Part shown: one piece after another, positions 1-46,241 of the stretch
Layout of the letters: each line of letters starts with the position of its first letter
Position numbering within the stretch: the first letter of the stretch is position 1
NCBI RefSeq assembly: GCF_903933125.1
Contig: NZ_CAIZIZ010000473.1
Location: forward strand, 1 to 46,241
Direction of reading: 5' to 3'
Length of the DNA: 46,241 nt
Source: an uncultured Lamprocystis sp.
GTDB lineage: Bacteria; Pseudomonadota; Gammaproteobacteria; Chromatiales; Chromatiaceae
Made by a program: the position numbers and the translations under genes
Notes under the pieces: model-generated
Told to the model about the DNA's origin: nothing
Seen by the model: only the letters and a program-made list of their open reading frames with translations
Database searches by the model: none

Positions 1-19
1 TCCGCGAAAAATCCAACCC

Positions 20-101
20 GTAGGAGCCCGCTTGCGGGCGACGGGTGGGGGCACAATGACGCGATTCCGGCAGGTCACGTCGCCCGCAAGCGGGCTCCTA
101 C
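20..101. repeat. REP-like inverted repeat pair (24-bp perfect arms)
   Basis: Positions 20-43 and 78-101 are exact reverse complements separated by 34 nt. Each arm carries its own internal palindrome around GCCCGCTTGCGGGC, so the unit can fold as two small hairpins or one long one. This is the architecture of REP/BIME intergenic elements. No coding sequence is seen here. Confidence 0.8.
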
Positions 102-176
102 GGAGCTTGGTTCTTGATAGCGTCTTATTCGGAAATCGCCTAAAGTCCGACAGGCTGCTAGAAAGTTAAAAACCAC

Positions 177-285
177 CGTTGTCGTTGTCGTTGTCGTTGT
201 CGTAATCGAGCTTATGATGCCGGCTATCGCATCGCATCGCATCGCATCGCACCGCGTCGTTTCGCTGTTCGAGCGTTGCAAGCTC
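177..285 (-). repeat. GTCGTT-ended intergenic element, copy A (truncated)
   Basis: An array of GTCGTT units runs into GTCGTAATCG at 177-208. On the minus strand the inner part reads GCTTGCAA, then GAAACGACGCGGTGCGA, then the CGATTACGAC end, matching copies B and D. The opposite end is missing; the copy fades out just before the ubiH start. Poly-threonine reading frames in this stretch are by-products of the repeat. Confidence 0.7.
226..250 (+). repeat. ATCGC pentanucleotide tandem repeat (5 copies)
   Basis: Five uninterrupted ATCGC units are followed by a degenerate ACCGC. The array sits inside element copy A and is absent from the homologous part of copies B and D, so it looks like a local expansion by slippage. 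Confidence 0.85.
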
Positions 286-306
286 TTCACATTCATTCGA
301 GCGTCC

Positions 307-1611
307 ATGCATCCAGAATCAAGCACCCGCCATCCCTCACCCGCCCCATGCCAGTCTCATTTCGATCTGGTGATCGTCGGCGGCGGGCTGATCGGCGGGT
401 CGCTGGCCTGTGCCCTGGCCGACACCGGGTTGCGGGTGGCCGTGGTGGAGGCGGTGGCGGCGGATGCCGCGGTCCAGCCGAGCTATGACGAACGGGTGAT
501 CGCCCTGTCTCTGGGCAGTCGTCGCATCCTGGGCGCCATCGGTGTGTGGGACGCGATTGCGCCGGAGGCGGAGCCCATCCTGCGGGTGCATATCGCCGAG
601 CGCGGCGGCTGTGGTACCACCCGGCTTGACCACGCCGAGTTGGGCGTCGCAGCACTGGGGTACGTGGCCAGCGCGCGCGCCATGGGCGCGGCCATCCGGG
701 CGGGTTTGGCGGCGGCGCCTCAGGTGGAATGGCTGTGCCCCGCACGCGTGATCAGCCAGCGGCTGCACGCCGACCGGGTGGATCTCGAGGTCCAGTGCGG
801 CGGCGAGACGCGCCGCCTGCATACGCGCCTCCTGGTGGCCGCGGACGGGGGCGATTCGCTGATCCGGCGCGACCAGGGGATCGCGGTCGAGGAGCGTCCC
901 TATGAACAGCAAGCCGTCATCACCACGGTGACACCGGACCGGCCGCTGACCGGCTGGGCCTTCGAACGCTTTACCGACACCGGGCCGCTGGCGCTGCTGC
1001 CCATGACCGGCGGGCGCTACTCGGTGGTCTGGACCTGTCGGGACACCGAGACCGCGGCGCTGCTGGGGCTGTCGGATGCCGACTTCCTGGCCCGCCTGCA
1101 GGGGCGCTTCGGGTTTCGGCTGGGCCGGTTGGGTCAGGCGGCACCGCGTCGCGCCTATCCGCTGAAGCTGCTGTTCACGCGCGAGACCGTCCGGCCGCGG
1201 CTGGTGCTCATCGGCAATGCCGCCCACACCCTGCATCCGGTGGCCGGTCAGGGGTTTAACCTGGGACTGCGCGACGTGGCCGCCCTGGCGGAGGTGCTGG
1301 CCCCCGTCGGCGAGCCGGTCGGCGCGCGCGGATTCGATCCGGGCGCGGCGACCGTGCTCGAGGCCTATCGCAGTTGGCGCGGGAACGATCAGCAGCGGAC
1401 GGCCGCCCTCACCGACACCCTGGCCCGGCTTTTCGTCAACCCTTGGCTGCCGCTGCGACTGGGGCGTAACCTGGGCCTGTTGGGGCTGGACCTGCTGCCG
1501 CCCGCGCGGCGCACGGTGGCGCGCCGTTTCATGGGCATCGGGGGCCGAGCGCCGCGTCTGGCGCGCGGTCTGCCCCTGAGTCGCAATCCAGCCGCGAATG
1601 AACGCCCATGA
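307..1611 (+). CDS. ubiH: UbiH-type FAD-dependent hydroxylase of ubiquinone biosynthesis
   Basis: A class A flavoprotein monooxygenase of 434 aa that would hydroxylate the ring of a polyprenylated ubiquinone precursor (2-octaprenyl-6-methoxyphenol hydroxylase in Escherichia coli). Seen: an N-terminal Rossmann FAD motif (VIVGGGLIGGSLA), and a C-terminal FAD site reading GNAAHTLHPVAGQGFNLGL, where Asn replaces the usual GD motif, as is typical of UbiH rather than UbiI/UbiF. I chose ATG 307 because the in-frame ATG at 214 would place the (ATCGC) repeat and element A inside the protein. The stop overlaps the next gene's start (ATGA), so the two hydroxylases are translationally coupled. The pepP gene that often precedes this pair is not in the window. 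Confidence 0.9.
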   Translation: MHPESSTRHPSPAPCQSHFDLVIVGGGLIGGSLACALADTGLRVAVVEAVAADAAVQPSYDERVIALSLGSRRILGAIGVWDAIAPEAEPILRVHIAERGGCGTTRLDHAELGVAALGYVASARAMGAAIRAGLAAAPQVEWLCPARVISQRLHADRVDLEVQCGGETRRLHTRLLVAADGGDSLIRRDQGIAVEERPYEQQAVITTVTPDRPLTGWAFERFTDTGPLALLPMTGGRYSVVWTCRDTETAALLGLSDADFLARLQGRFGFRLGRLGQAAPRRAYPLKLLFTRETVRPRLVLIGNAAHTLHPVAGQGFNLGLRDVAALAEVLAPVGEPVGARGFDPGAATVLEAYRSWRGNDQQRTAALTDTLARLFVNPWLPLRLGRNLGLLGLDLLPPARRTVARRFMGIGGRAPRLARGLPLSRNPAANERP

Positions 1612-2822
1612 ACACGAACTATGACTTGCTGGTCGTCGGCGGCGGCATGGTCGGTGCCGCCTTTGCCCTGGCTTGCTCGGGCAAGGGTCTCACGATCGGT
1701 GTGGTCGAGGCGCGCCCGCCGCGCCGCGCGTGGCCGGCCGGTGAGGTCGACCTGCGGGTCTCGGCCCTGTCGCGCGCCAGTGAGCGGATGCTGGCGCGAC
1801 TGGGTGCCTGGGAGCGCATCGGCGATCTGGGCGCCAGCCCGTACCGGCAGATGCGGGTCTGGGACGCCATCGGCGGCGGCAGCATCCAGTTCGACAGCGC
1901 GGACCTGGGCGAACCGGACCTGGGGCACATCGTCGAGAATCGGGTGATTCAACTGGCGCTCTGGGAGCGGCTGGAGTCACTGCCGGACCTGACGCTGATT
2001 TGTCCGGCGAGCATCGCCGAGCTGGAGCGCACGGCCGACGGCCCCGCGCTGGTGCTGGCCGATGGGCGGCGCCTGGGGGCGCGGCTGCTGGTGGCCGCGG
2101 ATGGCCGTGATTCGCTGATCCGCGACCTGGCAAGTATCCCCACCCAAGGGTGGGATTACGATCAACGCGCCATCGTCGCCACGGTCGTCACGGCCCAGTG
2201 GCACCAGGACACTGCCTGGCAGCGCTTCCTGCCGACCGGACCCCTGGCCTTCCTGCCCCTGCGCGACGGGCGTTGCTCCATCGTGTGGTCGGCCGACGGG
2301 TCACGGGCGGATGACCTGCTGGCGCTGGATGATGCCGCGTTCGGTCAGGCGCTCACCGACGCCTTCGAGCGCCGTCTGGGCCAGGTCCGGGTCGATGGCC
2401 CGCGGGCCTCGGTGGCGTTGCGTTTACAGCATGCGCAACGCTACGTGGAGTCGGGGCTCGCACTGATCGGCGATGCCGCCCACGCGATCCACCCCTTGGC
2501 AGGGCAGGGGGTCAACCTGGGCTTGCTCGATGCCGCTGAACTGGTGGCTGCTCTGGAACTGGCGTTGGAACGTGGTCGCGACCTCGCATCACTGTGGACT
2601 CTGCGCCGTTACGAGCGTGCCCGCCGCGGCGACAATCTGGCGATGTTGGCCGCGATGGACGGGTTCAAGCGTCTGTTCGGAAATGACATCGCACCGGTGG
2701 CCGCGCTCCGCGGTTGGGGGCTCGATCTGACCGACCGGGCGGTGCCCCTGAAGCGACGCTTCATGGACCGGGCCTTGGGTCTGAATCCCGGTCTGCCGCC
2801 GTTGGCGCGGCCCTGGAAATAA
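1608..2822 (+). CDS. ubiI: UbiI/VisC-family FAD-dependent ubiquinone hydroxylase
   Basis: A 404-aa paralogue of the upstream gene. The FAD motif VVGGGMVGAAFA is at the N-terminus, the family RDSLIR segment is near residue 170, and a canonical GDAAHAIHPLAGQGVNLGL motif lies near residue 290. The intact GD motif separates it from UbiH and points to UbiI/UbiF; 2-octaprenylphenol hydroxylase (UbiI) is the commonest partner of UbiH in gammaproteobacteria. Which ring carbon it attacks cannot be decided from sequence. It starts within the stop of ubiH, so both come from one mRNA. Confidence 0.85.
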   Translation: MNTNYDLLVVGGGMVGAAFALACSGKGLTIGVVEARPPRRAWPAGEVDLRVSALSRASERMLARLGAWERIGDLGASPYRQMRVWDAIGGGSIQFDSADLGEPDLGHIVENRVIQLALWERLESLPDLTLICPASIAELERTADGPALVLADGRRLGARLLVAADGRDSLIRDLASIPTQGWDYDQRAIVATVVTAQWHQDTAWQRFLPTGPLAFLPLRDGRCSIVWSADGSRADDLLALDDAAFGQALTDAFERRLGQVRVDGPRASVALRLQHAQRYVESGLALIGDAAHAIHPLAGQGVNLGLLDAAELVAALELALERGRDLASLWTLRRYERARRGDNLAMLAAMDGFKRLFGNDIAPVAALRGWGLDLTDRAVPLKRRFMDRALGLNPGLPPLARPWK

Positions 2823-2985
2823 TTAGACTTGGAGTGGGCGCACATTTTGGGTAGCCTTGCGCCCGGTCCGGGCCGACGTAACGGCTGGCGCGACACGCGA
2901 CGGTCATGCGTAGCGTTCGGCGCCCGATCAGCGCCGGTTGCGCTGTGACCCGATCCCCTGGTTTCGTTCCGAGTGTTGAGATCCT

Positions 2986-3348
2986 ATGGCATCAGTTCCG
3001 GACATCACCGACACCGAACGCTGGGTTATTCAGACGACCCTGCGGGAGCGCTACGGGCGGGATCCCGCGTATCAGTTGGCGGATGCCGATATCCGGCTGC
3101 ATGCGGCCGATCGGGAGCTGACGACTTGCCCCGTGTTTTTCTGGCAAGCCGAGGACGGCTGCAGTTTCGTCCTTTTCAAGACTGGCGAGCAGCAGTATCG
3201 ATGTCAGTTTTTCTATAAACCTTACAAACAGATGGGCACGGGTATCGAGGAGTACGACGACTTGGCCGAGTGTGCCGTGGCGATTCTGCAGGCCCAGGCC
3301 GACTACGCGGCTGAACAACGCGGCGACCTGCCGCACGCCGGCCCTTGA
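2986..3348 (+). CDS. Conserved small hypothetical protein
   Basis: An unrecognised 120-aa cytosolic protein with no signal peptide or membrane segment. It is rich in aromatic and acidic residues (FFWQAEDGCSFVLFKTG in the middle), consistent with a small alpha/beta domain. It lies between ubiI and the PPi-PFK gene on the same strand with ordinary codon usage. The ribosome binding site before ATG 2986 is weak (TGAGATCCT). Function unknown. Confidence 0.6.
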   Translation: MASVPDITDTERWVIQTTLRERYGRDPAYQLADADIRLHAADRELTTCPVFFWQAEDGCSFVLFKTGEQQYRCQFFYKPYKQMGTGIEEYDDLAECAVAILQAQADYAAEQRGDLPHAGP

Positions 3349-3456
3349 GTGCTGAGATCATGCCCACTGCAGCCGTCGGCAACCGGTACGACGCCATGGC
3401 GGGACTGGCGGGCGCAGTAAGAACAATTCGAGACTGAACCAAACGAGGGGAGACCA

Positions 3457-4710
3457 ATGACCGCGAAGAATGCCTTTTATGCCCAATCCGGCGGCGTCAC
3501 GGCCGTGATCAATGCCTCGGCCTGCGGCGTGATCGAGACCGCCCGTGCGCATCCGGACAAGATCGCCAATGTCTACGCCGGACGCAACGGGATCATCGGC
3601 GCGCTCACCGAGGATCTGATCGACACCAACCTGGAGTCCGCCGAGAACATCGCGGCCCTGCGCTACACACCCTCGGGTGCGTTCGGTTCCTGCCGCTACA
3701 AGCTCAAGAGCCTGGAGGCGAACAAGCGCGAGTACGAGCGTCTGATCGAGGTCTTCAAGGCGCATGACATCGGCTATTTCTTCTACAACGGCGGCGGCGA
3801 TTCGGCCGACACCTGCTTCAAGGTGTCGCAACTCTCCGCCACCCTGGGCTACCCGGTCCAGGCCATCCATGTGCCGAAAACGGTGGACAACGACCTGCCG
3901 ATTACCGACAACTGCCCCGGTTTCGGGTCGGTGGCCAAGTACATCGCCACCTCGACGCTCGAGGCCTCGATCGACGTACGCTCGATGTGCGCCACCTCCA
4001 CCAAGATCTTCGTGATCGAGGTGATGGGGCGTCATGCCGGCTGGATCGCCGCCGCCGGCGCCCTGGTGGCCGATCAGGGTATTCCGGTCGTCACCCTGTT
4101 CCCGGAGGTGGAGTTCGATCAGAAGCGGTTTCTGGCCGCGGTCAAGGCCAAGGTGGCGGCGCATGGGTTTTGCACCATCTGTGTCTCCGAGGGCTGTCAC
4201 TGGCCCGACGGACGCTTCCTGGCCGAGCAGGGGACGCGCGACGCCTTCGGCCACGCCCAACTCGGCGGGGCCGCCCCGGTGGTCGCCAACATGATCAAGG
4301 AGGCCATGGGCCTGAAATTCCACTGGGCGGTGGCCGACTATCTCCAGCGGGCGGCCCGCCATCTGGCTTCCAAGTCGGACGTGGAACAGGCCTATGCCCT
4401 GGGCAAGGCGGCGGTGGAGTACGCCATCGCCGGCCACGGCTCCATCATGCCCACGGTGGTGCGCAAGTCCTCGTCTCCCTATGTCTGGGAGATCGGCCAG
4501 GCGCCGCTGTCGGCGGTGGCCAATGTCGAGAAGTTCATGCCCAAGGACTATATTTCCGAGGACGGTTTCGGCATCACCGACAAGTGCCGCGAGTATCTGT
4601 ATCCGCTCATCCAAGGGGAGGACTACCCGCCTTACGAGAACGGCCTGCCCAAGTATGTCACCCTGAAGAACGCTCCGGTCGCGCGCCGGCTCGGTGCGTT
4701 CACACTGTGA
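3457..4710 (+). CDS. pfp: Pyrophosphate-dependent 6-phosphofructokinase
   Basis: Reversibly phosphorylates fructose 6-phosphate with PPi as donor, allowing glycolytic or gluconeogenic (and Calvin cycle) flux without ATP. The 417-aa protein has GGGDSADT at 112-119, PKTVDND at 140-146 and MGRHAGW at 190-196. Asp115 and Lys141 occupy positions where ATP-using enzymes have Gly (GGDGS and PGTIDND); these are the accepted markers of PPi use. A strong ribosome site (GAGGGGAG) precedes ATG 3457. Downstream lie a small protein, the H+-PPase and a soluble PPase, so the context concerns pyrophosphate. A related PPi-PFK/H+-PPase association is known in methanotrophs such as Methylococcus. Some PPi-PFKs also act on sedoheptulose 7-phosphate; sequence cannot settle this. 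Confidence 0.93.
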   Translation: MTAKNAFYAQSGGVTAVINASACGVIETARAHPDKIANVYAGRNGIIGALTEDLIDTNLESAENIAALRYTPSGAFGSCRYKLKSLEANKREYERLIEVFKAHDIGYFFYNGGGDSADTCFKVSQLSATLGYPVQAIHVPKTVDNDLPITDNCPGFGSVAKYIATSTLEASIDVRSMCATSTKIFVIEVMGRHAGWIAAAGALVADQGIPVVTLFPEVEFDQKRFLAAVKAKVAAHGFCTICVSEGCHWPDGRFLAEQGTRDAFGHAQLGGAAPVVANMIKEAMGLKFHWAVADYLQRAARHLASKSDVEQAYALGKAAVEYAIAGHGSIMPTVVRKSSSPYVWEIGQAPLSAVANVEKFMPKDYISEDGFGITDKCREYLYPLIQGEDYPPYENGLPKYVTLKNAPVARRLGAFTL

Positions 4711-4719
4711 CATGCCTGG

Positions 4720-4747
4720 TCGGCAGGGGGTCGCTGCCTCCTGCCGA
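4720..4747 (+). other. Intergenic hairpin downstream of pfp
   Basis: TCGGCAGG (4720-4727) pairs with CCTGCCGA (4740-4747) across a 12-nt loop just after the pfp stop. No U-tract follows, so it is more likely an mRNA-stabilising or partial attenuating hairpin than a full terminator. Confidence 0.4.
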
Positions 4748-4779
4748 GGCCCGGCTTGCATCATAAGAAAAGGCCCGCC

Positions 4780-5007
4780 ATGACCCTCGACCAGGCGCGT
4801 GACTTGATCCGGACCCAGTTGCAGTTCGGCGGCGGCTATAACCGCAACGCTGTTAGGCTTATGCTGGGAGAGATCGGTCGCGCGCACGGCCAGGGGGCGG
4901 TGGACGGGCTGATCCGGGAACTGGGGCTTGAGGCCGCCTTTGGTCTGAAGCCCGGAACCGATTTCAGCGGGGTCGGCCGCCCGCCGGGCCCAAACCCGCA
5001 AACCTAG
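4780..5007 (+). CDS. Small hypothetical protein between PPi-PFK and H+-PPase
   Basis: A 75-aa protein that I do not recognise. The N-terminal two thirds look helical (MTLDQARDLIRTQLQFGG, then AHGQGAVDGLIRELGLE) and the tail is Gly/Pro-rich. There is no membrane segment. ATG 4780 is chosen over an in-frame TTG at 4756; AGAAAAGG upstream can serve as ribosome site. It ends 39 nt before hppA and is probably cotranscribed with pfp and hppA. Its position suggests an accessory or regulatory role in PPi metabolism, which is inference only. Confidence 0.6.
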   Translation: MTLDQARDLIRTQLQFGGGYNRNAVRLMLGEIGRAHGQGAVDGLIRELGLEAAFGLKPGTDFSGVGRPPGPNPQT

Positions 5008-5046
5008 CCCATTTCAGGGTTTTAATGATCGAGGAGTCACGTCACT

Positions 5047-7071
5047 ATGTCATCGTTCGGTACGACTTTTGCCATCCTGTGCGCCCTGGTGGCGATCGGG
5101 TATGGCCTCTGGTCAGTCAAGTGGATACTCGCGTTGCCCGACGGCACCGCGCGGATGCGCGAGATTGCCGCCGCCATTCAAGAGGGCGCCCAGGCCTACC
5201 TCAATCGCCAGTACACCACCATCGCCATGGTCGGCGGTGCGCTCGCCGTCCTCATCCTGCTCTTTCTGGGCTGGGAGACCGCGCTCGGCTTCGTGATCGG
5301 TGCGGTGCTCTCCGGGGCCACCGGCTATATCGGCATGTACATCTCGGTGCGCTCCAACGTGCGCACCGCCCAAGCCGCCCATAACGGCCTTGACGCCGCC
5401 CTTCAGGTCGCCTTCCGTGGCGGCGCCATCACCGGTCTGCTCGTGGTCGGTCTGGGGCTCTTGGGCGTCGCCGGCTATTACGCCCTGCTGGGCGGTGCCG
5501 ATCCGCTCAAACAGGACGCCATCCTGCACGCCCTGGTCGGTCTCGGCTTCGGCGGCTCCTTGATCTCGATTTTCGCCCGGTTGGGCGGCGGCATCTTCAC
5601 CAAGGGCGCCGACGTGGGCGCTGACCTGGTGGGCAAGGTCGAGGCCGGCATCCCCGAGGATGACCCACGCAACCCGGCGGTCATCGCCGACAATGTGGGC
5701 GACAATGTCGGCGACTGCGCCGGTATGGCCGCTGACCTCTTCGAGACCTATGCGGTGACCACGGTCGCCACCATGCTGCTCGGCTGGCTCCTGATCAAGG
5801 ACACCAACGCCGTCGTCTTCCCGCTGGTCTTGGGCGGCGTGTCCATCATCGCCTCGGTCGTCGGCACCTTCTTCGTCAAGGCGAAGGAAGGCGAGAAGAT
5901 CATGAACGCCCTCTATCGCGGCCTGATCGTGGCCGGCGGCATCGCCGCGGTGGCCTTCCTGCCCCTGACCTTCCTGTTCAACCCGATCGGCAGCGGCGAG
6001 TATGCGGCGGCCCACAGCAACTTTTCCCTGTACCTGGCCGCGCTGGTCGGTCTGGCCCTGACCGGACTGCTGGTGGTCATCACCGAGTATTACACCGCCA
6101 CCGAGTACGCCCCGGTGCGTCACATCGCCGCCGCCTCCCAGACCGGTCATGCCACCAACATCATCGCCGGCCTCGGCGTCTCCATGAAGGCGACCGCCGC
6201 GCCGGTGCTGGTCATCTGCCTGGCGATTCTCGCCTCCTACTGGCTCGGCGGACTCTACGGCATCGCCATCGCCGCCACCGCCATGCTCTCCATGACCGGC
6301 ATCATCGTGGCCCTCGACGCCTATGGCCCGATCACCGACAACGCCGGCGGTATCGCCGAGATGGCCAAGATGGACGAGAAGATCCGCGCCATCACCGACC
6401 CGCTGGACGCCGTGGGCAACACCACCAAGGCCGTCACCAAGGGCTATGCCATCGGCTCCGCCGGTCTGGCGGCCCTGGTCCTGTTCGCCGACTACACCCA
6501 TGCGCTGGGCGGCACGACGGAGTTCAGTCTGAATGATCCCATGGTCATCATCGGGCTCTTCATCGGCGGCATGGTGCCCTATCTGTTCGGCGCCATGGCC
6601 ATGGAGGCGGTCGGTCGCGCGGCCGGCGGCATCGTGAACGAGGTTCGTCGTCAGTTCCGCGAGATGCCTGGGATCATGGCCGGCACCCAGAAGCCGGATT
6701 ATTCCCGCGCCGTGGACATGCTGACCAAGGACGCCATCCGCGAAATGCTGATCCCCTCCCTGCTGCCGGTGGGCCTGCCCATCCTGGTCGGCCTGATCTT
6801 AGGCCCCATCGCCCTGGGCGGCATGCTGATCGGCACCATCGTCACCGGTCTCTTCGTGGCCATCTCCATGACCGCCGGCGGCGGTGCCTGGGACAATGCC
6901 AAGAAGTATATCGAGGACGGCAACTTCGGCGGCAAGGGGTCCGAGACCCACAAGGCGGCGGTCACCGGTGACACTGTCGGCGACCCCTACAAAGACACCG
7001 CCGGCCCGGCCGTGAACCCGCTGATCAAGATCATCAACATCGTGGCACTGCTGATCGTGCCCTTGTTGTAG
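5047..7071 (+). CDS. hppA: K+-independent membrane proton-pumping pyrophosphatase
   Basis: A membrane H+-PPase of 674 aa with about 16 hydrophobic segments, coupling PPi hydrolysis to proton export or, in reverse, making PPi from the photosynthetic proton gradient. The substrate site [11 protein letters not shown] and the acidic loop [13 protein letters not shown] are intact. In [10 protein letters not shown], Lys follows GNTT where K+-dependent enzymes carry Ala; this is the accepted marker of K+-independent pumps such as that of Rhodospirillum rubrum. GAGGAG precedes ATG 5047. With PPi-PFK upstream, the pair links carbon flux to membrane energy through PPi. Confidence 0.97.
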
Positions 7072-7081
7072 TCGATCCTGC

Positions 7082-7110
7082 TGTCCGGGGCGCGACTCGC
7101 GTCCCGGACA
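7082..7110 (+). other. Hairpin immediately after hppA
   Basis: TGTCCGGG (7082-7089) pairs with CCCGGACA (7103-7110) 10 nt after the hppA stop. No T-run follows. It probably protects the 3' end or assists the terminator 40 nt further on. Confidence 0.5.
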
Positions 7111-7148
7111 ATGCAGTCGGCGTCGGCAGCCATGCCGACGCCCTTTAC

Positions 7149-7175
7149 AAGGCCCGCAAGGGCCTTTTTTCTTTT
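7149..7175 (+). terminator. Rho-independent terminator of the pfp-hppA unit
   Basis: AAGGCCC (7149-7155) pairs with GGGCCTT (7160-7166) across a GCAA tetraloop and is followed directly by a T-rich run (TTTTCTTTT). This is the clearest intrinsic terminator in the window and separates hppA from ppa. Confidence 0.88.
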
Positions 7176-7223
7176 GTCAGCCGGGACCTGATCGGACGCT
7201 CAGTCGCCCGGAAATCCCCACCA

Positions 7224-7255
7224 TTGGGATTTACGGGGGGTTTTTGGCATACAAT
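7224..7255 (+). promoter_or_regulatory. Possible ppa promoter
   Basis: TTGGGA at 7224-7229 and TACAAT at 7250-7255 resemble sigma-70 elements, but the 20-nt spacing is too long for a good promoter. They sit between the hppA terminator and ppa, where a promoter is needed. Weak call. Confidence 0.25.
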
Positions 7256-7348
7256 TGGACCGATTGGCGCCGAGGCGGGACCCCTGAGGGTCCTGTGCCT
7301 TTTTGTGCCTTTTCCCGTCACCCTTTTCAGTTCCCACGAGGTCGAGTC

Positions 7349-7897
7349 ATGGATCTTTCGAAGGTCTCCCGCGGCGCTAATGTTCCAAATGAAATCAATG
7401 TCATCATTGAGATTCCGTCCCACTCCGATCCGGTCAAGTACGAGATGGACAAGACCACCGGGGCCATGTTCGTGGACCGCTTCATGTCCACCGCCATGCA
7501 CTATCCCTGCAACTACGGCTATGTGCCCCATACCTTGTCCTCCGACGGCGACCCGGTCGACGTGCTGGTCATGACGCCCTACCCCCTGATCTCGGGCTCG
7601 GTCATCAAGTGCCGGCCGGTTGGCGTGCTGACCATGACGGATGAGTCCGGCGATGACGCCAAGATCCTGGCCCTGCCGATCGATAAGCTCTATAAGGGCT
7701 TCCGCAACGTCGAGAGCTTCCGCGACCTGCCGGTGCATATGCTCGACCAGATTGCCCACTTTTTTGAGCATTACAAAGACCTGGATGAGGGTAAGTGGGT
7801 CCGCGTCGGCGGTTGGGGCGGAGTGGACGAAGCGCGGGCCGAGATCATGGCCAGCGTGACGATGTTCGAGGAAGCCCCGGAGAAGCCGGCGTTCTAA
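7349..7897 (+). CDS. ppa: Soluble family I inorganic pyrophosphatase
   Basis: Cytoplasmic PPase of 182 aa that hydrolyses PPi to drive biosynthesis. The signature DGDPVDVLV, with the three metal-binding aspartates, lies near residue 70, and the family features KYE and YPCNYGYVP precede it. ATG 7349 is chosen because it fits the family N-terminus and has an upstream CACGAGG; an upstream in-frame start at 7244 would add 35 residues not expected for the family. A strong irreversible PPase next to a PPi-using PFK and a PPi-synthesising pump is paradoxical unless it is regulated, since it would drain the same PPi pool. It has its own transcription unit after the terminator. Confidence 0.95.
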
Positions 7898-7919
7898 GGC
7901 GATTTCCGTCCAATTCGCG

Positions 7920-8429
7920 ATGTCCCAACTGACGCACTTCAATGCCGCGGGCGAGGCCCACATGGTGGACCTGGGCGCCAAGGCGGTCACCCGCCGGGTG
8001 GCGGTCGCGGAGGGCTGGATCCGGATGCTGCCGGCAACCCTGGCCCTGATCGCCGCGGGTGGGCACAAGAAGGGGGATGTGCTCGGCGTTGCCCGCATCG
8101 CCGGGATCATGGGCGCCAAGCGGACGGCCGACCTGGTGCCCCTGTGCCACCCTCTGGCGTTGACCGGGGTGGAGATCGCGCTCGATGTCCGCACCGCGGC
8201 AGCGGCTGTCTACTGCCGTGCCAGGGTTGAAACCACCGGCCAAACCGGTGTTGAAATGGAGGCCCTGTGCGCTGTCCAGATCAGTCTGTTGACGATCTAC
8301 GACATGTGCAAAGCGGTGGACCGCGGGATGACCATCGAACAGGTGCGTCTGCTTGAAAAGGCCGGCGGCAAGTCGGGTGCCTGGTCGCGGTCCACCGACG
8401 GGACCGGCGCGACCGAGGTGACTGTCTGA
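7920..8429 (+). CDS. moaC: Cyclic pyranopterin monophosphate synthase MoaC
   Basis: Catalyses the second half of the first step of molybdenum cofactor biosynthesis, forming cyclic pyranopterin monophosphate from the MoaA product. The 169-aa protein has the family motifs LCHPL (near residue 76), [10 protein letters not shown] and [11 protein letters not shown] with the catalytic Lys/Asp. In most homologues the second motif reads EALTAV. moaA and other moa genes are not in the window. The stop overlaps the engB start. Confidence 0.95.
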
Positions 8430-9079
8430 TGAATTCCTTCTATCAAGGCGCGCAGTTTCTGACTGCCGCCACACGGTTCGACCAGGCGCCCGAGGATCAT
8501 GGGCGCGAGGTGGTCTTCGCCGGCCGCTCCAATGCCGGCAAGTCCAGTGCCATCAACGCCATCTGCCATCAACGCGCGCTCGCGCGGACCAGCAAGACGC
8601 CGGGCCGCACCCAGCAGTTGATCTTTTTTCGACTCGACGACGAGCGCCGACTGGTGGATCTGCCGGGCTATGGCTACGCGCGGGTGTCCGAATCGATCAA
8701 ACTGGAGTGGCAGACGCATATGGCGGAGTTCCTCGAGCGCCGTCAGGCACTCGCCGGACTGGTCATTGTGATGGATATCCGTCATCCGCTGACGGACTAT
8801 GACCGGCAGATGTTGGCCTGGGGGCGACGTGCCGGCCTGCCGGTGCTGCTGCTCCTCACCAAGGCCGACAAGCTCAAGCGCGGGGCGGTGCTCGCCGCGC
8901 AACTCGGTGTGGCGCGTGAGACGGCCGCGGCGGACGGGCCGGTCGAGGTGTTGACCTTCTCGGCCATGGAGCGGACCGGGGTGGAGGCGGTGCAGGCCGT
9001 GCTTGACCGCTGGCTCGGGGTGGCGGGGTTGTCGGATGGCGCAGCGAATCCGGATCCGGTCGCAAACGAAGGCGAATGA
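8429..9079 (+). CDS. engB: Ribosome biogenesis GTPase EngB/YihA
   Basis: A 216-aa TRAFAC-class GTPase of the EngB/YsxC family, which acts in late 50S subunit assembly. G motifs are visible: GRSNAGKSS (G1, near residue 30), the Thr in GRTQQL (G2), DLPGYGYA (G3), TKADK (G4) and FSAMERTG (G5). The TGATG overlap with moaC (8427-8431) shows translational coupling. Length is normal for the family. Confidence 0.96.
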   Translation: MNSFYQGAQFLTAATRFDQAPEDHGREVVFAGRSNAGKSSAINAICHQRALARTSKTPGRTQQLIFFRLDDERRLVDLPGYGYARVSESIKLEWQTHMAEFLERRQALAGLVIVMDIRHPLTDYDRQMLAWGRRAGLPVLLLLTKADKLKRGAVLAAQLGVARETAAADGPVEVLTFSAMERTGVEAVQAVLDRWLGVAGLSDGAANPDPVANEGE

Positions 9080-9151
9080 ACCTGAACTGAGCGGTCAGCG
9101 CTGGCCGCTCGTTGCGAGCCGCGGACCCGTGCGGGTCCGCAACCCGCTGGA

Positions 9152-10009
9152 TCACTGGCCCTGTGGCGGGGGCGGTGCCTGCTCCAGGCCGCCGGCATCG
9201 GGCATGACTGGGGGTGCCATCGGGACCGGCCCCTCCTGATAGCCGCCATATCCCGGATAGCCGCCTTGAGGACCATAGCCATAGCCGCCCTGGGGCATCT
9301 GTCCGCGCGGACCCATCGGTGGCATGGGGCCGTTCATGCCCGGCATGCCGGGGCCGCCGCGGCCGAAGACCGCCCGCGCCGCTTCCACTTGTTCGGGAGT
9401 CAGTTCATCAATGGTCTTGCGGTACTTATCGAATTGTTCCTGGGCGGCCTTATAGCGTTGTTCGGCTTCGGCCCAGGGCGGGGACTCCGGCATCTCGATC
9501 CCGCGCTCGGCGGCGCGCGTGCGCATTTCCTGCCAATGCGCTTCCCGGGCGGCCTTGCGTTCTTCCGGAGTCATCTTCTGCATTTTTTCGCGCATGGCCT
9601 CCCGCTGGGCGCGCATCGCGTTCATCTCCTCGGGCGTCATCCCGGCGCCGTGCGGCGGCATCTCGGGCATCCGCGGCAGGTCGGACCCGGCCGTCGCGCC
9701 GGCCCAGGGCGGTGTTGCGGGCAAGTCCACGCCGATCTCGGCCGCCCGCGCGCGCAATTCCTCGTAGCGTTTGGCGCGTTCCGCGTCCATTTCCGCGCGG
9801 CGGGCCTCGGACTTGGCGCGGGCCGCGTCCATCGGGCTCGGCGCGGCAGCGGGCGCTGGAGTGGCGGCAGGTGTTTGGGCAACCGGGGCCGGAGCGGCCG
9901 GCGGCACGGCCTGCGCCGCGGGTGGTTGATCCGCCCGCACACCCTGGCTCAGGGCCAGGGTGAGTACGGCCGCGGACGCGATTGACAGGACTCGGGGGAT
10001 AGCGAACAT
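9152..10009 (-). CDS. Secreted Pro/Met/Gly-rich protein with duplicated motif
   Basis: A 285-aa protein with a Sec signal peptide (about residues 1-27, ending VRADQ), so periplasmic or surface located. An Ala/Pro linker (28-60) leads to a charged helical region. A motif of about 20 residues occurs twice, at 84-103 and 161-180, each with RAAE and ending PPWA. Helical Met/Glu-rich stretches with TPEE lie between and after the copies. The C-terminus (215-285) is Gly/Met/Pro/Tyr-rich and low in complexity. ATG 10009 is chosen because it opens a proper signal peptide and has GGAG upstream. Divergent from the phosphomannomutase across 95 nt that must hold both promoters. It may be a CpxP/Spy-like or metal-binding envelope protein, but I cannot assign it. 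Confidence 0.75.
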   Translation of the reverse strand: MFAIPRVLSIASAAVLTLALSQGVRADQPPAAQAVPPAAPAPVAQTPAATPAPAAAPSPMDAARAKSEARRAEMDAERAKRYEELRARAAEIGVDLPATPPWAGATAGSDLPRMPEMPPHGAGMTPEEMNAMRAQREAMREKMQKMTPEERKAAREAHWQEMRTRAAERGIEMPESPPWAEAEQRYKAAQEQFDKYRKTIDELTPEQVEAARAVFGRGGPGMPGMNGPMPPMGPRGQMPQGGYGYGPQGGYPGYGGYQEGPVPMAPPVMPDAGGLEQAPPPPQGQ

Positions 10010-10104
10010 GCTGAGGTCTCCAAGAGTGTTTGCGAACCTGAACGTGCCCGCCCGCGGGCGGTAACCGTCCTCGCCGTAAGGTAAGGGCACCAGCGAGGTT
10101 TTTC

Positions 10105-11589
10105 ATGTCTATCGGCGATCTGATGAACGAGAGCGGGGTTGGATTCGGGACCAGCGGCGCGCGCGGACTCGCGGCGGCGATGACCGACCAGGTCTGTTAC
10201 GCCTACACGGCCGGGTTCCTGGGCTATCTGCTTGCCGCGGGGGCCGTCCGGCCGGGTGTGGACGTCGGTCTGGCCGGCGACTTGCGCCCCAGCACCGGGC
10301 GCATCCTGGCCGCCTGCGCCCGCGCCGTTCGCGATCTGGGTTTTCAGCCGCGCTACTTCGGCCGCATCCCCAGCCCGGCGGTGGCGGCCTGGGGCATCGC
10401 TCACGCCTGTCCGTCGCTGATGGTGACCGGCAGTCATATTCCTGATGATCGTAACGGGATCAAGTTCAACCTGCCGACCGGCGAGGTGCTTAAAGCCGAC
10501 GAGGCGGGCATCCGTTCCCAAGTGGTGACCCTCCCGGCAGGGCTGTTCAACGCGGCCGGGGGGCTCGCGGATGGGGCGTCGTCCGCGCTGCCGATCGCGG
10601 AGTCGGCGGCCTATGATGCCTATGTGCGGCGCTATCTGGATTTTTTTCCGTCCGGCTGTCTCCATGGGTTGCGGGTCGGCAGTTATGAACACTCCAGCGT
10701 CGCGCGCGATGCTTACTGGGACATTCTGACCGGGCTGGGTGCCCAGGTAACCCGGCTGGGCTTGGCCGAGCGGTTCATTCCGGTCGATACCGAGGCGATC
10801 CGCCCAGAGGATGTGACCCTGGCCCGTGACTGGGCGGCGGGCGGGGCCTTTGATGCACTGGTCTCAGCGGACGGCGACGGCGACCGTCCGCTGGTGGCCG
10901 ACGCCACCGGTACCTGGCTGCGCGGCGACATCGCGGGGATCTTGTGTGCGCGCCAGCTCGGGGTCAGCGCGGTCGTGACCCCGGTGAGCAGCAACACCGC
11001 GGTGGAGCGCTGCGGCGCCTTTGCCCAGGTGTTGCGCACCCGCATCGGTTCGCCCTTCGTGATCGAGGGAATGCAGCAACTGCGGACCCAGGGGCTGGCC
11101 CCGGTAGCGGGTTACGAGGCTAACGGCGGATTCCTGCTGGAGACCCCGATCGTCTGCGACGGCCGCACCCTGGCCGCCCTGCCGACCCGCGACGCGGTCC
11201 TAGTCGCGCTCAGCATCCTCCAGGCCGCCGCGCAGCAGGGTCGGAGCCTGTCGGCGCTGGCCGATGATCTGCCCGCGCGTTTCACTCACAGCGACCGCAT
11301 CAGGGACTTCCCGACCGCGATCAGCCAGGCGCATATTGCCGCCCTGACCAGTGGTGATAGGGCGCATGACATCCATGCCGCGGAAGCGCTGTTTGGCCGC
11401 CATTTCGGCCCGGTGTCCGGGATTGATTACACCGACGGACTGCGCATCACCTTCACCAGCGGGGAGATCGCCCACCTGCGCCCGTCCGGGAATGCGCCTG
11501 AGCTGCGTGCTTATACCGAGGCGGAGAGCCCGGAGCGGGCGGCGCGGATGAACGCCATCTGTCTGGAGGTGTTGGGGGGATGGCGGTGA
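10105..11589 (+). CDS. Phosphomannomutase/phosphoglucomutase family enzyme
   Basis: An alpha-D-phosphohexomutase (494 aa) interconverting hexose 1- and 6-phosphates for exopolysaccharide or LPS sugar nucleotides. All four family elements are visible: the active-site serine loop TGSHIPDDRNG (Ser112), the metal loop DGDGDR (near residue 255), the sugar-binding loop GYEANGG (near 337) and the phosphate-binding loop RPSGNAPELR near the C-terminus. The serine loop has Ile for the usual Asn/Tyr (TxSHNP). A GAGG lies 6 nt before ATG 10105. Which sugar is preferred cannot be told from sequence, and no polysaccharide genes are adjacent. Confidence 0.88.
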   Translation: MSIGDLMNESGVGFGTSGARGLAAAMTDQVCYAYTAGFLGYLLAAGAVRPGVDVGLAGDLRPSTGRILAACARAVRDLGFQPRYFGRIPSPAVAAWGIAHACPSLMVTGSHIPDDRNGIKFNLPTGEVLKADEAGIRSQVVTLPAGLFNAAGGLADGASSALPIAESAAYDAYVRRYLDFFPSGCLHGLRVGSYEHSSVARDAYWDILTGLGAQVTRLGLAERFIPVDTEAIRPEDVTLARDWAAGGAFDALVSADGDGDRPLVADATGTWLRGDIAGILCARQLGVSAVVTPVSSNTAVERCGAFAQVLRTRIGSPFVIEGMQQLRTQGLAPVAGYEANGGFLLETPIVCDGRTLAALPTRDAVLVALSILQAAAQQGRSLSALADDLPARFTHSDRIRDFPTAISQAHIAALTSGDRAHDIHAAEALFGRHFGPVSGIDYTDGLRITFTSGEIAHLRPSGNAPELRAYTEAESPERAARMNAICLEVLGGWR

Positions 11590-11613
11590 CCGTGAAAGTG
11601 ACCTGGCGATCTT

Positions 11614-11705
11614 GTGGGAGCGGCCTCCGGCCGCGATGGGGCCATCGTGAACTCCGACGCTGCGAGATCCGGCGAGCCCCCATCGCGGCCGGAGGCCGCT
11701 CCCAC
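11614..11705. repeat. Long inverted repeat with perfect 28-bp arms
   Basis: Positions 11614-11641 and 11678-11705 are exact reverse complements separated by 36 nt. Each arm contains its own GC-rich palindrome (GCGGCCTCCGGCCGC). REP/BIME-like and probably also a strong transcriptional block after the mutase gene. Confidence 0.85.
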
Positions 11706-11791
11706 GGGCGATGCCCATCGTGTGGGTGTGCCATCGTCTTCAACGCCGAACGCGCGGCGTGCCGCAGCGTTGTCAGAGGACTTTGAAGACC

Positions 11792-12010
11792 ATGGTCGAG
11801 CGTCGGATCAAACACGAGATCAAGACCTGCCCGCGCTGCGGTCGGGTGTTCGAGTGCAAGCTCAACAATCCGGTGCACTGTGAGTGCGCGGGGGTGCACT
11901 TGTCTGAAGAGACCCTGCTGCGCATTCAGGAGCAGTATCGCGACTGTCTGTGCCTGAGTTGCCTGACCGCGCTGGCGGCGGGAGCGTCTGAGTATAGCCT
12001 TCGCACGTGA
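11792..12010 (+). CDS. Cysteine-rich CWC-type zinc-ribbon-like protein
   Basis: A 72-aa protein with CPRCGRVFECK, then HCEC, then CLCLSC: at least seven cysteines in a pattern like the Cys_rich_CWC family, presumably a metal-binding knuckle. Function of the family is unknown. ATG 11792 is preceded by AGAGGA at 11775 and GAAG closer in. It stands alone between the 28-bp inverted repeat and a REP-like hairpin. Confidence 0.7.
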   Translation: MVERRIKHEIKTCPRCGRVFECKLNNPVHCECAGVHLSEETLLRIQEQYRDCLCLSCLTALAAGASEYSLRT

Positions 12011-12033
12011 TATCCGGACATGGCCTTGGCGTA

Positions 12034-12056
12034 GGGGCGGGTTTGAAACCCGCCCC
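12034..12056. repeat. REP-like palindrome, possible terminator
   Basis: GGGGCGGGTTT (12034-12044) and AAACCCGCCCC (12046-12056) form a perfect 11-bp stem directly after the CWC gene. The flanking GTAGGGGCG start resembles the palindromes at 12259 and 44221. Confidence 0.75.
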
Positions 12057-12089
12057 AACATCCGGTTAAACCGCAACCACATTGGGAAA

Positions 12090-12247
12090 CGTAATCATTC
12101 TCGTCGATCGGGTTTCGATTCGCTACGTCGTCTGGGGCGCGGGACCAACGCATCGTTGCGATGCTTGCAAAGCAAGGACCGTGAAACGACGCGGTGCGAG
12201 AGAATCCTGGGCGGCACGATAACCTCGATTACAACAACGACAACGAC
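12090..12247 (+). repeat. GTCGTT-ended intergenic element, copy B
   Basis: The right end CGATTACAAC-(AACGAC)2 is at 12226-12247. The left end is degenerate, beginning at GTAATC (12091). Inside are the family blocks GGTTTCGATTCGCTACGTCG, GCATCGTTGCGATGCTTGCAA and GAAACGACGCGGTGCGA. The same blocks occur on the opposite strand in copy D and partly in copies A and E. Confidence 0.75.
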
Positions 12248-12258
12248 CGAGGCGCCTG

Positions 12259-12284
12259 TTAGGGCGACTGAAGTCGCCCCTACA
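12259..12284. repeat. REP-like palindrome abutting element B
   Basis: TAGGGCGACT pairs with AGTCGCCCCTA across a 2-nt turn, with one bulged C. It is nearly identical to the palindrome at 44221-44248, so both belong to one family. It lies between element B and the 3' end of the HEPN gene. Confidence 0.7.
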
Positions 12285-12296
12285 CGTCAAATCACC

Positions 12297-12737
12297 TTAA
12301 GTCGCCGCTGTTCCAGCACCTGCCAGCCAGTGCGCCACGTCTCGAACGAATGCACCGAGGTCCGCGGGGATCTGCTGAAGGTGGTCGTAGACCTGGCTAA
12401 CGTCGAGTTCGAGGTAGCCGTGGACCAGGATGTTGCGGAAGCGACCAAAGCCCCGCAGACGGGCGCGGGTGTGGGCAGAAATGACACCGGTTTCCAAAAG
12501 TGCGTTCAGACCCTGCTCATTAGTTTCCGGAAAGCGGTCGAAGTGTCCGGCGAGGATGTGGTTGGTAATGTCCAATGCCGCCTCTGCCGCGAGTTGGATG
12601 CCGCGCTCGGCGGCCCAGTGGATGCGGAAATCGGCGATGAATGCCTCGCGAGGGATCGCCGCCAAGGGCTCCAGCCGGCGAATGGTCTCGTCGAGTTTTT
12701 TCAGGCGTTGTTCGACGACGCGGGGTTCCAGTGTCAC
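12297..12737 (-). CDS. hepT: HEPN-domain toxin of a HepT/MntA pair
   Basis: A 146-aa all-helical HEPN (DUF86-like) protein, a predicted RNA-cleaving toxin. The family catalytic motif RX4HXY is intact as RNILVHGY: Arg101, His106, Tyr108. In the studied Shewanella pair, the tyrosine of this motif is the residue the antitoxin AMPylates to silence the toxin. The start is GTG 12737, because its GTGA overlaps the stop of the upstream nucleotidyltransferase gene (12734-12736); longer in-frame extensions would run antisense to nothing recognisable and through that gene. An RNase role is inferred from the family. Confidence 0.88.
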   Translation of the reverse strand: MTLEPRVVEQRLKKLDETIRRLEPLAAIPREAFIADFRIHWAAERGIQLAAEAALDITNHILAGHFDRFPETNEQGLNALLETGVISAHTRARLRGFGRFRNILVHGYLELDVSQVYDHLQQIPADLGAFVRDVAHWLAGAGTAAT

Positions 12738-13144
12738 GCTGATGTCCGCCGTGCACAGAGCGCGCTGAATTGGATCCGGCGACGGTAGGCGGAGTCCTGG
12801 TAGTCGCGCATGGCGGCAAGTTCGAAGCGATTGACCAGCGATTGATCGCGGGTGAATAACAGGTGTCCGGACTTGATGACCTGGAACTTGAGTACGGGGC
12901 CGGCCTGGTGGAGATCGATCAGGTCGACCGCGTCGGTGGCAATGAGGTCGGTGATGTCGGCGCCCAGTGCCAGCAGGCGCCGCAAGCTCAGTGGTTGCGC
13001 CGCCAGCACCGCGAGATCGAGATCGCGCGGGTTCCGGCAGGTGGGGTCCGTTTGGGAGCCGAAACAATAGCCGGCCACCAGGTCCGGCGCATCGCGCAGG
13101 AGCGTGGTCAGTCTCGTGAAATCGGTGTCGTCCAGTTTGCGCAT
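12734..13144 (-). CDS. mntA: MNT-type nucleotidyltransferase antitoxin
   Basis: A minimal nucleotidyltransferase of 136 aa. The polymerase-beta-like motif GS-x10-DxD is complete (Gly29-Ser30, Asp41, Asp43), with a likely third acidic residue at Asp77 in VDLIDL. MntA antitoxins AMPylate the HEPN toxin on its RX4HXY tyrosine. It is the first gene of the pair and is translationally coupled to hepT. The pair sits between element B and the exonuclease gene, an accessory position. Confidence 0.88.
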   Translation of the reverse strand: MRKLDDTDFTRLTTLLRDAPDLVAGYCFGSQTDPTCRNPRDLDLAVLAAQPLSLRRLLALGADITDLIATDAVDLIDLHQAGPVLKFQVIKSGHLLFTRDQSLVNRFELAAMRDYQDSAYRRRIQFSALCARRTSA

Positions 13145-13244
13145 CGGGGATAGGTCGGTTGCCGACGTTGAACCAGGCCGACGCTGGCCAAGTCGTCAGA
13201 GTACGCCAGGCGCCGCCCGGTCTCAACCCGTCAGCCGGCCCGAC

Positions 13245-13922
13245 TCACCAGAGGAACTCCTTGAGCGGCAGCCCCTGGCCGTTGTCACGGTAAGCCGCTT
13301 GGGCCAGGAAGAGTTCGGCGGCGGCCAGGGCGTCGCTGAGCGCGTTGTGGGCGCCGTAACGCGGCAGGTTGAAGCGCTCGCCGAGTGAGTGCAGACGCAG
13401 ATCCGACGCCTTGAAGGCGGTTTGGCGCCGCTCGAAGGTCCGGTGGGCAAGCACCTGGGTATCCACGACCTGCACCGGTAACCCACCGCCCCACAATCGG
13501 CGGCAGGCGTTGCCCAGGAAACCGCATTCGATGCTGGCGTGGTGGGCGATCAGGACCTTGCCTGCCAGGACGTCCAGCAGTTCGGTCATCACGTCGATGA
13601 GTTCCAGGCCGCGGGCGGATTGGTCGTCCGTAATCTGATGGATCACGGCGCTGGCTTCCGGAATGGAACGGTCGATCCGCACCACACGGTGGCAGGTGCT
13701 GCTCAGATCGATGCGATTGCCGTGCAAGACGACATAGCCGACGCTCAGGATCAGATCGCGGGACGCATCCAGTCCGGTCGTCTCCAGGTCGATCGCCACA
13801 AAGTCGGTGGTCCGATAGTCCTGGCCCTTGGGCGGCAGCGGCCGCGCCAGATAGTCACGCAGCGGACAGGGCAGGGTCCGCCGCAACTGCCAGCGTCGGC
13901 GCCAGTCGAGCGCGGACAGCAC
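13245..13922 (-). CDS. DEDDh 3'-5' exonuclease, DNA polymerase III epsilon-like
   Basis: A 225-aa exonuclease domain protein. Seen: the first motif AIDLETTGLD (Asp/Glu pair), a second motif HHASIECGFL and a third motif AHNALSDALAA with the DEDDh His and Asp. In the second motif Glu stands where DnaQ has Asp (NxxFD), a conservative change. About 40 N-terminal residues precede the exonuclease fold. The GTG start 13922 lies 11 nt after the stop of the DUF294 gene, with AAGGCG as ribosome site, so it is the last gene of the symporter operon. Similar exonuclease/DUF294/symporter associations recur in gammaproteobacteria, but the role in that setting is unclear; this is not the housekeeping DnaQ. 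Confidence 0.85.
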   Translation of the reverse strand: MLSALDWRRRWQLRRTLPCPLRDYLARPLPPKGQDYRTTDFVAIDLETTGLDASRDLILSVGYVVLHGNRIDLSSTCHRVVRIDRSIPEASAVIHQITDDQSARGLELIDVMTELLDVLAGKVLIAHHASIECGFLGNACRRLWGGGLPVQVVDTQVLAHRTFERRQTAFKASDLRLHSLGERFNLPRYGAHNALSDALAAAELFLAQAAYRDNGQGLPLKEFLW

Positions 13923-13933
13923 GCCCCGGCGCC

Positions 13934-15799
13934 TTAGGTGAATCGGCCAGTCTGGTAACGCTGCCCAAGCGCCTCCTGCATCCTGTCGATCAGGATGAAG
14001 GCGTCCTTCAGATGTCCGCGTTCCAGGGGTGAGAGTTCGTCCGGGGAGACGAAATTGTCGGCCTTTTCACCTCGGCGCAGTTGTGCGGCCTGGTGGCGCA
14101 TGCGCAGGGTTCCGATGAACTCTGCCGCGTCGGTCAGATTGGCGGCACCCTCGCGGCTCAGTGCACCGTTTTCGGCCGCGGTGCGCAGTCGCTCCAGGGT
14201 GTTGGTTTCGGTGATGCCGCTGGACAGGGCATAGACCCGCGCCAGATCGATGATGGGCACGGTGCCCCGGTGCTTGATATCGAAGGTCTGATCGTGATCA
14301 CCGCCGTGGATCAGCACAAAGTTGCGGAAGAAGCCGAGCGGCGGTCGATGCTGGATGGCGTTCGCGGTCAGATAGGCGATGAAGATCCGGCTGTTCTTCG
14401 ACAAGCGCAGGACTTGGTCGTGGATCTCCTCGAACATGCCCTCCGGGTCATAGACCGGCCGCAGGTCGAAGAAGACGCTGCACAGCATCAAGGCCATGGG
14501 GTCGGGGCGCTGAATCCAGGTGTTGAAATATTTCTTCCATAAACGCAATGGTTGGCGCCATTTGGGGTTCCTGGCCATGACATCGCCCGGGCAATAGATG
14601 TAGCCGCAGGCATTGAGTCCGTCGTTGACCATGCCTGCCAGTGTAGCGAAATAGGCGTCGTCTTCCGGTTTCATGTGGTCGGCGATCAGCAGCGCATTGT
14701 CTTGATCGGAGTGAGCGGACTGCTCGCGCCGGGCCTGGGAGCCCCCGACCATCCAGGCGTAGGGGACCGGCGGGGGGCCTAACTCCGCCTCGGCGAACTC
14801 GATCAGGCGCAGGGTAATCGCGTCGTTGATGGCGCTGATCGCCTGGCCGACCTGATCCGCGGTGGCACCGCTGCTCACCAGATGCACCTGCAACTCGCCC
14901 AACTTGGTGCTGATCTGCACCAGGGTGTCCAGGTCGCGGGCGCGATGCACGTCGCCGACCAGATAGACGGCGTTGGCGCTCTGGACGCGGGTCAAGTCCG
15001 TGGTCGAGAGAATGCCGACGACGCGGCCGTGCTCCATCACCGGCAGGTGGTGGACATTGAGCCGGGTCATGGTGATCAGCGCCTGAAAGCCCAGGGTCTC
15101 GGCATCGACCGTTTGCAGCCGTTCGGTCATGATCTCGCGGACCGGCCGGTCGTAGGACAGTCCCGCGGCGATACAGCGGCGGCGCAGATCCCGATCCGTG
15201 ATCATGCCGGCGAGCCGTTCGCCGTCCATGATCAGCAGGGAGGATGACTGAAGCTCGGACATGAGCTGCGCCGCTTTGCGAATACTGGTCTCCGGGGCCG
15301 CGGGAACGAGGATGCGATTGACCAGGCGGCCGACGTTCACCGTCATCAGACCGGAGCCCGCGGCCGGGGTCTCGATCATGGCGTCCAGGGCGCGCCGCAG
15401 CCGGTTGGTCGCCGATTGCTCGAAGTGTTCGGCGAAGTCCGTATGCTGCTCGCGCAGGGTCTGGAGGTCCTCGCAGGGCAGCAGGTAGAACAGCGCATCC
15501 TCGGCCGCGTTGCCGCGAATGCTGGGGTCGTTCTCGTCTGGTGCGCAGGGCTTGGCCCACAGGTCGCCCTCGGCCAGCTTGCCGACCAGGTCGCCCTGGG
15601 GGTCACGCAACTCCACGGCCCCGCGGCGCACGATGTAGAGATACGGCTGATCCGCATCCTCCGGAGGGAAGGCGCTGCCGCGGCGCAGGTAGCGCACCGA
15701 GAGCCGTTTCGGCAAACGCTCCAGGGTTTCCGCCGGGAGCTTGTCGAAGGGTGGGTGGTTGGCCAGGAATTCCTGAATCTCAACGAGTTCAACGTCCAC
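13934..15799 (-). CDS. cNMP-binding/CBS/DUF294 nucleotidyltransferase signalling protein
   Basis: A 621-aa cytosolic sensor. An N-terminal cyclic-nucleotide-binding-like domain (about 10-135) is followed by a CBS pair (about 155-275, with ITDRDLRRR and VGILSTTDL), a DUF294 nucleotidyltransferase domain (GGSQARREQ at 352-360, catalytic-type Asp365 and Asp367) and a DUF294 C-terminal helical domain to about 610. It resembles the GlnD nucleotidyltransferase half. The GTG start 15799 has AAGAGGG 7 nt upstream and begins 11 nt after the symporter gene stop. Context suggests it controls carbon-substrate uptake or acetate metabolism; the target is unknown. Confidence 0.88.
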   Translation of the reverse strand: MDVELVEIQEFLANHPPFDKLPAETLERLPKRLSVRYLRRGSAFPPEDADQPYLYIVRRGAVELRDPQGDLVGKLAEGDLWAKPCAPDENDPSIRGNAAEDALFYLLPCEDLQTLREQHTDFAEHFEQSATNRLRRALDAMIETPAAGSGLMTVNVGRLVNRILVPAAPETSIRKAAQLMSELQSSSLLIMDGERLAGMITDRDLRRRCIAAGLSYDRPVREIMTERLQTVDAETLGFQALITMTRLNVHHLPVMEHGRVVGILSTTDLTRVQSANAVYLVGDVHRARDLDTLVQISTKLGELQVHLVSSGATADQVGQAISAINDAITLRLIEFAEAELGPPPVPYAWMVGGSQARREQSAHSDQDNALLIADHMKPEDDAYFATLAGMVNDGLNACGYIYCPGDVMARNPKWRQPLRLWKKYFNTWIQRPDPMALMLCSVFFDLRPVYDPEGMFEEIHDQVLRLSKNSRIFIAYLTANAIQHRPPLGFFRNFVLIHGGDHDQTFDIKHRGTVPIIDLARVYALSSGITETNTLERLRTAAENGALSREGAANLTDAAEFIGTLRMRHQAAQLRRGEKADNFVSPDELSPLERGHLKDAFILIDRMQEALGQRYQTGRFT

Positions 15800-15810
15800 G
15801 CTGATCCCTC

Positions 15811-17604
15811 TTAGGATTGCACAACGGATTGAGCGGCTTTGGGTAAGCGGATCTCGTCCACCAACTGCTGGATTGCCTGCGGGGGTTCGGCGGTCAGGCG
15901 CGAGACCGCATAGGCAACGGCGAAGTTGATGGCCGCACCCAGGGCGCCGAACGCCTCCGGGGAGATCCCCAGGAACCAATTGTCCGGGAGATTGGCGGCC
16001 ATCTCGGTCCCCTTGACGAAGAACCAGCCTTTGAACCAGAAGATGTAGGTGAGGGTCGAGAGCAGACCCGCCAGCATCCCGAGAATGGCCCCGATCCGGT
16101 TGGTGCGCCGATCGAAGATACCCAGCATCAAGGTTGGGAACAGGGATGCCGCGGCCAGGCCGAAGGCCAGCGCCACCACTTCCGCGGCGAAGCCGGGCGG
16201 GTTGATACCCAGGTAGCCGGCGACGACGATGGCGGCAGCCATCGCGATCCGCCCCGCCAGCAGTTCGGTCCGTTCCGAACAGGCCGGCAGGATCATGCCC
16301 TTCAGGAGATCGTGCGAGATGGCCGAGGCGATGGCGAGGAGAACACCGGCAGCGGTGGAGAGTGCCGCGGCCAGGCCGCCGGCCACCACCAAGGCGATCA
16401 CCCAATCGGGCAGATGAGCAATCTCCGGGTTGGCGAGGACCATGATGTCATTATCGATCGCGGTCAGTTCATTGCCTTTCCAGCCAAAGCCCGCGGCCTG
16501 AACGGCGAATGCCGGGTTCTGGTCATTGTAGTATTGGATGCGGCCGTCGCCATTGCGGTCCTGCCACTCCAGCAGCCCGGTGGTACGCCAGCGGTTCATC
16601 CAGTCCGGGACCTGAGCGATTTCGATGTTGGCCGAGAGTTCCCCGACCGGGCCGGTCTGGATGGTCTGCGTGAGATTCAGTCGCGCCATGGCGCCGATCG
16701 TCGGTGCGGCGGTGTAGAGGACGGCGATGAACAGGAGCGCCCAACCCGCGGAGGAGCGTGCATCCGCCACCCGTCGTACGGTAAAAAACCGGACGATGAT
16801 ATGGGGGAGCCCGGCGGTGCCGATCATGAGCGAGAGCGTCAGCAGGAATAGGTTGAGGGTATTGTCTTTCTGCGCCGTGAAGGCGCTGAACCCGAGTTCG
16901 GTGACGACCTGATCGAGTTTATTGAGCAGGGACAGACCGCCGTCGGCACCGTCGCGCAGATACTCCGCGCCCAGGCTGAACTGGGGCACGGCGGTATCGG
17001 TGAGTTGCAGTGAGATGAACACCGCCGGGACGGTGTAGGCGAAGACCAGCACGCAATACTGGGCGATCTGCGTGTAAGTAATGGCCTTCATGCCGCCCAT
17101 GACGGCATAGAGTAAGACGATGCCCATGCCGATATAGACGCCGATTTCGAGTTCGACCTCGAACAGTCGCGAGAAGGCGACACCGACGCCCTTCATCTGG
17201 CCGATCACGTAGGTGACGGAGATGACGATCAGGCAAATGACGGCGACCAGTCGGGCCGTCTGGGAATAGTAGCGTTCGCCGATGAACTCCGGCACCGTGA
17301 ACTTGCCGAACTTGCGCAAATAAGGCGCGAGCAGCAGGGCGAGCAGCACATAGCCGCCGGTCCATCCCAGCAGGTACGCCGAGGCGTCATAACCCGCGAA
17401 GGCGATCAGACCGGCCAGCGAGATGAAGGAGGCGGCGGATATCCAGTCAGCGGCGGTCGCCAGTCCGTTGGCGATCGGGTGAACACGCTGGCCGGCCACA
17501 TAGAAATCGCGTGTGGATCTGGCGCGTGACCAGAAGGCGATGGCGATGTAGACCGCCACCGAACCACCGACGATGAGCCACAGCCAAATCTGTAATGATG
17601 TCAT
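15811..17604 (-). CDS. Large subunit of a sodium:solute symporter (VC_2705-type)
   Basis: A 597-aa sodium:solute symporter with about 13-14 membrane segments. SSS hallmarks include RSTRDFYVAGQRV near the N-terminus, ATAADWISAASFISLAG and [15 protein letters not shown]. It is longer than ActP because of an extended soluble loop (roughly 330-385, containing DRNGDGRIQYYND, which resembles an EF-hand calcium loop). The gene follows a DUF4212 small subunit, the arrangement of the two-subunit subfamily next to DUF294/CBS proteins. The likely substrate is a short organic acid, which is not proven. Confidence 0.88.
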   Translation of the reverse strand: MTSLQIWLWLIVGGSVAVYIAIAFWSRARSTRDFYVAGQRVHPIANGLATAADWISAASFISLAGLIAFAGYDASAYLLGWTGGYVLLALLLAPYLRKFGKFTVPEFIGERYYSQTARLVAVICLIVISVTYVIGQMKGVGVAFSRLFEVELEIGVYIGMGIVLLYAVMGGMKAITYTQIAQYCVLVFAYTVPAVFISLQLTDTAVPQFSLGAEYLRDGADGGLSLLNKLDQVVTELGFSAFTAQKDNTLNLFLLTLSLMIGTAGLPHIIVRFFTVRRVADARSSAGWALLFIAVLYTAAPTIGAMARLNLTQTIQTGPVGELSANIEIAQVPDWMNRWRTTGLLEWQDRNGDGRIQYYNDQNPAFAVQAAGFGWKGNELTAIDNDIMVLANPEIAHLPDWVIALVVAGGLAAALSTAAGVLLAIASAISHDLLKGMILPACSERTELLAGRIAMAAAIVVAGYLGINPPGFAAEVVALAFGLAAASLFPTLMLGIFDRRTNRIGAILGMLAGLLSTLTYIFWFKGWFFVKGTEMAANLPDNWFLGISPEAFGALGAAINFAVAYAVSRLTAEPPQAIQQLVDEIRLPKAAQSVVQS

Positions 17605-17616
17605 GGCAGCGATTCC

Positions 17617-17883
17617 TCAGTCCTGGTGGATCTCGAATTTCTTGTCGAGCCAATGCATGGCCAAGGCGTATACGAAGATCAGCAGAATGAAGCAGTAGAT
17701 CGCCCCCTGCTGAGCAAACCAGAGGCCGAGCGGATATCCGCCGAGTCTGATCGCATTCAGCGGATGGACCAGGAGAATGCCGAATCCGAAGGAGCAGGTG
17801 AACCAGCAGATCAGCAGGATGGTGACCAGTCGCAGATTCGCCCTCCAATAGGCGTAACGATGCTCGGGTGTCATGGGTGTCAT
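17617..17883 (-). CDS. Small subunit (DUF4212) of the sodium:solute symporter
   Basis: An 88-aa membrane protein with two hydrophobic segments (about 19-43 and 54-77) and the family N-terminus HRYAYWRANLRL. It is partner of the large symporter subunit 12 nt downstream. GGAG lies 10 nt before ATG 17883; the in-frame ATG at 17874 is the alternative. First gene of the run ending in the exonuclease. Confidence 0.88.
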   Translation of the reverse strand: MTPMTPEHRYAYWRANLRLVTILLICWFTCSFGFGILLVHPLNAIRLGGYPLGLWFAQQGAIYCFILLIFVYALAMHWLDKKFEIHQD

Positions 17884-17973
17884 GGGTGTCCGGCTCCAGC
17901 GGGAGTGGCTTGGGTGTGGCTGGGAGGGCCTGAGGAACTGTTCAGTCCGTTAGGTGAGGCCTTCTGGGTCGCG

Positions 17974-18136
<163 letters not shown>

Positions 18137-18247
18137 TGTGTCTAATTTGTCGTTGAGGCGTTACTTGCCCGGTCCGCCCGGTCCGGCGGCGTCCCGGCAT
18201 TGTTGAGTTGTCCTGTCGCGTCTGTCAACGTGCGTGCCCACAAAGAC

Positions 18248-18282
18248 AGAGGCCCAGGGTCGCAAAGCGACCCTGGGCCTCT
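18248..18282 (-). terminator. Terminator hairpin downstream of actP
   Basis: A perfect 16-bp stem (18248-18263 with 18267-18282) closed by three bases. On the minus strand it lies 80 nt after the actP stop and is followed by TGTCTTTG, a short T-rich run. Strong hairpin, imperfect U-tract. Confidence 0.75.
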
Positions 18283-18362
18283 GGATGCACGGCCGCCGGA
18301 ACGCCACTGCCCGGCCCGCCGCGCTGCCGCGGAACCTCCCTGTTCCGCAAACCGTTCTCCTG

Positions 18363-20066
18363 CTAGTGGCTGGCGGTTCCCTCGGAGCCGATACCGGTCT
18401 CGCAGCGAACGCGCTGCGCCGGGAAGAGCGCCCGATCTTTCTGGGCCTGCTTGGAGTTATCCGTGATGGAGAACAGCCAGATGCAGATGAAGGCCAAGGG
18501 GATCGAGATGATGGCCGGGTTGTCCAGGAAGATCAGACCGACAGGCTTGCCGTCAGCACCCATGTGGCCGAGCGTCTCGCCCCACACCGCCTTGGACATC
18601 ACGGTCAGCGTCAAGGCGCTGATGAGCCCGGCGAACCCGCCGACCAGCGCGCCGCGGGTCGTCATCTTGCCCCAGAAGATCGAGGCCACCAGCACCGGGA
18701 AGTTGGCGCTGGCCGCGATGGCGAAGGTCAGGCCGACCAGGAAGGCGACGTTCTGCTTCTCGAAGATAATGCCGAGGATGATGGCGATGATGCCCAGGCC
18801 CAGGGTCGCGAACTTCGATACGCGCAGTTCCATGGTCTCGTTGCTGCGGCCGCGGGCGATGACGCTGGCATAGAGGTCATGCGAGATCGCCGAGGCGCCG
18901 GCCAGGGTCAGGCCGGAGACGACCGCCAGGATGGTGGCGAAGGCCACCGCCGAGATGAAGCCCAGGAAGAGGTTGCCGCCGACGGCCTCGGCCAGCTTGA
19001 TGGCGACCATGTTGGTGCCGCCGAGCAGGCCCTTCGGGTCCGTGATGACGCCGTCCACCAGGGCGCCGGCCGAGAAGTAGGCCGGGTTCTGGGCGAGCAG
19101 GACGATGGCCGAGAAGCCGATGATGAAGGTCAGGATGTAGAAATAGCCGATGAAGCCGGTGGCGTAGAACACCGACTTACGCGCTTCCTTGGCGTTCGGC
19201 ACGGTGAAGAAGCGCATCAGGATATGCGGCAGACCGGCGGTGCCGAACATCAGTGCGAGACCCAGCGAGATGGCGTTGATCGGATCCTTGATCAGGGCGC
19301 CGGGACCCATGATGGCGTCGTGTTTGCCGTGCGTCGCGACCGCTTGCTTGAACATTTCCTCCGGGGAGAACCCGAAGTGATTCAGTGCGGCCAGGGCCAT
19401 GAAGGTGGCACCGGACAGGAGCAGCACGGCCTTGATGATCTGCACCCAGGTGGTGGCCGTCATGCCGCCGAAGATCACGTAGATCATCATGAGAGCGCCG
19501 ACGATCATGACCGCCATCCAATACTCCAGACCGAACAGCAACTGGATCAGTTTGCCGGCACCGACCATCTGCGCGATGAGATAGAAGATGACGACGACCA
19601 GTGAGGACACGGCCGCCATGGTGCGGATCTGGGTCTGACCGAAGCGGTAGGAACTCACGTCCGCGAAGGTGAACTTACCCAGGTTACGGATCTGCTCGGC
19701 GATCAGGAACATGATCACGGGCCAGCCGACCAGCCAGCCGATGGAGTAGATCAGGCCGTCGAAACCGGACGCGAATACCAGGCCGGAAATACCCAGGAAG
19801 GAGGCCGCGGACATATAGTCGCCGGCAATGGCGAGACCGTTCTGGAAGCCGGTGATGCCGCCGCCGGCGGTGTAAAACTCACGCGCCGTGCGGGTACGCT
19901 TGGACGCCCAGTAGGTGATGCCCAGCGTGGCACCGACGAAAATAATGAACATGTAGATCGCGGTCATGTTCAGTGGCTGCTTCGCGCCGGTGACCGCGGG
20001 CGCGGCCACCAGGGCAAAGGGCACGAGGAGTGCGGCCAGGATGGCCCAGGGGGCAAGACGTTTCAT
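18363..20066 (-). CDS. actP: Cation/acetate symporter ActP
   Basis: A 567-aa SSS-family permease with a cleavable or anchoring N-terminal segment and about 13 further membrane helices. It imports acetate with a cation. Family features: [57 protein letters not shown] overlap with the upstream DUF485 gene gives translational coupling, as in the E. coli yjcH-actP pair. No acs gene is adjacent. It would feed photoassimilation of acetate. Confidence 0.94.
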
Positions 20067-20371
20067 CGCAGATCCTCCTGGATCGACTTGGTCAGGCGAT
20101 CGAACTCACCGTTGGCCCGGTAGACATAGATTCCGGTCAGGACAAAGGCCGAGATGATGACCGAGAGGCCCACGGGGATGCCGACGGTCGTTACTGAACC
20201 GGCCCACAGCGGCACGGCCAGGGATTTCGGCGCGTAGGCGACGATCATGATGAATCCGTAATAGAACAGGAACATCAGGAACGTCAATATCCATGCGAAG
20301 CGTTTGCGTTTTGTGACGAGTTCCGCGTAGAGCGGGTGTCGCGTGATGGCCTCGACCGAGTCAGTAGTCAT
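20063..20371 (-). CDS. yjcH: DUF485 inner-membrane protein YjcH
   Basis: A 102-aa protein with two membrane segments (about 27-48 and 62-86) and the DUF485 start [17 protein letters not shown]. It accompanies actP throughout proteobacteria; role unknown, perhaps an accessory subunit. ATG 20371 is chosen from the family N-terminus; a longer frame upstream has no support. Confidence 0.9.
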
Positions 20372-20827
20372 GGGCTTACCTGGTTGATTGAAAAAGTCTG
20401 AGTGGTGTTGCGATTGTCCCGCCCGGGCGGGGGCCTTGCCAATCCGTGGGCAGCAAATCGGCACTTGTCCGCATCCAAGAACGAACACGTGTCGCATCCA
20501 GGCGCGGTAGACCGGAGTCCAGGTCGTGCCCCGTGTTCATTTAGTGTTCTTAAGCGCAGCGGGCCGGCCTGCGTGTCCATTGAACGTCCGAGCGGTACGG
20601 CGGGACGCGCTGATTGTGTTGCCCCAGCGCAATGCGTGTCAACGCCATCTGGGATCTTTCTGCGCAAACGACAGGGACGGGCCGCCCGACGGGCGTTCGG
20701 GTTGGGTTCCTGGTCCCTGCTATCCTGCCTGCGCAGGCTTTGCCAAGCTTCCAGGGCTCTCTTACTATGCAGGCTTGGCCAAACGCCCAGTCCGGTGCGG
20801 GGCTTTACTTGCAGGATCGTTAATATT
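20372..20827. other. Divergent intergenic region between yjcH-actP and thrC
   Basis: A 456-nt gap between divergent genes. It must carry the promoters of the actP operon and of thrC. I see no convincing promoter pair, no CRP-type palindrome, and no element of the GTCGTT family. Short overlapping reading frames here look accidental. Confidence 0.5.
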
Positions 20828-22228
20828 ATGAACTATGTGAGTACGCGCGGACGGGTCAGCCCCGTCGGCTTCGCTGAGGCGGTCATGATGGGTCTGGCGA
20901 CTGACGGCGGCCTGCTGGTGCCCGCCGTCATCCCGCAAGTTGGGACGGATACCCTGCGCGACTGGTCCCGGCTATCGTTCCAGGACCTCGCGCTGGAGGT
21001 CATGTCCCCCTATGTCGGCGGGGAAATTCCGCGCGAGGACCTGCGTGGACTCATCGCCCGCGCTTACGCCGGCTTTTCCCATCCGGAGGTGACGCCGGTG
21101 GTCGAGGCCGGTGGCCTCAAGATCCTGGAGCTGTTTCACGGTCCAACCGCGGCTTTCAAGGACGTGGCCTTGCAGTTATTGGGGAATCTGTTCGAATACC
21201 TGCTCAAGCGCGACGGTGGACACCTGAACATTCTCGGTGCCACGTCAGGCGACACTGGTTCGGCCGCCATCGCCGGGGTGCGGGGTAAGGAGCGCATCCG
21301 GATCCTGATCCTTCACCCGAAAGGCCGCGTCTCGCCGATCCAAGAGCGGCAGATGACCACGGTGCTGGACCCCAACGTCCATAACATCGCCATTCGTGGA
21401 ACCTTCGACGATGGCCAGCGCATCGTCAAGGATCTGTTCAACGATTTAGCCTTTAAGGCCGAGTATCACCTGGGCGCGGTCAACTCGATCAACTGGGCGC
21501 GCATCCTTGCGCAGACGATCTATTACTTCTACGCCTGGGGTCGGGTGAGCGGCGGCGACCCGGATCGGCGCCTGAGTTTCTCGGTGCCCACCGGAAACTT
21601 TGGCGACTGCTTCGCGTGTTATCTGGCGAAGCGCATGGGGTTGCCGGCGGACCGGATCATCGTCGCCACCAACCGTAACGCGATCCTCACTCAGTTTGTG
21701 CACACCGGGATCTATGAGGCGGCTGAGGTCCACCAGACGTTAAGTCCGGCGATGGACATCCAGGTCGCCTCCAATTTCGAGCGTTATCTGTATTTTCTCC
21801 ACGGCGGCGATGCCGCGATCGTCCGTGACCTGGTCGAGCAGATGCAGTCGAGCGGCCGACTCACGGTGAAGGGGTCGCGACTCAATCAGGTGCGGGCGGA
21901 TTTCGATGCGACTGCGGTGTCCGATGCCGATACACTGGAGCAGATGCGCACCACCTTCGCCGGTAGTGGCTACATCCTCTGCCCGCATACCGCCACCGGA
22001 GTCTGGGCGGCGCGGGTGCGGGGCAATGCGGTGTGCCTTGCCACCGCGCACCCCGCCAAGTTCAATGAGGCGGTGCAGGCGGCCATCGGTCAGGACGCTC
22101 CGGCGCCTGAGTCATTGCGCGGACTGATGGACAAAGCGACGCGCTGCACAGAGTTGGACGCGACCACCGAGGCCGTGCGGGAGCACATCCGGGAGACCTT
22201 GGGCGTGGTCGGTGCCGGGCCGGCCTGA
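20828..22228 (+). CDS. thrC: Threonine synthase
   Basis: PLP enzyme of 466 aa converting O-phosphohomoserine to threonine. The cofactor lysine is Lys111 in HGPTAAFKDVALQ, the N-terminal STRG segment is typical of the ThrC class found in E. coli and plants/fungi, and GATSGDTGSAA forms the phosphate-binding loop. ATG 20828 fits the family N-terminus; the frame is open far upstream but the extra 142 codons have no matching domain. AGGA lies about 11 nt before the start. hom and thrB are not adjacent. Confidence 0.95.
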   Translation: MNYVSTRGRVSPVGFAEAVMMGLATDGGLLVPAVIPQVGTDTLRDWSRLSFQDLALEVMSPYVGGEIPREDLRGLIARAYAGFSHPEVTPVVEAGGLKILELFHGPTAAFKDVALQLLGNLFEYLLKRDGGHLNILGATSGDTGSAAIAGVRGKERIRILILHPKGRVSPIQERQMTTVLDPNVHNIAIRGTFDDGQRIVKDLFNDLAFKAEYHLGAVNSINWARILAQTIYYFYAWGRVSGGDPDRRLSFSVPTGNFGDCFACYLAKRMGLPADRIIVATNRNAILTQFVHTGIYEAAEVHQTLSPAMDIQVASNFERYLYFLHGGDAAIVRDLVEQMQSSGRLTVKGSRLNQVRADFDATAVSDADTLEQMRTTFAGSGYILCPHTATGVWAARVRGNAVCLATAHPAKFNEAVQAAIGQDAPAPESLRGLMDKATRCTELDATTEAVREHIRETLGVVGAGPA

Positions 22229-22234
22229 GCCGGT

Positions 22235-23005
22235 ATGGCAGGGATGCTCGCGATCCTGGTCGGGGTCGTGCTACTCGGTGGCGCGGGACTGCTGTACGCC
22301 GAGTATCGGCGGGAATCACGTGTCTTGCGCGCGGCGGCGATCGGCGCTGTCGCGGCTGATCACCGGCGCGACCCGGCGCGTACCCTGGAACGGCTCACCC
22401 GTTGGGTCTACAACAATCAGGGGTTCGCCAAGAATTCACGTTATTTCCTGAGTCCGCGGTTCGGCCCGACGCCGTTGCAGGTGCTGGAATCAGGCGGCGA
22501 TTGTGCCGATAAATCCAGGCTGCTGGCGGCCATGCTCGACGAACTGGGTATCCCCAGTACACTGGTGATGCTCTACGCGCCGGACTATGCCCGGTCCACA
22601 CACACGGTGGTTGAAACCCGGTTACCCGGCTTTCGCGCGGCCGCCGACCCGGTATTCGATATCGTGTTTCCGGACGGGGCCGGGGGGCTGCTTGGGGTGG
22701 CGCAGCTCCAGCAGCAGCCGGAACGCTTCGAGGCGCGCATTCATGCGCTTGCCGCGGAACGGGGGCCGGCTTCCAAAGTCGCCTTTTATCCAACCGAACT
22801 TGAGAGCTACCGGTGGCCCAGGACCATCAATTGGGAGCGCATGCCGGCCACGCGTGTCCTCGGTTCAGTGCTCGGTTGGTTCGTCCCTCAGCCCGAGCTG
22901 GTGACGCGGCCGCGCCTGTTGGCCGAGCCCAAGCTGCTTGTTTCGTTAGCGCTATTTGGGCTGGGGCTGGTGTGCGTCGGCCTGGGTTGGCTGCTGATGC
23001 CTTGA
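22235..23005 (+). CDS. Membrane-anchored transglutaminase-like protein
   Basis: A 256-aa protein with a membrane helix at each end (about 3-22 and 233-255) around a transglutaminase/papain-like core. A Cys-His-Asp triad is visible: Cys90 in GGDCADKS, His123 in STHTVVE, Asp138 in AADPVF. Such domains may be proteases, amidases or transglutaminases; substrate unknown. It begins 6 nt after the thrC stop and is probably cotranscribed, though a functional link is not evident. ATG 22235 is chosen; an in-frame ATG at 22244 is possible. Confidence 0.75.
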   Translation: MAGMLAILVGVVLLGGAGLLYAEYRRESRVLRAAAIGAVAADHRRDPARTLERLTRWVYNNQGFAKNSRYFLSPRFGPTPLQVLESGGDCADKSRLLAAMLDELGIPSTLVMLYAPDYARSTHTVVETRLPGFRAAADPVFDIVFPDGAGGLLGVAQLQQQPERFEARIHALAAERGPASKVAFYPTELESYRWPRTINWERMPATRVLGSVLGWFVPQPELVTRPRLLAEPKLLVSLALFGLGLVCVGLGWLLMP

Positions 23006-23084
23006 CTCACGGCGCTTGTAATCGCGTCCGATCAGTGGCATGTCAAGCGCTGCGCAATTGACCTTGTTCAAACCGGAGAGTGGC

Positions 23085-23296
23085 GTCGTTGTCGTTGTCG
23101 TAATCGAGGTGACGATACCCGCGAGGATTCGCTCGCACCGCGTTGTTTCGCAGCCCCTGCGTTGCAAGCAGCGCAACGATGCCTTTGGTTCCGTGCGCGG
23201 ATATCGAAGCTTTTCAAGCGCTTGGTGGCCTTCTAGGCCCAGGCGACGGAGCGAATCCAAACCGCCTCTCCGATTACGATTACGACAACGACAACG
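23085..23296 (-). repeat. GTCGTT-ended intergenic element, copy D
   Basis: (GTCGTT)2-GTCGTAATCG lies at 23085-23106 and CGATTACGATTACGACAACG onward at 23271-23296, so the ends are complementary. Read on the minus strand, the interior carries the family blocks in the order seen in copy B: GGATTCGCTCCGTCGCCTGG, GCATCGTTGCGCTGCTTGCAA, GAAACAACGCGGTGCGA. It fills most of the 368-nt gap before ubiG; no gene is seen there. Confidence 0.85.
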
Positions 23297-23373
23297 AAAC
23301 CACCAGTGCAACGGCTGTGTTCGCGTTTAACTTGTTCCTGATGCGTTTCTAACGCCAACGAGAGGCTGCACCG

Positions 23374-24141
23374 ATGGCATCTACTCAACTGACTGGAGCC
23401 AACATTGATCCGGCCGAAGTCGCCTATTACGAACGCCTGGCCCACCGGTGGTGGGATACCGCGGGGCCGTTCTGGCCGCTGCACCGACTCAATACCTTTC
23501 GGGTCGGTTACCTGCGTGATCGGATTGCGCAGACGCTGGGTTTGGATCCGCGGCAGGAGCGTCCGTTCGCGGGCTTGCGCGTGCTCGATATCGGCTGCGG
23601 CGGCGGTATCTTAAGCGAGTCCGTGGCCCGCCTGGGGGCCACGGTGGTCGGCGTCGATGTGACTGAGAAAAACCTCGGTGTGGCACGCCTGCACGCCGGC
23701 TGGAGCGGCTTGACGATCGACTACCGGTTGGAATCCGTCGATCAACTGGCCGATTCCGGGATCGTCTTCGACCTGGTGCTGAACATGGAAGTGGTGGAGC
23801 ATGTCGAGCGGCTGCCGGACTTTCTTGCGCACTGTGCCCGCCTGGTCCGGCCGGGCGGTATCATGGTGGTGTCCAGCATCAATCGGACCGTCGCGGCGGC
23901 CCTGATCGCGATCTTTGGGGCGGAGTATGTCCTGCGCTGGTTGCCGAGAGGGACCCACCAGTACCGCAAACTGGTGCGTCCGGGCGAGGTGATCGCCGGT
24001 CTGGGTGCGGATTATCGGGTCTTGGATCGGACCGGGGTGCGGGTCAACCCGTTCAACCGGGCCTTCTCCCTGACCCGGTGGATGGGGGTGAACTATATGC
24101 TCGTGATGCAGCGAGCGGCTAGGGAGTCCGTAATCGGTTGA
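23374..24141 (+). CDS. ubiG: UbiG O-methyltransferase of ubiquinone biosynthesis
   Basis: A 255-aa class I SAM methyltransferase that performs both O-methylations of the ubiquinone ring. Motif I is VLDIGCGGGILSE near residue 70, followed by VVGVDVTEKN and the UbiG-specific LNMEVVEHV near residue 140. The N-terminal WWDTAGPFWPLHRLN also fits UbiG. ATG 23374 has GAGAGG upstream. The gene is flanked on both sides by GTCGTT elements in opposite orientation and stands apart from other ubi genes. Confidence 0.95.
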   Translation: MASTQLTGANIDPAEVAYYERLAHRWWDTAGPFWPLHRLNTFRVGYLRDRIAQTLGLDPRQERPFAGLRVLDIGCGGGILSESVARLGATVVGVDVTEKNLGVARLHAGWSGLTIDYRLESVDQLADSGIVFDLVLNMEVVEHVERLPDFLAHCARLVRPGGIMVVSSINRTVAAALIAIFGAEYVLRWLPRGTHQYRKLVRPGEVIAGLGADYRVLDRTGVRVNPFNRAFSLTRWMGVNYMLVMQRAARESVIG

Positions 24142-24154
24142 ACTGCGAATACAA

Positions 24155-24376
24155 TCGTTGTCGTTGTCGTTGTCGGATAAGCGTTTTTTATCGGGCATGC
24201 ACTGTCCGATGCCTGGCTGGTTTCGACTCGCTACCTTGCCTGGGCGTGCACGGTTGCTAAAACTCCAAATGGCCTCGATCGCTGGGCCAGGAGCCAAGGA
24301 ATCGTGACAATGATTGCAATCGGTCAGCGAAACTACGCGGTACAAGATCGATTACGACAACGACAACGACAACGAC
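24155..24376 (+). repeat. GTCGTT-ended intergenic element, copy E
   Basis: Left array of GTCGTT units at 24155-24175 leads directly into GGATAAGCG; right end CGATTACGAC-(AACGAC)3 at 24349-24376. Interior blocks: GGTTTCGACTCGCTACCTTG (as in B), then TTGCAA and GCGAAACTACGCGG near the right end. It starts 14 nt after the ubiG stop. Confidence 0.85.
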
Positions 24377-24414
24377 TGAAATGGCGGGTGGGCAACTTCA
24401 GGTGAAGCACGACA

Positions 24415-25362
24415 TCAGTAGTAGTGAGCCGCTTTGTGGGTGGGCAGCCACGCCCGCCAGCGCGCGTCGAGACCGCCCATGCCACCGGGGAAACGTGAGT
24501 CGATGACTGACGTTGATGCCGAATCATCGCCCGCGGTCGCTTCGGAGCGTTTCAGGATCTCTCCGATGAGCGGCCCGCCTTCCGGGATCGACATCAGGAA
24601 GTACACCAGAGACCAGGCTTGTGCCTCGGCACGCTGATTCGGCGCGTTCTTGCGCTGCCAGTCGGGTTCCGACAAGCTCAGCAATTCGGCCGTCGGGAGC
24701 AATCGGTCAGTATTGCGTAATGTTTGCACCGTCAGATCCAGCTGCGGGTCTGAAAAAACCGCGGTGGTATCACTCAAGACCCGCAGCAGTTGGAAATAAC
24801 GCGTGAGTCCGGCGCGCAGCCAGCGGGGAGCGAACGGGAAATCGCTGCGCAACAGGGTCTCGCTCGTTTCCCCCGCCAAGGCTTGCGCCATCGCATCCGG
24901 GCTGAGTCGATACCAGGTGACGAGTTCGCCGGTCGCGGGAGCGCCCTGGCGGTCCGGAGTGGACGGTGCGGCGGCGGTTCCGACGACGCGGTCGTAGGCC
25001 ACCTGGTCAGGGAGCAGGCGGATGGTGAGGGTCGGCTGGGCCGGGAAGGTGAGATTACAGCGTGTTCGATAAATCCTATCGACCGCACGTGGAACCGACT
25101 CGACCATGTGGTTGACGCGGTCGTGCAGGCGGAAGTCGACTGGCACGACCCGGACGATCAGGCTGGAGTCGGCCCTGGCCTGATTGGTCGAGGCCGTGCC
25201 CGGTTGGGCTGCTTGTGCCGGGAGCGCATCAGGTGGGCGGTCGCTGAACTGCACATTGCCATCGGCATCTTTCCATTGATAAACCTTGGCAAAACAGACG
25301 GCCGAGCCGATCGAAAGCATCAGCAACAGGAGTACAGCAGGGATCGGAGCAGCGATCTTCAT
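24415..25362 (-). CDS. Secreted DUF4124-domain protein
   Basis: A 315-aa protein with a signal peptide (about 1-25) followed by a DUF4124 module (YQWKDADGNVQFSDRPP, about 28-44), a small beta domain common in secreted proteins of gammaproteobacteria. Residues 60-300 are a predicted alpha/beta region whose layout (LTRYFQLLR, then AEAQAWSLVYFLM) recalls DUF1570-type peptidase-like tails, but I see no HExxH, so catalysis is not supported. AAAGGCGAG precedes ATG 25362. It stands alone on this strand. Confidence 0.75.
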   Translation of the reverse strand: MKIAAPIPAVLLLLMLSIGSAVCFAKVYQWKDADGNVQFSDRPPDALPAQAAQPGTASTNQARADSSLIVRVVPVDFRLHDRVNHMVESVPRAVDRIYRTRCNLTFPAQPTLTIRLLPDQVAYDRVVGTAAAPSTPDRQGAPATGELVTWYRLSPDAMAQALAGETSETLLRSDFPFAPRWLRAGLTRYFQLLRVLSDTTAVFSDPQLDLTVQTLRNTDRLLPTAELLSLSEPDWQRKNAPNQRAEAQAWSLVYFLMSIPEGGPLIGEILKRSEATAGDDSASTSVIDSRFPGGMGGLDARWRAWLPTHKAAHYY

Positions 25363-25485
25363 ACTCGCCTTTCGGGGTTAAACCTCCTCTTGGCGATTCT
25401 AGTCGCTAGCGCGGCTTGCGTGATCCGTCCTAACAATTCTTTACAACCCGGCCGGCCGCCGTTGGCCGCAGCCGACGCGAATCGG

Positions 25486-26955
25486 TCAGGTATCCGTGTA
25501 CTCGCTCGCCATGCGTTCCTGGGCGACACCGAGCGCGCCGAGCGCTGCCGCGCCGGCGCGCACCGCGGCGGCCGGCCCGGCGAGATAGAAGCGCAGGCCG
25601 CTGAGGTCGGCGTGGTCCGTTTGGACTGCCGCGATCAGGTCCGCCGCCGCGTCGCTGATCAGCGGCGTGAAGCTGAAGTTGTCCAGGGCGTCTTTGAGCG
25701 CGCGTCCCCAGCGGCTTTGGTAGTGTCCCTCGGGATGGGTCGTGCCCCAATAGAGGTGGAATGACTCGATCAGATCAATGGAGACGGCGTGCTCGATCAG
25801 GCTTTTCACGGGGGCGATGCCGTCGCCGATGGCGATGAATACCGCGGGTTCCGGTGCGTCCTCGCGCAGCACGAAGGTCCCCTGCGGGCCGGTCACCTTG
25901 ATCAATTGACCGGCATGAAGTCCGCTGAACACCGCCGCGGAGAAGGCGTCCGTCCCGCGTCGGACATAGAACCAGAGATTGCGTCCGTTGCACGGACAGC
26001 TCGCAATCGGCAATTCACGGCTGGCGCCGTCCTCCAGGGTCAGGGTGGCGCGCTGGCCGGCCATGAAGCGCAAGGTGTGGGTGCGCGGGGTCTGGACATT
26101 CAGGCTCACCAGATCCGGTGCGAGCGGTTCCAGCTTGCGCAGGCTGGCACGGATCTCCTGACGCGGCAGGTCCTGCACCGACAGCGCCTCGGCCGCCTCG
26201 AGGATCAGATCGGTAACCGCCGTCGTCGAGCAGGTGAGAATGTAGCCCAACTGTTTCTCGCGCTCGCTCAGCACATAGTCGTGATCGCGCGTCGTGGCGA
26301 CCTCGCCGCTCAGCACGCGGGCCTTGCATTCGCCGCAGTTACCGCTGGCGCAGCCGTAACCCAGCTTGAGTCCGGCGCGCACCGAGGCATCCAGGATGGA
26401 CTCGGCGCCCTCGATGAAGAAGTCGTGCCCGCTCGGGATCAGTTTACAGTTGGCAGCCATGATGCGCAGGAAGGTATCTTTCGCCAGCAGTTGGGCCGTC
26501 TTGTCGGCCGTTGGTCGCTCCGCCAGGGCCAGGCGGGCTTGCGCAAACCAGGCTTGCATCGCGCTGATCGCCGCCGCGGACGGACCCTGATCACCGCCCG
26601 AAAGGTCTTGGAGCCGTGCGCCGACCTCGTCCAACAGCGACTCGGTTGCCGTCAGGGCCGACATCCGCTCCACCAGGGTCGCGCTCAGGCCGCGCAGACG
26701 TGCGACCAGGACCTCGGGGCTGGGCAGGATGGTATCGGCGTGATGAGACTTCGGTACGGCCGCGGACTTGATCCGCTCCACCCGGAGCAGCGCCTCGTCG
26801 TCATGGAGGCTCACCGCCGGGTAGAGCAGCAACAAATCCTGGATCGCGACGGCGCCCTCGAAGGTTTCGAGGTCGCCGCGGCGGATGCGTCGCTGGATCT
26901 CGGCGCGGGTGACCCCGGCCAGGCGGGCGGCGCGTGAGAGACTCAGATAGCCCAT
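25486..26955 (-). CDS. 2Fe-2S ferredoxin/flavin reductase with HTH-like N-terminus
   Basis: A 489-aa fusion. Residues 1-45 (SLSRAARLAGVTRAEIQRRI, then GDLETFEGAVAIQDLLLLYP) look like a MerR/excisionase-type winged helix. Residues 50-165 are helical with no recognised domain. Residues 170-255 are a plant-type 2Fe-2S ferredoxin with Cys202, Cys207, Cys210 and Cys242. Residues 265-489 are a ferredoxin-NADP-reductase-like FAD/NAD module, with LPIASCP where the RxYS flavin motif usually lies and a GDGIAPVKSLIE nucleotide loop. AGGAG precedes ATG 26955. Divergent from glcE. It could pass electrons from NAD(P)H to an oxygenase or a ferredoxin-dependent enzyme; the partner is not known. Confidence 0.82.
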   Translation of the reverse strand: MGYLSLSRAARLAGVTRAEIQRRIRRGDLETFEGAVAIQDLLLLYPAVSLHDDEALLRVERIKSAAVPKSHHADTILPSPEVLVARLRGLSATLVERMSALTATESLLDEVGARLQDLSGGDQGPSAAAISAMQAWFAQARLALAERPTADKTAQLLAKDTFLRIMAANCKLIPSGHDFFIEGAESILDASVRAGLKLGYGCASGNCGECKARVLSGEVATTRDHDYVLSEREKQLGYILTCSTTAVTDLILEAAEALSVQDLPRQEIRASLRKLEPLAPDLVSLNVQTPRTHTLRFMAGQRATLTLEDGASRELPIASCPCNGRNLWFYVRRGTDAFSAAVFSGLHAGQLIKVTGPQGTFVLREDAPEPAVFIAIGDGIAPVKSLIEHAVSIDLIESFHLYWGTTHPEGHYQSRWGRALKDALDNFSFTPLISDAAADLIAAVQTDHADLSGLRFYLAGPAAAVRAGAAALGALGVAQERMASEYTDT

Positions 26956-27100
26956 GAATAGCGGTCTCCTGACGGGTGTCGGCCTCAAGGTTGCAATCCC
27001 GACCCCGGCATCCCATTGATGGCAGCGGATAGCAAGGTGACGCAACTCACAAGTAACATAGTCGATGTGCCGACGCGACGCAAAAGCACTGGAGGATCCC

Positions 27101-27157
27101 GTGGAGCAACAAACCAAGCGGCTGTACGCCTTTATCAGCGGGCATCAGCCAGTATGA
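27101..27157 (+). CDS. Possible 18-codon leader peptide coupled to glcE
   Basis: A short frame opening with GTG 27101 behind a strong GGAGG (27091-27095). It encodes 18 residues, starting MEQQTKRLYAF, and its TGA overlaps the glcE ATG as ATGA. The glcE start itself lacks a good ribosome site, so translation may enter through this leader. No resemblance to a known leader peptide is claimed. Confidence 0.35.
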   Translation: MEQQTKRLYAFISGHQPV

Positions 27158-28254
27158 CCACCGACGCCGATGGCGATCTTACGGTCGCGCTGCTCGATCA
27201 GTTGCGGGCGGCCGCGGCGGCTGGCCGCCCGTTGAACCTGCGCGGGGCCGGAACCAAGACCGGGCTCGGCCGTCAGGTCGCGGCGGGCACCGCGCCACTG
27301 GACCTGTCCGGGCACTCCGGGATTATCAACTACCAGCCCAAGGAACTGGTGGTGACCGCCCGCTGTGGGACTACCCTGGCGGCCATTGAGGCCGCACTGG
27401 CCGAGCACGGCCAGCATCTCCCTTGCGAACCGCCGCGGCTGGGTGTTGGCGCGACTCTGGGCGGCACCGTCGCTTGTGGTCTCTCCGGCCCCGCCCGGCC
27501 GTCCGGCGGCGCCATCCGCGATCTGGTGTTGGGTGCCCGTATTCTTACCGGCCGGGCGGAGGTCCTGCGTTTTGGCGGCGAGGTGATGAAAAACGTGGCG
27601 GGCTACGATTGTTCCCGCCTCATGGTCGGGGCATTCGGTACCTTGGGCGTGTTGTTGGACATCAGCGTCAAGGTGTTGCCGTCTCCGGCCGTGTCCCGGA
27701 CCCTGGTGCAGGACTGTGGTCAACCCGAGGCCCTGGCGCGGATGGAGCGTTGGGCGGCGCAGCCCTTGCCCATCACGGCCTCCTGCTGGATCGATTCCGG
27801 CGACGGCGGTCGGCTGTGGGTGCGTCTGGCCGGGGCCGCCCAAGGGGTTCGCGCCGCGGCCGAACGCATCGGCGGCGAACCGCTGGCGGATGCGGATGCC
27901 ATCGGTTTCTGGGAGGATCAGGTCCGTGAGCAGGGCCACGCCTTTTTCCAAGGCGATCTGCCCCTGTGGCGCTGCGCTGTGCCGGCGGCGACGCCGCTCC
28001 TGGAATTGCCGGGTCCGCAACTTCTGGAGTGGGGCGGTGCCCAGCGCTGGTTGCGCAGTGCTGACGCGCCCGCGGTCATCCGTGCCCTGGTCGCCCGCGT
28101 GGGCGGTCACGCGACCCTGTTCCGTGGCGGTGACCGCACGGGGGAGGTCTTCCAACCCTTGTCCGCGCCGCTGCTGGCCCTGCACCGCAACCTCAAGCGT
28201 GCTTTCGACCCCGCCGGCATTCTCAACCCCGGCCGACTGTATCAGGACCTCTGA
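27154..28254 (+). CDS. glcE: Glycolate oxidase FAD-binding subunit GlcE
   Basis: A 366-aa FAD-binding subunit (FAD_binding_4 type) of the membrane-associated glycolate dehydrogenase GlcDEF, which oxidises glycolate to glyoxylate. Seen: NLRGAGTKTGLG near residue 30, PCEPPRLGVGATLGGTVA near 95 and VMKNVAGYDCSRLMVGAFGTLG near 145. ATG 27154 gives the family length (E. coli about 350 aa); an in-frame start at 27016 would add 46 unlikely residues. The usual glcD partner is not upstream; a divergent redox gene is there instead. glcF follows after 9 nt. Confidence 0.92.
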   Translation: MTTDADGDLTVALLDQLRAAAAAGRPLNLRGAGTKTGLGRQVAAGTAPLDLSGHSGIINYQPKELVVTARCGTTLAAIEAALAEHGQHLPCEPPRLGVGATLGGTVACGLSGPARPSGGAIRDLVLGARILTGRAEVLRFGGEVMKNVAGYDCSRLMVGAFGTLGVLLDISVKVLPSPAVSRTLVQDCGQPEALARMERWAAQPLPITASCWIDSGDGGRLWVRLAGAAQGVRAAAERIGGEPLADADAIGFWEDQVREQGHAFFQGDLPLWRCAVPAATPLLELPGPQLLEWGGAQRWLRSADAPAVIRALVARVGGHATLFRGGDRTGEVFQPLSAPLLALHRNLKRAFDPAGILNPGRLYQDL

Positions 28255-28263
28255 GGGCCAACC

Positions 28264-29478
28264 GTGCAGACCCAGATCCTCCCGGAGTTTCTTGCCACCC
28301 CCGCGGGGCGCGAGGCCGACGCCATCCTGCGCAGTTGCGTCCACTGCGGTTTCTGCACCGCCACCTGCCCCACGTATCAGTTGTTGGGCGACGAGTTGGA
28401 CGGACCGCGCGGGCGGATCTACCAGATCAAGCAGGTCCTCGAAGGCCATACCCCGACCCGCATCACGCAGCAGCACCTGGACCGCTGTCTCACCTGCCGC
28501 TCCTGCGAGACCACCTGTCCGTCCGGGGTACGCTATGCCCGGCTGGCCGAGATCGGTCGTCATCTGGTGGAGGAGCGGGTCGCGCGTCCGGTCGGCGAGC
28601 GGCTGCTGCGCACCGCCTTGGTCCGGCTGCTGCCGCATCCGGCCCGTCTGCGTCCGCTGCTCGGCCTCGGTCGGCTGGTGCGGTCCCTGCTGCCGGCCGC
28701 GCTGGCGGCCAAGGTGCCGCGCGCCCGCCCGGCTGGGGACTGGCCCGCGCCGCGCGGTCGGCGGCGTTGCCTGGTGTTGGCCGGCTGTGTTCAGTCGGTT
28801 GCCACACCCCTGACCAACGCCGCGGCGGCCCGCCTGCTCGACCGGCTGGGTGTCGACCTGATCACCAGTCCCGCCGCCGGCTGCTGCGGGGCGGTCGCGT
28901 ATCACCTCAATGCCCAGGACGAGGGCCTGGACGCCATGCGCCGTAACATCGACGCCTGGTGGCCTGAGATAACGGCCGGCTGCGACGCCATTCTGGTGAC
29001 CGCGAGCGCCTGTGCGGGCATGGTGAAGGACTACGGTGACCTGTTGCGCGATGATCCCCTCTATGCCGAGAAGGCCGCGCGGGTGTCGGCCTTGGCCCGC
29101 GATCCGGCCGAGTGGCTGGCGGCGGCGGACTTGAGCCCGCTGGGGGCTCCCGGTCGGGGTCGGCGCATTGCCTTCCACGCTCCCTGCACGCTCCAGCACG
29201 GGCAGCAGATCAAGGGCGTGGTCGAAGGCATTCTTACCCGGCTCGGCTTTACCTTAAGCGTCGTGCCGGACGCGCACCTGTGTTGCGGTTCCGCCGGCAC
29301 CTACTCGCTTACTCAGCCGGAGCTGTCGCTTGCGTTGCGCTCGAACAAGGTCTTCGCCTTGGAGTCTGGTGCGCCGGAACTGATCGCGACCGCCAATATC
29401 GGTTGTCAACTGCACCTGGGGGCCGGCAGTGGGGTCCCGGTGGTACACTGGCTCGAACTGTTGGACCCAGCCAACTGA
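28264..29478 (+). CDS. glcF: Glycolate oxidase iron-sulfur subunit GlcF
   Basis: A 404-aa electron-transfer subunit with two ferredoxin-type 4Fe-4S motifs (Cys25/28/31/35 and Cys75/78/81/85, each CxxCxxCxxxCP) and two C-terminal CCG-type cysteine domains (AGCCG near residue 208 and LCCGSAG near 340). GTG 28264 start, 9 nt after glcE. Passes electrons from the flavin subunits toward the quinone pool. Confidence 0.93.
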   Translation: MQTQILPEFLATPAGREADAILRSCVHCGFCTATCPTYQLLGDELDGPRGRIYQIKQVLEGHTPTRITQQHLDRCLTCRSCETTCPSGVRYARLAEIGRHLVEERVARPVGERLLRTALVRLLPHPARLRPLLGLGRLVRSLLPAALAAKVPRARPAGDWPAPRGRRRCLVLAGCVQSVATPLTNAAAARLLDRLGVDLITSPAAGCCGAVAYHLNAQDEGLDAMRRNIDAWWPEITAGCDAILVTASACAGMVKDYGDLLRDDPLYAEKAARVSALARDPAEWLAAADLSPLGAPGRGRRIAFHAPCTLQHGQQIKGVVEGILTRLGFTLSVVPDAHLCCGSAGTYSLTQPELSLALRSNKVFALESGAPELIATANIGCQLHLGAGSGVPVVHWLELLDPAN

Positions 29479-29511
29479 AGCATCAGGTTCAAATCCTCTG
29501 GAGTGACCAGC

Positions 29512-30432
29512 ATGGCAGAGCGCGTCGGTTTCATCGGGCTGGGGATCATGGGTCGCCCCATGGCGCTGAATCTGCTGCGCGCCGGGTGGAACCTGGCGGT
29601 CTATGCCCGTCGCCCGGAGTCCATGGAACCCCTGGCCGCGGCCGGTGCCGCGACCTGCGATAGCCCGGCGGACGTCGCCCGCCACGCGGATATCCTCTTC
29701 ACCATGGTGGCGGACACCGCCGACGTGGAGCAGGTCATCCTTGGGCCGGGCGGGGTCATCGAAGGGGCGAGCCCCGGCGCCGTGCTGGTGGATATGAGCA
29801 CCATCTCGCCCGCCGTCACCCGCACCATCGCCGCACGGTTGCGCGCGCGCGGTCTGGCCATGCTCGATGCCCCGGTCTCGGGCGGTGAGGCTGGCGCCAT
29901 CGCGGGCACGCTATCGATCATGGTCGGCGGCGAGGCGGCGGTCTTCGAGCGGGTCCGACCGCTGTTCGCGGCGCTGGGGCGCAACATCGTCCATGTGGGC
30001 GGAAGTGGTGCTGGCCAGGTCTGCAAGTCATGTAACCAAATCGTGGTGGGTGCGACCATCGTCGGGGTCGCTGAGGCGATCCTGCTGGCGCGCGCCTCCG
30101 GTGTCGATCCGGCGCGGGTCCGTGAGGCGTTGCTGGGTGGATTCGCCGCCAGCCGTATCCTGGAGGTCCACGGACAGCGCATGATCGACAGCGATTTCGC
30201 TCCTGGCTTCAAAGCGCGGCTGCACCAGAAGGATATGCGCATCGTCGGCGAGTCCGCGCTTGAACTTGGCCTGGCATTGCCGAGCGCCGCGACCATCGCC
30301 CAATACCTCAACGCCCTGGTCGGCCAAGGGCTGGGTGAGGAAGACTCTGCGGCCATTTACAAGGTGTTGGAGGCCATGAGCGGCAGCCGGAGCGCGCATG
30401 GCGGATTGGTTCCCGCGGAATCACCATGCTGA
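29512..30432 (+). CDS. garR: 2-hydroxy-3-oxopropionate (tartronate semialdehyde) reductase
   Basis: A 306-aa beta-hydroxyacid dehydrogenase reducing tartronate semialdehyde to glycerate with NAD(P)H. Motifs: GFIGLGIMGRPMALNL (nucleotide binding), DAPVSGGEAGA (substrate binding), GSGAGQVCKSCNQ with the catalytic Lys, and KDMRI. GGAG precedes ATG 29512 by 8 nt; a GTG at 29503 is less likely. Next to glcEF it completes glycolate to glyoxylate to tartronate semialdehyde to glycerate, except that glyoxylate carboligase is not in the window. The name garR/glxR is by function. Confidence 0.9.
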   Translation: MAERVGFIGLGIMGRPMALNLLRAGWNLAVYARRPESMEPLAAAGAATCDSPADVARHADILFTMVADTADVEQVILGPGGVIEGASPGAVLVDMSTISPAVTRTIAARLRARGLAMLDAPVSGGEAGAIAGTLSIMVGGEAAVFERVRPLFAALGRNIVHVGGSGAGQVCKSCNQIVVGATIVGVAEAILLARASGVDPARVREALLGGFAASRILEVHGQRMIDSDFAPGFKARLHQKDMRIVGESALELGLALPSAATIAQYLNALVGQGLGEEDSAAIYKVLEAMSGSRSAHGGLVPAESPC

Positions 30433-31214
30433 TCATTCGCACTGAACAAATCGCGCAGTTGGCCGCCGACGAGGTGAAGCGCTTCAACGTTCGCTTGCAG
30501 CGGCATCTGCTGGTGTCGTTCCCGTTGCAGACCGCGATGGCGAGTGAGCAGTCACTCGGCGAATTCGTGGACTTCGCGATGACGCAAGCAGCGGCGGTCG
30601 GCATCGATACGGAAGCGACGGTCCAGTCATTCGCTGATCACATGGTTCTCCTGGGGGCGGATTTCCACCGGAATCCGCTCTATGCGGACATCGCGGCGCC
30701 CTTGTTCGACCAGGATCTCGTCAGCCCCATTCAGCGTCTCGATCTCGTCTACGACCGCGCCTGGAGCTACCTCGACGCCACCCGTGGCCCGGATGCGGCC
30801 AACCTGATTCGAGCCATGGCAAGACTCAGAGCCACCTTGGGTACGCCCAAAGAGGGATGGAGCGTCACGACTGATGACCTGATTCAGACACTCCATCGTA
30901 TTTTCCCCGAAAAGTGCGGTGCGCACTCCGTGTCGACGCTGACCAGGTTCTGCGGCGGAACCCTGGCGCGCGCCTGGGAGGATGGCTTCGAGCAGCCGCC
31001 GGCTCGCGTGCTCTATGTCTGTGTCGCCTTTCTCGCCGGACTCGGATTCTTCCGCGATCCTTTGGTGTTGGGGGGGGCGCTGCACTATGCGCAGGCACTG
31101 GCCGCGGAACGCGATCCGGCGCGCCGTACCAAGCTGTTGGGTCGCGGCGTGGCGCTGTATCTCGACACGATGTTGGCGAAGGTGCGCGGCGCGTCGCTGC
31201 TGATCGAGGAATAA
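30426..31214 (+). CDS. Hypothetical protein of a putative effector cassette
   Basis: A 262-aa cytosolic, mostly helical protein that starts inside the end of garR (7-nt overlap). The N-terminal pattern (LIIRTEQIAQL, then a helical stretch ending FVDFAMTQAAAVGID) resembles small conserved proteins that sit beside VgrG/PAAR loci of type VI secretion systems and begin with an IR-x-Q-M helix. That is a pattern impression, not a verified hit. It ends 4 nt before the metallopeptidase-like gene and is surely cotranscribed. Possible chaperone/adaptor. Confidence 0.6.
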   Translation: MLIIRTEQIAQLAADEVKRFNVRLQRHLLVSFPLQTAMASEQSLGEFVDFAMTQAAAVGIDTEATVQSFADHMVLLGADFHRNPLYADIAAPLFDQDLVSPIQRLDLVYDRAWSYLDATRGPDAANLIRAMARLRATLGTPKEGWSVTTDDLIQTLHRIFPEKCGAHSVSTLTRFCGGTLARAWEDGFEQPPARVLYVCVAFLAGLGFFRDPLVLGGALHYAQALAAERDPARRTKLLGRGVALYLDTMLAKVRGASLLIEE

Positions 31215-31218
31215 TACA

Positions 31219-32688
31219 ATGGGTTGGTGTTCGAAACCAGATAAGGCGTCCACGGCGGCTGAAAAGAAGGGATGCGACAAGAAGGTCGGCGATCCCAAGC
31301 AGCCTTGCCCGTTGGCCGATCCCAATATCGTTTCCATCGGCTGGTTGGACGGCGCCGATGACAAGGAGGTGGCCACGGCCGATCAGTGGGTCAACCTGCC
31401 GAAAGAAGATAAGTGGGTCAATGGCGCGGAGATCCAGAACAAAGACCGCCTGGGACTCAAGCCGCGGCTGAAAGTCAAGTTCGACAAACCGGGGTCGCAC
31501 GCCTTCAAGGTCAAGCTGCTGGCACCAACGGGAACCGACGCCTACACCGATACCGAGAAGGGCCGCAATGCTAACTTCAAATACACGGAAGACGAGAAAA
31601 GCTACACCACGGACGCGGACGGCACCAAGATCATCGACGGCGACTTCGCGTTGGTGGCGGGTGGCGGCTACAAGTTCAAGGCCCAGGCCAAAGACAGTAA
31701 GGATAAGGTTGTCAAGACCGGGGACCTCACCACCAAGCGCCTATTCTACTATGTCGAGGCGAAGATGACGGGGTTGACCTCGGTGCTGTCGTCCACGGCA
31801 CCGGTCGACACCGAATATGACAAGCATTACATGGTGCTGAAAAAGCACAGCGCGCTGTCCATTGCCCATCAAAGCAATATCGGCAGCGACACCGATACCG
31901 ACACCTTGTCGGGCAACGTGGATACCGCGGTTGATGCCGACGCGACCGTCAAGCCGACCAAGCCCTATTTGTTGACCGTGGCCTACACGGATCATCTCGC
32001 GGTCAAGCACGCCGACGTGGTGGTCCAGAGTGCCACGGTCGACGTGGGTCCCGGCAAGCCCAAGGTCGTCATTCCGGTCACGGCGGCGGGGTTGCTGTCG
32101 CCGAACACCGTGGCGACCCGTTATCTGTGGCACGATCTGGTTGCGGGTGAGAGCTGGTTCGTCGAGGCCAAATTCAAGCCGGACGGCGGCGGGGAATCCA
32201 CGATTGCAGCCGATAAAGTGACTCACAAGGGGACTGGAGACTATTGGAACGAGGTCGAGGTGGACGTTGCGTCCCTGCCGGCCGGCCGGGGCAAGGTCGA
32301 GGTCAAGGTGAATGTGGTCGACCGGATGCGCGGCGGCCTGGCGCTCGGCGGCGCCAATCAAACCTGTGTCTGTACCAGAGCCTGGTGGAGTGATCAGCCC
32401 GACGCGAAACAGGAGTGTACCATCATCCACGAAATCGGCCACAAGGTCGGGATGGTGGCGAATGGTACGGGTGCGCTGCCGGACAAGGTGGCGACGCATT
32501 ATTCAGGTAAGGGTCATGCCGGGGATCATTGCTTCAAGGGCTGTCCGGATGGCGAGGCCAGCTATTCGACCAGCGCGAATCTCTCCGCATCGCAATGCGT
32601 CATCTTCGGGGCAGTGAACAGCAAGAACGCCTTCTGCGACAACTGCGAGAAGGCCGTCAAGAAACTGGACATCGGCAGCGGCTGGTAG
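31219..32688 (+). CDS. HEIGH zinc-metallopeptidase-like protein, putative secreted effector
   Basis: A 489-aa protein without a signal peptide. Residues 1-35 are Lys/Cys-rich. About 60-370 is beta-rich, with spaced domains that look like Ig-type sandwiches; it is polar and repetitive in Lys/Asp/Thr. The C-terminal domain holds HEIGH (His404, Glu405, His408), followed by His427, His433 and His437 as candidate third zinc ligands and several cysteines (438, 442 and four near the end). Absence of a signal peptide plus an active-site HExxH suggests export by a contractile (type VI-like) machine, or phage-like use. The flanking genes support an effector operon. Target unknown; zinc protease activity is inferred from the motif. 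Confidence 0.65.
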   Translation: MGWCSKPDKASTAAEKKGCDKKVGDPKQPCPLADPNIVSIGWLDGADDKEVATADQWVNLPKEDKWVNGAEIQNKDRLGLKPRLKVKFDKPGSHAFKVKLLAPTGTDAYTDTEKGRNANFKYTEDEKSYTTDADGTKIIDGDFALVAGGGYKFKAQAKDSKDKVVKTGDLTTKRLFYYVEAKMTGLTSVLSSTAPVDTEYDKHYMVLKKHSALSIAHQSNIGSDTDTDTLSGNVDTAVDADATVKPTKPYLLTVAYTDHLAVKHADVVVQSATVDVGPGKPKVVIPVTAAGLLSPNTVATRYLWHDLVAGESWFVEAKFKPDGGGESTIAADKVTHKGTGDYWNEVEVDVASLPAGRGKVEVKVNVVDRMRGGLALGGANQTCVCTRAWWSDQPDAKQECTIIHEIGHKVGMVANGTGALPDKVATHYSGKGHAGDHCFKGCPDGEASYSTSANLSASQCVIFGAVNSKNAFCDNCEKAVKKLDIGSGW

Positions 32689-32723
32689 TCTGCGCTTGAT
32701 GTCATCACCAGAGGGCAGGCAGG

Positions 32724-33200
32724 ATGGACTTTATCCCGGACCAGTTTCGCGAGGTCGCACTCGGTACCTTCGCGCAAGCGGTGTGTTCACCCGCGGCGCC
32801 ATCGTCCGATTGGAGTGGGGTCCGGATCACGGCGCCGCAACGCATCACCATCGCTGCCGGTGAGCGTCCGGTGGTGCCGATCTGCGGCTATTTTCTGGTC
32901 CCGGTGCTGGCCGCCATGGATGGGCCGCCGCTGGGTGTGCAAGTGCGTCATGTCGCGACCAAGGTCATTGTGCGCGGTACGGTGATGGAGGAAGGCGGCA
33001 ACGAACCGGAGGAGCCGCCGCCGCCCGATGCCCCCACGGCGAGCCGTGAGTCCCTCGCCGGGGTGTCGACCGGCGGCTATTTCAACATCGATGCGCAGCG
33101 CTATCTCCCGAAACTCCTGGCGCCTGGGGTCTATGATGTCGTCGTCACCTACGCCGGGTCGAACTCGAATGTCCTGCGAGTCGAGATTGAAGGCATCTGA
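32724..33200 (+). CDS. Hypothetical beta-rich protein, possible partner/immunity protein
   Basis: A 158-aa protein without a signal peptide. Two beta-rich halves are joined by an acidic/proline linker (EPEEPPPPDAPTAS, about 93-106). The C-terminal half contains GVSTGGYFNID and ends in alternating hydrophobics, typical of a small beta sandwich. It follows the metallopeptidase-like gene by 35 nt, where an immunity or adaptor protein would be expected. Function not recognised. Confidence 0.55.
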   Translation: MDFIPDQFREVALGTFAQAVCSPAAPSSDWSGVRITAPQRITIAAGERPVVPICGYFLVPVLAAMDGPPLGVQVRHVATKVIVRGTVMEEGGNEPEEPPPPDAPTASRESLAGVSTGGYFNIDAQRYLPKLLAPGVYDVVVTYAGSNSNVLRVEIEGI

Positions 33201-33214
33201 TTCCCTGGAGGTTT

Positions 33215-34741
33215 ATGGATAGCGACGCAAACCGCGAGGCGCCTCGATCGGCCTTGATCATCATCCCGGCCAGCTCACCGACCGCGAAGTCGCTGGTCCG
33301 CACAGCGGACCCTACGGATCTGACCGATCCACTCGGCGATCCGCGGTGGTGGGTTTTTTCCACTTATTTCGCCCAGGGCTTCCCCTACATGGTGGTGCGC
33401 GCCATGTCGTCGGTCTTTTTCACCGATGTCGGGATGTCGGAGCGCGCGCTGGGTTATCTCAACTTCCTTGGCCTGCCCTGGAATCTGAAGTTCTTGTGGG
33501 CGCCCTTCGTGGATATCTACTCCACCCGGCGTACCTGGATGATCCTGATCCAGGCCCTGCTGACCGTGCTGACCGCGCTGCTGGCCGGACTCTGCCTCCT
33601 GCGCGGGGACGGGGCGGGGTTGCCCGACGCTATTCTGGTGTGGCTCTTCATCGTCTTGGCGTTCCTCGCGGCCACCAATGATATCGCCATCGACGGTTAT
33701 TACATGGAGGGCATCAGCGACCCCAAGCAGCAGGCCGCCTATACCGGGTTGCGGGTCACGGCCTACCGTCTGGCGATGATCGTGGCGCGCTTTGGCATCA
33801 TCCTGGCGGTCGCGGAGGTCGCCAAGCATGCGTTCGGCGGCAATCTGTACAGCGCCTGGGGTTGCGGTTTTGCGGCGGGGGCGGCGGTGATGGCCGTCCT
33901 GACCATACTGCATCTGGTCAAGCTCCCGCGCTACCAGCAGCCGCGGGAGCGCAGCGTCGGTGGCCGTCACGCGGGCGCCGCCTTCCTGAACTCCTTCGCC
34001 GCTTACCTTGAGGTCTCGCCGCGTCGCTCACTCATCGCGCTGGTCAGCGCTCCCCTGCTTGGCTTGGCCCTGAGCGCGGTCCTCCTGGCGTTGGGTGTCC
34101 CTGGGGTGCAGGCCCTGACCTATGGCTTCGCCTTCATGCTGATCGCTTTGCTGGCCCAGGCCAAGCCTGCGATTGCACTGAGTCTGGCCTTTATCATGTT
34201 CTACAAGATCGGCGATGAGATCATCTTCTCGATGGGGACGCCGTTTCTCAAGCGCTATCTGCTGGTGGACAACACGCAACTCGCCTGGATGAGCGGTCTG
34301 CTGGGGTTGGTGGGTTCCATCATCGGGACCACGATCGGCGGACTCTGGATCAAACGCACCGGCTTGCGCCGGGCCATCTGGCCGCTGACGCTGTTGATGA
34401 ATCTCAATATCCTCGCCTACATCTGGCTGGCCTATGAGCGCCCGCTGGCGACCAGCACGCTGGGATTCCTGACCATCGGGACTGTCTACACGATCGAGCA
34501 GATCGCCGCGGGTCTGGGTAACGCCGTCCTCATCGTCTACATTCTGCGTACCTGTAAACCCGAGTTCAAGGCCGGGCATTACGCCATCGGATCGGCTTTC
34601 ATGTCGGTGTTCTCCGCCCTGTTCGGCGGGATGGGCGGAGTCATCGTCGAACAGGTCGACTATATCGGCCTTTTCACCATTGGTTTCCTGGCCTCGCTGC
34701 CGGCGATGGCACTGTTGTTTTTCGTGCGGGTCAAAGATTGA
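33215..34741 (+). CDS. AmpG-type MFS permease (muropeptide transporter family)
   Basis: A 508-aa major facilitator with about 12-14 membrane helices after a 40-residue cytosolic N-terminus. AmpG hallmarks: FAQGFPYMVVRA near helix 1, LPWNLKFLWAPFVD in the loop, and ATNDIAIDGYYMEG (matching the family DIAIDAxR motif, with Tyr for Arg). Likely imports anhydromuropeptides for cell-wall recycling. CTGGAGG lies directly before ATG 33215. It follows the effector cassette by 14 nt and may share its transcript, but the link could be accidental. Confidence 0.82.
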   Translation: MDSDANREAPRSALIIIPASSPTAKSLVRTADPTDLTDPLGDPRWWVFSTYFAQGFPYMVVRAMSSVFFTDVGMSERALGYLNFLGLPWNLKFLWAPFVDIYSTRRTWMILIQALLTVLTALLAGLCLLRGDGAGLPDAILVWLFIVLAFLAATNDIAIDGYYMEGISDPKQQAAYTGLRVTAYRLAMIVARFGIILAVAEVAKHAFGGNLYSAWGCGFAAGAAVMAVLTILHLVKLPRYQQPRERSVGGRHAGAAFLNSFAAYLEVSPRRSLIALVSAPLLGLALSAVLLALGVPGVQALTYGFAFMLIALLAQAKPAIALSLAFIMFYKIGDEIIFSMGTPFLKRYLLVDNTQLAWMSGLLGLVGSIIGTTIGGLWIKRTGLRRAIWPLTLLMNLNILAYIWLAYERPLATSTLGFLTIGTVYTIEQIAAGLGNAVLIVYILRTCKPEFKAGHYAIGSAFMSVFSALFGGMGGVIVEQVDYIGLFTIGFLASLPAMALLFFVRVKD

Positions 34742-34811
34742 TCTGACGCCACCGGCCGCTGGAGCGGTCGGACGGCATTCTCACGCTGGAGAGATTGGGC
34801 AAGTATTCCTT

Positions 34812-34896
34812 GTAGGTTGGGCTGAGGAACGAAGCCCAACGAGGAGCCAAACGTAAGGCGCGGAAATGTTGGGGTTCGTTCCTCACCCCAACCTAC
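34812..34896. repeat. REP-like double hairpin with compensatory changes
   Basis: Arms 34812-34840 and 34868-34896 are reverse complements with two mismatches. Each arm also folds alone: GTTGGGCT with AGCCCAAC in the first, GTTGGGGT with ACCCCAAC in the second. The two mismatches between arms are paired changes that keep both local stems, which argues for selection on structure. It lies in the 225-nt gap between the convergent ampG-like and aceK genes and may terminate both. Confidence 0.8.
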
Positions 34897-34966
34897 GGCA
34901 TTGCGCTGTTTTCGGGTTCGGAGCGAATACTTTCACAATCTCTGGAGCGTGGGAACGAGAAAACGT

Positions 34967-36715
34967 TTATTGGCGAGCGGTTTCTTGAGATAGGGCGCGC
35001 CGGAATCGGCGCTCCTGCGGATAGGGAAAGATGTCATCGAGACGGCCGCTGCGGATCACCGTCTGGCGGGTGCGCCACCAGGCGGGTTCGAGCAGGTCGC
35101 GGTGCAGTTGGAGAAAGACCTTACGAATCCGCGGATCGGTGAGCAGGAAGGTCGCGAACTCTTCCGGGAAGACGTCATCCGGTCCGGCCGTATACCAGGG
35201 TTCCGCCGCCATCTCCATCTCCGGGTAGGGCGCCTCCGGGATCTCCCGGAAGTTGCATTCGGTGAGATAGCACAGTTCATCGTAATCGTAGAAGACGACC
35301 CGGCCGGCACGGGTGACGCCGAAGTTCTTGAACAAAAAATCACCGGGAAAGATGTTGGCGGCGGCGAGTTGCTTGATGGCGTCGCCGTATTCCCTGATGG
35401 CATGGCGTATCTCATCCTGATCCGCCGTATGCAGATAGAGATTGAGCGGAGTCATGCGCCGCTCGATATACAGGTGCTTGATGATGAGCTGATCGCCATC
35501 GATCTCCAGGCTGCCGGCGCATTCGGACTCCAGCTCCGCGCGCAGATCCGCTGAGATGCGCGCCAGCGGGAAGGCGACGTGGGAGTATTCCCAGGAGTCA
35601 GCCATGCGCCCGACCCGGTCATGCATTTTGACCAACAGGTATTTTTCTTTGACGATCTCGCGGGTCATTTCCTTGGGTGGTGCGAACCGGTCCCTGATCA
35701 CCTTGAAGACGAATGACAATGACGGCAGGGTGAAGACGCACATCACCATGCCGCGGATGCCGGGTGCGACTTTGAATTGGTCCGAGGAATAGCGCAGATG
35801 TTTCAGGAAATCACGGTAAAATTCGGCCTTGCCGTATTTCTGGAAGCCGATGGCGGTATAGAACTCGGCTTTTGATTTACGCGGCAGAAGCGGTCGCAGG
35901 AAGTCCACGACCGCTGCCGGCACCTGGGTATTCACCATGAAATAGGCGCGGGAAAAGCTGAAAATGTCGGTGATCTCGTCGTTGCCCAACAGTAGGGCAT
36001 CGCAATAGAGCCCGCCCTGCTCGTCATTGAGGATTGGCACCGCAAAGGGCGTTTGGTCCGCCCCATTGATGATCTTGCCGATGACATAGGCCCCCTTGTT
36101 ACGAAAAAAGGGCTCGGTCAGTACCGCGATCTGAAAATTCTGCGCCAGCGCCCGATTGTGCGGGAAGCGGGAGCAGATGGCGTTCATGAGGTTGCGGATG
36201 TCATGGCGTCGGTCGCGGAAGGGAAGCGTGAACCCGAGTCCGTTCATCACCGCGCCGATAATCTTGACGATGCCGTCACGGGCCGGGTAATAGGGGCGGA
36301 AGATCGGGTTCTCCGCCTCCAGGTGTTCGGTGGAGAACACCGGCCACACGAAGATATGGGCGCTGTTGTAATAGCGGCGGTCGAACAGGCGGCAGAACAC
36401 CGAGTTGTAGTAGGTTTCCGCCAACTCGGGCTGGCGATGTTGCGGCAGCAGGCGCAGGTACTCCACCTTGACCCGCCGCCACAGGCGCTCGTCGCGGTTA
36501 TGCAGGTGGAATTCGCGGCGCAGGATGCCCACGGTTTCCACCACGCGCTGATCGTAGTAGTCGATGCGCTCGCGGGAGGCGGTCTGAACCGCGGCCCAAT
36601 CCGCGTTCTCAAAGCGCTGTCGCGCTTTGGCGGTGACTTCCCGGAACTGTCGGTAATGGCTGTCGAAGCCATCCAGGATGCATTCCGCGATCTGTTTCGC
36701 TTCGGTCCAGGCCAT
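34967..36715 (-). CDS. aceK: Isocitrate dehydrogenase kinase/phosphatase
   Basis: A bifunctional enzyme (582 aa, E. coli 578) that phosphorylates and dephosphorylates isocitrate dehydrogenase, directing carbon to the glyoxylate bypass on acetate. The ATP loop region GIRGMVMCVFTLPS (near residue 318) and downstream VFKVIRDRF are visible, and the catalytic FLFKNFGVTRAGRVVFYDYDE near residue 460 is intact. ATG 36715 has GAGGAG upstream; the frame is open further but without domain support. aceA and aceB are not in the window. It is 10 nt downstream of rraA. Fits the acetate uptake systems elsewhere in the window. Confidence 0.95.
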   Translation of the reverse strand: MAWTEAKQIAECILDGFDSHYRQFREVTAKARQRFENADWAAVQTASRERIDYYDQRVVETVGILRREFHLHNRDERLWRRVKVEYLRLLPQHRQPELAETYYNSVFCRLFDRRYYNSAHIFVWPVFSTEHLEAENPIFRPYYPARDGIVKIIGAVMNGLGFTLPFRDRRHDIRNLMNAICSRFPHNRALAQNFQIAVLTEPFFRNKGAYVIGKIINGADQTPFAVPILNDEQGGLYCDALLLGNDEITDIFSFSRAYFMVNTQVPAAVVDFLRPLLPRKSKAEFYTAIGFQKYGKAEFYRDFLKHLRYSSDQFKVAPGIRGMVMCVFTLPSLSFVFKVIRDRFAPPKEMTREIVKEKYLLVKMHDRVGRMADSWEYSHVAFPLARISADLRAELESECAGSLEIDGDQLIIKHLYIERRMTPLNLYLHTADQDEIRHAIREYGDAIKQLAAANIFPGDFLFKNFGVTRAGRVVFYDYDELCYLTECNFREIPEAPYPEMEMAAEPWYTAGPDDVFPEEFATFLLTDPRIRKVFLQLHRDLLEPAWWRTRQTVIRSGRLDDIFPYPQERRFRRALSQETARQ

Positions 36716-36725
36716 GGCGCTCTCC

Positions 36726-37214
36726 TCAGTCCGCGAGGTCGAGTCGGGCGGCGGCGACCAGGATGCCGTCCGCGTCCGCGTAGACCCAGTCGCCGGGTGC
36801 GAAGCTGACTCCGGCAAAACTCACCGCCAGGTCGCGTTGACCCTCACCACGGCGCTGGCTCTTGCGCGGATTGGCGGCCAGGGCTTTGACCCCCAGGTCC
36901 ATCCCGGCCAGTTCATCCGTATCACGTACGCAGCCGAACAGGATCACCCCGGCCCACCCCTGGGCGACCGCGCTCGCGGCGATCAGGTCGCCGAGCATGG
37001 CGCAGCGCGGCGAACCCCCGGCGTCGGCCACCAGCACGCGGCCGGCTCCGGGTTCGGCCAGCAACGCCTTGATCTGGGTGTTGTCTTCGAAGCACTTGAC
37101 GGTCACCACCGCGCCGGAAAAGGCGCGGCGTCCGCCGAAGTCCCGGAAGATGGGATCACAGACCCGCACCTGGGTCTCGTATTGGTCGTAAAGGTCGGCG
37201 GTCTTGAATGCCAT
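36726..37214 (-). CDS. rraA: RraA-family regulator of RNase E activity
   Basis: A 162-aa protein of the RraA/MenG-like fold, which binds RNase E and dampens mRNA decay in E. coli. Typical segments: TADLYDQY at the start, GRVLVADAGGSPRCAMLGD near residue 60 and GVILFGCVRDTDEL near 95. No metal-dependent aldolase role is implied, although related proteins have one. ATG 37214 fits the family start. Confidence 0.92.
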   Translation of the reverse strand: MAFKTADLYDQYETQVRVCDPIFRDFGGRRAFSGAVVTVKCFEDNTQIKALLAEPGAGRVLVADAGGSPRCAMLGDLIAASAVAQGWAGVILFGCVRDTDELAGMDLGVKALAANPRKSQRRGEGQRDLAVSFAGVSFAPGDWVYADADGILVAAARLDLAD

Positions 37215-37305
37215 CGGACTATGGACCTGGCGGAAGGTTGAATCGTCGGTAGCGGAAAGCATAAGGGCAAACGGCGGCGAAGCGAAGGGTGCACTGCGCT
37301 GATGC

Positions 37306-38910
37306 CTAAGCGCCGAACACCATATCGGCCGCGCTCTGCCACAGGGGTTGGCCCAGGCCGTAGCGCAGCGCGAGTGCCAACGGGATCGGTCCTTGGGAGA
37401 CCAAGCGGTCATGAAAGGCCCGCTCGGCGAATCCCGTGCCGTCGCGTGCTTCCTGTTGCGTCCGCGCCGCTTCCAGCAGTCGCCAGCCGAGCACCGCGGC
37501 CAGTGCATCACCCGGCGCGAGCACGATGCATGCGAAGGCCGCCTCCGCAGTCGTCTCAGGGATCCCGTGGGAACGCAGGCGCGCCAGGGCTTGGGCGCTA
37601 TCGATGCGGCCGGTATGCAGGCCCAGGTCGAGTTCGGCCCGCCGCAGGCAGTCGCGCCGGGCGATCAGTGTCCAATGGTGCTGGTCGCCGGCGTGAACTC
37701 CCGTGCGTCCCAGCCGGTCCGTCAGATAGAGGTGCCAGCCCCCTGTCAGTGAGACGGCGTTGGCGAGTCGGCGCGGCAGGCGCCGCGCCCGCGCCGCGTC
37801 GGCGTAGGCCAGCAAGTGACTGCCGCCCCACCCCTTGACGAGACAACGGTCGCGGATACGGGCATCGGACTCGGTCCCGAGGTCGCCGGCGGACAGATAC
37901 AGGGTCCCCGTTCCATCCGCCGCCGGGAGGTAGTCCGTGTGGGCGCGCCGCGGCCCCGCGCAAGTCGGGCGCAGGTCGATGCGCAGGGGGGCGTCGGGCA
38001 GGGTAACGAGGCCGCTCGCGGTGAGTTGGGCCGCGAGTTCATCAGCGCGTTCGCGATACTGCTGCAGTCGGGCCGGCGGCGCGGTCGGCGCTTCAGATCC
38101 CGACACGGCATCCTGATTCAGGTCGTCCGTCAAGCGACTCAGTTCACCTTCAGTCGCCCGCAGCATCCCGGCAATGGAGTCACCCAGGATTTCCGGATCG
38201 CAGTCGATGCAATGGAGATAGCGCAACCGCAGTTGCAGGTGTGTGCTTCCGCAGCCGGGTTCCCCCCGCGCTCGGTTAGCCAACTCGGTCGTCAACAGGT
38301 GGCCGAAGCCGGTCAGGGCATCAGCGGCCGATTCCGCCAGGTTTTGTAGTCTATGGGGCGCGCGCGCGTGGTCGCGCAGCCAGGTGCTCCGCGCCAGGTG
38401 ACGCAGATAACAGCAACCGCTCGCGGCCTCCGCGGCGGCGACGCGCACCAGGGGCGCGCTGAGCGCTGCCGCCGTCTCACGCAGTTGGGCCTGGGCCTGG
38501 CGCAGGTGTTCCGGTACCTGTTCCAGGAGTTGGGGCAGGGCGCCGTCCAGCGCCCGCATCGGGTCCAGGGTCAGGCGGTCGATCTCCGCGACCGGCAGAA
38601 AGTGCAGGGGGTCGAGCCAGCGCCAGTCGCGCGTCAGGGACTCCTGATGCTCGATCCGCGCGGCGCCGACGAGCAGCTCGTAGTCCAGTTGCCGATCCGC
38701 GTCCAACGCGGTGAATGCGATCTCATCCAGGCCCAGGATCAGGGCCTCGATCCAGCCGCGCAGGGCGGCGCGATCATCGTCCTCTTGCGGCGGGAGCAAG
38801 CGGCCCGACACCGGGAAGCCAAGTTCCAAAGCGCGGTCCGGGTGGTAGCGAAACCAACCCTCATAGAACTCCGCGACGACGGCGTCGAATGCGGCCGCCG
38901 CTTCAAGCAT
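37306..38910 (-). CDS. DUF885 protein lacking the zinc-site motifs (pseudo-peptidase)
   Basis: A 534-aa cytosolic protein with the helical build of the DUF885 family, whose active members carry HExxPGHH and EGWALY zinc motifs. Here the first motif region reads VKGWGGSH (358-365), so the His, Glu and second His are replaced by Val, Lys and Ser. The second region reads GGWHLY (390-395), so the ligand Glu is Gly. Unless the alignment is wrong, metal binding and catalysis are lost. The frame is intact with normal codon use, so it is maintained. It overlaps the upstream OsmC gene by 8 nt. Confidence 0.7.
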   Translation of the reverse strand: MLEAAAAFDAVVAEFYEGWFRYHPDRALELGFPVSGRLLPPQEDDDRAALRGWIEALILGLDEIAFTALDADRQLDYELLVGAARIEHQESLTRDWRWLDPLHFLPVAEIDRLTLDPMRALDGALPQLLEQVPEHLRQAQAQLRETAAALSAPLVRVAAAEAASGCCYLRHLARSTWLRDHARAPHRLQNLAESAADALTGFGHLLTTELANRARGEPGCGSTHLQLRLRYLHCIDCDPEILGDSIAGMLRATEGELSRLTDDLNQDAVSGSEAPTAPPARLQQYRERADELAAQLTASGLVTLPDAPLRIDLRPTCAGPRRAHTDYLPAADGTGTLYLSAGDLGTESDARIRDRCLVKGWGGSHLLAYADAARARRLPRRLANAVSLTGGWHLYLTDRLGRTGVHAGDQHHWTLIARRDCLRRAELDLGLHTGRIDSAQALARLRSHGIPETTAEAAFACIVLAPGDALAAVLGWRLLEAARTQQEARDGTGFAERAFHDRLVSQGPIPLALALRYGLGQPLWQSAADMVFGA

Positions 38911-39319
38911 CGCGGATCTCGAAGTCGTGGGTGACAGTGGCGACGGCTCCGAGCATGATAGAGGCCGAGCAATATTTGTCGGCGCTCAATTTGATCGCAC
39001 GTTCGACCTGACGGGGGTCAAGGTTCCGTCCGGTGAGGATAAAGTGGGCGTGGATGCTGGTGAAGACCTTGGGGTCGGCGGGTGCCCGCTCAGCGGTCAG
39101 TTCGAGCACGCAATCGGTGACCTGCTGCCGCGCCTTGCGCAGGATCGAGAGCACGTCGAACTCGGTGCAGCCGCCCATCCCCAACAGCAGCAACTCCATC
39201 GGGCGCACCCCAACATTGCGTCCGCCCGCGTCCGGCGGACCGTCCATGACGATACCGTGTCCGGATTCGGACTCGCCGAGCATGGCAACCCCATCGATCC
39301 ACTTCACCCGAGCCTTCAT
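38903..39319 (-). CDS. OsmC/Ohr-family protein (YhfA-like)
   Basis: A 138-aa OsmC-fold protein. The two family cysteines are present, Cys51 (MGGCTEFD) and Cys117 (KYCSAS), consistent with thiol-peroxide chemistry or a related role. N-terminal KARVKWIDGVAMLGE fits the YhfA branch. ATG 39319 is chosen over a TTG 12 nt upstream; GGGGGTG serves as ribosome site. Coupled to the DUF885 gene. Confidence 0.88.
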   Translation of the reverse strand: MKARVKWIDGVAMLGESESGHGIVMDGPPDAGGRNVGVRPMELLLLGMGGCTEFDVLSILRKARQQVTDCVLELTAERAPADPKVFTSIHAHFILTGRNLDPRQVERAIKLSADKYCSASIMLGAVATVTHDFEIRDA

Positions 39320-39475
39320 GAACACCCCCAAAGCAGTCGATCCGGGACGCCGCCGCGGCGTCCGTACTGACGCCGCAGGCTACCATAGTTCGACAAGGCG
39401 CAGATGCTCGCCTAAGATTCCCAATTAACTCGTGCGCTGCCCCGCAGCGCCATTGTCCGACGAAGGCCGCGACCG

Positions 39476-40129
39476 ATGACCATCCTGATCCCACCCAAGC
39501 AAGAACCCCGCTGGCTCCAGCCATTCCTGTCTCACTGCCATACCAAGTCCTACGACAAGAACGTGGACTTCATCCGCGTCGGGGAGCCGGCAGAGAGCAT
39601 CTATTACCTGATCGAGGGCTCGGTGGCCGCCGTCATCGACGACGAAGAGCGCCGCGAACTCTTGTTGGCCTATATCAATAAGGGTGAGTTCATCGGCGAG
39701 ATGGGGCTGTTCATGCCGTTGAACACCCGTAGCGTCATCGTGCGGACCCGCATGAAATGCAAGGTCGCGGAGATCACCTATCAGCGTCTCGACCGGCTGC
39801 TCGACAACGAATTGAAGGATGTGGCCAAGGAATTTCTCTATGCCGTCGGTCTGCAACTGTCGACGCGGTTGCGCCAAACCAGCCGTAAAGTCGGTCACTT
39901 GGCCTTCCTCGATGTGACCGGGCGGATCGCCGGTACCTTACTTGATTTGTGTAAGCAACCGGACGCCATGACGCATCCGGACGGTATGCAGATCCGCATC
40001 ACGCGCCAGGAGATCGGGCGCATCGTCGGTTGCTCACGCGAAATGGCCGGGCGGGTGTTGAAGAGCCTGGAGGAGCAGGGACTGATCAGCGTGGCGGGTA
40101 AGACGATCGTGGTGTTCGGCACTCGTTAG
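39476..40129 (+). CDS. crp: Crp/Vfr-type transcription regulator
   Basis: A 217-aa CRP-family activator. The cyclic-nucleotide pocket GEFIGEMGLF followed by NTRSVIVRTR retains the Glu and Arg-Ser pair used for cAMP binding. The C-terminal helix-turn-helix (RITRQEIGRIVGCSREMAGR, about 174-193) has the SREMxGR recognition helix of CRP/Vfr. CGAAGG precedes ATG 39476. A global regulator of carbon use; no autoregulatory site is evident upstream. Confidence 0.92.
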   Translation: MTILIPPKQEPRWLQPFLSHCHTKSYDKNVDFIRVGEPAESIYYLIEGSVAAVIDDEERRELLLAYINKGEFIGEMGLFMPLNTRSVIVRTRMKCKVAEITYQRLDRLLDNELKDVAKEFLYAVGLQLSTRLRQTSRKVGHLAFLDVTGRIAGTLLDLCKQPDAMTHPDGMQIRITRQEIGRIVGCSREMAGRVLKSLEEQGLISVAGKTIVVFGTR

Positions 40130-40143
40130 GATGCGCTTCGCGC

Positions 40144-40941
40144 TCAGAAAAATAACCGCCGCAGCTCGGTTCCCGGGTCGGGGGCGCGCATGAAGGCTTC
40201 GCCGACCAGGAAGGCGTGGACCCCATGGTGGCGCATCAGGGTGACTGATTCCGCGCTCAGGATGCCGCTCTCGGTCACCAGGAGCCGGTCGGCGGGCACC
40301 GCGTCCAGCAGCTCCAGTGTGGTGTCCAGCGTCACCTCGAAGGTGCGCAAATTCCGGTTGTTGATCCCGATCAGCCGGCCCGGCACGGCCAGGGCGCGCG
40401 ACAACTCGGCGGCTTCGTGTACCTCCACCAGCACGTCCATGTCCAGTCCCTGGGCCAGGGCGCTCAGGTCGCGTAACCGCGCATCGTCCAGGCAGGCCGC
40501 GATCAGCAGGATGCAATCCGCGCCGATCGCGCGCGCCTCATACACCTGATAGGGGTCGATGATGAAATCCTTGCGGATCACCGGCAAGCTGCAGGCGGCG
40601 CGCGCTTCGACGAGGTAGGCATCGCTGCCCTGGAAGAAATCGATGTCGGTCAGCACCGACAGGCAGGCGGCTCCGCCGCGCTCATAGCTCGCCGCGATCG
40701 TCCCCGGAGCAAAATCCGCCCGCAGTACCCCCTTGCTCGGACTGGCGCGTTTGATCTCGGCGATCACTGCCGGCTGGCCGGCCGCGATGCGTGTTTCCAG
40801 GGCCGCGGCGAAGCCGCGTACCGGTGGTGCCGCGGCCAGCCGGGCCTGGAGTGCCGTCAGCGGCAGGTGCGCGGCGCGAGCCGCCACCTCTTCGACTTTG
40901 CGGTGGCAGATCTTTTTCAGAATATCAGGGGTTCCGGGCAT
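40144..40941 (-). CDS. trpC: Indole-3-glycerol phosphate synthase
   Basis: A 265-aa TIM-barrel enzyme of tryptophan synthesis, with [10 protein letters not shown] (catalytic Lys, near residue 62), [13 protein letters not shown] (catalytic Lys) and IGINNRNL. Monofunctional; no TrpF domain is fused. ATG 40941 gives the family length. It is separated from trpD by 354 nt that contain a GTCGTT element, whereas trpG and trpD are 7 nt apart. Convergent with crp, 14 nt away. Confidence 0.95.
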
Positions 40942-41064
40942 GGCTGAGACATCTCGTGCTGAGCGGAAAAGCAAACGCAAACGCGAAGACGTAAATCCTT
41001 CGCGAGCTGGTACAGAGATTCCGGCAAGCACCTAAGTAACTAGCCAGGAACAAGTTAAGCACAA

Positions 41065-41239
41065 TCGTTGTCGTTGTCGTAATCGGATAGCGATTGGGTA
41101 GTCCTGAAATCGGTAGGCGAAGCCCTGCAACACTGACCGGGAACGATCGAAAAATCGGAGGATTACCGCTTCCCGCCCTCTTCGAGGATCCGTCGATTGT
41201 GGCACTACCCATCCACTCGATTACGACAACGACAACGAC
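41065..41239 (+). repeat. GTCGTT-ended intergenic element, copy F, inside the trp gene run
   Basis: Left end at 41065-41085 with GTCGTAATCG followed by GGATAGCGATT as in copy C; right end CGATTACGAC-(AACGAC)2 at 41218-41239. The arms are complementary over about 21 bp. The interior is otherwise diverged from the other copies. It occupies the gap between trpD (stop 41296) and trpC (start 40941). Confidence 0.82.
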
Positions 41240-41295
41240 CGGGACGCCAAAGGCGTTTCCTCATGGGCTTGTTTCGCCTAGTTAGTGAATGGTTC

Positions 41296-42318
41296 CTAGG
41301 CCATGGTCGCGGTCAGCGCAACCAGCGACTCCAGCCGCCGCAGTGCCTCGCCGCTCGCGATGGCGGCCTCCGCCAGCCGGACCCCTTCCGCCAGGGTCGC
41401 CGCCCGCCCCGCGGCATAGATCGCGGCGCCCGCGTTCAGCAGCACGATGTCACGCGGGGGGCCGGGTTCGTTGGCGAGCACACCGCGCAGCATGCGCAGA
41501 CTGGCGGCCGGATCCGCCACCCGGATGCGGTCGAGTCCGGCGCGGGGCAAACCGAAGTCATCCGGACTGATCCGGTAGCGGCTGATCATCCCATCCTTGA
41601 GTTCAGCCACCTCGGTCTCAGCCCCGATACTGATCTCATCCAGGCCATCGCGGGCATGGACCACCAGGACATGCTGGCTGCCCAGGCGCTGCAGCACTTC
41701 CGCCAGCGGCTGGAGCAGCGACTCGCTGAAGACCCCGAGTAACTGATTGGGCACACCGGCCGGGTTGGTCAGCGGCCCCAGGATATTGAAAACCGTGCGC
41801 ACGCCCAGTTCCCGCCGCGGTCCGATGGCGTGTTTCATCGCGCTGTGATGGCCGGGGGCGAACATGAACCCGACGCCCACCTCGCGCACGCAGCGCGCGA
41901 CCTGCGCCGGGTTGAGATCGAGCCGCACCCCCGCCGCTTCCAGGACATCCGCTGCACCCGATTTGCTCGATACCGAGCGGTTGCCGTGCTTGGCCACATG
42001 GCAGCCCGCGGCCGCGGCCACGAACATCGCGGTGGTGGAGACGTTGAAGGTTCCGCTGGCGTCCCCGCCGGTGCCGACGATGTCTACCGGGAAGTCAAGC
42101 CCGGTGATATCCACCCCCGCCGCCAGTTCGCGCATCACGCCGGCGGCCGCCGCGATCTCCGCGACCGATTCGCCCTTCATGCGCAGCGCCACCAGAAACC
42201 CGGCGATCTGCGCCGCGGTCGCCCCGCCGGTCATGATGGTGCGCATCACCAACGTCATCTGCGCGCTATCGAGGTTCTGCCCCTCCACGCAGGAGGTAAT
42301 CGCCGCCTTGATATCCAT
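41296..42318 (-). CDS. trpD: Anthranilate phosphoribosyltransferase
   Basis: A 340-aa enzyme joining anthranilate and PRPP. Family motifs are intact: [15 protein letters not shown] (PRPP binding), [12 protein letters not shown] and the GPLTNPA region. Its start lies 7 nt after trpG, so the two are coupled in transcription. Confidence 0.96.
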
Positions 42319-42325
42319 CGGTTAC

Positions 42326-42907
42326 TCAGCGCCCCATGATGAAATTCTTGAGCAGATCATGACCCTGTTGGGTCAGGATCGACTCCGGGTGAAACTGGAC
42401 CCCCTGAATCGGAAGGGTGCGATGCCGCACGCCCATGATCTCGTCGGGTGCGCCCGATTCGGTCTGGGTCCAGGCGGTCATCTCCAGACAGTCCGGGAGG
42501 CTGTCGCGCGCGATCACCAGCGAGTGGTAGCGGGTCGCCTCGCAGGGGTTCGCCAGCCCGGTGAACACCCCTTGATTGCGATGGTGCACCGGCGAGGTCT
42601 TGCCGTGCATCACCCGGCGGGCCTTGACGATCTGTCCGCCGAAGGCCTGGCCGATCGACTGGTGCCCCAGACAGACCCCCAGGATCGGCACCCGTCCCGC
42701 CATCGCCTGGATCAGCGGCACCGAGATTCCCGCCTCGTTCGGGGTGCAGGGGCCAGGGGAGATCACGATCTGCTCCGGGTTCAGCGCGGCCACCTGCGCC
42801 ACGCTCAGCTCATCATTACGCACCACCCGCACCGCGGCGCCCAACTCGCCCAGATACTGGACCAGGTTGTAGGTGAATGAGTCGTAGTTGTCGATCATCA
42901 GCAGCAT
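42326..42907 (-). CDS. trpG: Anthranilate synthase glutamine amidotransferase subunit
   Basis: A 193-aa class I amidotransferase delivering ammonia to TrpE. Nucleophile Cys in GVCLGHQ (near residue 79) and the His-Glu pair in FHPESILT. The same protein often also serves PabB for folate. trpE is not adjacent; the gene 30 nt upstream encodes a secreted unknown protein. Confidence 0.95.
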
Positions 42908-42937
42908 TTGGAAGGTTCCCTGGGGGGTGGGAGCGTC

Positions 42938-43609
42938 TTACTTGCGCACGGGCTCACTTGGCACCAACGGCTTGGTGAGGCCGCCCGGCTTGGGTTCCTC
43001 GGCCGGTTTGGCCGGTGGCTTGGGCTGGAACGGCGGACTCTTGGCGCCGGCGACGCCGGTGCCGAGCATGTTGACCGCTTCGGCGCTCTTGCCCGGGATC
43101 TCGAAGCGCATCTCCGGCCAGATGGCGAGGCCTTTGGCGGCGGAGACAGTCCCGCCGGTCGCTTGGTCGATGGTGGTCCCGCTCAGCGCGGTGCGCACGA
43201 TCAGATCGCTCTCGCCGGTGATGCCGGTGAGCTTGCCGGTCCCGCCGGTCAGTTTGAAGGTGCCGGTGCAGGAGCCGGGCTCGCCGTCACAGGTGAACTC
43301 GGCATAAATGTAGTCGCCGGTCGGACTTTCGATGGTGCAGTAACCCTGGCCCTTGATGGTGTTGGCGAGGATCTCGGTGATCTGGGTCGAGGGGCAGGTG
43401 AACAGGGCGGCGTCCAGGAGTCCCTGGCCGTGCTCGATGTACATGATGCCCTCGAAGGTGCCGATGAACTGGAGTTTGTCCACGGCCACCTGGTAAATCT
43501 GACCGTTGGCCTCCCAGGGGGCGAGGATTTTGGCCGTGCCCTGCTCCGCCCACGCGGGGAGGGCGGCGGCGAGGCCGGCGAGGGCGAGCAGTGTGACGCG
43601 TTTGACCAT
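42938..43609 (-). CDS. Secreted hypothetical protein upstream of trpG
   Basis: A 223-aa protein with a signal peptide (about 1-21, ending AWAEQ). The mature part is beta-rich, with FIGTFEGIMYIEHGQGLLD, two cysteine pairs and a TGGTGKLTGITG stretch, like a small barrel or lipocalin-type fold. The C-terminus (190-223) is Pro/Lys-rich. I do not recognise it. ATG 43609 is chosen for the signal peptide; the frame is open upstream. It ends 30 nt before trpG and may be cotranscribed with it. Confidence 0.7.
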   Translation of the reverse strand: MVKRVTLLALAGLAAALPAWAEQGTAKILAPWEANGQIYQVAVDKLQFIGTFEGIMYIEHGQGLLDAALFTCPSTQITEILANTIKGQGYCTIESPTGDYIYAEFTCDGEPGSCTGTFKLTGGTGKLTGITGESDLIVRTALSGTTIDQATGGTVSAAKGLAIWPEMRFEIPGKSAEAVNMLGTGVAGAKSPPFQPKPPAKPAEEPKPGGLTKPLVPSEPVRK

Positions 43610-43743
43610 GAAAGGACCTGCTGGACGGTAGTGCGCGAGCGCTGGGCCGTTTGAACGGGCCAAGTCTGCCGCCGCGCCGATGACCGGATGTTCGGGCTTG
43701 GCGGCCGGAATGCCGATCAAGACCGCGGCGCGGCGCTGCCGCG

Positions 43744-44001
43744 CTAGGGCGCCTGGTCGGGAGCGGCGGTGCCCGGCGCGATCGCCTCTAAGTGTTCCAT
43801 CGCCTCCACGGCCTCCTCGGGCGAGTCGGATTGGACCACCGCGAGGCACTCGGCGATGTAGTCCTCCATGTCCTCCGGGGCGACCTCATCGTCGATCGCC
43901 ATCTGGCGGCAGGCGTCCGCCGTGTCTTCGGCGAGGCTGAACACGGGGGAGGCCGCCGCCAGGAACAGGGCGAGGGGGAGTGCGGAATGTAAACGCGTCA
44001 T
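43744..44001 (-). CDS. Small secreted acidic protein
   Basis: An 85-aa protein with a signal peptide (about 1-24) and a short acidic helical mature part containing two cysteines (DACRQMA and YIAECLA), which could form one disulfide bond. Function unknown. Located upstream of the secreted unknown at 42938-43609 on the same strand, 134 nt away. Confidence 0.6.
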   Translation of the reverse strand: MTRLHSALPLALFLAAASPVFSLAEDTADACRQMAIDDEVAPEDMEDYIAECLAVVQSDSPEEAVEAMEHLEAIAPGTAAPDQAP

Positions 44002-44411
44002 TGTTGCTCGGCTCCAAAATCACGGGGTTTGCGCTCGGTGGCAGGGTTCGCATCGGGTCCGCGGTAGCAGAACGGCGGTGCGGTGCGCTAGGCTTGAGGA
44101 TGATAGCCTCCCTGGCCCCGTGCGGTAAATCGGCGCTCATGTTGATGCCGGCGGGAGAGCTTCGGGCGATTCCCAGGAGTCAGCATCCCGAGTGCGCATC
44201 CCTGCAAGATCCACAGGGGCTGTAGGGGCGACTTTAGTCGCCCCTACACCACACGTCGGTCAATCCTTATCCCGAAAATCACCTCAAGCCTGCAAAACCG
44301 CACGATGCATAGCCCCGCGTTTCACATCGCTTCGTCCGGCAGCGGTTTGGGCCGACCCGCGGGGGACACGGCCGATCCGCGTTGGGGTCTGACCCCGCGG
44401 GAGCTCCTGCG
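44002..44411. other. Intergenic region without a gene
   Basis: 410 nt between divergent genes. It holds the palindrome at 44221-44248. No promoter or RNA gene is convincing; overlapping short frames look accidental. Confidence 0.5.
44221..44248. repeat. REP-like palindrome
   Basis: TGTAGGGGCGACT (44221-44233) and AGTCGCCCCTACA (44236-44248) form a perfect 13-bp stem with a TT turn. Same family as 12259-12284. Confidence 0.85.
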
Positions 44412-44897
44412 ATGAGCGTCCCCCCGACCGCATCGACGCACCGCCCGCTGCTGCTCGGCTGGCGCGAGTGGGCGGCCCTGCCGGACCTCGGGTTGACGCT
44501 GATCAAGGCCAAGGTGGACACCGGGGCGCGCACCTCCACCCTGCATGCCTTCTACATTGACCCCTTCGATCGGCACGGCGCGCCATGGGTGCGCTTCGGC
44601 ATCCATCCGCTGCGCGGACGCACCGATGTGGTGGTTCACGCCGAGGAGCCGGTCATCGATCGCCGCCAGGTTTCGGACTCCGGCGGGCACCGTGAGCAGC
44701 GTTACGTGATCCTGACCCGATTGACGCTGGGCGGTTCGACCTGGCCCATCGAACTCGGCCTGTCCAACCGCGAGACCATGCTGTTTCGCATGTTGCTGGG
44801 ACGCACCGCGTTCGCCGGACGCGCCCTGGTGGACCCCGGCCGCTCCTTTCTCACCGGGCGTCAGTCCCGGCCGGCCCGGCATTACGGGAGGGACTGA
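44412..44897 (+). CDS. Retropepsin-like protease of the RimB/Zn_protease family
   Basis: A 161-aa protein of the family named ATP-dependent zinc protease, now regarded as retropepsin-like. The aspartic-type motif AKVDTGARTSTLHA (near residue 36) and the LLGRTAF segment near residue 135 are present. In some bacteria such genes sit with rimK; no rimK is seen here. ATG 44412 has GGGAG upstream. The gene overlaps the 3' end of the convergent vapC by about 47 nt. Confidence 0.82.
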   Translation: MSVPPTASTHRPLLLGWREWAALPDLGLTLIKAKVDTGARTSTLHAFYIDPFDRHGAPWVRFGIHPLRGRTDVVVHAEEPVIDRRQVSDSGGHREQRYVILTRLTLGGSTWPIELGLSNRETMLFRMLLGRTAFAGRALVDPGRSFLTGRQSRPARHYGRD

Positions 44898-45315
44898 CCC
44901 GCCGGCTGGCGACTGGTCGGATTCTGCGGCAGTCTGCCGGTGAGGTCACCGAAATGTTCGATCTGCGCCCTCCGGCAACATTGGCGGTCGCAAGATCGGT
45001 GACCCCATGATGGAACAAGGTCAGGACGATGCGGGCGTCGAAGATCCGGCGACGTGCGAATCCGGGCTGTCCGGCCAGGCGCCAGCGCGGATTGGCGCGG
45101 TAGGCCGCGCAGATATCGGCGGCGGTCTTTGGGCCGAGCGGGCGCTTGAGGACAGCAGGATTGCGCAGCAGAAGGTAGAGTTCGACGAGGACGAGTTCGC
45201 AGATCACCACATCGTCGCGTCCCGCGCAGCCGCCAAGGAACGCGAATGCTGCATCGTGTTCGGCGCAGTCGGCGTTCTGCGCATACAGCAGAATGTTGGT
45301 GTCGATCGAGATCAC
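44851..45315 (-). CDS. vapC: VapC-type PIN-domain toxin, C-terminus probably altered
   Basis: A 154-aa PIN-domain protein, an RNase toxin by family. Seen: the first acidic residue in ISIDTNILLYAQN, then ELVLVELYLLLRNP with the second acidic residue, and RRRIFDARIVLTL with the third. GTG 45315 overlaps the vapB stop (GTGA). After ATAN, where PIN proteins usually have xxDF and a short hydrophobic ending, the sequence turns Arg/Ser-rich and runs into the neighbouring rimB-like gene. Another frame there reads IEHFGDLTGRLPQNP, closer to a normal ending, so a frameshift near 44975 is suspected. Toxin activity is doubtful. Confidence 0.6.
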   Translation of the reverse strand: MISIDTNILLYAQNADCAEHDAAFAFLGGCAGRDDVVICELVLVELYLLLRNPAVLKRPLGPKTAADICAAYRANPRWRLAGQPGFARRRIFDARIVLTLFHHGVTDLATANVAGGRRSNISVTSPADCRRIRPVASRRVSPSRNAGPAGTDAR

Positions 45316-45557
45316 GGGGGGGCGTCCGGCTCGTTGGCCAAAAGCCGCCAGTCTTCCACCGGGGCTTGGAAGTGTCCGAGTGACCGCGGCGGCGGGGGGT
45401 GCCATTCCGGTCGCGTCGGCGGGACCGGGGGGTAGACGCGCACGATGTACTCCAAGCCCCGGCGTACGACCTCGCCCAGGGTGATTTCGCGCTCGCGCGC
45501 GACGCGCTCGGCCTCGCGGTAGAGGTCATCCGGAATCTGGAGTCGGGTCTCGATCAT
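45312..45557 (-). CDS. vapB: VapB-type ribbon-helix-helix antitoxin
   Basis: An 81-aa protein whose N-terminus (ETRLQIPDDLYREAERVA) is a ribbon-helix-helix DNA-binding domain; the Pro-rich C-terminal half should wrap the toxin. It is first gene of the pair and overlaps vapC by 4 nt. Autorepression is expected for the family. ATG 45557. Confidence 0.8.
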   Translation of the reverse strand: MIETRLQIPDDLYREAERVAREREITLGEVVRRGLEYIVRVYPPVPPTRPEWHPPPPRSLGHFQAPVEDWRLLANEPDAPP

Positions 45558-45702
45558 AATGCGAAAATACCACTCCGACGGATTGGGATCAAACGGCGGG
45601 GTGCCGCGTCAGCAATTCCAGCCGCCCCGGAAGCCGGAGGGGTCGTTACCGCGGGCGTCGCGGGCCAGCGCGAGCACCATAGTACGTACGCCCCCCGAGA
45701 GG

Positions 45703-46143
45703 TTAGCCATAGGCGGGCTGATGCCCCAGACCCCAGAGCCTCAGCAGATCCCGACAGCCGTCATCGAAATCACTGCGAAAATCGATGTGCTGAAACGCGG
45801 GCAGAACCCAGGACAGCCGTTCGATATCGCACTGCCGGTAGAGCAGCGGTACGATGCGATCCTCGAATCGCGCCTGTTGCAGGGCGTAGATCAGCTCGTG
45901 TTTTACCCACCTCGAACCGACCGAGTCCGGCGAGAGCACGACGATGAACCAGTCGCATCTGCGCAGGGCCGACCCGATTTCGTCGTGCCACTGCTGCGCT
46001 CCCATGATATTCGTTTGGCTGAACCACAGGGGCACGCCGTGGCGGCGCAAGGTGGCGGCCACGCGGATGGTGAAATCGTGATCGAGGCTGCAGTGCGAGA
46101 GTAGGATGTTCAATCTGACCCGAAATGGCGCCCAATACCCCAT
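45703..46143 (-). CDS. Solitary TIR-domain protein
   Basis: A 146-aa protein that is essentially one TIR domain: LNILLSHCSLDHDF (strand A and the SHxSxD box), a BB-loop-like WFSQTNIMG and SxxSxxWxxxEL, where Glu83 matches the catalytic glutamate of NAD-cleaving TIR enzymes. ATG 46143 is chosen; the frame also has an ATG at 46236 close to the window end, so the gene could be longer. Bacterial TIR proteins act as NADase effectors or signal makers in anti-phage defence (for example Thoeris ThsB). A partner could lie just outside the window. Confidence 0.78.
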   Translation of the reverse strand: MGYWAPFRVRLNILLSHCSLDHDFTIRVAATLRRHGVPLWFSQTNIMGAQQWHDEIGSALRRCDWFIVVLSPDSVGSRWVKHELIYALQQARFEDRIVPLLYRQCDIERLSWVLPAFQHIDFRSDFDDGCRDLLRLWGLGHQPAYG

Positions 46144-46241
46144 GCAAGAACCGTGTTGCCGGGACGCACCGGCAGTCGAGGTTCGGCGCACGGGTGGGTA
46201 TGATGACGCACGCCGCCCGCGTTCAGACTCAGGCATCGACA

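What the first reader, a model, noticed from the sequence alone, without database searches (positions are those of the whole stretch)
177..41239. Family of oriented intergenic elements with complementary hexanucleotide-array ends
Six copies (177-285, 12090-12247, 17974-18136, 23085-23296, 24155-24376, 41065-41239) have ends (GTCGTT)n-GTCGTAATCG and CGATTACGAC-(AACGAC)n, which can pair into a stem of 20 bp or more. Five share ordered internal blocks: GGTTTCGATTCGCTACGTCG, then GCATCGTTGCGATGCTTGCAA (minor variants), then GAAACGACGCGGTGCGA. B, C, E and F lie in plus orientation, A and D in minus. All are outside genes, and no transposase is present. This fits a MITE-like or structured-RNA family whose array ends vary in copy number from 2 to 6. 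I know of no named family with this build.
Basis: partly seen in the sequence, partly recalled or inferred. Interest (0 to 1): 0.78.

Follow-up and report, generated by a model that had tools for sequence, protein, structure and literature searches.

The report
Foldback mini-transposon with hexamer-repeat arms
The window carries copies of a small, gene-less, mobile-looking DNA element of purple sulfur bacteria whose middle is a hairpin built from variable runs of the six-letter repeat GTCGTT, a body plan better known from fruit-fly 'foldback' transposons than from bacteria.

Summary
The hexamer arrays are real and far beyond chance, but they are not the ends of the element. Outside them lie two conserved outer ends, e2 (GTAACGAGTC..AAGTTAAAC) and e1 (GGAACCGTTCAC..TAAAC..), imperfect inverted repeats of each other (consensus 20 of 27 positions). 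In complete Candidatus Thiodictyon syntrophicum, 43 of 44 facing end pairs under 600 bp join one e1 to one e2. In 20 copies fetched from a sister genome the flanks are unrelated and the limits sharp. Ends abut TNA; left and right trinucleotides agree more often than re-paired ones (11 of 44, expected 5.4, p=0.006), which suggests a 3-bp target duplication. e1 tips coincide with the upstream gene's stop codon in 9 of 35 cases. So this is a MITE-like element with inverted arrays as inner arms and a variable, sometimes flipped core. No transposase partner and only one tidy presence/absence site were found; most differences between sister genomes are deletions. A structured-RNA reading is not supported. 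The same hexamer palindrome sits inside a second MITE-like family with unrelated ends in three other Chromatiaceae genera. The searches made found no description in print. Filed as a new variant of a known kind; why unrelated ends share one repeat-built hairpin is open.

The parts
161..285 (-). Copy A, broken: piece of e2 (161-176), left array 177-203, part of the core; no right array, no e1. Its outer tip is cut off by another repeat (window 1-160)
   Evidence: in sister G142 the same locus has both arrays and the other repeat inserted in e2
12102..12256 (+). Copy B, broken: core with blocks 1-3, right array 12234-12247, 9 bases of e1; no left array, no e2
17934..18164 (+). Copy C: e1 (left, diverged, after TGA 17931-17933), array 17974-17990, core flipped relative to the ends, array 18096-18136, e2 (right, tip 18164)
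   Evidence: ortholog in G142 with a shorter right array
23085..23349 (-). Copy D: arrays 23085-23101 and 23282-23297, core with blocks 1-3, e2 on the right (tip 23349); e1 not recognisable
24120..24376 (+). Copy E: diverged e2 on the left, arrays 24155-24175 and 24354-24376, core; e1 not recognisable
   Evidence: absent from G168, a different copy in G142
41036..41296 (+). Copy F, both ends present: e2 41036-41064, array 41065-41080, core, array 41223-41239, e1 41240-41296; flanked by TAA (41033-41035) and TAG (41297-41299)
   Evidence: e1 tip at the stop codon of ORF 41296-42318
41240..41296 (-). Outer end e1 of copy F
   Evidence: profile match E 5.4e-13
41036..41070 (+). Outer end e2 of copy F
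   Evidence: profile match E 2.2e-08

Best explanation
A family of short, gene-less, transposon-like elements (MITE-like) of the genus Thiodictyon, with relatives in other Chromatiaceae. It has two unlike ends, e1 and e2, that are imperfect terminal inverted repeats and abut TNA, which is probably duplicated on insertion. A transposase acting in trans, not found here, most likely recognises e1 and e2 and inserts at TNA; the stop codons TAA and TGA fit TNA, so gene ends are frequent and harmless landing places. Between the ends lie two inverted arrays of the hexamer GTCGTT/AACGAC around a variable core. The arrays change length independently, probably by slippage, and can pair, so the interior is deleted, flipped or filled with other repeats while the outer ends persist. 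Shown: copy number, defined ends, the one-e1-plus-one-e2 rule, TNA statistics, array and core variation, flipped cores. Inferred: mobilisation in trans, slippage, hairpin-driven deletion and inversion, and that the arrays may act as extra transposase-binding sites, as stated for the Galileo foldback element.
For: Two conserved outer ends beyond the arrays. 15 near full-length copies of one G107 element in G127 at 81-87% identity; 20 G127 copies aligned with sharp limits and unrelated flanks. Consensus ends match at 20 of 27 positions. In complete G107, 43 of 44 facing pairs under 600 bp are e1 with e2, 39 of 44 spaced 135-239 bp. TNA on the left in 32 and the right in 23 of 44; identical trinucleotides 11 of 44 against 5.4, p=0.006. 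Stop codon at the e1 tip in 9 of 35, inside the element in 3. A complete copy in another genus has TTA on both sides. Outer end and core side linked in 77 of 85 arms. Restricted to the family in the samples: 32 of 194 family genomes, 0 of 365 genomes of the class outside the family for a 22-mer.
Against: No autonomous copy found. Comparison with sister genomes mostly shows deletions that leave end remnants, not clean empty sites; one 86-bp element present in G168 and absent in G142 is the only tidy case, and its junction shows no clear TNA duplication. The 3-mer window for the TNA test was chosen after seeing some of the same copies, and 33 of 44 pairs do not match. 115 of 203 ends in G107 have no partner within 600 bp. 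Ends are imperfect inverted repeats. The stop-codon rows include at least one locus counted in two genomes (L057 and L158).
Confidence: 0.72

Rival explanations
1. REPIN-type elements moved by a Y1 (RAYT) transposase.
For: Palindromic, intergenic, high copy; Y1 genes occur in 7 of 8 genomes of the genus.
Against: None of 30 Y1 loci inspected (of 83 matches) has e1 or e2 nearby; one (L201) has a lone GTCGTTGTCGTTG stretch without ends. TNA duplication is not expected of Y1 transposition (recalled).
Confidence: 0.06
2. A transcribed structured element kept for a function at gene ends (terminator, mRNA stabiliser); spread is incidental.
For: Arms can pair; e1 carries a short hairpin ACGCC-TTT-GGCGT; e1 tips often at stop codons; copy F lies between two trp-like ORFs on one strand.
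Against: No covariation in the core; no Rfam match in the window; copies at orthologous sites are lost or replaced in sister species.
Confidence: 0.12
3. The hexamer palindrome is itself the mobile part and inserts into older e1-e2 elements and into other MITEs.
For: Minimal e1-e2 elements without palindrome exist; two loci are minimal in G168 and full in the host (L157/L073, L163/L019, by eye); the palindrome occurs between unrelated ends.
Against: Core side and outer end are linked in 77 of 85 arms, so the unit is inherited whole; no duplication tested around the palindrome; minimal forms are equally explained by deletion.
Confidence: 0.09
4. Independent microsatellites that happen to lie near each other.
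For: Array length varies like a microsatellite.
Against: Arrays come as left/right pairs with fixed inner motifs and linked outer ends.
Confidence: 0.01

Closest known systems
BrickBuilt MITE of Porphyromonas gingivalis (PMC4596501; abstract and passages seen)
   Same: Bacterial, intergenic, gene-less MITE with short inverted ends and an internal tandem array; 19 copies in one strain
   Different: One direct 23-nt array, not two inverted hexamer arrays; unrelated sequence and host
Foldback elements of Drosophila, e.g. Tetris and Galileo (PMC4079207; passages seen)
   Same: Inverted arms that hold tandem repeats around a middle domain; no autonomous copy found for Tetris; Galileo arm repeats hold extra transposase sites (stated there)
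   Different: Eukaryotic, far longer repeat units (about 220 bp in Tetris); no sequence relation tested
GTAG and CGTC REP families (PMC3733652; abstract, passages and section 16 seen)
   Same: Palindromic, intergenic, high copy, often in inverted pairs; some associated with long inverted repeats
   Different: 20-40 bp units with GTAG or CGTC tags; here two distinct ends, TNA flanks and hexamer arrays; no Y1 gene found beside copies
TAACTGA heptamer repeats of Beggiatoaceae and Cyanobacteria (PMC4679880; abstract and outline seen)
   Same: Short intergenic tandem repeats in sulfur bacteria, variable unit number
   Different: Nearly all direct repeats, mostly just upstream of starts; no outer ends in what was seen

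Membership tests
MITE | Short, no transposase gene, many copies | tested here: met
   39 of 44 G107 pairs 135-239 bp apart; 135 array sites in the host
MITE | Terminal inverted repeats | tested here: met
   Imperfect: consensus e1 and e2 agree at 20 of 27 positions; pairs are e1 with e2 in 43 of 44
MITE | Target-site duplication | tested here: inconclusive
   11 of 44 exact TNA-type 3-mers against 5.4 expected, p=0.006; significant, but the window was chosen after inspection and most old copies do not match
MITE | Shares ends with an autonomous transposon | tested here: inconclusive
   Not found among five facing pairs 2-7 kb apart in G107, one of them not fetched; other genomes not searched for this
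REPIN / REP-RAYT | Associated Y1 transposase gene | tested here: not met
   0 of 30 Y1 loci inspected, of 83 matches, with e1 or e2
Foldback element | Long inverted arms made of variable tandem repeats around a variable middle | tested here: met
   Arms 15-57 bp, cores 11-440 bp in 39 host elements; anatomy only, relation to eukaryotic elements not tested
Structured RNA family | Conserved fold with compensatory changes | tested here: not met
   2 of 24 pairs, unfavourable covariation term, 14 copies; Rfam 0 matches in the window
IS5-family (IS1031-type, recalled) derivative | Ends and transposase of that group | not tested
   Only the TNA habit is suggestive, and that is recalled; no end comparison was made

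The most novel reading that the evidence does not exclude
One repeat-built hairpin, (GTCGTT)n-GTCGTAATCG...CGATTACGAC-(AACGAC)n, is carried by at least two MITE-like families with unrelated ends (e1/e2 at TNA; TAGTGCAGCA..TGCTGCACTA at TA) across four genera of one bacterial family. This would mean that a common factor, of the host or of transposases, reads the hexamer array and favours elements that carry it: a transferable foldback module in bacteria.
Probability: 0.3. Interest if true: 0.75.

Novelty: new variant of a known kind. Interest (0 to 1): 0.52.

Why it matters
Foldback architecture, inverted arms made of variable tandem repeats, is known from eukaryotic transposons. A bacterial family with the same anatomy, with over 100 array sites in some genomes and changing between sister species, gives a system in which array growth, hairpin deletion and core inversion can be followed. 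Ending at stop codons (TNA) would show how an element can sit at gene ends without harm. The sharing of one hairpin between unrelated end types is a concrete, testable puzzle.

Tried and rejected
Arrays as element ends: rejected after the flank listings and the 20-copy alignment. Structured RNA: not supported; in five element loci the only Rfam match above its cut-off was a neighbouring tRNA. Coding origin of the core (a stop-free frame in a consensus): no Pfam match, and deletions break the frame by eye. Y1/RAYT: no support in 30 of 83 loci. Clean empty sites: sought for copies B-F against G168 and G142, for three minimal host copies and for a G107 copy in G127; mostly deletions with end remnants. 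A five-base duplication TRAGG was suggested by two sites by eye and dropped. Autonomous copy; the IS1634-family gene found there has its own inverted ends. Exact hexamer strings in papers: 53 papers, of which the 20 listed look unrelated by title. The Thiodictyon genome paper was searched for repeat, transposase, insertion, palindrom, MITE and intergenic only. That IS1031-type IS5 elements use TNA is recalled.

Errors and dropped rows: alignment A4 held five wrongly placed references and was discarded for A5. In one search, 44 of 45 end pairs were used; one lacked a right flank. In one search one of 8 flipped arms (L278) looks mis-sorted by the pattern, leaving 7. One search mixed the two end types and was not used.
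Full report
What was checked first. The window is one contig (C473) of a 7.1-Mb assembly in 589 contigs. The arm sequence CGATTACGACAACGAC occurs 9 times in the window at up to one mismatch, against 0 in 100 shuffles, and 135 times in the genome against 0 for the reversed control. Of the six copies listed, four have both arms; A and B have one. The three internal blocks are found in 3, 2 and 4 of the 6 copies at up to three mismatches, so 'five share ordered blocks' is overstated.

Where it lives. In the family survey 32 of 194 genomes, host included, hold the 16-mer, with up to 665 sites in one genome of the same genus (G127); the family was sampled. In a class sample a longer 22-mer was found in 1 of 369 genomes, the host; 365 of the 369 lie outside the family. 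One relative, G107, is Candidatus Thiodictyon syntrophicum Cad16T: its contig C3 has the length of plasmid pTs485 (484,824) and the match lies at the same place. An exact 24-mer of e1 found three loci in genome contigs, all in an uncultured Thiodictyon bin (the tool may leave out the host).

The outer ends. A list of 120 array arms with their flanks showed two conserved outer sequences. e1 reads TNA|GGAACCGTTCACTAATAAGCTAAACAAGTCCATTAGGGAACGCCTTTGGCGT and e2 reads TNA|GTAACGAGTCAGAAATAAGTTAAACAACGAATACAA (consensus). One G107 element matches 15 places in G127 over nearly its whole length at 81-87%. Twenty G127 loci, aligned with the G107 copy, show sharp limits GTAACGAG...GAACCGTTCC and unrelated flanks; L270, L273 and L274 have a broken e1 and L272 is cut by its contig end. 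Those listed with both ends are 184-216 bp long. The consensus ends match at 20 of 27 positions without gaps, reached by 0 of 100,000 shuffles. In G107 the models found 111 e2 and 92 e1 ends. Of 49 facing pairs within 8 kb, 44 are under 600 bp; 43 of these join e1 to e2 and one joins e2 to e2. 115 of the 203 ends have no such partner, which fits decay.

Target site. Over 44 pairs from several genomes the left trinucleotide is TNA in 32 and the right in 23. The two are identical in 11, against 5.4 expected from re-pairing (p=0.006); the middle base agrees in 20 against 13.4 (p=0.018). The position was chosen after seeing some of these copies, and 33 of 44 do not match. A copy with both ends in another genus (G188) has TTA on both sides (read from the printed sequence). 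Among 35 e1 tips with a gene-like frame reading toward them, the stop codon sits at the tip in 9, inside the element in 3 and 7 to 196 bases before it in 23; of the 22 e2 tips, five lie within 4 bases of it. Genes here are open frames of 80 codons with G+C-rich third positions, not annotations. In copy F the tip overlaps the stop codon of an ORF with TrpD-type domains, and an IGPS (TrpC-type) ORF lies on the other side on the same strand.

The interior. In 39 host elements the arms are 15-57 bp long, uncorrelated (r=-0.02), and the cores 11-440 bp. Other repeats are nested in some cores (by eye). Outer end and core side are linked in 77 of 85 arms; in 8 (7 after removing a mis-sorted one) the core is flipped, including the G142 ortholog of copy C, whose right array is also shorter than in the window. 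Short e1-e2 elements without a palindrome exist in the host and in G168; two loci are minimal in G168 and full in the host by flank comparison (L157/L073, L163/L019). The 14-copy core alignment shows 2 of 24 pairs changed on both sides and an unfavourable covariation term.

Sister genomes. G142 and G168 are about 93% identical to and collinear with the window region. At the sites of B, C, D and F, G168 keeps pieces of e1 or e2 without the interior; at E it shows none. In G142, C is filled, E holds a copy with a different interior, F is replaced by other sequence, and B and D are missing. Three further host copies and one G107 copy also gave deletions with remnants, or unclear sites. The one tidy indel is an 86-bp minimal element in G168, absent in G142; it shows no clear TNA duplication.

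Who moves it. Y1 transposase genes are common in the genus (83 matches), but none of the 30 loci inspected has these ends. Five facing pairs 2-7 kb apart in G107 were considered. The 2.3-kb pair encloses two ORFs that look metabolic from their translations (no family search). The 2.7-kb and 4.0-kb pairs join ends of separate copies. The 5.1-kb pair holds an IS1634-family gene with its own inverted ends. The 7.0-kb pair was not fetched. The mover is unknown.

A second family with the same hairpin. Of 34 hexamer loci fetched from nine genomes of three other genera, 17 match a profile of ends TAGTGCAGCAGTGCAGATGTTCCGAGACCG at E 1e-4 or better, 3 match e1 or e2 at 0.01 or better, and the rest match neither or only through the array part. 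The profile was built partly from these loci. Fifteen rows with both ends (one locus listed twice) are 114-162 bp; the left tip begins with TA in 12 and the right ends with TA in 11. The profile has no match in the 14 Thiodictyon stretches tested. In 400 kb of G188 both families occur. So one repeat-built hairpin sits between unrelated ends. Transfer of the module, or common descent with replaced ends, cannot be told apart here.

What it works like and what it is. By anatomy it works like a foldback element. By the tests made it fits a MITE except that no autonomous partner was found and the target duplication is statistical. The nearest bacterial relative in kind that I saw is BrickBuilt of P. 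gingivalis, a MITE with one direct tandem array (PMC4596501, abstract and passages). For Galileo, repeats inside the arms are said to hold additional transposase sites (PMC4079207, passages); I propose the same for the hexamer arrays, as inference. Searches for a description in print showed none in the listings seen; subscription papers are mostly not held.

Noticed in passing
window 1-160: Another repeat with ends TAGCAGCCTGTCGGACTT..AAGTCCGACAGGCTGCTA, cut by the contig start, sits inside the e2 end of copy A; whole copies are seen in G142, and one lies beside a minimal element in G168 (L163).
   Followed up: partly
window 11614-11705: A 28-bp perfect inverted repeat GTGGGAGCGGCCTCCGGCC.. 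in an intergenic stretch that is present in G142 and missing in G168.
   Followed up: no
window 30390-33324: About 2.9 kb with three ORFs (no Pfam match at 0.001) is present in the window and missing at the same place in both G142 and G168.
   Followed up: partly
window 12297-13226: ORF beside copy B with a HepT-like ribonuclease domain at its C-terminal part.
   Followed up: no
L010, L029, L032, L044 (host genome): A third context of the hexamer palindrome: short core and flanks resembling GAGATTCCGGGTACGCTGTCCTG, unlike e1/e2 (by eye).
   Followed up: no
G142:C2 against G168:C14 (L119-L136): Many intergenic differences between these sister genomes are presence or absence of several other short repeat families, some nested in one another.
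   Followed up: no
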